The notes under the pieces: generated by a model
What the model saw: the letters and a program-made list of their open reading frames with translations, nothing else
What the model was told of the DNA's origin: nothing
Database searches by the model: none
From: Rhodocyclaceae bacterium
GTDB taxonomy: Bacteria; Pseudomonadota; Gammaproteobacteria; Burkholderiales; Rhodocyclaceae
Direction of reading: 5' to 3'
Assembly: GCA_013791905.1 (NCBI GenBank)
Contig: VMSX01000020.1
Span: 124,001-188,000, forward strand
DNA: 64,000 nucleotides
Program-made: the position numbers and the translations under genes
In this document: piece after piece, positions 1 to 64,000 of the stretch
How the letters are laid out: every line of letters begins with the position of its first letter
Numbering within the stretch: position 1 is the first letter of the stretch

Positions 1-614
1 AATACCGGCAGGCTGTCGGGAAGTTGGCCCATGTCGCCGACGGTGCGGATGTCCAGTCCGAGCACGATGGCGACACCGGTAAGCAGCACGATGGCGACCA
101 GCGGCGAGGGCAAGGCTTTGGTGACGAGCGGGAACAGGTAGATGATGCCCAGCCCGGCTGCGACCATCGCATAGACGATCCAGCTGACGTTGGTTAGTTC
201 GGGCAACTGGGCCATGAAGATCAGGATGGCCAGCGCATTGACGAAGCCGACGATGACGGCGCGACCGACGAAGCGCATCAACGTGCCAAGCTTGAACCAG
301 CCGGCGAAGATTTGCAGCACGCCCGTAAGGAGCGTGGCAGCCAGCAGGTATTGCAGGCCGTGCTCCTTGACCAGCATCACCATCACCAGCGCCATCGCAC
401 CGGTGGCGGCGGAGATCATGCCCGGCCGGCCGCCGGCGAAGGCGATCACCGTGGCAATGCAGAAGGAGGCATAGAGGCCGACCTTGGGATCGACCCCGGC
501 GATGATGGAGAAGGCGATGGCCTCGGGGATCAGGGCCAGCGCGACGACGAGGCCGGCCAGTAGATCATTGCGGACATTGGAGAGCCAGTCCTGGCGGAAG
601 GATTTGAAGTTCAT
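1..614 (-). CDS. SulP-family anion transporter, N-terminal part (truncated by window edge)
   Basis: About 204 codons are visible from an ATG at 614; the rest lies left of the window. The protein starts [20 protein letters not shown] and continues with the SulP signature region [20 protein letters not shown], then several hydrophobic helices (residues about 20-40, 45-95, 95-115, 130-155, 160-195). The family comprises inner-membrane carriers of sulfate, bicarbonate or other anions, usually with a cytoplasmic STAS domain at the C-terminus, which is not visible here. Substrate cannot be told. No clear Shine-Dalgarno is seen before the ATG. It is separated by about 460 bp from the next minus-strand gene, so it probably has its own promoter. 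Confidence 0.85.
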
Positions 615-1074
615 AGGGGAAACCGAAAGGTAAGGCGGGCGCCAACAATCATGTGGCACGCGAAGAACACTCAAGCAGGCGCGTCAAGCGGCTGCCCGAG
701 TACAGGATTCAGCATGGAATCAGGGGGGTGTCAGCTGGGGGGCGACACGAGCGCGACTATTCTTGATGGATGGGCGCGGCGCTTTGGTCGTGGGGATGCG
801 AGGCAGGTGTTGCATGCAACCATTTTATCAGTAGCAGGAGTAGCGCCATGCAAAGCCAGCGCACGCGAACTGGCTAACTGGCAGCAATGCTGCCGGACAG
901 CGGATCTCCATTCAGATCGATTTTCCTGCTACTGGATAAAGCAACTCTGACCGTGCCCGGCCCGGTAATCCTTGTACCATCAGGGTTAAAAAATTACGTT
1001 CCAATATCCAGAAGTCAGGCGGTAGAGTTCGAAGGCCGAGGCGCTATTCAATGCCTTGAGTACTTCCGAAAAGT
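615..1074. other. Intergenic region, no gene supported
   Basis: This 460-bp gap lies between two minus-strand genes. Two plus-strand open frames (651-950 and 887-1150) have no recognisable domain, a poor start context and an odd composition, so I do not call them. A perfect short inverted repeat GGCAGCA-A-TGCTGCC sits at about 881-895. The region should contain the promoter of the SulP gene, but I cannot place it. Confidence 0.4.
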
Positions 1075-1338
1075 TCATGGCGATGGAACTTTCTTGACCA
1101 GTTGCTTCATGAAGGCAGCTTCGCTTTTGGTGATGCGGACGACTTTTTGAGGCCCGATGGAATCAACAAGTTTTACGAACTCGTCCAGGGACAGGGCATC
1201 AGAAACCTGCTGGTCGGCTTTGTCAATTCGTTCGCAGAGCTTGAATAGACCAGTTCCGGTGATGACCATCAGATAGTGACGCCCTTCACTGCGCGAATTC
1301 AGGCGGGCTACGGCGGCGGTTGCACGAGTTGAACGCAT
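1075..1338 (-). CDS. Small hypothetical protein
   Basis: An 87-residue protein starting at ATG 1338, 14 bp downstream of the exonuclease gene and on the same strand, so probably co-transcribed. The frame is open much further upstream, but that part overlaps the exonuclease in another frame and reads as non-biological. The C-terminal 60 residues look protein-like: the segment begins MVITGTGLFKLCERI and ends in a Lys-rich tail (MKQLVKKVPSP), with alternating charged and hydrophobic residues suggesting helices. I do not recognise a family. A later start at the internal Met (residue 24) is possible. Confidence 0.5.
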   Translation of the reverse strand: MRSTRATAAVARLNSRSEGRHYLMVITGTGLFKLCERIDKADQQVSDALSLDEFVKLVDSIGPQKVVRITKSEAAFMKQLVKKVPSP

Positions 1339-1351
1339 GTGAGTCGCCAAC

Positions 1352-1987
1352 CTATTGGTCAGTAGCCGATTGAAGTCGATAGCGTTCCACACACTTGTCC
1401 AACTGATGTTTCTGCACCTTCTGAATATTGCGCAGAAGTTCATGCGGCACATCGTGGAGTTTGTAACGCCGACGGAGTTCTTCTTCCATATGGACGATAA
1501 GGCTGGCGGCCATCTCGGCATCCGCCAATGCCCGGTGGTACCGTCCCGTGACGGGAAGTTTGGCAAATTCGACGAGCACGCCAAGTTTGTGGCTCGGTGC
1601 CTGGGGGAACAGACGGCGCGCCACGAGCATGGAACAAGCGAATTCCTGCCGGCGATTGCGGCGAACACGCTTGAGTTCTGCATCCCAGAACCTGCTATCG
1701 AATGATGCATTGTGTGCGACCAGTGGATAGTCGCCAACAAAATCTGCCACGTCGCGCATGACATCGGCCGCAGGCGGCGCCATCCGCACCATGGCGTCGG
1801 TGATACCGGTAAGCTCAGTGATGAATACAGGAATGCGCACCCCTGCATTCATCAAGCTCTGGTACCGATCGACAACCTTACCGTCTTTGAGCAGGACCGC
1901 AGCAATCTCCGTTGCACGATCGCCATGGTCAGGAGACGATCCCGTCGTTTCAAAGTCAATGACTGCTACAACATCCATCGTGTCCAT
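1352..1987 (-). CDS. DEDDh-type 3'-5' exonuclease (DnaQ/RNase T superfamily)
   Basis: Removes nucleotides from 3' ends of DNA or RNA using two metal ions. ExoI motif VAVIDFETTG gives the D and E; LVAHNASFDSRFW is ExoII; the H and D of ExoIII lie in YHRALADAEMAA. At about 211 residues it is a stand-alone nuclease, like proofreading epsilon-type or RNase T-like proteins, not a polymerase fusion. The frame opens at a GTG at 2044 right after the upstream stop codon, but the family normally begins a few residues before the DFETTG motif. I prefer ATG 1987 or ATG 1978 (MDVVAVIDFE), both near an AAAGGG sequence. It follows the YkgJ-type gene directly. Biological substrate unknown. Confidence 0.85.
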   Translation of the reverse strand: MDTMDVVAVIDFETTGSSPDHGDRATEIAAVLLKDGKVVDRYQSLMNAGVRIPVFITELTGITDAMVRMAPPAADVMRDVADFVGDYPLVAHNASFDSRFWDAELKRVRRNRRQEFACSMLVARRLFPQAPSHKLGVLVEFAKLPVTGRYHRALADAEMAASLIVHMEEELRRRYKLHDVPHELLRNIQKVQKHQLDKCVERYRLQSATDQ

Positions 1988-2044
1988 CCCTTTGCTCTGC
2001 GGGGGGTAATGTCTTTCATGCCACATGATCCGGCTCCCAGCCAC

Positions 2045-2545
2045 TTACTTTTCATTCTCCCAGCGCTCGAACCACTCGGTCAGCGCCAGAATTTCTCCCA
2101 ACCCGCCAAGTCGGTGATCAATGGCATCATGGTTGCCCCACACCACGTCGGCCAAGGCACCGTTGGTTACACGGGATTCGATGTCGTGGCAATACAGCCC
2201 CAGTTCACGCTGAACATAGAAACCGTAGGTTCGACAGGCCACTGGACGCTGAGCATAGACCGTGCAGGCGCCGGTAAGCTGGTCCAACAGCGGGCAAACG
2301 AGAGGGCGCGACTGCTGGCCGGCCAGGACGGCCATATCCCGGCTTACCGTCTGAAGGCGTTCTCGCGGCAGCGCGACCAGACCCTCCCGCAGCAAGTCCC
2401 ATTCGGCCTCACTCAGCTGGGGCACTTCAGCGAGCCGCCGACAACAATTGTCGCAGCCCTTTCCGCACAGCCAATCGGGACGATTTCCCCGGGTGGCCTG
2501 TACGCGCGCGTCAATATCGGCATGGAGTTGGTATAACGCGGTCAT
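2045..2545 (-). CDS. YkgJ-family cysteine cluster protein (CxxCxxCC, putative Zn/Fe binding)
   Basis: A 166-residue protein from ATG 2545 (MTALYQLHADIDARVQ); an upstream extension in frame looks non-coding. Cysteines follow the family pattern: CGKGCDNCC near the N-terminus, then CPLL...C and RPVACRTYGFY, with a final YCHD. Members are thought to chelate zinc or iron; the function is not established. It is immediately followed by the exonuclease and the small unknown gene, suggesting a three-gene minus-strand operon. Confidence 0.8.
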   Translation of the reverse strand: MTALYQLHADIDARVQATRGNRPDWLCGKGCDNCCRRLAEVPQLSEAEWDLLREGLVALPRERLQTVSRDMAVLAGQQSRPLVCPLLDQLTGACTVYAQRPVACRTYGFYVQRELGLYCHDIESRVTNGALADVVWGNHDAIDHRLGGLGEILALTEWFERWENEK

Positions 2546-2797
2546 GTTGCGCAAATTGTACCGGCTCAGATTGGTCTGTACTTGGCTTATGCAGCTTATG
2601 CAACTGTAGCCCAACGGCAGGCTCAGCTAGCCACGAGTTCAACAGCCGTTTTCTGGACGCGAATTTGGCAGGTTAAATTTCCGAACTGTGGCCCTGAACC
2701 GCCATTCAGGTCTTCTCCGGCTTGCTCGGCACCCGCCCCTCAAGTGACATTCAGCACCATGTCCTCGACCGTCCGGCTCCGCCCTCCATACAGTCGC

Positions 2798-4456
2798 TCA
2801 AGCTTTCGGATCATGAAACCGAATCAAATTGTGCCCTGTCTCTTTGGCTAGATACATTGCCATATCAGCCCACTTGATGATGTCGCCCTGGCTGACTTCA
2901 TCATCGAAAAATAAGGACACGCCAATGCTCGCCGTGCAATGATGCTCCACGGTGGTATCGGCTTTTTCATCGTGCCTGATGGTCAGCCTATACGGTTCGG
3001 ATAACGCGGTACGGATTTTTTCCGCAATGATCTCGGCTTGGGAAGTCGATTCGGCTTTATCCGTATCCAGTACATTGAGCAACACGACAAACTCATCGCC
3101 GCCGAAGCGCGCCACTGTGTCTATTTCGCGCACGCATTTATTCAGGCGATCCGCCACCTCAATCAATAGCAAGTCGCCCGCTATATGCCCATGCGTATCA
3201 TTGAGGGGCTTGAAGTTATCCAGATCAAGCAACATCAGTGCGCCATAGCAACCACTGCGCTTACTGGCAGCTATGGCCTGACTCAAGCGGTCATTGAGCA
3301 GATGCCGGTTCGGCAGCTGGGTCAGCGGATCGAAGAAGGCCATGTTCTTGATCACGTCTTCAGCCGCCTTGCGTGCGGAGATGTCGGTTTGCGTGCTTAC
3401 GTAGTGGGTGACGGCTCCGTCGCCCAACTTCACTGCGGTGATAGCCAGCCATTTGGGATAGATTTCGCCATTCTTGCGCCTGTCCCAGATTTCTCCCTGC
3501 CAGCTCCCGGTGCGTTTGATGGTGTCCCACATCTCGACATAAAAGTTGGCATTGTGACGACCTGACTTGAGCAGGCGCGGTGTCTGGCCGACAATTTCCT
3601 CGGTCGTGTAGCCCGTGGTTTCGGTGAAGGCACGATTGACCCGTAGAACCACACCATGGGCATCGGTGATCATCATGCCTTCATGCGATTCAAAAGCTGT
3701 GGCGGCAATGCGGAGTGCTTCTTCCATGTGTTTGCGCTCGGTGATGTCGCGGGCCACCCCCTCTACGTAGCCCGCCTGTCCATCCAGGCCGAAGCGAACG
3801 TAGGCGTTGGTCGATATCCAAATGATCGAGCCACTCTTGTGCTTCAGTGCCGCCTCTACCTGAGTGGCTCTGCCGCCGCCATCGGTGATGGCTTTCACCA
3901 TCTTCTGTCGATCCTCAGGAGTGTAGTAGTAACCGGACAACGCGGTACCCAACATTTCTTCCTGCCGGTAGCCAATGGTGTCAAAACAAGACGGAGAGAT
4001 CATGGTGATGATTCCCTGCATATTCGTCCGGTAAAAGACATCGGGAAGCTGGTCAAGAATGGCTTTCAATTCAGCCTGTGCCGCTCTGTGCTGTGTCACA
4101 TCGCGCACACTGCCGACAGCCACCGTGCGGCCCGCCGGACTCTCGCTCAGGCCGACATTAAGCGAGCAACAGATCGTCGTGCCTTGCGCAGTGGAAATAT
4201 GTATATCGTAAAGCTCGGGAACTATCTCTCCGGCGATGCGGGCACGGTGTCTTTCCGACACCGTTGATTTGCTCTCGTCCGCAACCAATTCGATGAAGGG
4301 CCGACCGATCAGTTCATCAATCGGATAGCCGAACATGTCTGACAAACGCTGATTGACATAGGTGAATTTCTCATCCTCGATGACAAATATCCCGTCTTGC
4401 AAATGATCGACCAGAACCCGGTAGTCCTGTTCAGATATCCAGGATGGTTTTTTCAT
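2798..4456 (-). CDS. Triple-PAS diguanylate cyclase (GGDEF)
   Basis: 552 residues, cytoplasmic, no membrane segment. Three PAS/PAC modules (about 10-115, 135-235, 255-370) precede a GGDEF domain (about 385-550). The active-site loop is intact (ARFGGDEFVVLL), so it should make cyclic di-GMP from two GTP. An RxxD product-inhibition site (REID) lies exactly five residues before GGDEF, implying feedback control. No EAL domain follows. ATG 4456 is a good start because the first PAS begins directly after it. The input signals of the PAS domains cannot be told. Stands alone on the minus strand. Confidence 0.92.
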   Translation of the reverse strand: MKKPSWISEQDYRVLVDHLQDGIFVIEDEKFTYVNQRLSDMFGYPIDELIGRPFIELVADESKSTVSERHRARIAGEIVPELYDIHISTAQGTTICCSLNVGLSESPAGRTVAVGSVRDVTQHRAAQAELKAILDQLPDVFYRTNMQGIITMISPSCFDTIGYRQEEMLGTALSGYYYTPEDRQKMVKAITDGGGRATQVEAALKHKSGSIIWISTNAYVRFGLDGQAGYVEGVARDITERKHMEEALRIAATAFESHEGMMITDAHGVVLRVNRAFTETTGYTTEEIVGQTPRLLKSGRHNANFYVEMWDTIKRTGSWQGEIWDRRKNGEIYPKWLAITAVKLGDGAVTHYVSTQTDISARKAAEDVIKNMAFFDPLTQLPNRHLLNDRLSQAIAASKRSGCYGALMLLDLDNFKPLNDTHGHIAGDLLLIEVADRLNKCVREIDTVARFGGDEFVVLLNVLDTDKAESTSQAEIIAEKIRTALSEPYRLTIRHDEKADTTVEHHCTASIGVSLFFDDEVSQGDIIKWADMAMYLAKETGHNLIRFHDPKA

Positions 4457-4942
4457 AAGTACCCAAGCAATTGAAATGCGAGTTTTTGTTTGTCACCATA
4501 CTTAACTATGCTGTAGTTATGTGCTGTTGGCATATGGTAACTGCAAAAAGAAACAAATATAACGCACGGAGCATCTACTAATATGAGGCGATTATCAACT
4601 GGCCGTTGGTGCCAAGCGGGAATAGCATCTTGTTATTACGCAGCCCGGCTGCAGACGCTCGCGAAGGGCAGGTGTTGGCCGATTGTACTCAGTGACCAGC
4701 GGTGGCTTCCGGGTACCGAATCACCCAACCGATCTATTCTCATTCTGTGGTCCCATAGTTCTGGTTCGAATCCCCATTCACACCACGAGACACGCCAACG
4801 CGAACACGCCCACCATCGCCCGGAAACCCTCACCAATAGGGTGATTTAAATTCTGCACCGACACCACGAGGTCAACAGGTTTCGAGAAAAACGGCCTGTA
4901 AGAACTCAGAGAATGGGGTGACGCGATGTCAACAGGTAGAAA
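4457..4942. other. Intergenic region between diguanylate cyclase and tRNA-Ser
   Basis: Nearly 500 bp with no convincing gene; open frames at 4583-4849 (plus) and 4636-4836 (minus) have no recognisable domains. It contains a TGGTTCGAATCCCC string near 4760 that resembles a tRNA T-arm but whose stem does not pair properly, and two copies of GTCAACAGGT (about 4872 and 4928). The GGDEF gene's promoter should be here. Confidence 0.35.
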
Positions 4943-4977
4943 CAAAAAACCCCGCGTAGCTTGGCGCTAGGCGGGGT
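4943..4977 (-). terminator. Rho-independent terminator downstream of tRNA-Ser
   Basis: Read on the minus strand: a 7-bp stem ACCCCGC/GCGGGGT with a further inner TAGC/GCTA pairing, followed by a run of T. It lies about 40 bp past the tRNA 3' end, in the right orientation to stop its transcript. Confidence 0.85.
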
Positions 4978-5014
4978 CTTAAATCCAGTCAGAGACTGGT
5001 TTTGCCAATATTAC

Positions 5015-5107
5015 TGGCGGAGAAGGAGGGATTCGAACCCTCGATCCAGGTTTTGCCCAGATGCGCCCTTAGCAGGGGCGTGCCTTCGACCACTCGGCCA
5101 CTTCTCC
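5015..5107 (-). tRNA. tRNA-Ser (anticodon GCU)
   Basis: A 93-nt class II tRNA with encoded CCA. The acceptor stem GGAGAAG pairs with CTTCTCC; the anticodon loop is CTGCTAA within the stem CGCCC/GGGCG, giving anticodon GCU for AGC/AGU codons; a long variable arm and the T-loop GTTCGAATC are present. It lies between aspartokinase (same strand, upstream) and a strong terminator. Confidence 0.97.
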
Positions 5108-5152
5108 GCAGGGGGGCGATGATAACCACATCCCCCCCACTGGTCAAACTAC

Positions 5153-6394
5153 TCAGGCAGGCGCCTTGTCGAGCCCGAACGCCTGATGCAAGGCCCGGAC
5201 GGCAAGTTCCAGATATTTCTCGTCCACCACGACGGAGATCTTGATTTCGGAAGTCGAGATCATCCGGATGTTGATGCCCTCCTCGGCCAGCGCACGGAAC
5301 ATCTGGCTGGCAACGCCGGGATGGGAGCGCATGCCAACACCGACGGCGGAGACTTTGCAGATCTTGTTGTCGCCTTCGATGGCACGGGCGCCGATGTGGG
5401 GCTTGATCTGTTCGTCGAGAATCTTGAAGGTGCGATCGTAATCGACGCGATTCACGGTAAACGAAAAGTCGGTCGTGCCGTCATGGCCGACGTTCTGGAT
5501 GATGACGTCGACGTCGATGTTGGCTTCGGCAATCGGGCCGAGGATTTGCGAGGCGATGCCTGGGCGATCCGGCACGCCCTGCACGGTGAGCTTGGCTTCG
5601 TCGCGATTGAAGGCGATGCCTGAAATGATGGGTTGTTCCATTTTGTTGTCTTCCTCAACGGTGATCAGCGTGCCGGCGGTTTCCTTGCCTTCTTCTTCGA
5701 AGCTGGACAGCACGCGCAACTTGACTTTGTACTTGCCGGCAAATTCGACCGAGCGAATCTGCAGCACTTTCGAGCCGAGGCTCGCCATTTCGAGCATTTC
5801 CTCGAAGGTGATGCTATCGAGCTTGCGCGCTTCGGGCACGATGCGCGGGTCGGTGGTGTAGACACCATCGACGTCGGTGTAGATTTGGCATTCGTCGGCC
5901 TTGAGAGCGGCGGCCAGTGCGACGGCCGTGGTGTCCGAGCCACCACGGCCCAGCGTGGTGATGTTGCCGAATTCATCGACGCCCTGAAAGCCGGCGACGA
6001 TGATGACCGTGTCGTTATCGAGGTCGCGCCGCATGTTCTCTTCGTTGATCGACAGGATGCGCGCCTTGGTGAATACGCTGTCGGTCAGCACCTTGACCTG
6101 GGCACCGGTGTAGCTTTTAGCCTTGACGCCCGTATCCTGCAGGGCCATTGCCAGCAGCGCGATGGTAACTTGCTCGCCGGTGGAAATCATGACGTCAAGC
6201 TCGCGCGGGTGGGGGTTCGGAGTGACATTTTTCGCCAGAGCCAGGAGGCGATTGGTTTCACCACTCATGGCGGAAACCACTACGACCACTTGATTTCCCT
6301 TCGTTTTCCAGCGGTTGACCCGCCGGGCCACATCCCGGATGCGTTCGGGGGTTCCCATCGAGGTACCACCGTACTTCTGAACGATCAGCGCCAT
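5153..6394 (-). CDS. lysC: Aspartate kinase
   Basis: Phosphorylates aspartate in the first step of Lys, Met, Thr and diaminopimelate synthesis. 413 residues from ATG 6394 ([19 protein letters not shown]); the usual family start, preferred over ATG 6415. The kinase domain covers about 1-240 with KYGGTS and [16 protein letters not shown]. Two C-terminal ACT domains (about 270-410) carry the allosteric site for lysine/threonine. Typical beta-proteobacterial single-function enzyme without a homoserine dehydrogenase fusion. Followed downstream by tRNA-Ser. Confidence 0.96.
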
Positions 6395-6574
6395 ATTTGG
6401 TCCATAGACTTGCAAAGCCGGATATTTTATCCGAACAGCGAATTTACTGAAATTTTATGTTGTCTATTACTTGTATGGCGCCCAAATATCCGATATGCTT
6501 GCCCGCTATGACTTCAGTTGTAGCTAATAACTGTCCTGTCATATCCATTGAGTATTTTTATAGAGGATAACCTT

Positions 6575-6865
6575 ATGAAAAGCACAGATAAAGCTGATGC
6601 ACGCGAAATTCGCCGCAAGCTGGGTCTGAACCAACAACAGTTCTGGTCAAAGCTGGGCGTCACCCAGAGTGGCGGTTCCCGTTATGAAAGCGGGCGCAAT
6701 ATGCCTCGCCCGGTCCAGCATCTGCTGCGCCTGGTTCATGTCGAGCAAATCGACATCCAGAAGATCAAGCGCGAGGATTACGAAGTCATCGAATTCCTGC
6801 GTGCCAAGAACTCCGAGATGTTCAAAGACCTGAAAAAACAGGCAAAAGTCTGGAAAAAAGGTTAA
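6575..6865 (+). CDS. Small helix-turn-helix (XRE-like) protein
   Basis: 96 residues from ATG 6575 (MKSTDKADAREIRRKLGLNQ), chosen because AGAGGAT lies eight bases upstream; an earlier in-frame ATG at 6548 lacks this. Residues about 8-55 fit an HTH with NQQQFWSKLGVTQSGGSRYE, followed by YESGRNMPRPV, where the recognition helix and the loop after it would lie. The C-terminal 45 residues are charged and Lys-rich. Probably a DNA-binding regulator; target unknown. It is divergent from lysC and convergent with the radical SAM gene. Confidence 0.8.
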   Translation: MKSTDKADAREIRRKLGLNQQQFWSKLGVTQSGGSRYESGRNMPRPVQHLLRLVHVEQIDIQKIKREDYEVIEFLRAKNSEMFKDLKKQAKVWKKG

Positions 6866-6883
6866 CCGGACAGCAATTCCGGT

Positions 6884-7726
6884 TCAAGGGCTGACCCGTA
6901 CGGTCAGCCCGGTTTTACCCCTGATGCGTTCAGCTTGTTCTTCCAGCCATTCATTTGGCAAGGTGGAGAGGCGCGGCGCTTCTGGCTGCAAAGAAGGGCG
7001 TGCCAAGCCGTACAGATGCACGCCACCAATGCTGCCCTTTGCCTGCAGCAGCAGATCAAGATAAGCCGCCAGCGCGGCCGCTTCGGGCGGCTTGCCGTCG
7101 ATGGCGAACAGGCAGGTCTGCACCCACGTCGCGCATAGCTCCCCCGATTGCCGCAAACGGCGCAGCACCGTCGCCGGTTGCAGCGCCACACCATTGATGC
7201 GCCGCATGGTGGCGGCGTCGCCTGCATCGACCTTGAACCACACCTCTCCCGCCCGTGCGCCGATCATGGCGATGCCGCGCCGGACCATGGCCCGGCCAAG
7301 CATGCTGCCATTGGTAATCAGACGCAGCCGGGGCGGTTCGGCTGGCACCTGTGCATCGATGCAGCACCCCACCCGTTCGACTGCCTCGGCGAATTCTGGC
7401 GCCGTGGTCGGCTCGCCGTTGCCGGAAAAGGCAACATCAACGACCTTCCTTGCCTCTGGCGGGGCATGCCGCTCGAGAAAATCGCCGACATAGAGCTGCG
7501 CCAGCAGGTCACGCAACTCGGCCTCCAGTCGATCAAGATCAAGCGGCGGCGGACCACCGCGCTTGAGGTCGGGCACTTGGCAGTAAATGCAGCGCCAGTT
7601 GCAGGCATTGTTGGGGTTGAGATTGATGCCGACAGAAACTCCGCCAGCCCGGCGCGACACGACCGGATAGACATAAATCATACCGGCGCTGTCGCGGCTG
7701 TGATCCTTGACGGTAAGGCGAGGCAT
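6884..7726 (-). CDS. Radical SAM protein
   Basis: 280 residues from ATG 7726 (MPRLTVKDHSRDSAGMIYVY). The [4Fe-4S] ligands are in ACNWRCIYCQVPDLKRGG (CxxxCxxC), followed by FSGNGEPTTAPEF, a GEP-type motif for S-adenosylmethionine, and ITNGSMLG. So it is very probably an S-adenosylmethionine radical enzyme. I cannot assign the substrate. It is divergent from queD, which makes the 7-deazaguanine precursor, but it lacks the usual CxxxCxxC spacing context of QueE and is longer than that enzyme, so I do not call it queE. Confidence 0.85.
   Translation of the reverse strand: MPRLTVKDHSRDSAGMIYVYPVVSRRAGGVSVGINLNPNNACNWRCIYCQVPDLKRGGPPPLDLDRLEAELRDLLAQLYVGDFLERHAPPEARKVVDVAFSGNGEPTTAPEFAEAVERVGCCIDAQVPAEPPRLRLITNGSMLGRAMVRRGIAMIGARAGEVWFKVDAGDAATMRRINGVALQPATVLRRLRQSGELCATWVQTCLFAIDGKPPEAAALAAYLDLLLQAKGSIGGVHLYGLARPSLQPEAPRLSTLPNEWLEEQAERIRGKTGLTVRVSP
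6888..6916 (+). terminator. Probable terminator of the HTH gene
   Basis: GGGCTGACC and GGTCAGCCC form a 9-bp stem with a 5-nt loop, followed by GGTTTT on the plus strand. It overlaps the last codons of the convergent radical SAM gene. A second small hairpin (AACCGGA/TCCGGTT) lies just before it. Confidence 0.55.
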
Positions 7727-7808
7727 GGGCGGCTGGGGTGCGAGTGGAGGGAGGTGGCTGAGATATACTGTGCCAAGCAAAAACTTCCCCCGGATTATCG
7801 CCCATCCC

Positions 7809-8285
7809 ATGCAGATCACACGCCGTCTCGAATTTGACGCCGGTCATCGCATTCCTGACCACCAGAGCCAGTGCCGCCATCTGCACGGGCACCGCTATGC
7901 GCTCGAAATCACCCTCACCGGCGAAATCATCGAGGCCGCTGGCCAGCCACACAACGGCATGGTGATGGACTTCTCGGAGGTCAAGGCAATCGCCGTGCGC
8001 CATGTCGTCGCGGTTTGGGACCACGCTTTTCTGGTCTATCGCCATGACACGCCGGTAGCCGAATTTCTCGCCAGCCTGCCCGGCCACAAGACCGTCGTGC
8101 TCGACCGCGTGCCGACCGCCGAAAACCTGGCGCGCATCGCCTTCGAGATTCTCGAACCGGCCTATCGCGACAAATATGGCGGTGATGAGGGCAACCACCT
8201 GCACCTGGAACGGGTGCGACTCTACGAAACCCCCAATTGCTGGGCCGATTGCCGCCGCAGCGATTTTTCTCCGGTGAAACCATGA
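7809..8285 (+). CDS. queD: 6-carboxytetrahydropterin synthase-type protein (QueD/PTPS family)
   Basis: 158 residues. Family members convert dihydroneopterin triphosphate to 6-carboxytetrahydropterin (queuosine route) or 6-pyruvoyltetrahydropterin. Zinc ligands are visible as the His in FDAGHRI and the pair in [17 protein letters not shown] and WDHAFLV are conserved family motifs. ATG 7809 ([13 protein letters not shown]) is the family start. Its stop codon overlaps the gcvT start (ATGA), so it is probably co-transcribed with the glycine cleavage genes, an unusual pairing. Confidence 0.88.
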
Positions 8286-9367
8286 TCCAGCGCACTCCCC
8301 TGTATGACAGCCATCTTGCCGCCCACGGTCGCATCGTCAACTTCGCCGACTGGGAAATGCCCATCAACTACGGCTCGCAGATCGAGGAACATCACGCCGT
8401 TCGTCAGGATGCCGGCATGTTCGACGTCTCGCACATGCTGGCCATCGATCTCACCGGCGGCGAGTCACAGGCCTTTCTGCGCCACCTGCTGGCCAACGAT
8501 GTCGCCAAGCTGACTGTGCCCGGCAAAGCGCTCTATTCCTGCCTGCTGCAGGAAGACGGCGGCGTCATCGACGACCTGATCGTCTATTTCTTCACTGAAA
8601 CGCATTACCGCATCGTCGTCAATGCCGGCACGGCCGAAAAAGATCTGGGCTGGATGCAACTGCAGGCCGCCGATTTCGCCGTCAACCTCAAGCCGCGCCG
8701 CGACCTGGCAATGATCGCCGTGCAGGGCCCGCAGGCGCGCGAACGCTTCTGGACAGCCTTCCCGGCCAGCCGTGCCGCCAGCGAAGCGCTCGTGCCGTTT
8801 CAGGCAGCCGAATGGAATGACTGGTTGATCGCGCGGACCGGCTACACCGGCGAGGACGGCTTCGAAATCGCCGTGCCGGCCACTGCTGCCATCGCGGTAT
8901 GGGAAAAACTGGTCGCCGCCGGCATCCGCCCCTGCGGCCTGGGCGCCCGCGACACCCTGCGGCTCGAAGCCGGCATGAACCTCTACAGCCAGGACATGGA
9001 CGAAACGCAAAACCCGCTCGAAAGCGGGCTCGCCTGGACGGTGGACATGAAAGACGCCGGCCGCGACTTCATTGGAAAGTCGGCGCTGGCGGGACGGCGT
9101 GAACAGGGCAAGCTGCAGGCATTTCTCGGCCTGGTGCTGCTCGACAAGGGCGTGCTGCGCGCCCACCAGAAAGTCGTCACCGCCCAGGGCGAGGGCGAAA
9201 TCACCAGCGGCAGTTTCTCCCCCACGCTCAACCAGTCGATCGCCATGGCGCGCCTGCCCGGCGGCGTCGCTCCCGGCGACCTTGTCGAAGTGGCCGTCCG
9301 CGACAAATTACTCCGTGCGAAAGTCGTCAAACCGTCTTTCGTGCGCCACGGCAAATCCCTCATCTGA
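8282..9367 (+). CDS. gcvT: Glycine cleavage system T protein (aminomethyltransferase)
   Basis: 361 residues. Transfers the methylene group from the aminomethyl-lipoyl arm of GcvH to tetrahydrofolate and releases ammonia. N-terminal [19 protein letters not shown] and [11 protein letters not shown] are folate-binding region motifs; [24 protein letters not shown] and the C-terminal barrel [15 protein letters not shown] are all family hallmarks. Starts inside the queD stop (4-nt overlap). Residues about 265-273 (KSALAGRR) are encoded by a copy of the dispersed 25-bp repeat. Confidence 0.96.
9075..9099 (+). repeat. Dispersed 25-bp repeat, copy 1 (inside gcvT)
   Basis: Half-sites GAAAGTCGGCG and CTGGCGGGACGGCG, joined without a gap. 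Encodes KSALAGRR within gcvT. 24 of 25 bases equal the copy in gcvR. Confidence 0.85.
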
Positions 9368-9394
9368 ACTCACCATTTTTATTCGGAGCCCATC

Positions 9395-9771
9395 ATGAAC
9401 ATCCCCGCCGATCTCAAATACACCCAATCCCATGAATGGGTGAAGCAGGAAGCCGACGGCACTGTCACCATCGGCATCACCGATCACGCCCAGGAAGCCT
9501 TGGGCGACATCGTCTTCCTCGAACTGCCCGAGCCCGGTCGCCTGGTGAAAGCCGGCCAGGAGTGCGCGGTGGTCGAATCGGTCAAGGCCGCGTCCGACGT
9601 CTATGCACCGCTTGCCGGTGAAATCGTTGCCCGCAACGAGGATGCCATTGGCGCGCCGGAGAGCGTGAACCAGGACGCCTATGCCACCTGGCTGTTCAAA
9701 CTGAAACCCGCAAACCTTGCCGACCTCGCTGGCCTGCTCGATGCCGCCGCCTACGAGAAAGTGGCTTCTGA

Positions 9772-9775
<4 letters not shown>
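9395..9775 (+). CDS. gcvH: Glycine cleavage system H protein (lipoyl carrier)
   Basis: 126 residues, the usual length. Carries the aminomethyl intermediate between GcvP and GcvT on a lipoyl group; the lipoylated residue is Lys64 in [13 protein letters not shown]-terminal [19 protein letters not shown] and [14 protein letters not shown] match the family. Start at ATG 9395 with CGGAG upstream. Its stop overlaps the gcvP start. Confidence 0.97.
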
Positions 9776-12604
<2,829 letters not shown>

Positions 12605-12612
<8 letters not shown>

Positions 12613-13134
12613 CCAACATCTGATCCTCACCGTCATCGGCGACGACCGCCCCGGCCTCGTCGAAGAACTGGCCAGCGCCATTGCTTCACATGACGGCAAC
12701 TGGCTCGAAGCCTCGCTGGCCCACCTGTCCGGCAAGTTCGCCGGCATTGTCCGGGTGGCCGTGCCGGCGGAGCGCAGCGCGGCGCTGCAAACAGCGCTGA
12801 CAAAACTCTCCGGCCTCAAGGTCAGCGCCGCAATCGCCACAATTGCCGACGCGGAAAAGTCGGCGCTGGCGGGACGGCGCTTCACGCTCGACCTGGTCGG
12901 CCACGACCGCATCGGCATCGTCCGCGAGGTCTCGCAGGTACTCGCACGGCATGCAGTCAACGTCGAAGAATTGGCGACTTACACCAGCAGCGCGCCGATG
13001 TCGGCAGAAATTCTTTTTCATGCTGAAGCCGAACTCTTTGCCGCGCCCGACTTCAATGCCCGTGCGCTCAAGGACGAACTGGAAAGACTCTCCGACGACC
13101 TGATGGTCGACATCACCCTGGGAGAAACTCTGTA

Positions 13135-13135
<1 letters not shown>
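12605..13135 (+). CDS. gcvR: ACT-domain protein, GcvR-like glycine cleavage regulator
   Basis: 176 residues from ATG 12605, overlapping the gcvP stop by eight bases. Two ACT domains: residues 5-80 ([18 protein letters not shown]) and about 93-170 ([20 protein letters not shown]). In E. coli GcvR is an accessory repressor that binds glycine and acts through GcvA; no gcvA is in this window. Position at the end of the gcvTHP set supports a role in glycine control, but that is by analogy. Residues about 85-93 (KSALAGRR), in the linker between the domains, are a repeat copy. Confidence 0.8.
12855..12879 (+). repeat. Dispersed 25-bp repeat, copy 3 (inside gcvR)
   Basis: Perfect consensus: AAAAGTCGGCG then CTGGCGGGACGGCG. 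It sits in the inter-domain linker and encodes KSALAGRR, exactly as in gcvT. Confidence 0.85.
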
Positions 13136-13658
<523 letters not shown>

Positions 13659-13662
<4 letters not shown>

Positions 13663-14345
13663 AACGCGCCTGGCTGCTGCCGCTGCTGCTGATCGCCCTG
13701 CCGGTTCTGGCCGCGGATTTGCCCGTCAAGCCCAGCGGCACGCTGATCGATTTCCGTGTCGATGTGCAAACAAGCGTCCCCAACGATCTGGGCCGCGCCA
13801 CCGCCTTTGCCGAAATGACCGGTGCCGATCCCGCCGAAGTGGCGCGCAAGGTCAAGGCCGCGCTTGCCGACGGGCTGGCCACGGCCAAGGCCCAAACCGG
13901 GCTGACGGTTAAAAGCGGGGCGACCCATACCTACCCGATCTACGCCAAGGGCGGTCGCAGCATCGAAGGCTGGCGCATGCGCTCGGAACTCGTCCTCGAA
14001 AGCCGCGATGCGACGGCGCTGTCGACGACGCTGGGCAAGTTGCAGGGTACGCTGGGCGTCAGCAACATCAACTTCTCCCCCGCCCCCGAAACCCGCCGCA
14101 AGGCTGAAGAAGATGCCACCCTCGAAGCCATCGACGCCTTTCGCGCCAAGGCCGAACGCATCGCCGCAACCATGAACAAACCCTTTCGCATCCGCCAGAT
14201 GAACGTTAGCGGGGGTGGGCACGCGCCTCCCACGCCCATGTACCGCGCCGCCACCATGGCAGTAGAATCTGCTCCAATGCCTGTCGAAGCCGGCGAATCA
14301 AATATCAGCGTAGGCATCTCGGGACAAATCGAACTGATTGATTGA
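13659..14345 (+). CDS. SIMPL (DUF541) domain periplasmic protein
   Basis: 228 residues starting at ATG 13659 in a 4-nt overlap with the upstream stop. A signal peptide (MKRAWLLPLLLIALPVLA, cut before ADLPVK) directs it to the periplasm. The mature part fits the SIMPL/DUF541 fold (YPIYAKGGRSIEGWRMRSEL, a GVSNINFSPAPETRRKAEED stretch and a C-terminal ISVGISGQIELI). Function of the family in bacteria is poorly known; some members affect oxidative stress or are cell-surface proteins. Last gene of the seven-gene plus-strand operon. Confidence 0.8.
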
Positions 14346-14390
14346 CACTAGTTAGGCTCCTGCTATCTGGGAAAACCCATATACCTGGCC

Positions 14391-16412
14391 GTGGATCACA
14401 CGAAAGACGCCAGAATGTTTCTGAATTTCCATTCCAGAAGGCCCGCCCCACACCGGGCGGCGCCCGAAATATGCGCGAGGGCCTGGTTCACCCTGCTGTG
14501 CGCATTTCTCGCTGCGTTTTCCATGTTTGTGCAGCCCGTGCAGGCGGCGGATGACCGCGAGCCTCTGACCTTCGGCGTCTTTGCCTTCCTCGGTGAGGAG
14601 CGCACCCGCGCCATGTATCAACCCGTGGCGGATTACCTCAATCAGACCCTCAAACATGAGCGCATCGTGCTCAAGGTGCTCGCCGCCGGCGAATTGGAGA
14701 ACGCACTTACCGGCGGCGAACTGGACATTGTTACGACCAATCCCACGCATTTCATGGTGATAAGGAAGCAAATTCCTCTGACCGGTGTGATTGCCACTCT
14801 GGTCGGGAGCGAGGCGGGCCAGCCGCAGCACATGCTGGCCGGGGCCATCATCGCCCGTGCCGACCGGAACGACATTCGTACCCTGCAGGATGTCCGCGGC
14901 AAGGTGGTTGCCGCGCCCAGCCTCTCCCACATGGGCGGCTACCGTTCCCAGGCCTATGAACTGTTTCAGGCCGGCGTCCGCCTGCCCGAGCAAGTAGCCC
15001 GTCTGGACATCCTGGGCGAGCACCAGGCCGTCGTGCAGGCAGTGCTGGCGGGAAGCGCCGATGTCGGCTTCGTGCGCAGCGGTATAGTGGAAATGATGGG
15101 GCGTGAGGGCAGTCTGCCGGCGGGTAAAGTAAAATTGATCCACCCGCAGCATCACCCGGCGTTTCTCTACCAGGTGTCCACCCGGCTTTACCCGGAATGG
15201 CCGGTATTTGCCATGCCCCATGTGAAGGAGCATTCAGTGCGCCATGTGGCCGCCGCCCTCTATGCCCTGGAACCGGACAATCCCGCTGCCCGGGCAGCGG
15301 GCATCCATGGCTACACCGTGCCCGCCGATTACCAGTCGGTGGACGAACTATCCCGCGCCCTGCGTCTGCCGCCTTACGACCGGGCGCCCGAATTCACAAT
15401 CAGGGATGCCTGGGAGAAATGGCGTTTGTTCCTGATCCTGGGCCTAGCGACAGGACTGCTGGTGATAGCCTTGTCAGCAGCCCTGATGCTGGCGCTGCGC
15501 CGCGCCAGGTTTGAACAAAGCCGCTCCCACGGCCTGCTGCTCAGTCTCGGCGAAGGCGTATATGGCTGCGACCAGCAGGGCCGATGCATATTCATCAACC
15601 CGGCCGCCCTGCGCATGCTGGGGAGGAACGAAGAGGAAGTAATCGGCCAGAAACAGCACCTGCTGTTCCACCACCACCGACCGGATGGAGAAGTCTATCC
15701 CGAGGCAGAATGCCCAGTGCACCTGACGCTCGACGATGGCCAGGTGAGGCGGGGCGAGGAATGGTTTTTCCGCGCCGATGGCAGCGGCTTTCCCGTCGAT
15801 CTGGTGGTGACGCCCTTGCACGAAGACAAGCAGCGCAGCGGCGCCATTGCGGCATTCCGCGACATCACCCGGCGCAAGGCGATGGACGAGAAGTTGCTGC
15901 ATCTGGCCACCACGGATACGCTAACCGGACTGGCCAACCGCCGCCATTTCCTGGCCCAGGTAGAACAGGAAGCCGATCGCATCCGGCGTTTTGGCAATCT
16001 GGCGGCCTTGCTGATGCTGGATCTGGACCATTTCAAGAGCGTCAACGACCAGCATGGCCACGCTGCGGGCGACGCGGTGCTGAAAGCCTTCGCCCAGACG
16101 GTGCAAGCCAGTCTGCGCAAGACCGACCGGGCCGGACGGATGGGCGGCGAGGAATTCGCCATCCTGCTGCCCGAAACCACACCCGAAGCGGCCCGCAATT
16201 TTGCCGAGCGTCTGCGCCAGACTGTGGCAGCCCTGCCCATCGACTTCGAGAACAGGTCCCTGAGCGTGACGGTGAGCATCGGTGTGACCAGTCTCAGCCC
16301 TGCGGATATTGCGCCGGAAGATGCCTTGCGCAGGGCAGACCAAGCCATGTACCAAGCCAAGGAGAGTGGCCGCAACCGGGTGGAACTGCTGCTTCCCGAG
16401 CAGCCTGGATGA
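14391..16412 (+). CDS. PhnD-like periplasmic-binding domain fused to PAS and GGDEF (diguanylate cyclase)
   Basis: 673 residues. An N-terminal membrane/signal segment (about 28-52) is followed by a periplasmic substrate-binding domain of the phosphate/phosphonate type (PLTFGVFAFLGEERTRAMYQ; TTNPTHFMVIRK; VAAPSLSHMGGY), then a transmembrane helix (about 345-370), a PAS domain (about 380-490) and a GGDEF domain (500-665). The loop is GRMGGEEFAILLP, so active, and the I-site RKTD lies five residues before it. The architecture says: bind an extracellular ligand, make cyclic di-GMP inside. Ligand unknown. Start could also be the Met at residue 9. Confidence 0.92.
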   Translation: MDHTKDARMFLNFHSRRPAPHRAAPEICARAWFTLLCAFLAAFSMFVQPVQAADDREPLTFGVFAFLGEERTRAMYQPVADYLNQTLKHERIVLKVLAAGELENALTGGELDIVTTNPTHFMVIRKQIPLTGVIATLVGSEAGQPQHMLAGAIIARADRNDIRTLQDVRGKVVAAPSLSHMGGYRSQAYELFQAGVRLPEQVARLDILGEHQAVVQAVLAGSADVGFVRSGIVEMMGREGSLPAGKVKLIHPQHHPAFLYQVSTRLYPEWPVFAMPHVKEHSVRHVAAALYALEPDNPAARAAGIHGYTVPADYQSVDELSRALRLPPYDRAPEFTIRDAWEKWRLFLILGLATGLLVIALSAALMLALRRARFEQSRSHGLLLSLGEGVYGCDQQGRCIFINPAALRMLGRNEEEVIGQKQHLLFHHHRPDGEVYPEAECPVHLTLDDGQVRRGEEWFFRADGSGFPVDLVVTPLHEDKQRSGAIAAFRDITRRKAMDEKLLHLATTDTLTGLANRRHFLAQVEQEADRIRRFGNLAALLMLDLDHFKSVNDQHGHAAGDAVLKAFAQTVQASLRKTDRAGRMGGEEFAILLPETTPEAARNFAERLRQTVAALPIDFENRSLSVTVSIGVTSLSPADIAPEDALRRADQAMYQAKESGRNRVELLLPEQPG

Positions 16413-16537
16413 CCGGGATCATGGCTGCTTCCGCATCATAAAAATGCCACCATTTAGTCGATGTGCGCGCTGCGGTGGTTGCAGAAAAAACGTGTCAGTC
16501 GCTTGTAAGCATTTTCAATAAGAATTGGAGCAATCTG

Positions 16538-16579
16538 GGCCACGCGGCGGGTTGATTTAACCCCGGTACGTGGCCTTTT
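16538..16579 (+). terminator. Strong stem-loop between the cyclase and the chemoreceptor gene
   Basis: GGCCACG (16538-16544) pairs with CGTGGCC (16569-16575), with an inner GGGTT/AACCC helix, followed by TTTTC. It could end the cyclase transcript or attenuate the chemoreceptor, since it ends about 20 nt before the latter's start codon. Confidence 0.5.
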
Positions 16580-16594
16580 CTCTGGGAGATGTAC

Positions 16595-18301
16595 ATGTCG
16601 CACACCAATGTCTCGCTGCGGGTCAGCTTGGTTCATGGCCTGGCCGGGCTGGTTTTCACGGCGCTGGCGCTTGCCGCCGTCCATTTCTCCGGGGGTAGCC
16701 TGAGTCTGGGCATCATCGCCTTTCTGGTGGCGACAGGCATTGTCCTCGCCATGCTTGCGAGTCTCTACGTCAGCCGGAGCATTTCTACCCCGCTTGAAGC
16801 CCTGCGGCAAACCATTGAGGCCACCCGCAACGATGGCGACCTGGCCCGGCGCGCCGCAATCCTTCAGGGTAGCGGCATCGCGCCCCTGGCGCAGGCCTAC
16901 AACGAACTGATCAGCAGCGTGCAGGGCATTGTCACCCGCATCGTGTTCAACTCGCACCAGGTCGCCATGGCTGCCGAGAAACTGATCGAGGATGCCAAGG
17001 AGACAACCAGCGGCTCCGGCCTGCAACAGACGGCGGCAGCGGCGGCATCCACGGCAATGGCCGACATGGCGACGGGCATCGCCGACGTGGCCCGACACGG
17101 CGAAGAGGCGGCGTCCATCGCCCAGGCGGCACGCGAGCAGTCGGCGCAGGGTGCGCAGATCGTTGGCGAGGCCTCCGACGAGATCGAGAGGATTGCACGC
17201 TCCGTCGAGCAATCGGCGGCGGTCGTCGTGGCCTTGGGCGAGCGCTCGACCGCGATCTCGAGCATCGTGCAGTCGATCCGGGAGATCGCCGACCAGACCA
17301 ACCTGCTGGCGCTCAATGCCGCCATCGAGGCGGCGCGCGCCGGAGAACAGGGCCGGGGCTTTGCCGTGGTCGCGGACGAGGTGCGCAAGCTGGCCGAGCG
17401 CACCACGGCGGCCACGGGAGAGATCGGCGCGATGATCCAGGCGATCCAGAACGAAACCCAAAGCGCGATCGCCACCATCGAGCAGGGCAGCGTGCAGGCC
17501 AAGAGCGGCGCCGGCCTGGCCCGCCAGGCGGCGCAAGCCCTGACACAGATCAATCACGGCGCCCAGGACACGATGGAGAAAGTGAATGCGATTGCCGCCG
17601 CCATGGCGGAACAGAAGAACAAGGTCCAGAACATCGCCGGCCACGTACAGCACATCATGGAACTGGCCGGTCGCAACAGCGAAGGCGCACAGCGGACGCT
17701 GCTGGAGGCGACCCAGCTCGACTACCTTGCGGTCAACCTCAAGGAAGTCGGTACGATCTTCAAGCTGGGGCAGAGCGGCGCGGCGGCGATGAAGCTGCAC
17801 GAACGCATGCCGACCGTGGTCCTGCAGGCCACGCAGGAGATCGGGCTGGCGCTCGAAGCGGCCGTCGATCGTGGCCAGATCAAGCTCGATGAACTTTTCG
17901 ATCGCAGCTATACGCCGATCGCCAATACCAAGCCGCAGAAATTCAGCAGCCGCTACGACACCTTGACCGACAAGCTGCTGCCGCCGCTGCAGGAGCCCGT
18001 GCTCGCGGGCAACCCGGCGGTGGCCTACGCCATCGCCGTGGCCGGCGATGGCTACTGCCCGACGCATAACAAGTGCTACACCCAGCCGCTGACCGGCGAC
18101 GAAAAACAGGATACCGCCAACAACCGCACCAAGCGGATTTTTTCCGACCCGGTGGGCAAGCAGTGCGGCACCCACGAACTGCCCTTCCTGCTCCAGACCT
18201 ATCGCCGTGATACCGGCGAGATCATGCACGATATCTCGGCACCGATCTACATCAAGGGCCGCCACTGGGGCGGCTTCCGCATCGGCTATCGCACCGAGTG
18301 A
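16595..18301 (+). CDS. Methyl-accepting chemotaxis protein with C-terminal cytoplasmic sensor-like domain
   Basis: 568 residues from ATG 16595, chosen over the in-frame ATG 16589 because GGGAG abuts the latter. Two N-terminal hydrophobic helices (about 12-32, 38-60) with almost no periplasmic loop, a HAMP-like stretch (SRSISTPLEALRQTIEATRN), then the signalling coiled coil with the conserved hairpin tip IREIADQTNLLALNAAIEAA. Unusually, about 150 residues follow the signalling domain, including GYCPTHNKCYTQP, KQCGTHELPFLLQTYRRDTG and RHWGGFRIGY. Similar extensions occur in other beta-proteobacterial receptors and probably sense an intracellular signal; the paired Cys and His suggest a metal or haem/redox ligand (inference). 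Confidence 0.92.
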   Translation: MSHTNVSLRVSLVHGLAGLVFTALALAAVHFSGGSLSLGIIAFLVATGIVLAMLASLYVSRSISTPLEALRQTIEATRNDGDLARRAAILQGSGIAPLAQAYNELISSVQGIVTRIVFNSHQVAMAAEKLIEDAKETTSGSGLQQTAAAAASTAMADMATGIADVARHGEEAASIAQAAREQSAQGAQIVGEASDEIERIARSVEQSAAVVVALGERSTAISSIVQSIREIADQTNLLALNAAIEAARAGEQGRGFAVVADEVRKLAERTTAATGEIGAMIQAIQNETQSAIATIEQGSVQAKSGAGLARQAAQALTQINHGAQDTMEKVNAIAAAMAEQKNKVQNIAGHVQHIMELAGRNSEGAQRTLLEATQLDYLAVNLKEVGTIFKLGQSGAAAMKLHERMPTVVLQATQEIGLALEAAVDRGQIKLDELFDRSYTPIANTKPQKFSSRYDTLTDKLLPPLQEPVLAGNPAVAYAIAVAGDGYCPTHNKCYTQPLTGDEKQDTANNRTKRIFSDPVGKQCGTHELPFLLQTYRRDTGEIMHDISAPIYIKGRHWGGFRIGYRTE

Positions 18302-18392
18302 CCGGGGCGTGCCGGTTGGCATGATGGCTTGACCCGAGCGGCGCGCATGCGCCATGGCTTAAACCATTCGCATGGGCATATAGGGGTCTGCG

Positions 18393-19577
18393 CTAGCCCG
18401 GCTTTTCCTGCTTGTCGAAACTGAAGCGGGCGACGAGTATCAATGCCGAGGATGCCAGCACCACCAGTATCACCGCGCCGTTGAGAAAACTCGGCAGGAC
18501 GAAGGCTTCCCGGGCATGAATGAACAGCAGCACGGTGATGAGGCCGCGCGGCGCGATCCAGCCCAGCGCCCCGGCAGCGGCAGGGTTCATCTGCATCAAC
18601 CGCAACAGGGCAAAGCGGCTGCCGAAGATGACGGCCAGCGCAAAGGCCGCCACCAGCCAGGCCCAGGGGGAGACCAGATCGGACAGGTCGGTCCAGTAAC
18701 CAAGCAACACGAAGAAGAACCCACGCACGACAAAGGTCAGCTCCACCACCACGGTCTTCAATTCCGACAAGGTGGCGTCGTAATCGTCCCCAACCCAGTT
18801 ATGGAAGGGGCGAAAGCGGGTGACGAGCGAAGGCTTGTTGAGCAGCAGGCCCAGGAACAGCACCATGATGAGGGGCGACAGGTGGAACAGCTTGCCGGCG
18901 GAGTAAAGGACAAACAGGCCGGCCAGCAGCGGAACGAAGCGGATGTGGCCTTCCACCCGCAGCAGCACCAGCATCAGCGCCACGGCACAGAGGATCGACA
19001 GCAGCAGCGACAATACGCCGCCACCCAACAGGGTAAGCAGCGCGCCTTTGATGCTGCCATCGGAGCCGAGCAGGGAAAAGAACACCAGCACGCCGATGAT
19101 GTCCGACATGGAGGTCTCATAGACCACGAACTCGCGTTCCTTGCGTGGCAGGAAGGCGCTGCTCGGGATCGCCACTGCGCTGCTGATGACGGCAAAAGGC
19201 GTCGCCAGGAGCACGGCGTGCACGGGGCCGAGGTCCAGCAGCAGGTGGGCGACCATGGCAAAGACCACGACACAAATGACGAAACCCGCCGTGGCAAGAA
19301 ATAACGTGGACTTGATGAGGCCGATGCGCTCCCGCCGCAGCTCGATGTCCAGTGCGCCTTCGAGCACAATCAGCACCAGGCCTATGGTGCCGATGATGGG
19401 CACCAGGCGGCCGGCCCAAGTCAGCTGCAAGTCGAAAGAATCAAGCAGCGGCCGGGCGATGAGGCCGATCGCCACCAACACCAGCACCGATGGCACGCTC
19501 CAGCGTCGGCAAATGCGCTCGACGCCGAAGGCAATGAGCAAAAACAGGGAAGCGCTGAGAATGGTTTGATCAGTCAT
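18393..19577 (-). CDS. CPA-family cation/proton antiporter
   Basis: 394 residues, about 12 hydrophobic helices throughout, inner membrane. Exchanges Na+ or K+ for H+. Family-type features: an SSAVAIPSSAFLPRK segment in the middle of the fold where ion-binding residues normally lie, VLEGALDIELRRERIGL near helix 3-4, and GWIAPRGLITVLLF near the C-terminus, the usual RG motif of NhaP/CPA1 relatives. It ends without a TrkA-N or other cytoplasmic domain. Ion preference cannot be read from sequence. Convergent with the chemoreceptor. Confidence 0.87.
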   Translation of the reverse strand: MTDQTILSASLFLLIAFGVERICRRWSVPSVLVLVAIGLIARPLLDSFDLQLTWAGRLVPIIGTIGLVLIVLEGALDIELRRERIGLIKSTLFLATAGFVICVVVFAMVAHLLLDLGPVHAVLLATPFAVISSAVAIPSSAFLPRKEREFVVYETSMSDIIGVLVFFSLLGSDGSIKGALLTLLGGGVLSLLLSILCAVALMLVLLRVEGHIRFVPLLAGLFVLYSAGKLFHLSPLIMVLFLGLLLNKPSLVTRFRPFHNWVGDDYDATLSELKTVVVELTFVVRGFFFVLLGYWTDLSDLVSPWAWLVAAFALAVIFGSRFALLRLMQMNPAAAGALGWIAPRGLITVLLFIHAREAFVLPSFLNGAVILVVLASSALILVARFSFDKQEKPG

Positions 19578-19742
19578 GGCAAATCAGATGAATAGGGATC
19601 AGACCTGCTTGCCGCAGACCAGCGCGGTCTGCCGCTCAAAATTTCCAGCCGACTGAGCGGCGATTTTATCGTCAAGAGAGATTGCCGCTAATGTTTCGCT
19701 TGCAGGCTTGACTCGGGCCGGCAAAATCGGTATCTGGTACTC

Positions 19743-20339
19743 ATGTCGCCGCCAACTGCCATGACACCCGAAGACCGCGTCAGCCATGCCCTCGGCGAGG
19801 ATGTCGCGGTGCTGCCTTACGATCCGGCCTGGCCGCAACGCTTTGCCGAGGAAGCGGCGCATCTGCGTGCCCGCCTACCCGCCGACCTGATCGGCCGCAT
19901 CGAACACTTCGGCAGCACCGCCGTGCCCGGCCTGGCCGCCAAACCGATCATTGACATGCTGGTGGAAATTCCTGCGCTGGACCTGGTGCAGAACCGCATC
20001 GCGCCGGTCCTCGAAGCGCAGGGCTACGATTATCTCTGGCGGCTGAACGAGGACCGTTCCGGCCTGGCCTATGCCTGGTTCATCAAGCGCGATGCGACTG
20101 GCCGGCGCACCCATCACATTCACTTTCTGGCGCCGCAGTCGCGCTACTGGGAACGCCTGTTGTTTCGCGATTATCTGATCGCGCATCCGCAAACTGCCAA
20201 CGAATATGCGGAAATCAAGCAGCGTGCGGCGGCCGCCCACGCCGCCGACCGTGCCGCTTTTGCGCGTGCCAAGGGGAAGTTCATCGAACGGGTCACTGCA
20301 CTGGCGCGGGAAAAAGTCGGCGCTGGTGGGACGGCGTAA
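19743..20339 (+). CDS. GrpB/UPF0157-family protein
   Basis: 198 residues from ATG 19743 (or 190 from ATG 19761, MTPEDRVSHALGED). UPF0157 proteins have a nucleotidyltransferase-like fold; landmarks are VLPYDPAWPQRFAEEA, IEHFGSTAVPGLAAKPIIDM (the GST motif and Asp) and the C-terminal FRDYLIAHP...YAEIKQ. Function unknown in general; in a few proteins fused to CoaE. The last residues (KVGAGGTA) are encoded by a copy of the dispersed repeat, so the natural end may have been altered. A decayed second copy lies at 22619-22946. Confidence 0.85.
   Translation: MSPPTAMTPEDRVSHALGEDVAVLPYDPAWPQRFAEEAAHLRARLPADLIGRIEHFGSTAVPGLAAKPIIDMLVEIPALDLVQNRIAPVLEAQGYDYLWRLNEDRSGLAYAWFIKRDATGRRTHHIHFLAPQSRYWERLLFRDYLIAHPQTANEYAEIKQRAAAAHAADRAAFARAKGKFIERVTALAREKVGAGGTA
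20312..20336 (+). repeat. Dispersed 25-bp repeat, copy 4 (3' end of grpB-like gene)
   Basis: AAAAGTCGGCG then CTGGTGGGACGGCG, directly followed by the stop codon TAA. The corresponding place in the decayed duplicate carries the long form of the same repeat. Confidence 0.85.
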
Positions 20340-20451
20340 AGCTGACTAAGGCCGCTTTACGCCGCCTGCACGAAGATCTCGCCTGCCTTCATCTCCCACC
20401 TTGCTCAAGTTAACCCGGTTTTTCCTTTAGGCGAGATCATATTCAGAAGAC

Positions 20452-20507
20452 CGTTCGTGCTGAGCTTGTCGAAGCTGGGTCAGCCATCGACAAGCTCAGG
20501 GGAACTG
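20452..20507. repeat. REP-like hairpin repeat
   Basis: TGAGCTTGTCGA (20461-20472) and TCGACAAGCTCA (20487-20498) form a perfect 12-bp stem around a 14-nt loop, with a flanking GTTC/GAAC pairing. The stem resembles a dispersed extragenic palindrome seen in many proteobacterial genomes (from memory). Only one copy is in this window. Confidence 0.7.
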
Positions 20508-20566
20508 ATTTTGGGCTAATGGCCTATCCAGGGATAATCTGACGGGGCCACTTTTCTCAGGACAAC

Positions 20567-20968
20567 TCATTTGGCCACACAACCATCGATCTCTCGGTCA
20601 AACCGCTTGCCCGGAGGACAGGTTGCTACCGGCCTGCACTGATTCAAGCGCTCATTCCAGTAAAAATTGGAACGACACTCGCAGCGGTTATTCATCCAGA
20701 TTTTCCCGCCGGTGCAATTTGTGCCCACTGCGCTCTCAGCAGGAGTCTCTCTTTCACGCGGCCTTGCAGGTTCTTCGGGTGCCCCCCCCCGATCACGTTT
20801 TACCCGCCTCCGTTCGGCCTCGGTTGCCGTACGATCTGACTGGAATGGCTGGACTGTAGTGTCTTGGCCGCTGCTGCTAGTGTGAGAGCCTTGCTGTCCA
20901 GTGGCAAGGCAGCCAGTGAGCATGAAGCTCGTTAAGATCAGTCCAGACAGAAAAAAGACATTTTTCAT
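20567..20968 (-). CDS. Small Cys-rich lipoprotein, function unknown
   Basis: 133 residues. Lipoprotein signal peptide with the lipobox LTGC (Cys at residue 20), so probably lipidated and exported. A Ser/Thr/Arg-rich, disordered-looking middle (residues 25-85) leads to a C-terminal module with six cysteines (NCTGGKIWMNNRCECR, then CRPVATCPPGKRFDREIDGC), spaced like a small disulphide-stabilised fold. ATG 20968 has GAAGGGGGAT upstream. No family recognised. It lies inside the interval between the two duplicated grpB blocks. Confidence 0.75.
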   Translation of the reverse strand: MKNVFFLSGLILTSFMLTGCLATGQQGSHTSSSGQDTTVQPFQSDRTATEAERRRVKRDRGGAPEEPARPRERETPAESAVGTNCTGGKIWMNNRCECRSNFYWNERLNQCRPVATCPPGKRFDREIDGCVAK

Positions 20969-21088
20969 TCTTCAATCCCCCTTCAGGGTGAAAGACGCAC
21001 TGCAGTCAGGCAATCATGTTGCCATCATGTGTTACGTCCACTGTCATAACTTGGCCTGCCGTTGCAGTTCTGGACTGCGGTGTTCGTT

Positions 21089-21412
21089 TTAACGGACAGG
21101 CGCTTGCTGAGGACGACGCACCGGATCGCGTACCGGGATTGGGCTCTGTGCCGACTTGGAGTCGAGTGGGTTGGGACGTTCCTGGGTATCCTCCCCGGGA
21201 TCACTCCCATAACCCGAAACTGAAACCCGATCACGATTACTGGTCGCTTGTGGCTTCTCCGCCGGTTTGGCCCGGAGGGTTTGGGTTGCCGCAGGCTTTT
21301 TTACCTGCGGCTGCGGCTGCGACTGCGGCGATTCGGCCAGTGCACCATCGGCGCGTACGGCCAGCAACATGGTGCAGAAAACAATCAGCATGCCGGATTT
21401 GTTCATCATCAT
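21089..21412 (-). CDS. Small secreted Pro/Gln-rich protein, function unknown
   Basis: 107 residues from the first of three tandem ATG codons at 21412, with AGGAG seven bases upstream. An N-terminal signal peptide (MNKSGMLIVFCTMLLAVRAD then GALA) is followed by a low-complexity chain rich in Pro, Gln, Lys and Arg (PQSQPQPQVKKPAATQ). No fold or family can be seen; it is probably an unstructured periplasmic or secreted protein. Between the lipoprotein and Yip1 genes on the same strand. Confidence 0.6.
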   Translation of the reverse strand: MMMNKSGMLIVFCTMLLAVRADGALAESPQSQPQPQVKKPAATQTLRAKPAEKPQATSNRDRVSVSGYGSDPGEDTQERPNPLDSKSAQSPIPVRDPVRRPQQAPVR

Positions 21413-21582
21413 CTCATCGCTCCTGTTAGAAAAATGAATCATTAAATCCAAAGGAACCAAGTTCAACCAAGGCAAACGACCGAGCAACCCGAGTTATCAA
21501 TTGAGCTTGGCCTGTTTTTTTCCCCTTCTTTCTGCTCATCAAACGCAAATTAGGCGGGCGCATCCGAGCAGCGCTTCAATGC

Positions 21583-22374
21583 TTATTTTGGAGCCTCCAT
21601 CGGCATCCCTTCCTGTAGCGAAGTTATCTCTTTGATGGCTTTTTCCATAGCAGCTTGGTTGCCAGACTGCTGAGCCTTTTCAAGCTTCTTGCCAGCCTCC
21701 TCCATCCGTCGGCTCCACTCTTCAATCTTGGCCGCATCGAGCGTGGCTGAACCACGGGGTGTTTCAATTGAAATTTCACTCGTCGTTGCGCCCAGGCCAA
21801 TCGTCGGATCGCCACGAACAGCACTCAGGACCGTTCCGGCAATTACACCCACTACAACCGCAGAAATCACCAGCACGGCAGTGTAGGGCAACACCTTTGC
21901 CTGGGGCACTTTCATCAGAGTCGGAACCCCCAAGTAAAGCAAGTACAGGGAATAGAGTGCAGCCACCAGTGTCAAGATACCCAGCGCCGGAAACAGCCCA
22001 AAGATGCCACCCACCATTGCCGCTGTGCTGGCATAGGCCACCAATTTCAGAGCCATCAGCGAATTTTTCTGTCCGCCGAAGCCGGGTGCCAGCGCATCTG
22101 CGATCATTGCCACAATATAGACCGTCATAAGCACTAAGACATAACCCAGGATCATCTGGGTCAGACCGGTCATCATGGGAACCTTTATCGAAACACCAAC
22201 GGTGCTGAAGCCAATGAGTGACATACCTATAAACCCGGCAACCGCTTGGATGGCGGCGAGAATCATGATGTACTGGGTGTAAAGGGCCACTGTACTGGTC
22301 TCCTCGGCCTCAATGACTGACCAAGCAGATTTCGGCGTGAGCAAGATTTCCTTGACGCGTACGATGATATTCAT
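21583..22374 (-). CDS. Yip1-domain membrane protein
   Basis: 263 residues from ATG 22374, with AAGGGG five bases upstream; the frame also opens at GTG 22380. N-terminal MNIIVRVKEILLTPKSAWSV and VYIVAMIADALAPGFGG with five hydrophobic helices (about 30-55, 70-95, 110-130, 135-155, 165-190) match bacterial Yip1-like proteins (PF04893). The last 70 residues are a soluble, charged tail predicted as a coiled coil (WSRRMEEAGKKLEKAQQ, then MEKAIKEITSLQEGM). Function of bacterial members is unknown. Third gene in the interval between the duplicated blocks. Confidence 0.75.
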   Translation of the reverse strand: MNIIVRVKEILLTPKSAWSVIEAEETSTVALYTQYIMILAAIQAVAGFIGMSLIGFSTVGVSIKVPMMTGLTQMILGYVLVLMTVYIVAMIADALAPGFGGQKNSLMALKLVAYASTAAMVGGIFGLFPALGILTLVAALYSLYLLYLGVPTLMKVPQAKVLPYTAVLVISAVVVGVIAGTVLSAVRGDPTIGLGATTSEISIETPRGSATLDAAKIEEWSRRMEEAGKKLEKAQQSGNQAAMEKAIKEITSLQEGMPMEAPK

Positions 22375-22618
22375 AGCCACCCCTTAATGGATCGGGATAC
22401 TCAGCTACCCGCGATACTTCTGCGGGGAGCACCAGAATGCGAGACTGATCGTCATCGATAACGCTAAGATCAACATAAAACTCAAACGAACGGTCAATCA
22501 ATGCAATATGGATTATCGTAAAGAGTAAATAACTTTTCAAGCAGTTAATTTTTATTTTTCCAAACTAGACTCGGGCCGGCAAAATCGGTGTCTCCCTCCC
22601 ATATCCCTCCTAACCACA

Positions 22619-22946
22619 AATACCCCTGAAGATCCGTCAGGTATGCCTTCGGCAAAGACGTAGTAGTAGTGCCCTACGACCCGGCCTGGCCTATGCGTGG
22701 TTCATCAAGCGCGATGGCGCGGGTCGGTGCACCCATCATGTGCATTTTCTGGAACCGCAGTCACACTACTGGGAACGTCTGTTGTTTCGCGATTACCTGA
22801 TCGCGCATCCGCAACTTGCCAGGGAATATGCGGAAATCAAGCAGCGCGCGGCAGCCGCCCACGCCGCCGACCGTGCCGGCTTTGCGCGCGCCAAGGGGGA
22901 GTTCATCGAGCGCGTTACCGCGCTGGCGCAGAAAAGTTCGGCGTGA
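22619..22946 (+). pseudogene. Decayed grpB-like gene with internal deletion
   Basis: Matches the intact gene at 19761-20339 but has lost its start codon (AAATACCCC for ATGACACCC) and about 235 bp of the middle. The junction lies at CCGGCCTGGCC (22681-22691), a sequence that occurs twice in the intact copy (19824-19834 and 20059-20069), so the deletion probably arose by recombination between these 11-bp repeats. 235 is not a multiple of three, so the frame is broken as well. The 3' part (FRDYLIAHPQLAREYAEIKQ) remains readable. Confidence 0.85.
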
Positions 22947-22983
22947 CCTCAGGGAATCCCTTTTCGGGACTGGTGGGACGGCG
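22932..22983 (+). repeat. Dispersed repeat, long form (3' end of the decayed grpB copy)
   Basis: Half-site AAAAGTTCGGCG, then 26 extra bases (22944-22969, starting TGACCTCAGGGAATCCC), then half-site CTGGTGGGACGGCG. It occupies the same place in which the intact duplicate carries the short form. Confidence 0.85.
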
Positions 22984-22992
22984 TAAAGTGCG

Positions 22993-23271
22993 CTACGGTC
23001 GCTTTTGCGGCGTCTGTACGAAGATCTCGCCCTCTTTCACCAAGCCCAGTTCGTAGCGCGCGCGCTCTTCGATGGCTTCGTAACCTGTCTTGAGGTCGCG
23101 CACCTCGGCTTCATGCGAGGCGTTGCGCGCTTCCAGCGTCTGATTCACTTCGCGCTGGGCAGTAAGCTGGCGTTCCATCTCCTGCACCCGGAACCAGCCG
23201 CCCTTGCCGAACCACAGCGGATACTGCAGCGCAGCCAGCAGGACGACCAGCAGCCAGGTCGGCCATTTCAT
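22993..23271 (-). CDS. ftsB: Cell division protein FtsB
   Basis: 92 residues from ATG 23271 ([20 protein letters not shown]). A short cytoplasmic N-terminus, one transmembrane helix (about 4-20), then a periplasmic coiled coil ([20 protein letters not shown]) and the conserved [13 protein letters not shown] end. It joins FtsL and FtsQ in the divisome. Downstream of eno on the same strand, the standard arrangement in proteobacteria. An upstream in-frame extension is part of a hairpin repeat and not translated, in my view. Confidence 0.92.
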
Positions 23272-23290
23272 CAGCGCACAGACAGAAACA

Positions 23291-23321
23291 GCCTTGCCGC
23301 CGGGCCGCCCCAAGGCAAGGC
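23291..23321 (-). repeat. Conserved-loop hairpin upstream of ftsB
   Basis: 8-bp perfect stem GCCTTGCC/GGCAAGGC enclosing the 15-nt loop TTGGGGCGGCCCGGC (minus-strand sense). The same loop appears in three other hairpins with unrelated stems. A G/C-rich inverted repeat (about 23400-23435) lies further upstream toward eno. Confidence 0.75.
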
Positions 23322-23443
23322 GTCACGCGGCGCCAGCCGCATCCCGCACAACAATCGCCACGGAGTCACCCATAATAGTCGAGCGCAGCGAGCAACAGTC
23401 ACCCCCCTTCCCCGGGAAGGGGGGGTGGGGGGGATAGGGGCCA

Positions 23444-24748
<1,305 letters not shown>

Positions 24749-25038
24749 TCAGCAAGCTTCGACCAGCAACATGTCGAAGGACGATACGCCGGCGCGCACA
24801 GCGCGGGCGGCGAGGTATTCGGGAGAGTCATAAAAACTGCGCGCCTGTTCCAGCGCGGGAAATTCGACAACCACCAGCCGCTGCGGCCGCCAGTCGCCTT
24901 CCAGCACCTGATACTCGCCGCCGCGCACCAGATAGCGTCCACCGTAGTTCGCCACCGCCACTTGGGCAAGTTCGCGATAACGCTGCATCGCCTGCGGATC
25001 GGACGACTTGGCATCGACGATCAGGTAGGCCGGCTTGC

Positions 25039-25042
<4 letters not shown>
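24749..25042 (-). CDS. DUF1330 family protein
   Basis: 97 residues. No ATG is available; the GTG at 25042 overlaps the kdsA stop (GTGA) and gives [20 protein letters not shown], the normal beginning of the family. Residues 50-75 ([20 protein letters not shown]) and the C-terminal [11 protein letters not shown] are typical. The fold is a dimeric ferredoxin-like alpha/beta barrel; function is not known. Translationally coupled between kdsA and eno. Confidence 0.85.
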
Positions 25043-27554
<2,512 letters not shown>

Positions 27555-28118
27555 CTAAAAACCCTTGCGGCGAATTTCTGGCCAAGCCCGGCTCAGGTAA
27601 TACCCCATCGACCAGACCGTCAGCGCAGCCGCCAGCCAGAGCAACCAGTAGCCCAACTGCGCAACCGGCACGGGGCCGAGCGGCTCGTAGTAGAGCAAAA
27701 GGGGTATGGCCACCATCTGGGCTGTCGTCTTCAGCTTGCCGACCAATGAAACCGCTACGCTCTTCGCCGCCCCGATCTGCGCCATCCACTCGCGCAGCGC
27801 GGAAATGGCAATTTCGCGGCCGACGATGATGAAGGCGACCACAGCATCGGCTCGGTCAAGTTCGACCAGCATCACAACGGCGGCGGCAACCATCAGTTTG
27901 TCGGCCACCGGGTCGAGAAAAGCGCCAAAGGCGGAGGTCTGGCCAAGCTTGCGCGCCAGCCAACCATCGAACCAGTCAGTGAGGGCCGCCACGACAAAAG
28001 CGCTGGTGGCAATCAGGTTCTTTTCGTAGGCCGTCAATGGCGCGTAAAACACGCCAATCACCAGCGGAATCAACAGGATGCGTGTCCAGGTCAGCAGATT
28101 TGGAATATTGAGGGGCAT
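27555..28118 (-). CDS. pgsA: CDP-diacylglycerol-glycerol-3-phosphate phosphatidyltransferase
   Basis: 187 residues with four to five membrane helices; makes phosphatidylglycerol phosphate. The CDP-alcohol phosphotransferase signature is complete: DGWLARKLGQ, then GAFLDPVADK, placing the four catalytic Asp residues. N-terminal MPLNIPNLLTWTRILLIPLV is typical. 25 bp downstream of uvrC on the same strand, the usual uvrC-pgsA order. Confidence 0.96.
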   Translation of the reverse strand: MPLNIPNLLTWTRILLIPLVIGVFYAPLTAYEKNLIATSAFVVAALTDWFDGWLARKLGQTSAFGAFLDPVADKLMVAAAVVMLVELDRADAVVAFIIVGREIAISALREWMAQIGAAKSVAVSLVGKLKTTAQMVAIPLLLYYEPLGPVPVAQLGYWLLWLAAALTVWSMGYYLSRAWPEIRRKGF

Positions 28119-28143
28119 GAATTAGAGTCTGTTGAGTAGGCTC

Positions 28144-29928
28144 TTAGTGCAATTGTTTGTGAATTGCCGCGGCCAGCGCACGGCTGATGCCATCGACACG
28201 GCAAAGATCATCGACCGTCGCCGCCTTGACCCCATCCAGCCCGCCAAAATGCGCCAGCAACTTTCTGCGCCGTGTTGGCCCGATGCCCGCAACATCCTCC
28301 AGCGCCGAACGGCCGCGCACCTTGGCACGCCGCGCACGGTGCCCAACGATGGCGAAACGGTGCGCCTCGTCGCGAATTTCCTGAATCAGGTGAAAACCGG
28401 CATTGTCCATGGCCAATTGTAGCGGCTCGGCACGTTTATGCAGGAAGAGAGTTTCGCGGCCGGGCCGGCGCTCCTCGCCCTTGGCCACGCCGACGCTGGC
28501 CAGATAGTCGAGCCCGAGTTCGGCAAACACCTCGCGCGCCACGCCGTGCTGCCCCTTGCCGCCATCGATCAGCACCAGATCGGGGGCCACGGTTTCTCCA
28601 GTGGCAACTTTCTCATAGCGCCGCGTCAGCGCCTGGCGCATCGCGGCATAGTCGTCCCCCGGCTGAATGCCGGCGATGTTGAAGCGCCGGTAATCGCCCT
28701 TCTTCATTGCCCCATCGACGCAGACCACGCAGGACGCCACCGTGCCTTCGCCCATGGTGTGACTGATATCGAAGCATTCGATGCGGTGCGGGGGCTCCGG
28801 CAGGTCGAGTGCCGCGCGCAAGGCCTCCAGCCGCCCGCTCGCGCGGCTCTTGGCCTGACGCCGCGCCGTGACGGCGAGCCGGGCATTGTTCAGTGCCATT
28901 TCCAGCCAGGCGCGCTCCATTTCGTTCTTCGGCGGGCTACCGTGCAAGCTTTCAGGCAGATCTTGCAGCGGCCACGGGTCAAGAATCAGCCGGGAAGGCA
29001 CCGGCTGCTCGACATAGTGCTGGGCAAGAAAGGCGGTCAGACCTTCAGCACTTTCCGCCGCCAGACTGGCCTGGGGGAAATACGCCCGATCGCCCAAGTG
29101 CAGGCCACCGCGCACCATGGCCAGATTGACGCACAGTTCACCGCGTTCGACGACGCCGACGACAATGTCGACATCGGCGTCCGTCGTCGAGCTCACGTAC
29201 TGGCGGTGCAACACCGCCTGCAAGGCCTTGATCTGATCGCGCAGGACAGCCGCCTGCTCAAAATGCAGCGCCGCCGCCTCGTCCGCCATCTGTCGGGTCA
29301 GATTATCGATGACTTCTGAGTGGCGCCCCTTGAGGAACAGTTCGGCCAGTCGCACATCCGCGGCGTAATCCGCTGCCGCGATCAACCCGACGCAGGGCGC
29401 CTTGCAACGCCTGATCTGGTGCATCAGGCAGGGCCGCGAACGGTGCGCGAAAACGGCCTCCTCGCAGGTGCGCAGCAGGAAGGTTTTCTGGATCAGCTGG
29501 ATGCTTTCGCGCACCGCCAGACCGCTGGGAAAAGGCCCGAAATAGCACGACTTTTTCTCGAAGGCGCCACGATGATAAAAGAGCCGGGGGAACTCGCCGC
29601 CAGACAAGCCGATGTAAGGATAGGACTTGTCGTCGCGGAACAGAATGTTGTACTTCGGCGCGAGCTTCTTGATCAGCGTGTTTTCCAGAATCAGTGCCTC
29701 GGCCTCGGAGCGTGTCGCCGTGGTTTCCATGGCGGCAACCTGTTGCAGCATCAGGACGATGCGCGGACTGTGGCCGGCCTTCTGGAAGTATGAGGACACC
29801 CGCTTCCTGAGATTTTTCGCCTTGCCGACATACAACACCGCGCCATCCGCCGCAAGCATGCGATAGACGCCCGGTGCATCGGTCAAGGTGGCGAGAAAGG
29901 CCTCGCTGTCAAAAATTGCTTCAGACAT
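28144..29928 (-). CDS. uvrC: Excinuclease ABC subunit C
   Basis: 594 residues; makes both incisions in nucleotide excision repair. The GIY-YIG domain (about 15-95: GVYRMLAADGAVLYVGKAKN), UVR motif (about 200-235), C-terminal RNase H-like endonuclease (VLIDGGKGQHG) and two helix-hairpin-helices (VAGIGPTRRRKLLAHFGGLD) are all present. ATG 29928 has no Shine-Dalgarno: the bases just upstream are a copy of the 25-bp dispersed repeat. Divergent from earP. Confidence 0.97.
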   Translation of the reverse strand: MSEAIFDSEAFLATLTDAPGVYRMLAADGAVLYVGKAKNLRKRVSSYFQKAGHSPRIVLMLQQVAAMETTATRSEAEALILENTLIKKLAPKYNILFRDDKSYPYIGLSGGEFPRLFYHRGAFEKKSCYFGPFPSGLAVRESIQLIQKTFLLRTCEEAVFAHRSRPCLMHQIRRCKAPCVGLIAAADYAADVRLAELFLKGRHSEVIDNLTRQMADEAAALHFEQAAVLRDQIKALQAVLHRQYVSSTTDADVDIVVGVVERGELCVNLAMVRGGLHLGDRAYFPQASLAAESAEGLTAFLAQHYVEQPVPSRLILDPWPLQDLPESLHGSPPKNEMERAWLEMALNNARLAVTARRQAKSRASGRLEALRAALDLPEPPHRIECFDISHTMGEGTVASCVVCVDGAMKKGDYRRFNIAGIQPGDDYAAMRQALTRRYEKVATGETVAPDLVLIDGGKGQHGVAREVFAELGLDYLASVGVAKGEERRPGRETLFLHKRAEPLQLAMDNAGFHLIQEIRDEAHRFAIVGHRARRAKVRGRSALEDVAGIGPTRRRKLLAHFGGLDGVKAATVDDLCRVDGISRALAAAIHKQLH

Positions 29929-29929
29929 A

Positions 29930-29954
29930 AAAAGTCGGCGCTGGTGAAACGGCG
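29930..29954 (+). repeat. Dispersed 25-bp repeat, copy 5 (immediately upstream of uvrC start)
   Basis: AAAAGTCGGCG then CTGGTGAAACGGCG; two changes from consensus. It ends one base before the uvrC ATG and fills the place where the ribosome-binding site should be. It also lies 30 bp upstream of the divergent earP start. Confidence 0.85.
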
Positions 29955-29984
29955 TTTATCTGCGGGTCAGGATAGGATAGCGCC

Positions 29985-31115
29985 ATGTCATCCGATCTCA
30001 ACCCCTCCTGCGACATTTTCTGCGCCGTCATCGACAATCTGGGCGATGCCGGCGTGTGCTGGCGTCTGGCGCGGCAACTGGCACGGGAACATGGCTGGCG
30101 CGTCCGGCTGTGGATCGACGATCCGTCCCCGCTGGAAAAGCTGGCTCCCGACCGACAGACGATTCCCGTCGAGGTGCAGCGCTGGCAGGGCGATCTTCCG
30201 GCAATCCAGCCTGCGAATGTTGTGATTGAAGCCTTTGCCTGCGAGTTGCCGGCTGCCTACCTTGCGGCCATGGCCGCCCGGCCACGGCCACCGGTGTGGC
30301 TGAATCTGGAATACCTCTCTGCCGAGGAGTGGGTAGCCGGTTGCCACGCGCTGCCGTCGCCGCATCCGCGCTTGCCGCTGACCAAATATTTCTTCTTTCC
30401 CGGTTTCGTCCACGGCACGGGCGGACTGTTGCGCGAACGCGATTTCGCCACTCATTGCGCCGCACCCCGTGCGGGGCACTTCGTCCCGCCAGTCCCGAAA
30501 AATGGATTTCACGAGGTCACGTCGACTTTGGGCGAAGCGCTCGAAATATCGCTGTTCTGTTACAACAACCCGGCGTTGCCCGCATTGCTTAAGACCTGGC
30601 GCGATGGCAAAGAGTTGGTGCGCTGCCGGGTTGCCGACGGCCTGCCCCGCCAGCAGGTCGAAGACTGGCTGGGCGAGTCATTCCCCACCGGATGCCAACA
30701 TTTGCGCGGCGCGCTCGAATTGCATGCCCAGCCATTTCTGCCGCAGGATGGATACGACCAACTGTTGGCTGCCAGCCAGCTCAATTTCGTACGTGGCGAG
30801 GATTCACTGGTGCGCGCCCAGTGGGTAGAGCGTCCCTTTGTCTGGCAGGCCTATCGACAAGTCAATGGAGCACACCACGCCAAGCTAGATGCCTTGCTGG
30901 ATCGCTACTGCAGCGCCCTCGAAGCAGGGACCGCAGCTGCCACGCGCGCCTTCTGGCGGGCATGGAACGGTCAGGGCGAGATTGCCTCCGGCTGGCCGGC
31001 ATTCCGTGCAGCTTTGCCGGCACTTAAAGCTCATGCACCAAGCTGGGCACGGCAAATCACGGCGCATGGCGATCTGGCGACAAATCTGGTCAAGTTCTGC
31101 CAGTCAAAGCTATAA
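29985..31115 (+). CDS. earP: EF-P arginine rhamnosyltransferase EarP
   Basis: 376 residues. Transfers rhamnose from dTDP-rhamnose to Arg32 of EF-P so that ribosomes pass polyproline stretches. GT-B fold; N-terminal FCAVIDNLGDAGVCWRLARQ carries the conserved Asp, and FVRGEDSLVRAQWVERPFVW the nucleotide-sugar site. Directly upstream of efp. Residues about 165-182 (beginning VPPVPKNGFHEVTST) are encoded by a long-form copy of the dispersed repeat, in frame, between GFVHGTGGLLRERDF and LGEALEISLFCYN. Confidence 0.95.
   Translation: MSSDLNPSCDIFCAVIDNLGDAGVCWRLARQLAREHGWRVRLWIDDPSPLEKLAPDRQTIPVEVQRWQGDLPAIQPANVVIEAFACELPAAYLAAMAARPRPPVWLNLEYLSAEEWVAGCHALPSPHPRLPLTKYFFFPGFVHGTGGLLRERDFATHCAAPRAGHFVPPVPKNGFHEVTSTLGEALEISLFCYNNPALPALLKTWRDGKELVRCRVADGLPRQQVEDWLGESFPTGCQHLRGALELHAQPFLPQDGYDQLLAASQLNFVRGEDSLVRAQWVERPFVWQAYRQVNGAHHAKLDALLDRYCSALEAGTAAATRAFWRAWNGQGEIASGWPAFRAALPALKAHAPSWARQITAHGDLATNLVKFCQSKL
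30479..30530 (-). repeat. Dispersed repeat, long form (inside earP)
   Basis: Minus-strand sense: half-site CAAAGTCGACG, 27 extra bases (beginning TGACCTCGTGAAATCC, ending CGGGA), half-site CTGGCGGGACGAAG. Matches the long form at 22932-22983 over its whole length with a handful of changes. Open in the earP frame. Confidence 0.8.
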
Positions 31116-31149
31116 TGCCGGGTTTCCCTTTTCCGCCCCCTAATTCATT

Positions 31150-31710
31150 ATGAAAACTGCACAAGAACTCCGCGTCGGCAACGTCATCATGGTCGGCAAC
31201 GATCCGCTCGTCGTCCAAAAGGCCGAATACACCAAAGGTGGCCGCAGCTCTGCTGTCGTCAAGTTCAAGTTCAAGAACCTGCTCACCGATGCCCCGTCCG
31301 AGGCCATCTACAAGGCCGACGACAAGTTCGAGCAGGTCGTGCCCGAGCGCAAGGAATGCACCTACTCCTACTTCGCCGACCCGCTGTATGTCTTCATGGA
31401 CGCCGAATACCACCAGTATGAGGTCGAAGCAGAGAACATGGCCGATGCCATTCCCTACATCGAGGACGGCATGGCCGTCGAGGTCGTGTTCTTCGAAGAC
31501 AAGGCGATTTCGGTCGAAATGCCCAACAGCGTGGTGCGCGAGGTTGAATACACCGAACCTGCCGTCAAAGGCGACACTTCCGGCAAAGTGCTCAAGCCGG
31601 CCAAGATCAAGCCCTCCGGCCTGGAAGTGATGGTGCCGATCTTTGTTGCCACCGGCGACAAGATCGAAATCGACACCCGCACCGGCGAATACAAGGGCCG
31701 CGTCAAGTAA
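31150..31710 (+). CDS. efp: Translation elongation factor P
   Basis: 186 residues; binds ribosomes stalled on polyproline motifs. The modification loop is TKGGRSSA with Arg at exactly position 32, the residue rhamnosylated by EarP, and not Lys as in the EpmA-type EF-P; this agrees with the adjacent earP. Three domains, the last ending [15 protein letters not shown]. Located 34 bp downstream of earP. Confidence 0.98.
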
Positions 31711-31718
31711 ACCATGGT

Positions 31719-31746
31719 CCTGCCTCGCACACCGTTGCGGGGCAGG
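31719..31746 (+). terminator. Hairpin downstream of efp
   Basis: CCTGCCTCGCA and TGCGGGGCAGG form an 11-bp stem (one G-T pair) around a 6-nt loop, 8 bp after the efp stop. No T-run follows, so it may be a weak terminator or a 3' end-stabilising structure. Confidence 0.45.
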
Positions 31747-31886
31747 TGCCTTCCAGCCTGGATCGCCTCCGCCACCGTATTGACTTGAGCCGCGAGGCCA
31801 AGGATACTCAATACGTACTGCATGAAATGTTCATGCCTTGATCACGACTTGGACAACCAGACCAAGTCTCACAGCGGAGGAACATC

Positions 31887-32318
31887 ATGAAGACGATAAA
31901 AGAAATCCTGGCCGAGAAGACCAAGCCGATTGCCACATTGGGTCCGGGCAATACGGTGCAAGACGCCATAGACTTGATGATGGCGCGCGATATCGGGGCG
32001 GTCCTGATTGTTGATGGCACCAAGCTGATCGGCATCTTCACCGAACGCGACTGTCTGCATAAAGTCACCGCGCCCGGACTCAACCCGCGCGAAGTACCCG
32101 TACAGCAAGTCATGACCGCGAAAGTACGCTTCGTCGCTCCTGACCTGGAAGTCTCGCAGGGACTCGCACTGATGACCGAGCGCTTCTTCCGCCATCTGCC
32201 GGTGCTCGACGAGCAGCAGAATCTGATCGGCATAGTTTCGATCGGCGACCTCGTCAAGGCGAAAATCTCCGAGCAGGATTTCATCATCGAGCAGATGGAA
32301 CGCTACATCGCCACCTGA
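31887..32318 (+). CDS. Two-CBS-domain protein
   Basis: 143 residues, cytoplasmic. Two CBS motifs: residues about 10-65 (VQDAIDLMMARDIGAVLIVD, GIFTERDC) and 72-135 (VSQGLALMTERFFRHLPVLD, GIVSIGDLVK). Such pairs bind adenosine nucleotides and act as energy sensors; partner unknown. ATG preceded by CGGAGGAACATC, a strong ribosome-binding site. Separate from efp by 176 bp, convergent with nagZ. Confidence 0.9.
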   Translation: MKTIKEILAEKTKPIATLGPGNTVQDAIDLMMARDIGAVLIVDGTKLIGIFTERDCLHKVTAPGLNPREVPVQQVMTAKVRFVAPDLEVSQGLALMTERFFRHLPVLDEQQNLIGIVSIGDLVKAKISEQDFIIEQMERYIAT

Positions 32319-32333
32319 CATTCGCCGGGAAAC

Positions 32334-33341
32334 TCAAGCCAGCTTACGACAGGCTTCCCGCCCGGCGATACATAGCGGCAGCGTATCGATCGGACCGATT
32401 TCATCGAGCGGCAGCAGTCGGGCAATCCGCGCACTGCGTGCCGCATCGAGTTCTGGCTGCCAGCCTTGCAACAGCTCCCCAACGGTGTCAGGCCTGTTGC
32501 ACACCGGCAACATGTCGCAACCCGCAGCCCAGGCCGCTTGAGCGCGGTCGACGATGCCGCCAGCCACGCTTGCACCTTCCATCGACAGGTCATCGCTGAA
32601 AATTACGCCGGCGTGTCCGAACTCGTGGCGCAGTTTGTCGATCCAGACCGGTGAAAACCCGGCGGGACGATGATCGACCTGCGGATAGATCACATGCGCG
32701 GGCATCACGGCGTCGAGCCTTAATTTTCGGTAGGGTAGCAGATCGTCAGCCATCTCCTCCAGTATCCGCTCATCGACCGGAATAGCCAGATGGGAGTCCG
32801 CCGTTACATGGCCATGCCCGGGAAAATGCTTGCCGCAACAGGCCATGCCCGCTACGCGCAAGCCATCGATCAAGGCGCCGGCCAGTTCGATCACCGCCTG
32901 CGGAGAACGATGGAAGGCGCGGTCGCCGATCACGCCGCTGATACCGTAATCGAGATCAAGCACCGGAGTGAAGGACAGATCGACACCGCAGGCCCGCAAT
33001 TCCGCTGCCAGCGTGAAACCAATCGCCTGTGCGCCGACTGTCGCGGCGGCGGCATCACGGTCCCACCACTCGCCGAGTTTGCGCATCGGCGGAATGCGCG
33101 TAAAGCCCGCGCGGCAACGCTGCACCCTGCCCCCTTCATGGTCGATGGCAATCAGCAAACGTGGCGTGCGCAGCGCATGAATTTCGTCGCACAAGGCGGA
33201 CAACTGCGCCAGATCGCAGTAATTGCGGGAAAACAGGATTACGCCACCCACCAAGCGGTGGCGCAAGCGCTCCTTTTCCAGATCGCCCACGGCCGTACCG
33301 GCCAAGTCAATCATCAACGGACCGTAGGGAAACGCGTTCAC
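32334..33341 (-). CDS. nagZ: Beta-N-acetylhexosaminidase (NagZ)
   Basis: 335 residues; removes GlcNAc from 1,6-anhydro-muropeptides in peptidoglycan recycling, cytoplasmic. GH3 motifs: GRVQRCRAGFTRIPPM, ACCGKHFPGHGHVTADSH (His of the loop acid/base) and FSDDLSMEGASV (nucleophile Asp). The start is taken as the GTG at 33341 that overlaps the acpS stop (GTGA); ATG 33314 (MIDLAGTAVG) is the alternative. Last gene of the long minus-strand run. Confidence 0.93.
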   Translation of the reverse strand: MNAFPYGPLMIDLAGTAVGDLEKERLRHRLVGGVILFSRNYCDLAQLSALCDEIHALRTPRLLIAIDHEGGRVQRCRAGFTRIPPMRKLGEWWDRDAAAATVGAQAIGFTLAAELRACGVDLSFTPVLDLDYGISGVIGDRAFHRSPQAVIELAGALIDGLRVAGMACCGKHFPGHGHVTADSHLAIPVDERILEEMADDLLPYRKLRLDAVMPAHVIYPQVDHRPAGFSPVWIDKLRHEFGHAGVIFSDDLSMEGASVAGGIVDRAQAAWAAGCDMLPVCNRPDTVGELLQGWQPELDAARSARIARLLPLDEIGPIDTLPLCIAGREACRKLA

Positions 33342-33727
33342 GCCTGCTCCGGCAATTGCTCGACAACGACGAAAGCCAGCGCCTGACCTGCTTCGTCGCT
33401 GAGCGAAAGATGGGCGACCAGCCGACACTCCTGCATCCAGTCAGCCAATTCTGGTGCAAAGGCAAATGCGGGCTTGCCAAGATCGTCATGAGTTACGGCT
33501 ATCGCTGGCAACAGAACGGGAGTACGAATCCCCGTACCCAACGCCTTGCCGAGCGCCTCTTTGGCGGCAAAACGCTTGGCCAGGAAACGGCCGGGCTCGG
33601 GGTGACCCCGGCAGTCACTCCGTTCTTCGGGCGCCAGAATTTTCTCCATGGCCCGCTCGCCATGGCGCTGCCAAAGCGCCTGGGTACGTTCGATGGCCAC
33701 CAGATCGGTGCCGATGCCAAAAATCAT
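33338..33727 (-). CDS. acpS: Holo-[acyl-carrier-protein] synthase
   Basis: 129 residues; transfers phosphopantetheine from coenzyme A to Ser of ACP (acpP lies 16 kb away). Begins [19 protein letters not shown], with the metal-binding Asp, and has FLAKRFAAKEALGKALGTG. ATG overlaps the pdxJ stop by one base and its own stop overlaps the nagZ GTG, so the three genes are coupled. Confidence 0.97.
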   Translation of the reverse strand: MIFGIGTDLVAIERTQALWQRHGERAMEKILAPEERSDCRGHPEPGRFLAKRFAAKEALGKALGTGIRTPVLLPAIAVTHDDLGKPAFAFAPELADWMQECRLVAHLSLSDEAGQALAFVVVEQLPEQA

Positions 33728-34479
33728 CAGCTGGCGGGTACCGCTTCTCTCATCAGCCGCTTCATCTCGCGCACTGCCTCGCGCAAGCCGACGAATACAG
33801 CGCGACTGACGATGGCATGGCCGATATGCAGTTCGCTGACACCGGCGAGACCGGCAACATGCTGCACATTATGGTAATTGAGGGCGTGACCGGCATTGAA
33901 ACGCATGCCCCGCTCGATGATCGCAGCACCGGCATTGGCGATCTTGGCCAGTTCGGCCTGCGCCGGCGCGCTGGCGATGTCGCGGCCACTGTCATGGAAA
34001 GCGTGGGCGTATGGCCCGGTATGTATTTCGCATGCTTGGGCCCTGACCTGCGCGGCAGCCTCGACCTGTCGCAGGTCGGCGTCGATGAACAGGCTGACGT
34101 AAATCCCGGCATCCTGCAGCTGGTGCACCACATCGCCGAGCCGACTTTTCTGTCCGGCTACATCGAGACCGCCCTCGGTGGTCACTTCATGGCGCCCTTC
34201 CGGAACCAGGGTTACCATTTCAGGCTTGAGCTGACAGGCGATGCCAATCATCTCCTCGGTCGCCGCCATTTCCAAGTTTAGTTTGACCTGCACGCTGGCA
34301 CGCAACAACTGCACATCCCGGTCGATGATGTGACGACGGTCTTCGCGCAAATGCACGGTGATCGCGTCAGCGCCGCCCAGATGAGCTTCGGCGGCAGCCC
34401 AGACCGGATCAGGCTCATACGTCCGCCGCGCCTGCCGCAGTGTCGCCACATGGTCGATATTCACGCCCAGATCAATCAT
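33727..34479 (-). CDS. pdxJ: Pyridoxine 5'-phosphate synthase
   Basis: 250 residues; closes the pyridoxine ring from 1-deoxyxylulose 5-phosphate and 3-amino-2-oxopropyl phosphate. Motifs: [50 protein letters not shown] and [11 protein letters not shown] barrel, full length. In the recO-pdxJ-acpS order typical of proteobacteria. Confidence 0.98.
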
Positions 34480-34562
34480 TTCCCACCTATCCCTTCGCCT
34501 ATCCCATTAGTTTTGGTATTACCCCCACTGACGCGGGCAGTAGCCTACTCTGAAATCTCGGG

Positions 34563-35291
34563 TCAAACATCCTGCAATTCGATAAATACCCGCCGTGTTT
34601 GCAGTGTCTGCCCCCCCAGGTAATGCGTTAACAAATGGCGCATCAACTGCTTGCACTCCGACAAGGTACGCGGATCGGCATAATTGTTTGCCGCCATGTC
34701 GAGCAGGGTTTTCCCCGACATGGCAAGCCCTGCCCCGCCGGGTCCGGCCTGTTCCGCCAAAACGGCGCCACGCTCGATCTGGTAGTGATAACGGGCTGCT
34801 TGTTGAACCGCTCCGCCTGCGGCATCCCGTTCCAGAGTCAGTCCGTAACCCAACTCGGCCAACAGCGCCTTTTCAAAGCGGCGCAATTCCGCTGCTTCGG
34901 TTGCCCCTTCCGACAAAGCCTGCAAGGCCGCGGAATAGGCATCATAGAGGGCAGCGTGGGCATCTTCGCGCGGCAGCAATTTCAGCAGCAACTCATTCAG
35001 GTAGTAGCCAAGCAACAGCCCTTTACCCTTGAGAAAAGGGATGCCGCCGAGCCACTCGGCCTTGGCCAACGTTTTCACTTCACCGCCGCCGAACCAACCC
35101 AGTTCAAGCGGCTGAAAGGCCAGCAGGACTCCGCGCAGCGCCGAGCGCGGTCGGCGTGCGCCACGTGCCAGCAGGGCCAGCCGGCCGTGGTCACGCGTAA
35201 ACATTTCGATGATCAGACTGGTTTCGCTGAAGGGGTAGGCGTGCAGCAGGAAAGCGGCTGCGCCATCAATGCGCTGACGCACCGCACTCAC
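34563..35291 (-). CDS. recO: DNA repair protein RecO
   Basis: 242 residues; helps RecR load RecA on SSB-coated single strands. N-terminal OB fold with AFLLHAYPFSETSLIIEMFT and HGRLALLARGARRP, a helical C-terminal domain. Begins with GTG 35291, overlapping the era stop (GTGA). The zinc-finger cysteines found in many Gram-positive RecO are absent, as usual for proteobacteria. Confidence 0.95.
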   Translation of the reverse strand: MSAVRQRIDGAAAFLLHAYPFSETSLIIEMFTRDHGRLALLARGARRPRSALRGVLLAFQPLELGWFGGGEVKTLAKAEWLGGIPFLKGKGLLLGYYLNELLLKLLPREDAHAALYDAYSAALQALSEGATEAAELRRFEKALLAELGYGLTLERDAAGGAVQQAARYHYQIERGAVLAEQAGPGGAGLAMSGKTLLDMAANNYADPRTLSECKQLMRHLLTHYLGGQTLQTRRVFIELQDV

Positions 35292-36196
35292 TCATAGCCG
35301 AGGCTTTTCAAGGCGCGTTCGTCGTCAGCCCAGCCGCCCTTGACCTTGACCCAGGTTTCCAGCCAGACCTTGCCGCCGAACAAGCGTTCCATATCTTTGC
35401 GCGCATCGCTGGCCACCCGCTTCATGCGTTCGCCGCCCTTGCCAATGACCATGGCCTTGTGCGCGTCCCGCTCGACGATGATGGCGGCGTGGATGCGGCG
35501 CACACCTTCTTCGATTTCGAAGCGTTCGATTTCAACGGCGATGCCGTAGGGCAATTCCTCACCCAGATTACGAAACAGCTTTTCGCGCAACAATTCAGCA
35601 GCCAGAAAGCGCTCCGAGCGGTCGGTCTGGTCATCGGAATCAAAGATCGGTGCCGCTTCCGGCAAGTAGCGCGCGGCCACTTGCAGCAAGGTGTCGAGAT
35701 TGTCGCCCCGCTCGGCACTGGTCGGCACAATCTCGCTGAAAGCATGCTGTTCGGCGAGCATGGCCATGAAGGGCAACAAGGCGTTCTTGTCGGTCATGCG
35801 GTCGATCTTGCTGATTACCAGCACCACGGGGATATCGGCAGGCAGGCGGGTCAACACCGCACGGTCCTCGTTTCGCCAGCGATTGGCCTCGATCACGAAC
35901 AGGATCACATCGATGTCGGCCAAGGCGCCGCTCACCGCACGATTCATGGCGCGATTGAGGGCATTGCGATGGCGCATCTGGATGCCCGGCGTATCGACAA
36001 AAACATACTGGCATGCGTCAGTCGTCAAAATCCCGTGAATGCGATGGCGCGTGGTTTGCGCCTTTTTTGAGGTAATGCTGATCTTGGCACCGATCAGACG
36101 ATTCATCAGGGTCGACTTGCCGACATTCGGGCAGCCGACAATCGCCACATAACCGGCACGGAATCCTGCGGTTGGAACTTTGGTGTCGCTCATCAT
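35288..36196 (-). CDS. era: GTPase Era
   Basis: 302 residues; ribosomal small-subunit maturation GTPase. G1 [21 protein letters not shown]3 [10 protein letters not shown]4 VISKIDRM; C-terminal KH domain with [20 protein letters not shown], which binds the 3' end of 16S rRNA. Starts at one of two adjacent ATG codons (36196/36193), the first overlapping the rnc stop. Downstream of rnc as is usual. Confidence 0.98.
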
Positions 36197-36867
36197 GCTT
36201 CCTTCAATTGATCGAGCGCGGCCTGGGCGGCCTGCTGCTCCGCACTGCGCCGGCTGGCGCCACTGCCCTTTACCTGTAGTTCGATCGACGGAACTGTGCA
36301 GGACACTTCAAATTCCTGGGCATGTGCTTCACCACGCGTTGCCAGCAAACTATACTGCGGCACCGGTAGCCGACGCGCCTGCAGCAATTCCTGCAATGCC
36401 GTTTTTGCATCCTTGCCGGCGTCACGCGGATCGATTTGCTCGATGCGCGTCTGGTACAGGCGTTCGATAAACTGGTGTGCGACGACAAAACCCGCGTCGA
36501 GATAAACAGCGCCGATGATGGCTTCCAGCGCATCGGCAAGAATGGACGGCCGTCGGAAGCCACCGCTTTTCAGTTCACCCTCGCCAAGGCGCAGGAAATC
36601 CCCCAGAGCCAGTTCGACCGCAACCTCCGCCAGTGTTTCCTGCCGCACCAGGCTGGCGCGCAGGCGGGACAAATCCCCTTCCTTGATGGCGGCAAATCGC
36701 TGGTAGAGCTGCGTGGCGATAGCACAATTGAGTACGCTGTCGCCGAGGAACTCCAGTCGCTCATTATGGGGCGACGAATGGCTGCGGTGCGTTAGCGCCT
36801 GTTGCAGCAATTCCGGTTGCTTGAAGGCATAGCCGAGCGTTTTTTCCAAGCGTCCGGCAAGACTCAC
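36193..36867 (-). CDS. rnc: Ribonuclease III
   Basis: 224 residues; cleaves double-stranded RNA, including rRNA precursors. Signature [20 protein letters not shown], second catalytic region [17 protein letters not shown]-terminal dsRNA-binding domain ([20 protein letters not shown]). GTG start at 36867 overlaps the DUF4845 stop (GTGA). Confidence 0.98.
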
Positions 36868-37220
36868 TTCCGCGACGAACCTTCAAAGTAGATCAGCAGG
36901 CTGACATTGGCCACCAGGGGCACGCGCTTTTCGTAGGCAAACGAGACCATCAGGTCGCCGCCATCCTTGGTGATATCCAGATCCTGTGAGGTTACCGACG
37001 TGAAATCATCGACCGTCGCACGACGCTCAAAGGCCTTGCGCGCTTCGGCAACGCTGGTCTTTGCCCCTGGATCATTCGCTACGGCCTTGACTGCAGCGAC
37101 AATCTGGAAATACTCAATGACTGCGGGAGTGATCTTCATGCCGAGCAAGGCAACCACTGCAATAACGACCGCCCAAGTCAGTAAACCCGAAAGACTCACA
37201 CCCGCCTGTTTTCTCTTCAT
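36864..37220 (-). CDS. DUF4845 membrane protein
   Basis: 118 residues, one N-terminal transmembrane helix (about 12-32) after [14 protein letters not shown], which resembles a type IV pilin-like leader, and a periplasmic remainder with [20 protein letters not shown]. The family sits between lepB and rnc in many beta- and gamma-proteobacteria. Function unknown. Confidence 0.88.
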
Positions 37221-37247
37221 GTCATCCCCGTCGAGTTGGTATGGTGA

Positions 37248-38036
37248 TCATCGGAAGCTGCCAATACGCTTCAAATCACCAAAATTGAACCAGACAAAAA
37301 ACGCCTTGCCCACCAGATTTTCATCGGGCACAAACCCCCAGACCCGGCTGTCCTGCGAGTTGTCGCGGTTATCGCCCATCACAAAATAATGTCCCGCGGG
37401 AACCTCGCAAACGACTCCGGCACTATTGTAGAGACATTTATCATGATGGGGAAACTGCATGACGAATGGCACAAATAGCGGAGAGTTTTCTTCAATCAGG
37501 ATCGGATGCTCGACCTCACCTAGCTTCTCTACATACTGTGGGGTGTAAAACATGCGTTCACTATCGAAATAGTCGCCGGTCTTCTCCGCAGATACCGGCT
37601 GACCGTTGATGGTCAGCCGTTTGTTCTGGTAAGCCACCCGGTCCCCCGGCAAGCCCACGACCCGCTTGATGTAATCGAGTGAAGGATCGGGGGGATAGCG
37701 AAACACAACGACATCGCCACGCTGCGGAGCGCCCAACTCGATGACTTTCTTGTTCAGCACCGGCAAGCGGATCCCATAAGTGTATTTGTTGACGGCAATG
37801 AAGTCGCCCACCAACAGGGTGGGAATCATCGAACCGGAAGGAATCTTGAACGGCTCGACCAAAAAGGATCGCAACGCGAAAACAATCAGGATGACGGGGA
37901 AAAAACTCGCCCCATACTCGACCCACAACGGCTCTTTGGCGCCCGGGGCGCGCCGTTTGCGGAAAACAAAGTGATCCGCCACCCATAACGCGGCGCTCAC
38001 CACCAGCAATACAAACAGGATCAGGGCAAAGTTCAT
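37248..38036 (-). CDS. lepB: Signal peptidase I
   Basis: 262 residues; cleaves signal peptides of exported proteins at the periplasmic face. Two N-terminal membrane helices (about 2-20 and 45-62), the catalytic Ser in KIPSGSMIPTLLVGDF, the Lys in DYIKRVVGLPGDRV and the box E motif MGDNRDNSQDSRVWG. 15 bp downstream of lepA, the classical pairing. Confidence 0.98.
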   Translation of the reverse strand: MNFALILFVLLVVSAALWVADHFVFRKRRAPGAKEPLWVEYGASFFPVILIVFALRSFLVEPFKIPSGSMIPTLLVGDFIAVNKYTYGIRLPVLNKKVIELGAPQRGDVVVFRYPPDPSLDYIKRVVGLPGDRVAYQNKRLTINGQPVSAEKTGDYFDSERMFYTPQYVEKLGEVEHPILIEENSPLFVPFVMQFPHHDKCLYNSAGVVCEVPAGHYFVMGDNRDNSQDSRVWGFVPDENLVGKAFFVWFNFGDLKRIGSFR

Positions 38037-38051
38037 GGTTTTCTTCTTCGA

Positions 38052-39845
38052 TTATTTGTCGCCGACGCGCAGCACGGCGAGGAAGGCCTCCTGGGGTATC
38101 TCCACCCGACCGACCTGCTTCATGCGTTTCTTGCCCGCCTTCTGCTTTTCCAGCAACTTCTTCTTGCGCGAAATGTCGCCACCATAGCACTTGGCCAGTA
38201 CGTCCTTGCGCATGGCCTTGACGTTTTCGCGCGCGACGATGGTCGAACCGATCGCCGCCTGAATTGCCACGTCATACATCTGGCGCGGGATCAACTGACG
38301 CATCTTGGCAGCCAGCTCACGGCCACGATAGGGGGCGTTGGCCCGGTGCACAATCATCGACAGCGCGTCCACCTTCTCGCTGTTGATCAGCACGTCGAGC
38401 TTGATGACATCAGCCGTGCGGTATTCCTTGAAATCGTAATCGAGCGAAGCGTAGCCGCGCGATACCGACTTGAGCTTGTCAAAGAAATCGAACACCACCT
38501 CGGCCAGGGGCATCTCATAGGTCACATGCACCTGGCGGCCGTGATAGCGCATATCGACCTGGCTGCCACGCTTCGATTCGCAGAGCGTGATGACAGCGCC
38601 CAAATAATCCTGCGGCACGAAAATCGCGGAGGTGATGATCGGCTCGCGCACCTCCTCGATTTTCTGCGGATCCGGCAGCTTCGATGGATTCTCGACGAGG
38701 ATCTCCGTGCCGTCGCGCAGGCGCACCTGATAGATCACCGTAGGCGCCGTGGTGATCAGATCCTGATCGAACTCGCGCTCCAGGCGTTCCTGCACGATTT
38801 CCATGTGCAGCAAGCCGAGGAAGCCGCAGCGGAAGCCGAAACCGAGCGCCTGCGATACCTCGGGCTCGTATTGCAGCGAGGCATCGTTGAGCTGGAGCTT
38901 TTCCAGCGATTCACGCAGTTGCTCGTACTGGTTGGCTTCGATCGGATAAAGCCCGGCGAAGACCTGCGGCTTGATTTCCTTGAAACCGGGCAAAGACGCA
39001 GCAGCTGGGCGGTCGGCCAGTGTCACGGTATCGCCGACTTTAGCCGCCTTCAGTTCCTTGATGCCGGCAATGATGAAGCCGACCTCGCCAGCCGAAAGGT
39101 GTTCCTTGACACGCGATTTTGGAGTGAATACGCCAACCTGCTCGCACAGATGCACTGAGCCCATCGCCATCAGACGGATGCGCTCCTTGGCACGCAAGGT
39201 ACCATCAATGACGCGTACCAGCATTACCACGCCGACATAATTGTCGAACCATGAATCGATGATCAGCGCCTTCAGCGGTGCGCTCGGGTCACCTTTCGGT
39301 GGTGGTATGCGGACGATCACCGCTTCAAGAATATCCTCGATACCCATGCCGGTCTTCGCCGAACAGGGGATGGCGTCGGTCGCATCGATGCCGATGACTT
39401 CTTCGATTTCCTGCCGGGCGCCTTCGGGATCCGCCTGCGGCAGATCCATCTTGTTCAACACGGGAATCACATCGACGCCCAGTTCTATTGCTGTATAACA
39501 ATTTGCCACGGTTTGCGCCTCGACACCCTGTGAGGCGTCAACCACCAGCAGCGCGCCCTCGCAGGCTGACAGCGAGCGGCTGACCTCATAGGAAAAATCG
39601 ACGTGTCCCGGGGTGTCGATCAGATTCATGTTGTAGCGCTTGCCGTCGCGGGCCAGATAGCTGAGCGCCGCCGTCTGCGCCTTGATGGTAATGCCGCGCT
39701 CGCGCTCAATATCCATCGAATCGAGTACTTGCTCGGCCATTTCACGATCCGACAGGCCGCCGCAGCGCTGAATGATGCGATCAGCCAGCGTGGACTTGCC
39801 GTGATCGATGTGGGCGATGATGGAGAAGTTTCTGATGTGGTCCAT
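38052..39845 (-). CDS. lepA: Elongation factor 4 (LepA)
   Basis: 597 residues from ATG 39845 ([20 protein letters not shown]), the family start; the frame is open 24 codons further upstream without homology. GTPase domain with [16 protein letters not shown] and [14 protein letters not shown]-like domains II, III and V, then the LepA-specific C-terminal domain ending [17 protein letters not shown]. It affects translation initiation and back-translocation under stress. Confidence 0.98.
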
Positions 39846-39956
39846 GTTGACCAATAAGCGGGCTGCGAAAGTCTGGTGTTGTCTTTCGAAAGGGCGCGGA
39901 TTATACCGTGCCACCAAGGCGGACGACGGCCTTGCCGCAGGTATTCACCAGGGAAG

Positions 39957-40571
39957 CTATTGTCGGGCTGCGTAGGTCGGCACGGTGATATGGAAGGCAA
40001 TGGCCAGTAGACGTACGACCAGAACGATTGCCATGCCCCCCCAGGCCGCCAGAACCGGCGCGACATCCATGGCCTGCAAGCCGATCAGCGCCAGCGCGCC
40101 CATCAGTGAAGCAGTCGCATAGAGTTCGCCCCGCATGAAGATCAGCGGAACATCGTTGCACAACACGTCACGCAACACGCCACCGAAAACTCCAGTCATC
40201 ACCCCGAGCAAACTCGCCGCCAGCCATGGCGCTTGCCACTGCAACGCCACCTGGGTCCCCAGCACGGTAAAAAGAGCCAATCCCAGAGCATCCGGTATCA
40301 AGAATAGTCGCGGCGGCAGACGCAGACTGCGCACCAGGACAAAACTCAACAAGGTGGTTGCCATGGCGACCACCAGATAGGTTTGGTCGCTCAACCAGAA
40401 TACCGGGCGATCGAGCAGCATATCGCGCAGCGTGCCGCCACCCAGCGCAGTTGTGATACCGACTACGACAACGCCGACCAGATCCATGCTCTTGCGGCCG
40501 GCATCCATCACGCCGGTCAGTGCAGTAACCGCCACGGCCGCCAGACCGACCCAATACAGCAGACTTTCCAT
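39957..40571 (-). CDS. TRIC-type cation channel family protein (UPF0126/YicG)
   Basis: 204 residues with about seven hydrophobic helices. Two repeats of the family motif appear: GVVVVGITTALGGGTLRDML (about 33-52) and LLGVMTGVFGGVLRDVL (about 120-136), the glycine-rich, lysine/arginine-capped half-channel signature. Bacterial members form trimeric cation or glycine-selective channels. Its ATG overlaps the stop of the glutaredoxin-like gene (TGATG). Confidence 0.9.
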   Translation of the reverse strand: MESLLYWVGLAAVAVTALTGVMDAGRKSMDLVGVVVVGITTALGGGTLRDMLLDRPVFWLSDQTYLVVAMATTLLSFVLVRSLRLPPRLFLIPDALGLALFTVLGTQVALQWQAPWLAASLLGVMTGVFGGVLRDVLCNDVPLIFMRGELYATASLMGALALIGLQAMDVAPVLAAWGGMAIVLVVRLLAIAFHITVPTYAARQ

Positions 40572-40816
40572 CAGGGTTTGTTCGTTGCCGGAGACAACGC
40601 GGCGCGCAATCGCTCCACGTCGAGAAAATAATGACAGATTTCTTCGCCTGCCAGTGTCAGCACCGGTACCAGTTCATCGTAGAGCTCGACCCACTCCGGG
40701 CGCGTGTCGACATCCTTCACTTCAACAATGAAATCATGCTCGCCGCGCGTGGCCTCCAGCGCGGCGAGCATGTCATCGCAAAGATGGCAATAAGGCCTGC
40801 CATACAGTGTCAGCAG
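40571..40816 (-). CDS. Glutaredoxin-like protein (DUF836 type), start codon uncertain
   Basis: The chain reads LLTLYGRPYCHLCDDMLAAL then EVKDVDTRPEWVELYDELVP, with cis-Pro in VPVLTLAGEEI: a small thioredoxin fold with redox CHLC. No ATG, GTG or TTG occurs in frame between the upstream stop (near 40907) and this motif. I place the start at the CTG of 40816 or 40813 (81 residues), giving the normal family length; ATG at 40771 would cut off the active site. A conserved-loop hairpin and a nine-base G-run lie just upstream, where a sequencing error or unusual initiation could explain the missing start. Confidence 0.75.
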   Translation of the reverse strand: MLTLYGRPYCHLCDDMLAALEATRGEHDFIVEVKDVDTRPEWVELYDELVPVLTLAGEEICHYFLDVERLRAALSPATNKP

Positions 40817-40823
40817 CGGTTTG

Positions 40824-40852
40824 GAAACACGCCGGGCCGCCCCAAGTGTTTC
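40824..40852 (-). repeat. Conserved-loop hairpin upstream of glutaredoxin gene
   Basis: Stem GAAACAC/GTGTTTC (7 bp) around the 15-nt loop TTGGGGCGGCCCGGC (minus sense). It ends about 8 nt before the likely start. Followed toward degP by a C/G-rich inverted repeat and a long G-run (40891-40899). Confidence 0.75.
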
Positions 40853-40905
40853 TTGCCCCCTGGGGGGAGAACCGGGCGCAGCTAGGTTTTCGGGGGGGGG
40901 CTTAA

Positions 40906-42339
40906 TTATTCCGCACCCTTGATGGTAACGAAGGTCTGCATGTCGCCACGGCGCACCAGCAAGGTAATGGCGCTTCCCTTGTCGACTTTCGCCAGCAGGC
41001 CATTGAACTGGTCCACCGCGCGAATTTCAGTCTGCGCGCCCCGCTGGATGAGGGCAAGAATCACATCACCCTGACGCAAGTCACCTCGACTGCTCTCGCG
41101 CACCTCTTCAACGATCAGGCCATGACGGATGCCCAGCTGACGCCGCTGCTCTGCGCTGGGCTCAGCCAAGACGAGACCCAGACGATTGGCGGTCGCAGGC
41201 TCGGCTGGTTTCCCGCCACGGCCACCGCGGCTGCTACGGCCAGTGGCCTGCTCGTCCGTCATTTCGCCAACGGTCAGACTCAGTTCCTTGCTTGCACCAG
41301 CGCGCCAGACCTGCATGGTGGCCTTGCTGCCAGGCTTGGCGTTGCCCACTACCCGGGGCAGGTCGCTCGATTGGGTCACAGGCTTATCGTTGAAACGCAA
41401 TATGACGTCGCCTGCCTCCAGACCAGCCTTATCGGCTGGCCCGCCCTTTTCTACCGCAGCCACAAGCGCCCCCTGTGGCTTGCTCAGGCCGAATGAATCT
41501 GCCAGTTCCTTGGTCACTTCCTGGATCATCACGCCGATACGGCCGCGGTTGACCTTGCCGGACGTGCGGAGTTGCGATTGCACCTCCATCGCCACATCGA
41601 TGGGAATGGCGAACGAGAGGCCCATGAACCCGCCGGTGCGACTGTAAATTTGTGAGTTGATACCAACCACTTCGCCGTTCATGTTGAAGAGCGGCCCACC
41701 GGAGTTGCCTGGATTGATGGCGACATCAGTCTGAATAAATGGAACGAAATTCTCCTGCGGCAACGAGCGGCCCTTGGCGCTGACGATGCCTGCCGTGACG
41801 GTGCTTTCAAAGCCAAACGGCGAACCAATCGCTACCACCCATTCGCCAACCCGCAGCTTGGCCGGATCACCCATCCGTACTATGGGCAACCCATTGGCCT
41901 TGATCTTGATCAAAGCGACATCGGTGCGCTTGTCCGTGCCAATGACTTTGGCCTTGAACTCACGCTTGTCCGTCAGTTTGACCAGTACCTCATCGGCACC
42001 ATCGACAACATGCGCATTGGTCAGGATGTAGCCTTCCGAACTGATGATGAACCCGGAACCCAGCGACTTGCTCTCGAATTCGCGCGGCACCGCCGGGTGG
42101 CCCGGAGGAAACATCTTGGGCGCAAACCGCCGGAAAAACTCGAAAGCAGGATCATCCTCGTCAAAAGGTGACTGTTGCCCAAAACGCTGGCCACGAACCG
42201 TCTGCGTGGTGCTGATATTCACCACCGCGGTACTCTGCTTTTCAGCCAAATCGGCAAAATCCGGCAATTCGCGCGCTTGGGCAAAGTTCAGGTTGGCAAT
42301 CAGCAACAGCCAGACCATCAGCATCAATCGTTTCAACAT
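40906..42339 (-). CDS. degP: Periplasmic serine protease/chaperone DegP (MucD)
   Basis: 477 residues from ATG 42339; an upstream ATG 42354 is possible. Signal peptide about 1-22 (MLMVWLLLIANLNFAQA). Trypsin-like triad: His in ILTNAHVVDGAD, Asp in RTDVALIKIKA, Ser in INPGNSGGPLFN. Two PDZ domains (about 265-355 and 385-475). Degrades misfolded envelope proteins; here it is the fifth gene of the RpoE operon, where pseudomonads have mucD. Confidence 0.96.
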   Translation of the reverse strand: MLKRLMLMVWLLLIANLNFAQARELPDFADLAEKQSTAVVNISTTQTVRGQRFGQQSPFDEDDPAFEFFRRFAPKMFPPGHPAVPREFESKSLGSGFIISSEGYILTNAHVVDGADEVLVKLTDKREFKAKVIGTDKRTDVALIKIKANGLPIVRMGDPAKLRVGEWVVAIGSPFGFESTVTAGIVSAKGRSLPQENFVPFIQTDVAINPGNSGGPLFNMNGEVVGINSQIYSRTGGFMGLSFAIPIDVAMEVQSQLRTSGKVNRGRIGVMIQEVTKELADSFGLSKPQGALVAAVEKGGPADKAGLEAGDVILRFNDKPVTQSSDLPRVVGNAKPGSKATMQVWRAGASKELSLTVGEMTDEQATGRSSRGGRGGKPAEPATANRLGLVLAEPSAEQRRQLGIRHGLIVEEVRESSRGDLRQGDVILALIQRGAQTEIRAVDQFNGLLAKVDKGSAITLLVRRGDMQTFVTIKGAE

Positions 42340-42361
42340 GGTTTCAGACCTCATTTAAATA

Positions 42362-42823
42362 TCAGGTGGTGTGTTTGAAATTGATCGACAAAATTGGTTC
42401 CGTTCGATTGGGATCAAGACACTTAAACCCGCGGTGTCTCATGAAGAAAAAACCGCCGAGGAGTCCGGCGACCATTCCCGCCGCCGCAGCCACTTCACTA
42501 CCGGTCAACCAACTGAGGGCAATGGCACCTGCCAAGGCCAGTAACAAGGGGATGCCATAGGCCAACCAGACGGCGCGCAGCAGCGCCCCCTCGCTCGCGC
42601 AAATCACAACTACGTCGCCCTGTCGGGCATGAATGGTATTGGGAAGATACAAGAGTCGCGTGGTCTGCTGGCTGCCCGGCAAGCCATCAAGCACGGAGCC
42701 CATGCCGACACTTTGGCAGCCTCCCTTTTGCCCACATGACCCACAGGCGCTCCCTGCGCCCTCCGCCCGCACCCAGGCATGATCACCTTCGAGTCGGACC
42801 ACCACGCCATTTGTTTCAGTCAT
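42362..42823 (-). CDS. rseC: RseC/MucC-like SoxR-reducing system protein
   Basis: 153 residues. An N-terminal cytoplasmic Cys cluster (GSACGSCGQKGGCQSVG), then two membrane helices (about 82-102 and 105-127). RseC/MucC modulates the sigma-E pathway and takes part in SoxR reduction with Rsx in E. coli. Overlaps rseB by four bases (ATGA). Confidence 0.9.
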   Translation of the reverse strand: MTETNGVVVRLEGDHAWVRAEGAGSACGSCGQKGGCQSVGMGSVLDGLPGSQQTTRLLYLPNTIHARQGDVVVICASEGALLRAVWLAYGIPLLLALAGAIALSWLTGSEVAAAAGMVAGLLGGFFFMRHRGFKCLDPNRTEPILSINFKHTT

Positions 42824-43824
42824 TTGATACGCACCTCAATGCCTTCAGCAAAGCGCTTGACTGCGTGCGGGGGTACATCACCCATCACCACGACCTGATG
42901 TCCATCAATCACGCGCTTTACTACGCTGATAGCGCCGAATGATTGGGCCTCACTATTAACGGGATCCGCCTGCGGTGACAAGGGGTTGATAAAGACCGAA
43001 ACCGCCGCCAAACCATCGGAAAACACCCAGTGCAGAACTTCATGGGCGTCCTTGGCGGCAGTCTGCTCAATGCTGCGACGCATCGCTGCCTGGCGGCGGA
43101 AACCGGGTAACTCGATGCGAAACAGCCATTGCGAATCGTCGCGCATTTCGCGCGATTTGGCCTGGCGCACCTGCCAGGCATCTTTAGTGTCGGTAGTATT
43201 GGGGAAGCTCGACTTCAAGGCATCCGGATGAGTCGGCGCACCAATGCGCAACTCGGTAAAAGCCAGCGACTCCAGCGCGCCACCGCGTTCGTCAAACAAA
43301 TCCGCCTTGAGCAGCAAACCGGTCTTGAGATCAACCCAGAACTGCTGGCCATACCGCCATGCATCGCGCGGCTCCAGGCGCACAATCTGACTGTCATGGC
43401 CGGCGATACGGGCACGCAGCCCCTTGCGAATGACGTAATGCTCACCCAGACCGGCAAGACTGGCCGGCGACAGTGCCGGGAAAGCGCGCCGGGTACTGCG
43501 CTGCTCGATAATCACCAAGCGGCTTTCGGGGAGGTAGCACTTGACCTCGTCGTTGAACCGAATGATTTCGCGTGGACTGCCGTCAAGTACCTCCAGCTTT
43601 TCCCGCCGATTGCCATCGCTGACAACATGCACGATACGAGAAGTCTCGCTCTGACTGCCATTGCGATAGACGAAGGTACCACTATAGCTTAGCGTCTGTG
43701 CCGAACTGGCAACCCGCTGCAGCCATTGCAGGGCTTCCTGTTGGCCAAGCGAAGTCTGCGCCAGGATTGGCGGACTAAGCAAACTCGCCGCAAGTCCAAG
43801 CCAGGCAATCAGGCCAATTTTCAT
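42820..43824 (-). CDS. rseB: Sigma-E regulatory protein RseB/MucB
   Basis: 334 residues, periplasmic, with signal peptide (1-22). The LolA-like N-terminal domain (GTFVYRNGSQSETSRIVHVV; FNDEVKCYLPESRLVI) and the C-terminal domain (GFRRQAAMRRSI; HWVFSDGLAAVSVFI) are typical. It binds RseA and shields it from DegS until lipopolysaccharide signals relieve it. ATG overlaps the rseA stop. Confidence 0.95.
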   Translation of the reverse strand: MKIGLIAWLGLAASLLSPPILAQTSLGQQEALQWLQRVASSAQTLSYSGTFVYRNGSQSETSRIVHVVSDGNRREKLEVLDGSPREIIRFNDEVKCYLPESRLVIIEQRSTRRAFPALSPASLAGLGEHYVIRKGLRARIAGHDSQIVRLEPRDAWRYGQQFWVDLKTGLLLKADLFDERGGALESLAFTELRIGAPTHPDALKSSFPNTTDTKDAWQVRQAKSREMRDDSQWLFRIELPGFRRQAAMRRSIEQTAAKDAHEVLHWVFSDGLAAVSVFINPLSPQADPVNSEAQSFGAISVVKRVIDGHQVVVMGDVPPHAVKRFAEGIEVRIK

Positions 43825-44441
43825 GGGCGGGCAGGTCGTCCGGTCATGGTGACAGTACGGACGTGACCGGCGTTATTACCCAGACGAAATGTGGAGGATT
43901 GCGTATGGTGGGCAAGCAGATATTCGCTCATGTCACCGCGCGCGGCGGTCATGGTCGAATCCTGCGACTGGAGAGCTGCTTCATCCGCCACACGTGCCAG
44001 AGTTTGCGCTGGCGTAAGGTATGGCGTCACCTGAGAGGCAAAAGTCGGCGCTGGCAGGACGGCGGCAGAGGTACCCATGACAGCAGCCAGCCGACTTTCA
44101 GTTGGGGAAAACTGCGAATTTCCCGCCATGGCCAACCAGCCGACGACTGCCACGCCCGCCACCGAAGCTGCCAGCGCCAGCCCCGGGTGGTGACGACCAG
44201 TCGGTTGCAGTTTGCGCGGCGCTAGCACCACCGGCTCTGCGCGAATCTTTGCCATCACGCAGGCGGTCAAATCCCGGCTGCCGGTGCATTCCCGACGCAA
44301 CTGATCGCCAATCAGCACATAGGCCTGCCAGTTCTCGCGTAATTCGCTCTCGTGGGTGGCTGCCTTCACGGCAGGCCGCACTTCGTGGGGATCGAGTTCA
44401 CCGTCTAGCAGGGCTGACAGTTCAGACAGTTGTGATTTCAT
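43821..44441 (-). CDS. rseA: Anti-sigma-E factor RseA/MucA
   Basis: 206 residues from ATG 44441 (MKSQLSELSALLDGELDPHE). The N-terminal cytoplasmic domain binds RpoE (LRENWQAYVLIGDQLRRE), one membrane helix (about 88-106), then a periplasmic domain contacting RseB. GGAGAG lies upstream of the ATG. Residues about 127-134 (AVLPAPTF), just past the membrane, are encoded opposite a plus-strand copy of the dispersed repeat. Confidence 0.93.
   Translation of the reverse strand: MKSQLSELSALLDGELDPHEVRPAVKAATHESELRENWQAYVLIGDQLRRECTGSRDLTACVMAKIRAEPVVLAPRKLQPTGRHHPGLALAASVAGVAVVGWLAMAGNSQFSPTESRLAAVMGTSAAVLPAPTFASQVTPYLTPAQTLARVADEAALQSQDSTMTAARGDMSEYLLAHHTQSSTFRLGNNAGHVRTVTMTGRPARP
44040..44064 (+). 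repeat. Dispersed 25-bp repeat, copy 6 (antisense within rseA)
   Basis: AAAAGTCGGCG then CTGGCAGGACGGCG; one change from consensus. The host gene reads the opposite strand, giving AVLPAPTF. Confidence 0.85.
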
Positions 44442-44466
44442 AACATTCTCTCCACTTTCAGAGGGC

Positions 44467-45066
44467 TCACCAGCGCTGATCCGACTCGGTATCCAGCAAG
44501 GGGCGCAACTTGGTTGCAATCGCCTCGCGGGCGCGAAATATCCGCGAACGGACCGTACCAATCGGACAATCCATCACTTGGGCAATTTCCTCGTACGACA
44601 AGCCTTCGATTTCACGCAAGGCGATGGCCGTCCGCAAATCCTCAGGTAGTGCGTCCATCGCTGCATTTACCGTTTCTCCAATCTGCTTTGACATCAATAT
44701 CTGCTCTGGCGTCGTGTCATCACGGAGCAGGCCGCCATCACCAATGTCAGTCGTATCGTCGGTGGCAATCTCGCTGACCGTCGGCATGCGCCGACTCCGC
44801 GCCACCAACCAGTTCTTCGCGGTATTGACCCCAATGCGATACAGCCAAGTATAAAAGGCGCTCTCGCCACGAAAACCCGGCAACGCCCGGTACGCTTTGA
44901 TGAAGGCCTCCTGAGTGACATCCTCGGCCTCGGCGGAATCGCGCACAAAACGCATCACCAACCGCAAAAGCTTGCGCTGGTATTTGCTGACCAAAAGGCC
45001 GAAGGCTTCCTGGTCGCCGGACTGTACCCGTTCGACCAGCACCAAGTCGGCTTCGCGCTCTCCCAT
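44467..45066 (-). CDS. rpoE: RNA polymerase sigma factor RpoE (AlgU)
   Basis: 199 residues, extracytoplasmic-function sigma factor for envelope stress. Region 2 contains FVRDSAEAEDVTQEAFIKAY and FYTWLYRIGVNTAKNWLV; region 4 has LSYEEIAQVMDCPIGTVRSR. Heads the rpoE-rseA-rseB-rseC-degP operon; a sigma-E-type promoter is proposed about 140 bp upstream. Confidence 0.97.
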   Translation of the reverse strand: MGEREADLVLVERVQSGDQEAFGLLVSKYQRKLLRLVMRFVRDSAEAEDVTQEAFIKAYRALPGFRGESAFYTWLYRIGVNTAKNWLVARSRRMPTVSEIATDDTTDIGDGGLLRDDTTPEQILMSKQIGETVNAAMDALPEDLRTAIALREIEGLSYEEIAQVMDCPIGTVRSRIFRAREAIATKLRPLLDTESDQRW

Positions 45067-45203
45067 GGCTGTGAGGTTTTTCCATCAGAAATTGGTAGCC
45101 TGCGAGTATAGCCGACGCCTCACCGACGCTTGCTGCTCCAATCTTCTGCGTGCACTCTGCCATGTACCGTGCCTTCCGTTTTGCAAACCATACCGCTGCA
45201 GGC

Positions 45204-45231
45204 AATGACCCGATCAGCACAAAATAGTTCC
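45204..45231 (-). promoter_or_regulatory. Putative sigma-E promoter for the rpoE operon
   Basis: Minus strand: GGAACTA as -35 and GGTCATT as -10, 16-17 bases apart, close to the E. coli sigma-E consensus (GGAACTT and TCAAA). It lies about 140 nt upstream of rpoE, matching known autoregulation of this operon. Confidence 0.5.
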
Positions 45232-45290
45232 TTAGCCCGATTGGCAAAGGCCTCTGGCAGGCAAGGCCCCATGCTATATTCAGCCGCATC

Positions 45291-46886
45291 ATGCCTAAAG
45301 TTGAGTTCTTGCGGAGCTTCGATGCGATCGTGATTGGCAGCGGTTTAGCCGGACAGTCGCTGGCTTTGCGGCTTGCCGACACGCAGCGGGTAGTGCTTGT
45401 CACCAAGCGGATGATCGATGATTCCGCAACCAACCAGGCACAAGGCGGCATTGCCGCCGTACTGGACGACACCGACTCCATCGAATCCCACGTTCAGGAC
45501 ACCCTGACCGCCGGTGCCGGCCTGTGTGATCCGGTCGCCACGCGCTTCGTTGTCGAGCACGGGCATGCCGCCATCGACTGGCTGATCGAACAGGGGGTGC
45601 CCTTTACCCGCAGTGATAGTGGCTACCATCTGACCCGCGAAGGCGGCCACAGCACACGCCGCGTCATCCATGTCGCCGATGCCACGGGCGCCTCCGTACA
45701 GCAAACGCTCAGCCAGAAAGTGCGCCAGCATCCCAACATCACCGTGCTGGAACGACATATCGTTGTCGACCTGATCACCGGCGCCAAACTCGGCCACAAA
45801 ACCCAGCGCTGCTGGGGTGCCTATGTGCTGGACATCGACAATGAACGGGTTCTGACGCTCGGCGCCCCCAACACGGTGATCGCCAGCGGCGGCGCCGGCA
45901 AGTCATACCTGTACACCAGCAATCCGGATACCGCCACCGGCGATGGTATCGCCATGGCCTGGCGCGCCGGTTGCCGTGTGTCGAACATGGAGTTCATCCA
46001 GTTTCACCCAACTTGCCTCCATCACCCACAAGCCAAATCTTTCCTGATTACCGAGGCGATGCGCGGTGAGGGCGGCATATTGCGCCTGCCCGCAAGCCAC
46101 GGGGGCACCCGCTTCATGCTCGCCCACGACGAGCGTGCCGAACTCGCTCCGCGCGACATCGTCGCGCGTGCCATCGACTACGAAATGAAGCGGCACGGCC
46201 TGGATTGCGTATTCCTCGACATGACGCACAAAGGTGAAAGCTTCATGCGCGGCCACTTCCCCAACATCTACGCGCGCTGCCTTGAACTGGGTATCGATAT
46301 CGCCAAGCAGCCGATTCCGGTGGTACCGGCGGCGCACTACACCTGCGGCGGCATCGTTGTCGATCTGGCAGCACGCACCGATGTTCCCGGCCTGTATGCA
46401 CTGGGCGAAGCCGCCTGCACCGGGCTGCATGGCGCCAATCGACTGGCCAGCAACTCCTTGCTGGAATGCGTGGTCTTCAGCGCGGCAGCCGCCACCGACA
46501 TCCTTGCGCAAAAACCCGCCAAACTACCCAGACTGCCACGCTGGGATGAAAGCCGCGTCACCGACGCTGACGAGGAAATCGTCATCTCGCACAACTGGGA
46601 CGAATTGCGGCGTTTCATGTGGGACTACGTCGGCATCGTGCGCACCAACAAGCGACTGGAACGCGCCCGCCATCGCATCCGCCTGCTCGAAAAGGAAATC
46701 ACCGAGTTCTATTCGAACTTTCGCGTCAGCAATGACCTGATCGAATTACGCAACCTCGTGCAGACCGCCCACCTGATCGTCGAGTGCGCCTTGAAGCGCA
46801 AGGAAAGCCGGGGCCTGCATTTCAGCCGCGACTATCCGGAAACGCTGCCACGGGCACGTAATACCATCCTCAAGCCGCGCCCCTGA
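45291..46886 (+). CDS. nadB: L-aspartate oxidase
   Basis: 531 residues; oxidises aspartate to iminoaspartate with FAD for NAD synthesis. FAD-binding [18 protein letters not shown], substrate-site [24 protein letters not shown], and the C-terminal FAD motif [18 protein letters not shown]; helical C-terminal domain. Divergent from rpoE, as in many gamma- and beta-proteobacteria. No nadA or nadC is nearby. Confidence 0.97.
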
Positions 46887-46917
46887 ATCAGGCCTTTCCG
46901 AGTGGCTGTGCTGCCGC

Positions 46918-47865
46918 TTATCCGCCGGTCTCGCCGACCCAGAAATCCTGTCCCTTGTCGAGAAATTCCTCATAAGGGACATAGTGCGAACCGTCGCACG
47001 AGAATGTCAGACCGACAATCCCGTTGAAAATGTTCAGAGTGCCCGAGCGCAAATAGAACATATCGTCCATCTGCCGCAGGTCCTTGAACCGTTCGAGCAC
47101 CGTCCGAACTTGCTCCATGGGGACCAGCGCATCGACAGGATAAGGAATGCGCGGGTAAGCCAGGCACATGTTGGGGTCCACCAGCATGTCGATACTCAGC
47201 AGGCGATAGCGGAAGGGGTCATTAAGCAACCAGATCACGGCGCGGCTGCTCGAAAAGTGCAGCATCACATGGAATGCACCATGGCAAACCATCAACTCCC
47301 CCACCACACCCAGCACGGTATCCAACTGCTGATCCATGGCGCTTTCACTGCGCTGCTGATGAAACACTGTCCCGCGGATCGAAGGATCGCCTTTGAGTTG
47401 CTGCCACCTGCGCGGCTCCTCATATAACTCGCGCGTCAGCGGCAGGTCGCGCAAACCAAAATAGGCGCCGATGTAGCCCAGCAGATGGCCTGCGTCATCG
47501 CGGACAGACTGCACTGCAGTGAGCGATGGGCGGTTTTGCTTGAGGCTCATATAGGATTGCGAGAGCACCAGCGGCGTGTCGGATACTATCCCGTTCACAT
47601 ACGGGCGTTGTGAACGGTCACGACCAAAGCCCTCCAGCAGACCGGCATGGCTGACGTTGTCGCTGATCTGCCGACAGTTTTCATCCATGACATACAGGTG
47701 TTTGCAGTAGGATAGCGTGCCCAGCGCGTTGGCCAGAACAACATTAAGCCGTTCGCGATCGCCCCAGGCCGCTGCACACTGCTCCGCCAGTCGCCCCAGT
47801 GGTTCGGACAAAAGTTCGCGCAAAGCCTGACGTTGTTGCTGAATGCTCTTTTGCAGATTTTCCAT
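46918..47865 (-). CDS. PDC/Cache-type sensor domain protein
   Basis: 315 residues, no membrane helix visible. Residues about 40-150 (YCKHLYVMDENCRQISDNVS; DRSQRPYVNGI; SYMSLKQNRPSLTAVQSVRD) are a PDC/dCache-like sensory fold as found in chemoreceptors, here without signalling domain. The rest (FHVMLHFSSSRAVIWLLND; HYVPYEEFLDKGQDFWVGET) is not recognised. Could be a soluble sensor or regulator. Convergent with nadB, 12 bp downstream of the ygfX-like gene. Confidence 0.75.
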   Translation of the reverse strand: MENLQKSIQQQRQALRELLSEPLGRLAEQCAAAWGDRERLNVVLANALGTLSYCKHLYVMDENCRQISDNVSHAGLLEGFGRDRSQRPYVNGIVSDTPLVLSQSYMSLKQNRPSLTAVQSVRDDAGHLLGYIGAYFGLRDLPLTRELYEEPRRWQQLKGDPSIRGTVFHQQRSESAMDQQLDTVLGVVGELMVCHGAFHVMLHFSSSRAVIWLLNDPFRYRLLSIDMLVDPNMCLAYPRIPYPVDALVPMEQVRTVLERFKDLRQMDDMFYLRSGTLNIFNGIVGLTFSCDGSHYVPYEEFLDKGQDFWVGETGG

Positions 47866-47877
47866 TATTTGTTTTTT

Positions 47878-48294
47878 CTAGCCCAATCTGGCGCGCCACT
47901 TCAACCACAAGGATAACTGCCGGTACGCAGTCTCGCCGGTAGTATCCGGCAACAAGGGTAACGTCAGCAGTTGGCCATTTTTACGTAAGCGCAACACGAT
48001 CACTCTCGACAACACAGCAGTTTGCGGCAGGATCGTCGCCGTCTCGCGAACGCCGACTTTCGTGTCGACTTCAAGTTCGCCCTGCGCACCCAGATGCAAA
48101 CCAACGACGGCCGGTCGGCTCTGCCTCTCAAGGAAATAAACCAGCGAAGCCACCACCAGACCAATCATGGCCAGACGTAGCGGCCACGACAACACCAACG
48201 GCAGGATTGCAACAACCGCCAGCAAGTGCGCCAACACCAGCGTGGCCAGCAACCGCTGTGAAACTCGCAGTGGAATCATCAAGGGCAACTTCAC
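47878..48294 (-). CDS. YgfX-like membrane protein
   Basis: 138 residues from GTG 48294, or 133 from ATG 48279 (MIPLRVSQRLLATLVLAHLL). Two adjacent hydrophobic helices (about 12-32 and 36-53) and a soluble C-terminal half ending in a Trp-rich LSLWLKWRARLG, as in the YgfX/CptA family near sigma-E and nadB loci. In E. coli YgfX pairs with YgfY (SdhE); no ygfY is seen here. Residues about 76-83 (KVGVRETA) are encoded by a degenerate copy of the dispersed repeat. Confidence 0.7.
   Translation of the reverse strand: MKLPLMIPLRVSQRLLATLVLAHLLAVVAILPLVLSWPLRLAMIGLVVASLVYFLERQSRPAVVGLHLGAQGELEVDTKVGVRETATILPQTAVLSRVIVLRLRKNGQLLTLPLLPDTTGETAYRQLSLWLKWRARLG
48047..48071 (-). repeat. Dispersed 25-bp repeat, degenerate copy 7 (inside ygfX-like gene)
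   Basis: Minus-strand GAAAGTCGGCG then TTCGCGAGACGGCG; four changes from consensus. Same strand as the gene, encoding KVGVRETA, the frame also used in gcvP and the grpB-like gene. Confidence 0.5.
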
Positions 48295-48306
48295 TGCACG
48301 GCCGGT

Positions 48307-49539
48307 TCAGATCCGTTTGAAAGCCAAGGTACCGTTGGTACCGCCGAAACCAAAGTTGTTCTTGACGGCGATGTCGATCTTGAGATCACGCGCCACGTTG
48401 GCGCAGTAATCAAGGTCGCACTCCGGATCCTGCTCAAAGATATTGATCGTCGGCGGCGAAACCTGGTGATGTACCGCCAGCGCCGTCAGTACCGACTCCA
48501 GACCGCCGGCGCCACCCAGCAAATGCCCGGTCATCGACTTGGTCGAATTCACCACCAGCCGCTTTGCGGCATCGCCAAAGGCCAGTTTGATCGCCTCGGT
48601 CTCATTCTTGTCGCCGAGCGGTGTCGACGTGCCATGGGCATTGATGTACTGCACCTGGTCGCCATTGAGACCCGCGTCCTTCAGCGCATTCATCATGCTG
48701 CGACGCGGCCCGTCGGTATCCGGCGCCGTCATGTGATAGGCATCGCCGCTCATGCCGAAGCCGGCCAGTTCGGCATAAATTCTCGCGCCGCGCCGTTTGG
48801 CATGCTCGTATTCCTCGAGCACCAACACACCAGCGCCCTCGCCTAGGACAAAGCCATCGCGCCCCTTGTCCCAAGGACGACTTGCCGTTGCCGGGTCGTC
48901 ATTGCGCGTGGAAAGCGCCTGCGCCGAGGCAAAGCCGCCGACCGCCAGTGGCGTCACCGTCGATTCGGCACCACCGCAGACCATCGCATCGGCATCGCCA
49001 TACTGGATCATGCGATAACTCATGCCGATGGCGTGCAAGCCCGTGGTACAGGCCGTCACGACGGCGAGATTCGGCCCCTTGAGACCCAGCATGATCGACA
49101 GGTTGCCCGAGATCATGTTGATGATGGTGCCGGGAATGAAGAAAGGCGAGATCTTGCGCGGGCCGCCGGCGAGATAGTCGTGGTGTGTCGCCTCGATCAT
49201 CGGCAGACCGCCGATGCCAGAGCCGATATTCACGCCGATGCGATCCGCGTTCTCCTCGTTCGCCTCCAGGCCGGAATCCCGAAACGCCTGGATTCCTGCA
49301 GCCATGCCGTAATGGATAAATATATCCATGCGGCGTGCTTCCTTGGGCGACAGATAAGTCGCAATATCGAACCCTTTGACCTCTCCGGCGATACGCGCCC
49401 TGAGGGCTGATGCATCGAAGCGGGTGATCGGGCCAATGCCGCTCTTGCCGGCAAGAATATTGCTCCAGGTTTCGGCGACGGTATTACCGACCGGCGAGAC
49501 AAGTCCCAAACCGGTCACGACGACTCTGCGACGCGACAA
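48307..49539 (-). CDS. fabF: 3-oxoacyl-[ACP] synthase II
   Basis: 410 residues; elongates acyl-ACP with malonyl-ACP. Catalytic Cys in [13 protein letters not shown] and the two His in [14 protein letters not shown] and [13 protein letters not shown]. Starts at TTG 49539 (giving [18 protein letters not shown]), supported by a strong AAGGAGG seven bases upstream and the family's usual N-terminus. 50 bp downstream of acpP. Confidence 0.97.
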
Positions 49540-49589
49540 GGTAGCCTCCTTCGGGGTGGGGGGAAAGGGGCTAGTTACACCCCTGTAGA

Positions 49590-49829
49590 TTACTTCTTCA
49601 GGTTGTTATTGACGTAGTCAATGGCCTGTTGGACGGTGGTGATTTTCTCAGCTTCCTCGTCCGGAATTTCGCACTCGAACTCTTCCTCGAGCGCCATCAC
49701 CAGTTCGACGGTGTCGAGCGAATCGGCGCCCAAATCGTCCACAAAGGACGAATCGTTCTTGATATCGGCCTCATTCACGCCGAGTTGTTCGGCAACGATT
49801 TTCTTGACGCGCTGTTCGATGTTATCCAT
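49590..49829 (-). CDS. acpP: Acyl carrier protein
   Basis: 79 residues, very acidic. Phosphopantetheine attaches at Ser37 in [22 protein letters not shown]-type ribosome-binding site ahead of ATG 49829. Between fabG and fabF as in E. coli. Confidence 0.98.
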
Positions 49830-49922
49830 TTATTGCTCCTCTTCCCTATAAAGGCGGGTTGTTTAAAACCCACGTAGTTTACCAAAAGCCGAAGCCAAAA
49901 ACCTTCCTGACAGCAACGGCTA

Positions 49923-50672
49923 TCAAACCATGTACATGCCGCCATTGACGTGCAGCATTATTCCTGTAATGTAAGCCGCTTCCGGGCTGGCCAGAAAAGC
50001 CACGGCATGCGCAATGTCTTCAGCCTGACCGAGGCGGCCCAGCGGAATTTTCTGAACCAGGGCGTTGCGTTGTTCGTCACTCAGCGCGCGGGTCATGGCA
50101 GTATCGATGAACCCGGGGGCCACGCAGTTGACCGTGATATTGCGGCTGCCGAGTTCCTGCGCCAGCGCCCGTGACATGCCGGCGACACCGGCCTTGGCCG
50201 CCGCGTAGTTGATTTGGCCGGGATTGCCGGAAGCGGCGACCACGGAGGAAATATTGATGATGCGACCCGAACGGGCTTTCATCATCCCGCGAATGACCAG
50301 CTTCGACAGGCGGAACACGGCCTTGAGGTTGGTGTTGATGACGGCATCCCACTCATCTTCCTTCATGCGCATGGCCAAATTGTCGCGGGTGATGCCGGCA
50401 TTGTTGACCAGGATGGAAACCGCACCGAAGCGCTTTTCAACTTCGCCGATCAGTGCCTCGCAGGCAGGGCCATCGGTCACGTCCAGCACGGCACCCCAGC
50501 CGGGAATGCCAGCGGCGTCAAGCGCCTTCTGTATCTCTGCGGCAGCGGCCTCGTTGATGTCGACACCGACGACGGTCGCACCCTTCTTCCCAAGTTCCTG
50601 TGCGATGACGTGGCCGATGCCCCGCGAAGCACCCGTCACCAGGGCAATTTGTCCTTTCAGAACGTCTTGCAT
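49923..50672 (-). CDS. fabG: 3-oxoacyl-[ACP] reductase
   Basis: 249 residues; NADPH-dependent reduction in fatty-acid elongation. Short-chain dehydrogenase with IALVTGASRGIGHVIAQEL, NNAGITRDNL, Ser in INISSVVAASG and YAAAKAG catalytic Tyr/Lys. Start placed at ATG 50672 (MQDVLKGQ) because GGAGG lies seven bases before it; it abuts the other ATG at 50678. That GGAGG is the 3' arm of a conserved-loop hairpin. Confidence 0.97.
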   Translation of the reverse strand: MQDVLKGQIALVTGASRGIGHVIAQELGKKGATVVGVDINEAAAAEIQKALDAAGIPGWGAVLDVTDGPACEALIGEVEKRFGAVSILVNNAGITRDNLAMRMKEDEWDAVINTNLKAVFRLSKLVIRGMMKARSGRIINISSVVAASGNPGQINYAAAKAGVAGMSRALAQELGSRNITVNCVAPGFIDTAMTRALSDEQRNALVQKIPLGRLGQAEDIAHAVAFLASPEAAYITGIMLHVNGGMYMV

Positions 50673-50678
50673 AATCAT

Positions 50679-50705
50679 GCCTCCGTAGGGCCGCCCCAAG
50701 GGGGC
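50679..50705 (-). repeat. Conserved-loop hairpin upstream of fabG
   Basis: Minus sense: GCCCCC, loop TTGGGGCGGCCCTAC, GGAGGC. Five of six stem pairs hold (one C-A mismatch). The 3' arm GGAGG is the Shine-Dalgarno of fabG. A C/G-rich hairpin and a CGAGCGTGGGG tract (to 50757) lie upstream, as in the plsX copy. Confidence 0.75.
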
Positions 50706-50761
50706 ATGCACCCCCCTGTGGGGGGCAGTGAGTCGATTTTACGAGCGTGGGGGGCCATTAT

Positions 50762-51709
50762 TTATCCTTTCACGATTGAAAGTGCCATCTCGACACCCGC
50801 CCGGTCGTGCATGGCGCCGCCGGTCAGATTGTCGGCACAGCGTTTTACCAAACCGGCCAATACTTTGCCGGGGCCACATTCAAACACATGTGTGATGCCC
50901 GCCGCCTGCATCGCGCGCATGGTCTCGACCCAGCGCACCGGTGCAGCAGCCTGGCGCACCAACGCTGCCCGGATGGCGTCCGGGTCTTCAGCACAGGACA
51001 CATCCACGTTGTTCAGCACGGGAATTTGTGGGCGCGCGACAACGACAGTGGCGAGGCGCGCCTTGAGCTTCTCGGCGGCAGGCTGCATCAGCGAGGAATG
51101 GAAAGGCGCCGACACCGGCAGCATCACAGCGCGTTTCGCTCCTCTGGCCTTGCAGGCGTCAGCGGCACGCTGCACGGCAGCGGCATGACCGGCAATGACC
51201 GTCTGTTCCGGGGAGTTGAAGTTGACCGCCTGAACCGCCTGGCTCTCATTGGCCAATTCTATTTCGACTGCTGCGCAAATCGACTGCACGGTCCCGGCAT
51301 CCATGCCGAGAATGGCCGCCATTGCGCCGGTCCCCGCCGGCACGGCCGCCTGCATGGCCTGTGCGCGCAGTTCAACGAGCGGAACCGCATCCGCAAATTC
51401 GAGCACGCCAGACGCGACCAGTGCCGAGTATTCGCCCAGACTGTGTCCCGCTAGCATGGCCGGTAGCGGCCCACCCATATCCTGCCAGAGCCGCCAGACG
51501 GCAATGCCGGCGGTGAGCATCAGCGGCTGGGTATTGACTGTCTGGGCAAGCGCTTCGGCCGGACCCTCCGCAACCAGTTGCCAGAGATCGCGTCCCAGCG
51601 CCTGGGAGGCCTCATCAAATGTGGCACGAATTACCGGGCTGTCGCCATACGCGGCCATCATGCCGAGCGATTGGGAACCCTGACCGGGAAAGACGAACGC
51701 AAATTTCAT
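50762..51709 (-). CDS. fabD: Malonyl-CoA-ACP transacylase
   Basis: 315 residues; loads malonyl onto ACP. FAFVFPGQGSQSLGMM at the N-terminus and the catalytic Ser at about 90 in LAGHSLGEYSALVASG; His in VSAPFHSSLMQPAAEK. The second of two tandem ATG codons (51709) is better spaced from GAGG. Five bp downstream of fabH. Confidence 0.97.
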   Translation of the reverse strand: MKFAFVFPGQGSQSLGMMAAYGDSPVIRATFDEASQALGRDLWQLVAEGPAEALAQTVNTQPLMLTAGIAVWRLWQDMGGPLPAMLAGHSLGEYSALVASGVLEFADAVPLVELRAQAMQAAVPAGTGAMAAILGMDAGTVQSICAAVEIELANESQAVQAVNFNSPEQTVIAGHAAAVQRAADACKARGAKRAVMLPVSAPFHSSLMQPAAEKLKARLATVVVARPQIPVLNNVDVSCAEDPDAIRAALVRQAAAPVRWVETMRAMQAAGITHVFECGPGKVLAGLVKRCADNLTGGAMHDRAGVEMALSIVKG

Positions 51710-51716
51710 CATTACC

Positions 51717-52685
51717 TCAGAATTTCAGCAGGGCTGCGCCCCAGGTAAAACCGCCGCCCACGCCTTCGAGCAACACCGTATCGCCAGCGCCGATTTTTCC
51801 GGAGCGCACGGCCTCATCAAGGGCCAGCGGGATCGAGGCTGCAGAGGTATTGCCGTGGCGGTCGACGGTCACTATGCATTTTTCAACGGGCAAACGCAAT
51901 TTCTTTGCCGTCGCTTGCATGATACGGATATTCGCCTGATGCGGCACCAGCCAATCCACTTGATCGGCCGTCATGCCGGCGGCACGTATCACCTCATCGG
52001 CCACTTCGGCCAGCACCTTGACGGCAAACTTGAATACCGCCTGACCATCCATGCGCAGGAATGGATCGCCAATCGTCTGACCATCACAAACATGGCCGGC
52101 CACGGCAAGAATATCCCGATAACGACCATCGGCATGCAGGGCCGTGGCGTAAATACCGGGCGTATCACTCGCTTCCAGCACGATCGCACCGGCACCATCA
52201 CCAAACAGCACGCAGGTGCCGCGATCGCGCCAGTCGAGGATGCGCGAAAACACCTCGGCACCGACCACCAGCGCCCGCTTGTGCGAACCGGAACGGATGA
52301 ACTTGTCAGCCACCGAAAGTGCGTAAATGAATCCGCTGCAAACGGCCTGCAGGTCGAAGGCGGCCGCACCATTGGTGATCCCCAGCTTGTCCTGCAACAA
52401 TGCCGCAGTACTGGGAAAAATGAAATCGGGGGTCGACGTCGCCAGGACGATCAGGTCGATGTCGTTTGGCGCACAACCGGCTGATTCAAGCGCGCGCTGA
52501 CTGGCCACCAGGGCCAGATCACTGGCAGCAGCCCCGGCCGGCGCAAAGTGGCGCGCCCGGATGCCGGTGCGCTCGGCAATCCATTCGTCAGAGGAATCAA
52601 GGCCGCGTGCGGCGATCAATGCGTTGTTATCGACTGGATCGCCCGGTAAATAACCACCCGTGCCGGTAATGCGAGAATGAATCAT
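51717..52685 (-). CDS. fabH: 3-oxoacyl-[ACP] synthase III
   Basis: 322 residues; first condensation of fatty-acid synthesis (acetyl-CoA plus malonyl-ACP). Cys in [14 protein letters not shown], His/Asn in [13 protein letters not shown] and [18 protein letters not shown] lies eight bases before ATG 52685. Between plsX and fabD in the usual order. Confidence 0.97.
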
Positions 52686-52709
52686 CGCCGATCCTCCATC
52701 ACAGAACGT

Positions 52710-53747
52710 TCAATCGCATAGCGTCGGCGCTGGCCCGATATGCTGCAAAGCCGCCGCCATCCGTGCCGCGATCTTCTCAGGCAGGCGCTGACGTGCCGCC
52801 TCGGCAGCCTGTTCCAGTGCATGCCGAAAAGCAAAAGAGTCCGCCGAGCCATGACTCTTGACCACCACGCCCTTCAAGCCGAGCAGACTTGCCCCATTGT
52901 AGCGGCGCGGATCAAGCCGCCACTGGAAGGCTCTGAGTACGGGCAGGGCGATAAGCCCTGCCAGTTTCGTCAACAGATTGCGCGAAAACTCCTGTTTCAG
53001 AAAAGTTCGCACCATGCGCGCCAGCCCCTCCGAGGTTTTCAAGGCAACATTTCCAACAAATCCGTCGCACACGACCACCTCTGCAGTGCCTTTGTAAATG
53101 TCATCGCCCTCGATGTTGCCAATGAAATTCAGGCCACTTTCTTTCAGCAGTTCACTCGCACGCTTCACCACCTCGTTGCCCTTGATGTCCTCTGCGCCGA
53201 TATTCAGCAGTCCGACGCTGGGCCGCTCTTTATGTTCGAGCGCGGCGGCCAGCATGGCACCCATGATGCCGAACTGCAACAGATGTTCGGGAGCGCAATC
53301 GACGTTGGCGCCCAGGTCGAGCATGTAGGTATGCCCGGTCATGGAAGGCAGGGTCGAGGCAATCGCCGGGCGATCGATGCCGGGCAGGGTTTTCAGCACG
53401 AAACGCGAGATCGCCATCAGGGCTCCCGTGTTGCCGGCCGAGATCGCCGCGTCGGCCCGCCCCTCCTTGACCAGATTGGCAACCACCCGCATCGACGAAT
53501 CCTTCTTGCCACGCAAGGCACTGGCGACCGACTCATCCATGCCGACCACTTCGCTGGCATGTTGCACCGACCAACGACTATTCAGCGCGGCTTCAGTTTG
53601 TGCCAGGAAAGGCCTGATTGCTTCCTCACGACCAACCAGAATTGCCGAACAATCCCGATCCTGGCGCAGGAACTCAAGCACGGCCGGCACAATCACGGAA
53701 GGTCCGTGATCGCCGCCCATGCAGTCAACTGCGAGCGTGATGATCAT
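52710..53747 (-). CDS. plsX: Phosphate acyltransferase PlsX
   Basis: 345 residues from ATG 53747 ([20 protein letters not shown]). Makes acyl-phosphate from acyl-ACP for phospholipid synthesis. Other family motifs: [46 protein letters not shown]. The frame continues upstream into a hairpin repeat and is probably untranslated there; the repeat's GAAGG is the only ribosome-binding candidate. Confidence 0.96.
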
Positions 53748-53774
53748 GCCTTCGCCGGGCCGCCCCAAGAAGGC
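53748..53774 (-). repeat. Conserved-loop hairpin upstream of plsX
   Basis: Perfect 6-bp stem GCCTTC/GAAGGC (minus sense) around the loop TTGGGGCGGCCCGGC. The 3' arm GAAGGC directly abuts the plsX ATG. A GGGGGC/GCCCCC-type hairpin and CGAGCGTGGGG tract extend to about 53829. Confidence 0.8.
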
Positions 53775-53894
53775 ATGCCCCCTCCAGTAGGGGGCAGCGA
53801 AGTGGGTTTGCGAGCGTGGGGAGGCATTACCTCAGGCAGGCGGCATGAAAACGGCCGGACGTTTGCACGTCCGGCCGCATTCTGGTGACAGGGT

Positions 53895-54074
53895 TTACTC
53901 ACCCTTGGTCTTGACGACCTTCTTGCCCCGATAAACACCGGAGGGGGAGATGTGATGGCGCATATGCACTTCGCCGGTGGTCGACTCAATGGCCAGGGGC
54001 GGCGCACTCAGAAAATCGTGGGCACGATGCATGCCACGCTTGGAGGGGGATTTCTTGTTCTGCTGGACTGCCAT
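53895..54074 (-). CDS. rpmF: 50S ribosomal protein L32
   Basis: 59 residues, starting [20 protein letters not shown] and ending [14 protein letters not shown]. Full family length and typical composition. The zinc-binding Cys pairs seen in some L32 proteins are absent (the C-minus form). AAGGAG lies in front of the ATG. Between yceD and plsX, as in most proteobacteria. Confidence 0.97.
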
Positions 54075-54098
54075 GATGACTCCTTACTTCAAATCGAT

Positions 54099-54653
54099 TC
54101 AATGTTTCTTCAACCCAGCCAACGCCGCGAATGGCGATGGCTCGCTTTCTTCAATCCCTGCCTCCACAGCAACCGGAAGCAGGCAATCGGCATGGCGCGG
54201 CACAATCGGCAACGCCAATAAAACCTCATCTTCAACCAACGTCAACACCGACAATTCCCGGTTGGCCGGAATGGTATCGCACTCATCCAACCATTCAGCC
54301 TCGTGTTCACCTTCGGGCCACGCATCGACCTCACTCTCGCCTGGCAACGTCAACAACAAGCGACTGTCGATGGCACACTCAAAATCAACTTCGGCAAGAC
54401 AACGCTGACAACGCAAGCCAAGTCGCCCGGTTACCCGTATATGCAAACCCGGCTTGCCAGCGTCACGAGTATCATCAATTTGACGAAACCCCACCAATTC
54501 GCAATGTAGCCAACCTGCTGGCCGAACCAGCACATCAGCAAGGCGATGGAGACTCGTCAAGGCGAGTTTGCCGGTGATACAGCCCCCGTCCGCCGCAAAC
54601 TTAAGGCTGTCGATGACTGTTCCGGCTAAATCCTGTTCTTCCCGGTAAGACAT
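54099..54653 (-). CDS. yceD: YceD/DUF177 family protein (23S rRNA accumulation)
   Basis: 184 residues. Family core [20 protein letters not shown] holds the CxxC pair; an acidic stretch follows ([11 protein letters not shown]). YceD is needed for normal 23S rRNA levels in E. coli and plants; details unknown. Immediately upstream of rpmF. Confidence 0.92.
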
Positions 54654-54750
54654 AAACGGCGAATGCTATCATGCGCCGACACCGCCAGTCAAAGGCTCTT
54701 TCCTACAAAAAGCCTGCAAAAACATCTGCCAACCCGATTCTACAGCCGCC

Positions 54751-55329
54751 ATGCCGCAACTCATTCTGGCCTCGACCTCGCCCTACCGCCGCGAACTGCT
54801 CAAGCGCTTGCAGATTCCCTTTGAAGTCTGCGCTCCGGAAACCGACGAGACACCTTTGCCTGACGAAATTCCTTCAGGCACTGCGGAACGGCTGGCCATT
54901 GCCAAGGCCCATGCAGTGCTGGATCGCTACCCTGCCGCATTGATTATCGGTTCCGACCAGGTTGCCTACTGCGGTGCGCAGCGGTTCAGCAAGCCCGGAT
55001 CGCGCGAAAAAGCCCGCGCCCAGTTGCGCAGCCTTTCCGGGCATATCGTCGTATTTCATACCGGCCTGTGCCTGCTCAACACCCAGAATGGCCGCAATCA
55101 CGTCCGTGGCGTCGCCACTGAAGTGCGCTTTCGCGAACTGGCCGACGCCGAAATCGAGCGTTACCTCGACAAGGAGGACGCCTTGAATTGTGCTGGCAGC
55201 GCCCGCTCGGAGGGTCTGGGCGTCAGCTTGCTGGAATGGATGAAGAGCGACGATCCGACCGCCCTGGTCGGCCTGCCGCTCATTGCCCTGACAGAAATGC
55301 TGCGCGCCGAAGGTTTCGACCTGCCCTGA
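54751..55329 (+). CDS. Maf-like nucleotide pyrophosphatase (7-methyl-GTP type)
   Basis: 192 residues; hydrolyses non-canonical nucleotides. [20 protein letters not shown] at the N-terminus, catalytic Asp in [11 protein letters not shown], and the EGLG segment [16 protein letters not shown]. Resembles E. coli YceF (m7GTP pyrophosphatase) more than YhdE, which fits its place beside yceD and rpmF. Divergent from yceD. Confidence 0.92.
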
Positions 55330-55339
55330 GTCATTGTCC

Positions 55340-56053
55340 ATGCCAAGCACGCTCTATCTCCTGCCGACGCAACTCGGAGACGTCGCCTGGCCGACGGTTC
55401 TGCCTGCCGGCAGCCAGGAAATCGCCTGCCGGCTCCAGCATTTCATTGTCGAAAACGCGAAAACGGCACGTGCCACCCTGAAATGGCTGAGCCACCCCAC
55501 CCCATTGCGCGAAGTCGCCATTGAACAGTTGCCCGAACCGCTGACCCCCGCCGATATCGACCGCCTGCTGAGTCCACTGCAAGCAGGTCACGATATGGGA
55601 TTGATGTCCGAGGCCGGTTGTCCCGGCGTAGCCGACCCAGGCGCCCTGATCGTCCGACGCGCTCACGAGATCGGCCACGGCGTCAAACCGTTGGTCGGTC
55701 CGTCATCACTGTTGCTAGCCCTGATGGCCTCCGGGTTGGATGGCCAGCGCTTTGCCTTCCATGGTTATCTACCGGTGCGCGAACCTGAGCGCAGCAAGCG
55801 CATTGTCGAACTGGAAAAGGAATCCCGTCACAGGCAGCAAACGCAACTCTTCATCGAGACACCTTATCGCAATACGGCGCTGCTCGATGCCTTGCTGGCC
55901 ACTTGCCACCCGGAAACCCTGCTTTGCCTGGCGAGCGACCTGACCTTGCCAGACGAAACGGTCGCAACCCGCCGCATCAGCGCCTGGCGCAAGATGCCCC
56001 GCCCCGAACTGAACCGGCGACCGACCGTTTTTTTAATGCTCAACGCAGGCTGA
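55340..56053 (+). CDS. RsmI-like SAM-dependent methyltransferase (tetrapyrrole methylase family)
   Basis: 237 residues from ATG 55340 (MPSTLYLLPTQLGDVAWPTV); TTG 55334 is the other option. SAM-binding region MSEAGCPGVADPGALIVRRA and VGPSSLLLALMASGL, with FHGYLP and FIETPYRN as in RsmI, which 2'-O-methylates C1402 of 16S rRNA. It is shorter and more divergent than RsmI proper, so it is probably a paralogue of unknown target. Its last 14 bases overlap the convergent sppA gene. Confidence 0.85.
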   Translation: MPSTLYLLPTQLGDVAWPTVLPAGSQEIACRLQHFIVENAKTARATLKWLSHPTPLREVAIEQLPEPLTPADIDRLLSPLQAGHDMGLMSEAGCPGVADPGALIVRRAHEIGHGVKPLVGPSSLLLALMASGLDGQRFAFHGYLPVREPERSKRIVELEKESRHRQQTQLFIETPYRNTALLDALLATCHPETLLCLASDLTLPDETVATRRISAWRKMPRPELNRRPTVFLMLNAG

Positions 56054-56978
56054 ATCGTGCGAAGGCACTACCCAGCCCGGCTGCCATCTCTGCACCAAAG
56101 CGCCGTGCAAATTTTTCAGCCAGATTGGGTTTCATTGTGTAATCTCTTATTTCCTCGGCATTGATTACGTCGCGTGCAACCGAGTCGACCGTCCCAAAAT
56201 CATCGGCCAGCCCCAGTTCGATGCTTTTAACACCGGTCCACATCAACCCCGAGAACATGTCGGGAGTTTCCTTCAGCCGCTGACCGCGCCCCTCGCGCAC
56301 CACGTCGACAAACTGCTGGTGAATATCGTTGAGCATGCCTTGGGCGTGCGTCTTGTGGCGCTCGTTCTGCGGCGAGAACGGGTCGAGAAAACCCTTGTTC
56401 TCGCCGGCAGTCAGCAGGCGTCGCTCAATGCCCAGCTTGTCCATGCTGCCGGTAAAACCGAAACCATCCATCAGCACGCCGATTGAACCGACGATGCTGG
56501 CCTTGTTGACGAAGATCTTGTCGGCGGCCGAGGCCACGTAATAACCGCCCGAAGCGCAGACATCCTCCACCACCACGTACAGCGGCTTGTCGGCATGTTT
56601 TGCGCGCAGACGGCGAATTTCGTCGGTGATGATGCCGGCCTGCGTCGGGCTGCCGCCAGGGCTGTTGATGCGCAGCACCACGCCGGCCGTACCCTTGTCG
56701 GAAAAAGCCGCCTGCAGCGCACTGATGACATCGTCGGCATTGACGTCACCCTTCGCCTGAATGACGCCCTGCATCTCGACCAGTGCCGTATGTTTGGCGC
56801 TCTTGCCGTCGTGACTAATTGCCCCCCAGTCCACCAGCACCGCCAGCAGGATGGTCACGTAAGCAAAGCCCAACAGCTTGAAAAATATACCCCAGCGCCG
56901 GGCCCGCCGCTGCTCGCTGACAGCCGCCAGTGCGACTTTTTCCAGAATCTTGTGTTCCCAGTTTGAATCTTCTGCCAC
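56040..56978 (-). CDS. sppA: S49-family signal peptide peptidase SppA
   Basis: 312 residues; one membrane helix (about 30-48), then a periplasmic ClpP-like serine peptidase. Ser in VVVEDVCASGGYYVASAADK and the Lys about 50 residues later in the SIVGSIGVLMDGFG segment. Short, single-domain (not the two-repeat E. coli form). Degrades released signal peptides. 15 bp downstream of the Rieske gene. Confidence 0.93.
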   Translation of the reverse strand: MAEDSNWEHKILEKVALAAVSEQRRARRWGIFFKLLGFAYVTILLAVLVDWGAISHDGKSAKHTALVEMQGVIQAKGDVNADDVISALQAAFSDKGTAGVVLRINSPGGSPTQAGIITDEIRRLRAKHADKPLYVVVEDVCASGGYYVASAADKIFVNKASIVGSIGVLMDGFGFTGSMDKLGIERRLLTAGENKGFLDPFSPQNERHKTHAQGMLNDIHQQFVDVVREGRGQRLKETPDMFSGLMWTGVKSIELGLADDFGTVDSVARDVINAEEIRDYTMKPNLAEKFARRFGAEMAAGLGSAFARFSLR

Positions 56979-56993
56979 GTCAATCGCCCTTGG

Positions 56994-57362
56994 TTACGGC
57001 ACAACCGGAAAGTTGGCCTTTTCTGACAAGAAAACATTACCACCACGTTCCGTTACAACCAGCGCCTGGAGACCACGGCCACTACAACGCCCGCTCAAGC
57101 AAGCACCCGTCACCGGATCATAAAGCGCACCATGGGTAGCGCAGATCAAGTATAGCCTTGCCCGATCAAAGAACTCGCCAGCGTTCCAGTCCAATTCGGC
57201 GGGCACGTGGCCACAACGGTTTAGATAGGCAAAAACCCTCCCGTTGAAGCGCACCGCAAATGCCGGTTCGCGGCAGCCATGCCAATCGACCTCGAACCGT
57301 GCGCCATGCCCGCCATCGACCAGCTCGGCACTGGTGCATATCAGGCGTTCGCCGTCAGCCAT
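56994..57362 (-). CDS. Rieske [2Fe-2S] protein
   Basis: 122 residues, soluble. Ligands are CxH in NRCGHVPAELDW and CxxH in YLICATHGALYDPVTG, binding a Rieske cluster. No oxygenase or membrane part; it may be a ferredoxin-like electron carrier. Between sppA and the HAD gene in several beta-proteobacteria, role unknown. It overlaps the HAD gene end by 22 bases. Confidence 0.9.
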   Translation of the reverse strand: MADGERLICTSAELVDGGHGARFEVDWHGCREPAFAVRFNGRVFAYLNRCGHVPAELDWNAGEFFDRARLYLICATHGALYDPVTGACLSGRCSGRGLQALVVTERGGNVFLSEKANFPVVP

Positions 57363-57997
57363 GTCGCCAAGTCCTCGACGGAGTGGGCACAGTAGCGTGG
57401 CGCGGCCGCTTCCAGAATTTCGCGTGGATGGGCACCATAACTGACGGCCACGGCATCGACACCGGCATTCTGTGCCATCAGGAGGTCATGTGTCGTATCG
57501 CCAATCATCAAGGTCGCTGCTGGCGCAACGGCAAATTCGGCCATCAACTCTTCGAGCATCTGGGGATGGGGCTTGGAATGACATTCGTCGGCACAGCGCG
57601 TCGCATGAAAATGACTGCCAAGACCACTGTACTCAAGCGCCCGCGCCAGCCCCAGCCGCGACTTGCCGGTCGCCACGCCCAGCCAGCGGCCACTTTCGGC
57701 CAGTTCCAGCATCAGCGCATCAACACCGGAAAAGAGCAGCAGTTCGTGGTCGCGCGACAGGTAATGATGGCGATAACGTTCGGCCAGATGCTCGTAGCGC
57801 CCTTCGTCCAGGTCAGGCAGGGCATAGCGCAGCGCATCCACCAGCCCCAGTCCGATGATGTGACGGGCGCGTTCATCCGATGGCGGTTCCAGTCCAAGGT
57901 CACACGCAGCCGCCTGCACGCTTTGCGCGATCACGCCCGCCGAATCCATCAGCGTGCCATCCCAGTCAAACACAATCAGTTCATAACGCCGGGCCAT
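57341..57997 (-). CDS. HAD-family hydrolase (phosphoglycolate phosphatase-like)
   Basis: 218 residues from ATG 57997 (MARRYELIVFDWDGTLMDSA), preceded by AAGG; an ATG at 58018 lies within the rluC end. Motif I FDWDGTLMDS, motif II VATGKSR, motif III HSKPHP and motif IV MIGDTTHDLLMAQNAG are all intact. Gph-type phosphatase, substrate not determined. Start lies inside the 3' end of rluC (17-nt overlap). Confidence 0.92.
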   Translation of the reverse strand: MARRYELIVFDWDGTLMDSAGVIAQSVQAAACDLGLEPPSDERARHIIGLGLVDALRYALPDLDEGRYEHLAERYRHHYLSRDHELLLFSGVDALMLELAESGRWLGVATGKSRLGLARALEYSGLGSHFHATRCADECHSKPHPQMLEELMAEFAVAPAATLMIGDTTHDLLMAQNAGVDAVAVSYGAHPREILEAAAPRYCAHSVEDLATWLTANA

Positions 57998-58967
57998 TTG
58001 CCTTACTTCTTTCATCAACCTTACCTTTCTCTAACTTCTCGATAAATTTCTTCAGTTCCAGCGGTAGCGGAGCAGCAAGCAGCAAACCTTCCTTGGTAAG
58101 CGGATGAGGCAACCGCATTGAAGCGGCATGCAGAAACATGCGTTTCATTCCGACCTTATGCAAGTCGCGATTCAGCGCAAAATCGCCATATTTGTCGTCG
58201 CCGACGATGGGGAACCCCAGATGGGCGAGATGCACGCGAATCTGATGGGTACGACCGGTGCGCAATTGCACCTCAAGCAGGCTGAACTCACCCCAGGGCG
58301 TTTCCCAGTACTCCTGCAGGCGCATGATCGAATGGGACTCCTTGCCCTCGGGCGAGACCCGCACACGCCGCTCGCCCTCGGCAGTCAGATACTTGAGCAA
58401 CGGCAACTTTACATTACGCAACTGGTCGCGCCAGCGCCCTCTGACCAGCGCCAGATAGCGTTTGTCGATCCCCCCGTCACGAAACAGGTCGTGCAGGCTG
58501 GTCAGCGCCGATCGTTTCTTGCCGATGATGAGTAATCCTGAGGTTTCCCGGTCAAGCCGATGCGCCAATTCAAGGAAACGCGCACTCGGTCGCGCCTTTC
58601 GCAACTGCTCGATAACCCCAAAACTGACCCCGCTGCCACCGTGCACTGCCACCCCGGACGGCTTGTCGACAACGATCATGGCTTCATCTTCGAAAACCAC
58701 TGTGAATTCTCGTCCCGGCACTGGAGTGTCGTCAGCCTTCTCTGCCACCCGTACCGGTGGCACGCGCACCCGATCACCCATGACCAAGCGCCGGTCAGCC
58801 GCCGCCCGGCCTTTGTTCACGCGCACTTCACCACTTCTCAGGATGCGATAAACGTGACTTTTTGGCACACCCTTGAGGCGCTTCAGCAAATAATTATCGA
58901 TACGCTGCCCGGCGCCATCCTCGCCAACCTCAAGAAACGTGACCGAGTTCTCACTTAACTCTTTCAT
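57981..58967 (-). CDS. rluC: 23S rRNA pseudouridine synthase RluC
   Basis: 328 residues. N-terminal S4 domain (RIDNYLLKRLKGVPKSHVYR), then the RluA-type catalytic core with Asp in AHRLDRETSGLLII and RTHQIRVHLAHLG. RluC forms pseudouridine at 955, 2504 and 2580 in E. coli 23S rRNA. Divergent from rne, the usual rluC-rne arrangement. Confidence 0.95.
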   Translation of the reverse strand: MKELSENSVTFLEVGEDGAGQRIDNYLLKRLKGVPKSHVYRILRSGEVRVNKGRAAADRRLVMGDRVRVPPVRVAEKADDTPVPGREFTVVFEDEAMIVVDKPSGVAVHGGSGVSFGVIEQLRKARPSARFLELAHRLDRETSGLLIIGKKRSALTSLHDLFRDGGIDKRYLALVRGRWRDQLRNVKLPLLKYLTAEGERRVRVSPEGKESHSIMRLQEYWETPWGEFSLLEVQLRTGRTHQIRVHLAHLGFPIVGDDKYGDFALNRDLHKVGMKRMFLHAASMRLPHPLTKEGLLLAAPLPLELKKFIEKLEKGKVDERSKANGPAL

Positions 58968-59496
58968 TCAACTCCTTCATTCGTAATATAATGCCCCAGC
59001 TTTGCCGTCTCCGGACGGCGTGCCCGGAGACACGAAGCGGTTCCGGGGCGTCATCCGGTGGTGTTGTCAGCGATGCGTGATTCAGATTCGTTTATTTTAC
59101 TGAACCACACCGCTAGGCATGGGATAGGCAAGACGATCCGCTGATCCGCCCGAAGGATAAATGAAGAACAGGGCAAGGGTCACCGGTCGTCCACCTGTCC
59201 TGCACAGCCCCAGAACATCGTTGGCACGGGGTAACAAACCACCGCGCAGCGATACTACTTCGTCACAAGACATTTTTTACGCGCACCACAGGCTTTGATT
59301 CACGATGCCGCAGCTGCAACACAACGCAGGGCGGGGTCGCCATCAGATAAATCGACAAATTCAATAACCCATTTGCCCAGTCCATCATTTACCAATGTCA
59401 CTACCGATGAGCCTGATTTTGCAAAAGTGAGCAACGCCGCAATTATCTAGCGGCGTGATATTTGTCGTGCCTTCCTGCCTGCGCGTGGGAGCACAC
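58968..59496 (+). promoter_or_regulatory. Long rne leader with promoter-like element and alternative hairpins
   Basis: The 529 bp between divergent rluC and rne contain a perfect TATAAT at 58987-58992; its -35 is poor (TTCATT). If used, the leader is about 490 nt. Two competing hairpins lie at its 5' end: GCCGTC/GACGGC (59004-59019) and TCTCCGG/CCGGAGA (59009-59030). RNase E in E. coli controls its own mRNA through a long structured 5' leader, so a similar role is likely. No gene is seen in the region. Confidence 0.55.
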
Positions 59497-62217
59497 ATGA
59501 AACGCATGCTGTTCAATGCGACGCAGGCCGAGGAACTCCGCGTCGCGATCGTCGATGGTCAAAAACTCATTGACCTCGATATCGAGTCGGCCAACAAGGA
59601 ACAACGCAAGAGCAACATCTACAAGGCAGTCATCACCCGCCTCGAGCCCAGTCTCGAAGCTGCCTTTGTCGATTATGGCGCCGAACGCCACGGCTTTCTG
59701 CCGTTCAAGGAAGTTTCGCGCAGCTTTTTCCTACCCGGGGTCGAAGCCGGACGCGCACGTATCCAGGACGCCCTCAAGGTCGGCCAGGAACTCATCGTCC
59801 AGGTCGAGAAGGATGAACGCGGCAACAAGGGCGCGGCACTCACCACCTATGTGTCCCTCGCCGGCCGCTATCTGGTGCTGATGCCGAACAACCCACGTGG
59901 TGGTGGCGTCTCGCGCCGCATCGAGGGTGAGGACCGTCAGGAGTTGCGCGAAGTGATGGATCAACTCGATGTCCCCGCTGGCATGAGCCTCATCGCCCGC
60001 ACTGCGGGCATCGGGCGCTCCGCCGAGGAATTGCAGTGGGACCTGAACTACCTGCTGCAACTTTGGGGAGCCATCGACGGCGCGGCCAAATCCCAGAATG
60101 GTGCATTCCTGATCTATCAGGAATCCAGCCTGGTGATCCGCGCTATCCGCGACTACTTCCATGCCGAGATCGGCGAGATTCTCATCGATACGGACGACAT
60201 CTACGAGCAGGCGCAGCAGTTCATGAGCCACGTCATGCCCGGCAATGTCGCCCGCGTCAAACGTTATAGTGACGACGTACCGCTGTTTTCGCGCTTCCAG
60301 ATCGAACACCAGATCGAGTCGGCCTATTCGCGGCAGGTTACCCTGCCCTCCGGCGGCGCGATAGTCATCGACCATACCGAAGCGCTGGTCTCGGTCGACG
60401 TCAACTCCGGTCGTTCCACCAAAGGCGCCGACATCGAGGAAACCGCCCTGCGCACCAACCTCGAAGCTGCCGATGAAATTGCCCGTCAGTTGCGCTTGCG
60501 CGATCTCGGCGGCCTGATCGTCATCGACTTCATCGACATGGAATCAACGAAGAGCCAGCGCGATGTCGAAAACCGGCTGCGCGACGCCCTGCATTTTGAT
60601 CGCGCCCGCGTCCAGACCAGCAAGATCTCGCGCTTCGGCCTGCTTGAATTGTCGCGCCAGCGCCTGCGCCCGGCGCTCGCCGAAACCAGTTATATCACCT
60701 GCCCGCGCTGTACCGGTACCGGACACATCCGCAGCACCGAATCGGCCGCTCTGCACATCCTGCGCATCCTCGAAGAGGAGGCAATGAAGGAAAACACCGG
60801 CGCCATCCACGTTCAGGTACCCGTCGATGTCGCCACCTTCCTCCTCAACGAAAAGCGCGTGGATATCGCCCGTATCGAAATGCGCCACCGCGCCAATCTG
60901 CTGATCATCCCGAATCGCTATCTGGAAACACCGCAGCACGAAATCACCCGCCTGCGCCACGACCAGCTCAACCAGGATGGCCCCACCCTTGCCAGCTACG
61001 AGATGGCCATAAAGCCCCTCGAGGAAGATTTGAGCACCCTCGCCGCGCAAGCTGAGGGGAAACCAGCCAGAGCCGAAGCCGCAGTCAAGGGCATCACACC
61101 GGACCACCCGGCCCCGATCGTCGCTCCGAAAGAAGCCCCTCCGGTCGCAGCTGCGCCCGGCCTGTTCGCCAAGATCATGTCCTGGTTCTCAGGCGACAAG
61201 AAGGAAGCGGAAGTCGTCGCCCCCGCCAAGAAAACCGACAAGCCCGTCCGTCGTGAGCGTGGGGAACGCAGCGAGCGTGGTGAACGAGGCGGCCGTGGCC
61301 GACGCGACAACCGGGAAGGACGCGAAGGCGGCGAGCGCAAGGAACGCGCCACCACCCCCCGTGGCGATAACCGGCAGAGCCGCAAGGAACGCCCTGAAAA
61401 GGGAACACGTACTACTGAAGCTGCAGACACCGCAGCAACTACCGAGGCACGGCCAGCCAGACCCAGACCCGCCGAGAAAGATACGCCCCAGAAGGAATCT
61501 CCAGCCATCATTTCGGGAAGCCCGACCGAGAGCTCTACAACTGAATCCGCAGGTGAAGGCAGCCGTCGGCGTGGCCGGCGCGGTGGCCGGGGTCGTAGTG
61601 AACGGCGCAACGAAGAAGCCGCAGTCGCAGTAACCGGCAATGAGGTCGCAGCCACCGTCGCGCAGACAGAAATGGCACCAGCTATTGAAACTGCCGCCAT
61701 TCCGACAGCGCCGACTTTTGCACAAGTGGAACAAGCGGCCATTGCTGTTGAGCCGTCGATTGTTCCGGTTGCAGAGCCTGCCGCAGCAATTGCCATTCCT
61801 GAGCCGACACCGGCAATCGAAGCGCCGGAACCTATTGTTGCATCTGAAACCGGGGTGGTAACCGAAGTCGCAACCGCTGCGCCAACCGAAGCCTTGACCG
61901 GGGCGCCTGCGGAGCCAATCACACCGGCCCCTGCTACAGAACCGGTCGCCGTGTTGATCAGCCCGGAAACGCCAGCAGCACCGGAAGTTCCGAAGACAGT
62001 TGCCCCGGTGGAGACGGTTGCGGCGGTGGCACCGCCGCCGCCGGTCGACCTGTCAGCCAGCTTGCAGCAAGCCGGCCTGCAGATGGTCGAAACCTCGAAT
62101 GCAGTGGCGGTTCCGGCCGTACCGAGCGTTGTGCAGCCGCTGGGCCGCAAGCCGAAACCAGCGGTAGTCATTCCCGCCGAACCGCTGCAAATGGTGGAAA
62201 CTCAACACAAGACCTAG
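59497..62217 (+). CDS. rne: Ribonuclease E
   Basis: 906 residues from ATG 59497 (MKRMLFNATQAEELRVAIVD), after GGGAG. Endonuclease at the head of mRNA decay and rRNA/tRNA processing. S1 domain about 38-118, catalytic Asp301 (SVDVNSGR) and Asp344 (IVIDFIDM), zinc-link Cys402/Cys405 (CPRCTGTGH), then a disordered tail. The tail holds an Arg-rich segment (GERSERGERGGRGRRDNREG) and a long Ala/Pro/Val stretch, typical scaffold for degradosome partners. A degenerate repeat copy lies within the tail. Confidence 0.97.
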   Translation: MKRMLFNATQAEELRVAIVDGQKLIDLDIESANKEQRKSNIYKAVITRLEPSLEAAFVDYGAERHGFLPFKEVSRSFFLPGVEAGRARIQDALKVGQELIVQVEKDERGNKGAALTTYVSLAGRYLVLMPNNPRGGGVSRRIEGEDRQELREVMDQLDVPAGMSLIARTAGIGRSAEELQWDLNYLLQLWGAIDGAAKSQNGAFLIYQESSLVIRAIRDYFHAEIGEILIDTDDIYEQAQQFMSHVMPGNVARVKRYSDDVPLFSRFQIEHQIESAYSRQVTLPSGGAIVIDHTEALVSVDVNSGRSTKGADIEETALRTNLEAADEIARQLRLRDLGGLIVIDFIDMESTKSQRDVENRLRDALHFDRARVQTSKISRFGLLELSRQRLRPALAETSYITCPRCTGTGHIRSTESAALHILRILEEEAMKENTGAIHVQVPVDVATFLLNEKRVDIARIEMRHRANLLIIPNRYLETPQHEITRLRHDQLNQDGPTLASYEMAIKPLEEDLSTLAAQAEGKPARAEAAVKGITPDHPAPIVAPKEAPPVAAAPGLFAKIMSWFSGDKKEAEVVAPAKKTDKPVRRERGERSERGERGGRGRRDNREGREGGERKERATTPRGDNRQSRKERPEKGTRTTEAADTAATTEARPARPRPAEKDTPQKESPAIISGSPTESSTTESAGEGSRRRGRRGGRGRSERRNEEAAVAVTGNEVAATVAQTEMAPAIETAAIPTAPTFAQVEQAAIAVEPSIVPVAEPAAAIAIPEPTPAIEAPEPIVASETGVVTEVATAAPTEALTGAPAEPITPAPATEPVAVLISPETPAAPEVPKTVAPVETVAAVAPPPPVDLSASLQQAGLQMVETSNAVAVPAVPSVVQPLGRKPKPAVVIPAEPLQMVETQHKT
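61695..61719 (-). repeat. Dispersed 25-bp repeat, copy 8 (antisense within rne tail)
   Basis: Minus-strand AAAAGTCGGCG then CTGTCGGAATGGCG; three changes from consensus. The plus-strand gene reads it as AIPTAPTF, close to the AVLPAPTF of rseA. Confidence 0.6.
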
Positions 62218-62243
62218 GACCGCCAGTCGCTTGTCTCAGACGT

Positions 62244-62280
62244 AAAAAATGCGCTGCAATAACACTGCAGCGCATTTTTT
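62244..62280. terminator. Bidirectional terminator between rne and the phosphatase gene
   Basis: ATGCGCTGCA (62249-62258) pairs with TGCAGCGCAT (62266-62275) around a 7-nt loop, flanked by A-run and T-run so it works on both strands for the convergent genes. Confidence 0.93.
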
Positions 62281-62295
62281 CTGGGCAAAGCGGAT

Positions 62296-62778
62296 TTACT
62301 GTTGTTTACCGACCCGATCGAGCAAACCGTTGGCGGCTTCCTCGATCATGTCGAGTACAAACTCAAAGCCATCAGCGCCACCGTAATACGGATCTGGCAC
62401 CTCCTCGCCCTTGCGTCCCGCCCCGAATTCCAGAAACAGGCTCAGCTTGCCCTGATGCTCGGCAGGGCAGGCCTGCTTCAGCAATTCCAGATTGTCCCGA
62501 TCCATCGCCAGAATGTAGTCGAAGCGGACGAAATCCTCTGCACAGACGCGGCGTCCGCGTAAGGGCAACAGGTCATAACCGCGCTGCGCCGCTGCTTTGG
62601 TGGCGCGCGCATCCGGTGCCTTGCCGATGTGGTAGCCGTGAGTACCCGCCGAATCGATCTCGAAGTTTCTCGCCACACCTGCCCGTTCGGCCAGCGCCCG
62701 CGTCACGCCTTCTGCAGTCGGCGAACGGCAGATGTTGCCCATGCAGACGAATAGCACTCGGTAAGCCGGTTTTAACAT
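62296..62778 (-). CDS. Low molecular weight protein-tyrosine phosphatase
   Basis: 160 residues from ATG 62778, with GAGG nearby; an ATG at 62796 is possible. Active-site loop VCMGNICRSPTAE gives Cys12 and Arg18; the general-acid Asp is in EEVPDPYYGG. Such enzymes act on tyrosine kinases of exopolysaccharide synthesis or on arsenate; the DPYYGG form is the phosphatase kind. Target unknown. Confidence 0.95.
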   Translation of the reverse strand: MLKPAYRVLFVCMGNICRSPTAEGVTRALAERAGVARNFEIDSAGTHGYHIGKAPDARATKAAAQRGYDLLPLRGRRVCAEDFVRFDYILAMDRDNLELLKQACPAEHQGKLSLFLEFGAGRKGEEVPDPYYGGADGFEFVLDMIEEAANGLLDRVGKQQ

Positions 62779-62878
62779 TTTATCCTCTTGTTTCATTGGT
62801 GTTTATTGTCATTGTTTGTATATTGATGTTCATAGGCATATACTGCTGATGTGTTACCAATGTGCACCCAAATACATC

Positions 62879-63910
62879 ATGCCAAACCTTTCTGACCGCA
62901 AGATACGAGACATCAAGCCAGGCGCCGTCGATAAATGGAAAAGCGACGGCGACGGCCTGAATATTCGCGTTCGCCCGAACGGATCCACGACTTGGGTTAT
63001 CCGCCGCAAGAAGCGCGGCCCTGATGGCAAGGATAAAACCACCATCGAGACCATCGGCGAGTTTCCGGACATGGATTGTAATGCTGCGCGTGCGGCGCTA
63101 GCCAAACGTTCATTCTCGCCGAATTTGAAAAAGACGACATTCGCCGAACTGCTCGATGAGTGGTATAGCCGTCGCATCGAGCCGCGCTACCGCGTTACCA
63201 AGAACATTTCGACATATATCGCCCGCGCCAAGGCTGAATTTGGCAACACCGCCCTCGCCCGCCTGACCACGCTGCAGCTGGTGCGCTGGCTGCAGAAATA
63301 CGCCGAGGAAACACCGGTCGCAGCGAACCGCTGCGCGTCGAATATCAAGTTGGCCCTCAACTATGCCGTCGAGTGCGGCTATCTGGATCGCAACCCGCTT
63401 GCGCCGGTCACCAATCGCGTCATTGGCGGCGAAGAGAAAACGCGCAATCGCCACCTGACGGACGATGAAATCCGGTGGGTATTCGGTGACAAATGCCGCC
63501 CTATCCTGCGATTTCTCCTGCTGACCGGCTTGCGCATCAGCGAGGCCCAGCAAGGCTATCGCGACGGCGATAGATTCCGCATTGACCGCACGAAGAACGG
63601 CGACGCGCACTGGGTACACCTGCCCGACCTCGCAACGGCCCAGTTGGCCGCGCCTTTCGATCTTAGCGCGACAGCGTATCAGGCATGGCTGCGCAACACC
63701 GCCAAGCAGACATTCACCCCGCACGATCTGCGGCGCACGTTCGCGACGCGCCTGGCCGGTCTCAACATCCCTCCGCACATTATTGAAAAGTGCCTGAATC
63801 ACCGGCTGCAGGGCGTCATGGGCATCTACAACCGGGCAGACTATGAAGCCGAGAGAATCGCGGCGGCCCAGGCATGGGCGGATGAAGTGAAAAGAATCAC
63901 CGCCGCCTGA
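62879..63910 (+). CDS. Tyrosine recombinase / phage-type integrase
   Basis: 343 residues from ATG 62879 (MPNLSDRKIRDIKPGAVDKW). N-terminal arm-binding DUF4102-like part (GDGLNIRVRPNGSTTWVIR), a core-binding SAM-like domain (about 100-185) and a catalytic domain with Arg in LLTGLRISEAQ, Lys in TKNGDAHW, HxxR in HDLRRTF, His in CLNHRLQG and Tyr in GIYNRADY. All active-site residues are present. Shorter than common P4-type integrases. Probably the left-end gene of an element that continues past the window; no att duplicate is visible. Confidence 0.93.
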   Translation: MPNLSDRKIRDIKPGAVDKWKSDGDGLNIRVRPNGSTTWVIRRKKRGPDGKDKTTIETIGEFPDMDCNAARAALAKRSFSPNLKKTTFAELLDEWYSRRIEPRYRVTKNISTYIARAKAEFGNTALARLTTLQLVRWLQKYAEETPVAANRCASNIKLALNYAVECGYLDRNPLAPVTNRVIGGEEKTRNRHLTDDEIRWVFGDKCRPILRFLLLTGLRISEAQQGYRDGDRFRIDRTKNGDAHWVHLPDLATAQLAAPFDLSATAYQAWLRNTAKQTFTPHDLRRTFATRLAGLNIPPHIIEKCLNHRLQGVMGIYNRADYEAERIAAAQAWADEVKRITAA

Positions 63911-63995
63911 CGGGCTCAGGCAAAAGCGGGCCGGCAAGTAGTATGCACACTGCAAGCCGACCCTACCAAGAAGCACCTACGAAGGAGATGCAAAC

Positions 63996-64000
63996 ATGGC
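63996..64000 (+). CDS. Start of the next gene (cut by window edge)
   Basis: GAAGGAG (63981-63987) lies nine bases before ATG 63996, a very good ribosome-binding site. Only the ATG and two bases are in the window, so the product is unknown; it is probably part of the integrase-bearing element (as an excisionase or regulator would be, inference). Confidence 0.4.

Follow-up and report, generated by a model that had tools for sequence, protein, structure and literature searches.

The DUS, the self-DNA uptake signal of the Neisseriaceae, is a 12-mer of the ATGCCGTCTGAA type with an invariant CTG core. According to Frye et al. (PMC3630211), DUS-based transformation arose after the split from Chromobacterium violaceum. 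The USS of the Pasteurellaceae is described as a 9-bp core with downstream segments, up to 32 bp, and the same source gives inverted pairs as common in both DUS and USS genomes (PMC12616744).

We describe here a dispersed 25-bp repeat, of consensus RAAAGTCGGCGCTGGCGGGACGGCG, in the 3.64-Mb genome of a Rhodocyclaceae bacterium (Betaproteobacteria), starting from a 64-kb stretch of its DNA (the window). Judging from its sequence properties, the 25-mer is most probably a genomic DNA uptake sequence marking self DNA, and in our judgement it would be, next to DUS and USS, the third signal of self-DNA uptake to have evolved independently. The original prediction had named DNA-uptake sequences and Rickettsia palindromic elements as possible parallels; the former has gained support, and the latter does not fit the 25-mer, which does not act as an insertion.

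Like DUS, the repeat is present in hundreds of copies, within genes and between them, shows dialects by genus and occurs in Betaproteobacteria; it would follow the same self-DNA logic, and a pilin of the ComP_DUS family is encoded here too. Unlike the DUS 12-mer it is longer (25 bp), discontinuous and found in another family, and its consensus is a different sequence which shares with DUS at most a GACGGC-like stretch, possibly by chance. With USS it has in common a discontinuous motif made of a core and a downstream block, a similar total length, hundreds of copies and clade types. However, USS belongs to Gammaproteobacteria and its downstream part, as the source cited above describes it, is AT-rich, whereas the second block is here GC-rich with a strongly conserved ACGGCG; the 25-mer does not correspond to the USS core, AAGTGCGGT or ACAAGCGGT, with AT-rich segments. 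A single inverted pair was found among 158 sites, in contrast to DUS and USS genomes, and frequent inverted pairs of terminator type, which are usual in DUS and USS without defining them, are not a feature of this repeat. Internal inserts, present in some copies, are unlike anything in DUS or USS.

Copies of the 25-mer in the window and in the genome

Allowing up to two mismatches and leaving four linker bases free, 517 copies were counted genome-wide (262 on the plus and 255 on the minus strand), against none for the reversed control. The exact 14-mer AAAGTCGGCGCTGG gave 383 matches, again against none for its reversed control. In 864 kb, 152 sites lie within 0–5 mismatches of the 25-mer, compared with none in five order-3 Markov simulations, and the mismatch distribution shows a valley, followed by background level from 7 mismatches on. 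The dispersed repeat first proposed for the window is hence real: its count, which had been put forward as the figure to check against chance, is far above both controls, and it shows the strong over-representation of a short motif across the whole genome that is expected of an uptake sequence. Conservation is limited to the 25 positions, with essentially none in the 39 bp before and the 30 bp after (logo of 149 sites).

Nine copies within 4 mismatches are present in the window, six on the plus and three on the minus strand. Eight had originally been listed, seven of which lie where they had been placed, with 0–3 mismatches; no such copy arose in 100 dinucleotide shuffles of the window. Three are found in glycine cleavage genes or a related gene, all on the plus strand: in gcvT (9075..9099, 1 mismatch, read as KSALAGRR), in gcvP (10932..10956, 2 mismatches, KVGAGKTA), at a site also occupied in relatives from several genera, and in an ACT-domain gcvR-like gene (12855..12879), where the consensus is matched perfectly. 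The plus strand also carries copies at the 3′ end of a GrpB-family gene (20312..20336, 1 mismatch) and antisense in rseA (44040..44064, 1 mismatch, AVLPAPTF). The copy at 29930..29954 (plus strand, 3 mismatches) falls between uvrC (minus strand) and earP (plus strand) and is, as had been predicted, outside coding sequence. On the minus strand, a copy antisense in rne (61695..61719) has 3 mismatches and reads AIPTAPTF, and the eighth (4 mismatches, KVGVRETA), formerly put at 48047, actually spans 48037..48061. The ninth, a degenerate copy at 51774..51798 (minus strand, 4 mismatches), was absent from the original list. Pfam supports the host genes GcvT, GcvP, the ACT-domain GcvR-like protein, GrpB, RseA and RNase E/G.

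Origin and placement of the sites

Substitution rather than insertion had been favoured as the origin of the copies, and this view is supported at gcvT and gcvP, two of the three loci examined, the third being gcvR. The cleanest orthologous site is that in gcvT: 12 of 13 other congener rows show no net indel near it, divided equally into rows that have the site, at up to 6 mismatches, and rows that lack it (six each), and the 25-mer has been gained and lost there through substitution. Among more distant relatives most are 3–4 residues shorter near the site, which we count against the uptake reading; 51 of 64 named rows without the site are shorter by 1–5. Of the named relatives, 70 do not have the motif in gcvP; 58 of them are shorter by one residue and none by eight, which supports the same origin. 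The gcvR copy is uninformative, as indels adjoining the site make it unsuited as a clean comparison. In five congeners its centre is 12 bp longer. The 25-mer does not act like an inserted element. As to whether homologues share the same residues, a point that the original prediction had raised, the GcvP-site residues are, as a caveat, shared by 10 of the 80 named relatives, all of them with the DNA motif there; a further relative, L145, has similar residues (VGAGNT) in other codons.

From 158 sites, 105 are coding, 46 intergenic and 7 at a gene edge, while random placement expects 88, 8.0 and 3.6%, respectively; intergenic sites are therefore enriched 3.6-fold (P = 6e-15). Coding sites, about two thirds of the total, occur in both orientations and in several frames, with a strong frame bias, and the same peptides recur among them. 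Converging gene pairs flank 13 of the intergenic sites and diverging pairs 5, compared with 59 and 77 of 409 gaps of at least 40 bp; this excess in converging and deficit in diverging gaps is the reverse of promoter placement. With replication direction taken from GC skew on two contigs, 76 sites are on the leading and 73 on the lagging strand, that is, without the bias that an uptake sequence would also lack. Spacing is fairly even, with coefficients of variation of 0.82 and 0.74 (P = 0.058 and 0.003 in comparison with random spacing).

These data bear on four other explanations. Were the repeat a mobile or palindromic element (of REP, MITE or Rickettsia type) dispersed by insertion in and between genes, its many near-identical copies, the recurring peptides and the long forms with inserts would be accounted for. 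The equal length of congener GcvT rows with and without the site, the one-residue difference in GcvP, the sharp edges with no flanking duplication visible in the logo of 149 sites, and a single-strand folding of the 25-mer no better than that of shuffles (z −0.26) make this quite improbable. Nor does the 25-mer lengthen its host gene by insertion, as a Rickettsia palindromic element does. That the copies merely reflect codon usage combined with conserved protein motifs has next to no probability: recurring peptides would be expected in such a case, but intergenic and antisense copies would not, the zero of the reversed-pattern control already refutes it, and the shared GcvP site has a variable linker between outer blocks that are almost constant at the DNA level.

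Chi and KOPS have a replication-strand bias and are far shorter than 25 bp. A chromosome-organising or recombination motif of the Chi-like, KOPS-like or nucleoid occlusion kind, bound by a cytoplasmic protein, would agree with hundreds of fairly evenly spaced copies; we consider it unlikely in view of the 76:73 strand split, the length of the motif and dialect shifts inside one genus. The intergenic enrichment might rather suggest that the 25-mer is bound by a regulator, either a transcription factor or an RNA-binding one, whose regulon is very large. This is very improbable, as most copies are inside genes in either orientation and the intergenic ones avoid the gaps where promoters would be placed.

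Dialects, distribution and competence genes

Of the roughly 395 genomes of the family, about 65, belonging to seven genera by hand count, have at least 100 copies. In other families, counts are close to background: 338 genomes give 0–5 copies, except one (G475), whose 14 matches are of mixed dialects and may come from assembly contamination; in its contig C45 no copy of the dialect studied here was found within 12 kb. The dialects share the 25-bp length and a fixed frame, AAAGTC-N12-ACGGCG, with variants that follow genus and species and include GTCGGCGCTGG, GTCGACGCTGG and GTCAGTCCC-like cores; within the genus of our bacterium the 3′ block is ACGGCG, ACGGCA or ACGGTG. The repeat is nearly missing from some members of repeat-bearing genera, G006 (0 copies at 87% completeness) and G210 (counts of 0 and 4), which retain ComEC and the ComP_DUS pilin; this counts against the uptake reading. 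In five repeat-less genera no strong dispersed word was found in 80 kb each, a small sample that may miss dialects; in G036, GACTTTTCCA is weakly over-represented (6 against 0.11 in 80 kb). At least 120 stretches in IMG/VR, which may be phage genes or host flanks, have a match, and these are also counted against the uptake reading. A transferred island was considered in G139, where five of the six sites lie inside 41 kb, and is not supported: GC content of that stretch is not clearly different, and its similarity to our sequence is short and weak. No report of a Rhodocyclaceae uptake sequence was among the open-access (PubMed Central) matches listed, including a search by AAAGTCGGCG.

If the 25-mer is an uptake sequence, DNA carrying it would be preferentially bound by a surface receptor on the species' own type IV competence pilus and imported in natural transformation. 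With homologous recombination of the imported DNA, this bias would then spread matching sites and preserve them by molecular drive, from which hundreds of near-identical copies, growth by substitution, even spread, no strand bias and species dialects are expected. Bacteria carrying the repeat would accordingly be competent, the 25-mer would bias their DNA uptake, and a minor pilin would presumably read it.

Competence and type IV pilus genes are indeed present, and they do not discriminate. We analyzed 62 genomes, 32 with the repeat and 30 picked for lacking it: ComEC (PF03772) was found in all 62 and a ComP_DUS (PF16732) pilin in 61, in 60 of them above the cut-off. Both families are equally common with and without the repeat, and no gene among those tested tracks it; repeat-bearing G102 has no ComP_DUS match and G193 a weak one. 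In our genome the ComP_DUS-family pilin is, together with a FimT-like pilin, inside a minor-pilin cluster (C4:263633-264606). Braus et al. (PMC8897410) describe ComP homologues as apparently confined to Neisseriaceae, so the Pfam match may reflect a general PilE-like relationship; a PDB search with this pilin returned general type IV pilins and no ComP among the 16 listed. Pilin charge, in rows that include paralogues and weak BLAST matches, does not split repeat-positive from repeat-negative genomes in the expected way, mean values being 1.2 (30 repeat-positive sequences) against 0.9 (19 repeat-negative) for PilE/ComP-like and −0.1 (23) against 1.4 (12) for FimT-like pilins.

Small inserts at fixed points of the repeat

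Some copies of the 25-mer carry inserts at fixed internal points: insert A, of 24 or 27 bp, follows base 11, and insert B, in 21-bp units, stands just before the final six bases. Two such long forms in the window had been overlooked in the original prediction. One (22932..22983, plus strand), intergenic according to the gene finder, has a 26-bp insert A between its arms and one additional base in the left arm; the other (30458..30529, minus strand), antisense in a predicted gene, has diverged arms and carries insert A with a single unit of insert B.

Insert A is plentiful in some species, with none seen in others. In two orthologous pairs the insertion is clean and without duplication. Two further comparisons of long forms (L440 with L166 and L463 with L168) were left out because no alignment was obtained at the site. 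Between L445 and our contig C4, two distinct long forms occupy one intergenic gap, a comparison that is suggestive at most, since the adjoining sequence differs. The inserts are in part read in frame within proteins, others being intergenic or antisense in genes, and insert A within a gene causes no frameshift. When insert A of one subtype was searched by a regular expression without the arms, six of seven matches lay inside the repeat; the main expression demands the right arm and is therefore no measure of insert A elsewhere, and one of its 21 matches (33 bp, C4:235283) was discarded as false. Single-strand DNA folding of short and long forms was not above that of shuffles (z −1.24 to 0.46), so the inserts are not called stable hairpins despite visible short inverted repeats. 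Helical phasing was dropped as a basis of insert lengths because 21, 24 and 27 bp share no phase.

Some copies probably acquired the inserts at a later stage. It is to the inserts, and not to the 25-mer, that the earlier parallel with Rickettsia palindromic elements may apply, as they are small and some are read in frame inside proteins; they differ from such elements in being 21–27 bp long, in lying within a dispersed 25-mer and in folding no better than shuffles. REP-targeting IS elements and IS200/IS605-type ssDNA transposons insert at a fixed position in a dispersed repeat without target duplication. The inserts described here settle in the same manner, but are much too small for a transposase gene. 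We tentatively propose, as a possible rather than a probable reading, that a third self-DNA uptake system has evolved in these Rhodocyclaceae and that minute inserts have come to favour its 25-bp signal as a place to land, spreading between sites with no target duplication. Uptake sequences would repeatedly be single-stranded during transformation, which may offer a route for such spread. Because of their lengths, which do not interrupt reading frames and may also leave the signal readable, the inserts would be tolerated.

If the uptake reading is true, this would be the third bacterial family with a self-DNA uptake word, and an independent case. Coming from a family known here mainly from environmental metagenome bins, it would let the reasons for the evolution of such signals be properly tested. 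Natural contrasts for finding the receptor would come from the length of 25 bp, from dialects within one genus and from signal-less sister genera, and the signal could be used as a marker of DNA donor and recipient in environmental genomes. The inserts would pose a new question, namely how so small a sequence comes to occupy one set position within an uptake signal.

Copies of the 25-mer in the window and in its own genome

The eight copies of the dispersed 25-mer given for the window in the original prediction are all real and seven were correctly placed, while the eighth lies on the minus strand at window 48037–48061, ten bases before the start assigned to it. An extra degenerate copy is present at window 51774, and long forms, in which the arms of the 25-mer carry internal insert A and/or insert B, at window 22932–22983 and 30458–30529. 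No copies were obtained in 100 dinucleotide shuffles of the window. The window is C19:124001–188000 of the own genome, G000, an assembly of 3.64 Mb in 30 contigs. The best named relatives of its GcvP, 81–83% identical, come from metagenome bins that carry the labels Rhodocyclaceae and Sulfuritalea, so the source is most likely a member of the Rhodocyclaceae (Betaproteobacteria). Comparisons within the genus drew on eighteen further genomes, G001–G018. Across the own genome, exact matches to the 14-mer AAAGTCGGCGCTGG number 383 (184 plus, 199 minus; reversed control, 0), and those to the 25-mer, with up to two mismatches and the four linker bases free, 517 (control, 0).

Close reading covered 864 kb, 24% of the genome (C1 1–360000, C4 1–440000 and the window). 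Sites with 0 to 8 mismatches to the consensus numbered 18, 40, 41, 18, 21, 14, 6, 15 and 75, respectively. As five order-3 Markov simulations yielded none at 0–5 mismatches and 3.4, 16 and 78 at 6, 7 and 8, these counts set some 152 sites apart as a distinct population. The logo of 149 sites spans 25 positions (a weak purine, the strong 14-mer, four weaker positions and ACGGCG), with almost no conservation in the 39 bp before or the 30 bp after.

According to a simple gene finder written for this analysis, 105 of 158 sites in the 864 kb lie within genes, 46 between genes and seven span a gene edge. Random placement would give 88, 8.0 and 3.6%, intergenic copies thus being enriched 3.6-fold (P = 6e-15). 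Genic copies show one dominant frame per orientation (48/62 same-strand, 29/43 opposite-strand). No leading-strand bias was detected (76:73, strand judged from GC skew), and spacing is somewhat evener than random: one contig shows this clearly (P = 0.003), the other marginally (P = 0.058). Three pairs are less than 200 bp apart; that at C4:437438 and 437471 is inverted, and the remaining two are direct.

A separate dispersed repeat, GGGCCGCCCCAAG, has four plus-strand copies, at window 23302, 40834, 50688 and 53757, the last two with a GGGGGCAG...GAGCGTGGGG-type stretch after them; two stretches of this type lie inside or against 25-mer copies (C1:120245, C4:90387). A tyrosine-type phage integrase gene with an Arm DNA-binding domain (window 62816–63907, plus strand) adjoins rne.

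Distribution and dialects

We searched 395 genomes of the family, a draw from a larger group, with the 25-mer (one mismatch allowed, C/T left free in the core). The frame pattern AAAGTC-N12-ACGGCG was run against 390 genomes. By hand count over both searches, 65 genomes carry at least 100 copies. By genus, these are 16/19 in g1, 21/22 in g2, 1/1 in g9, 1/1 in g38, 4/4 in g86 and 9/9 in g104 with the 25-mer, and 13/16 in g11 with the frame pattern. Two genomes are nearly devoid of the repeat though their genera bear it: G006 (0 copies) and G210 (0 with the 25-mer, 4 with the frame pattern). An order-wide search of 338 genomes of other families, blind to other outer blocks, gave 0–5 matches except in G475, where 14 sites of two dialects lie on C45 and other contigs, possibly through transfer or assembly contamination.

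De novo word counts revealed other dialects, clade-specific variants in the same 25-bp frame: AAAAGTCGACGCTGG-N4-ACGG in G102 and AAAGTCAGTCCC...ACGGCG in G280. Among congeners, the last block was counted as ACGGCG/ACGGCA with two patterns that also differ in the core; the own genome gives 378/29, G002 4/89, G017 7/212 and G004 9/276. In G005, ACGGTG ends 8 of 10 insert-bearing sites seen, plus its gcvP site.

In G139, a genome otherwise nearly without the repeat, a 41-kb stretch (C1:1461265–1502266, L446–L448) holds five of six sites and is possibly DNA from a repeat-bearing relative. At least 120 viral-contig stretches have a 25-mer match; one of them, L323 883–2239, contains five matches, four spaced 316 bp, which suggests a tandem array.

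Inserts A and B

Insert A is TGACCGAAGGGAATCCCCTTTTCGGGA, or a 24-bp version of it, located between AAAAGTCGGCG and CTGG of the 25-mer. The 20 copies accepted in 864 kb measure 24 bp (10), 27 bp (nine) or 26 bp (one), and 11 lie in predicted genes, four sense and seven antisense; a further copy sits in a dispersed repeat of another kind, the GGGGGCAG...GAGCGTGGGG-type stretch at C4:248652. Insert A can be read in frame, for instance as KVG-VTEGNPLFGT-GGTA in a protein that we read as TrpC-like from its downstream residues; as the same two lengths recur among intergenic copies, length alone is no proof of selection for frame. Insert B consists of 21-bp units like ATGAAATGCCCCGCAGCGGGT, single or two in tandem, before the final ACGGCG, and 13 of 18 units matched are intergenic. 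Folding did not support stable hairpins in the inserts.

With one mismatch, the insert A junction was searched in 395 genomes. The own genome has 61 matches, G008 77, G005 28, G011 13 and G012 11; six more congeners have at most 5, and eight, including G002, G004, G016 and G017, have none. Other genera gave 22 in G222 (g86), 9 in G026 (g9) and 4 in G055 (g38), plus six single matches, of which that of G216 looks like a true long form and three do not resemble one. None was found in g2 and g104; the zero in g11 is weakly informative because the junction pattern carries the own genome's core.

At two orthologous sites the own genome has a plain 25-mer (without insert) where a congener has a clean insertion without duplication, of 24 bp in a predicted gene (G009) and of 27 bp between genes (G008). 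We take the plain form to be older, since other repeat-bearing genera have it without insert A. In gcvR, where the own copy is a perfect 25-mer, the centre is 12 bp longer and of other letters in G008, G010, G015, G013 and G016, which may be a separate event.

Origin of sites and a candidate receptor

Around the gcvT site, a net indel is absent from 12 of the 13 other congener rows, which divide into six that carry the site (with up to 6 mismatches) and six that lack it. Of 64 named distant relatives without it, 13 show no net change and 51 are shorter by 1–5 residues, mostly 3–4, so that the clean test is limited to congeners. The gcvP motif is present in all 16 congener rows, own included (alignment displaces it in G016), and in 10 of 80 named relatives. 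Of the 70 that lack it, 58 have one residue fewer, six ten fewer, four two fewer and one four fewer, and one is equal in length; none is shorter by the eight residues expected from a plain 25-bp insertion. In gcvR, adjoining indels spoil the length comparison. From the gcvT and gcvP alignments we read that sites probably arise through substitution, not transposition. Where the gcvP site is common to other genera, the linker is variable and the outer blocks nearly constant, as if the constraint acted on the DNA.

ComEC was found in 62 of 62 genomes tested. The first gene in the minor-pilin cluster of the own genome (C4:263633–270994) encodes a pilin with a match to the Pfam family ComP_DUS (E = 1.6e-9; 38.9 bits against a cut-off of 27.3). 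Next come a GspH/FimT-type pilin, one that is PilV-like (below the NCBIfam cut-off) and PilW; two further proteins were called PilX-like and PilY1-like from position and size. A ComP_DUS match is present in 61 of 62 genomes, repeat-bearing and repeat-free alike, and this pilin is a candidate receptor, no more. The complementary strand of the Neisseria uptake sequence (DUS) also contains the GACGGC(A) of the 25-mer 3′ block, possibly by chance.

The DUS of Neisseriaceae and the USS of Pasteurellaceae resemble the 25-mer in their hundreds of copies, clade dialects, and occurrence on both strands and in coding and intergenic DNA (PMC12616744, PMC3630211), but their frequent inverted pairs are a feature that it does not share. 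In the most likely mode of action, which we infer together with competence itself, a competence-pilus receptor would recognise the 25-mer, the outer blocks serving as an unchanging frame and the centre carrying the dialect.
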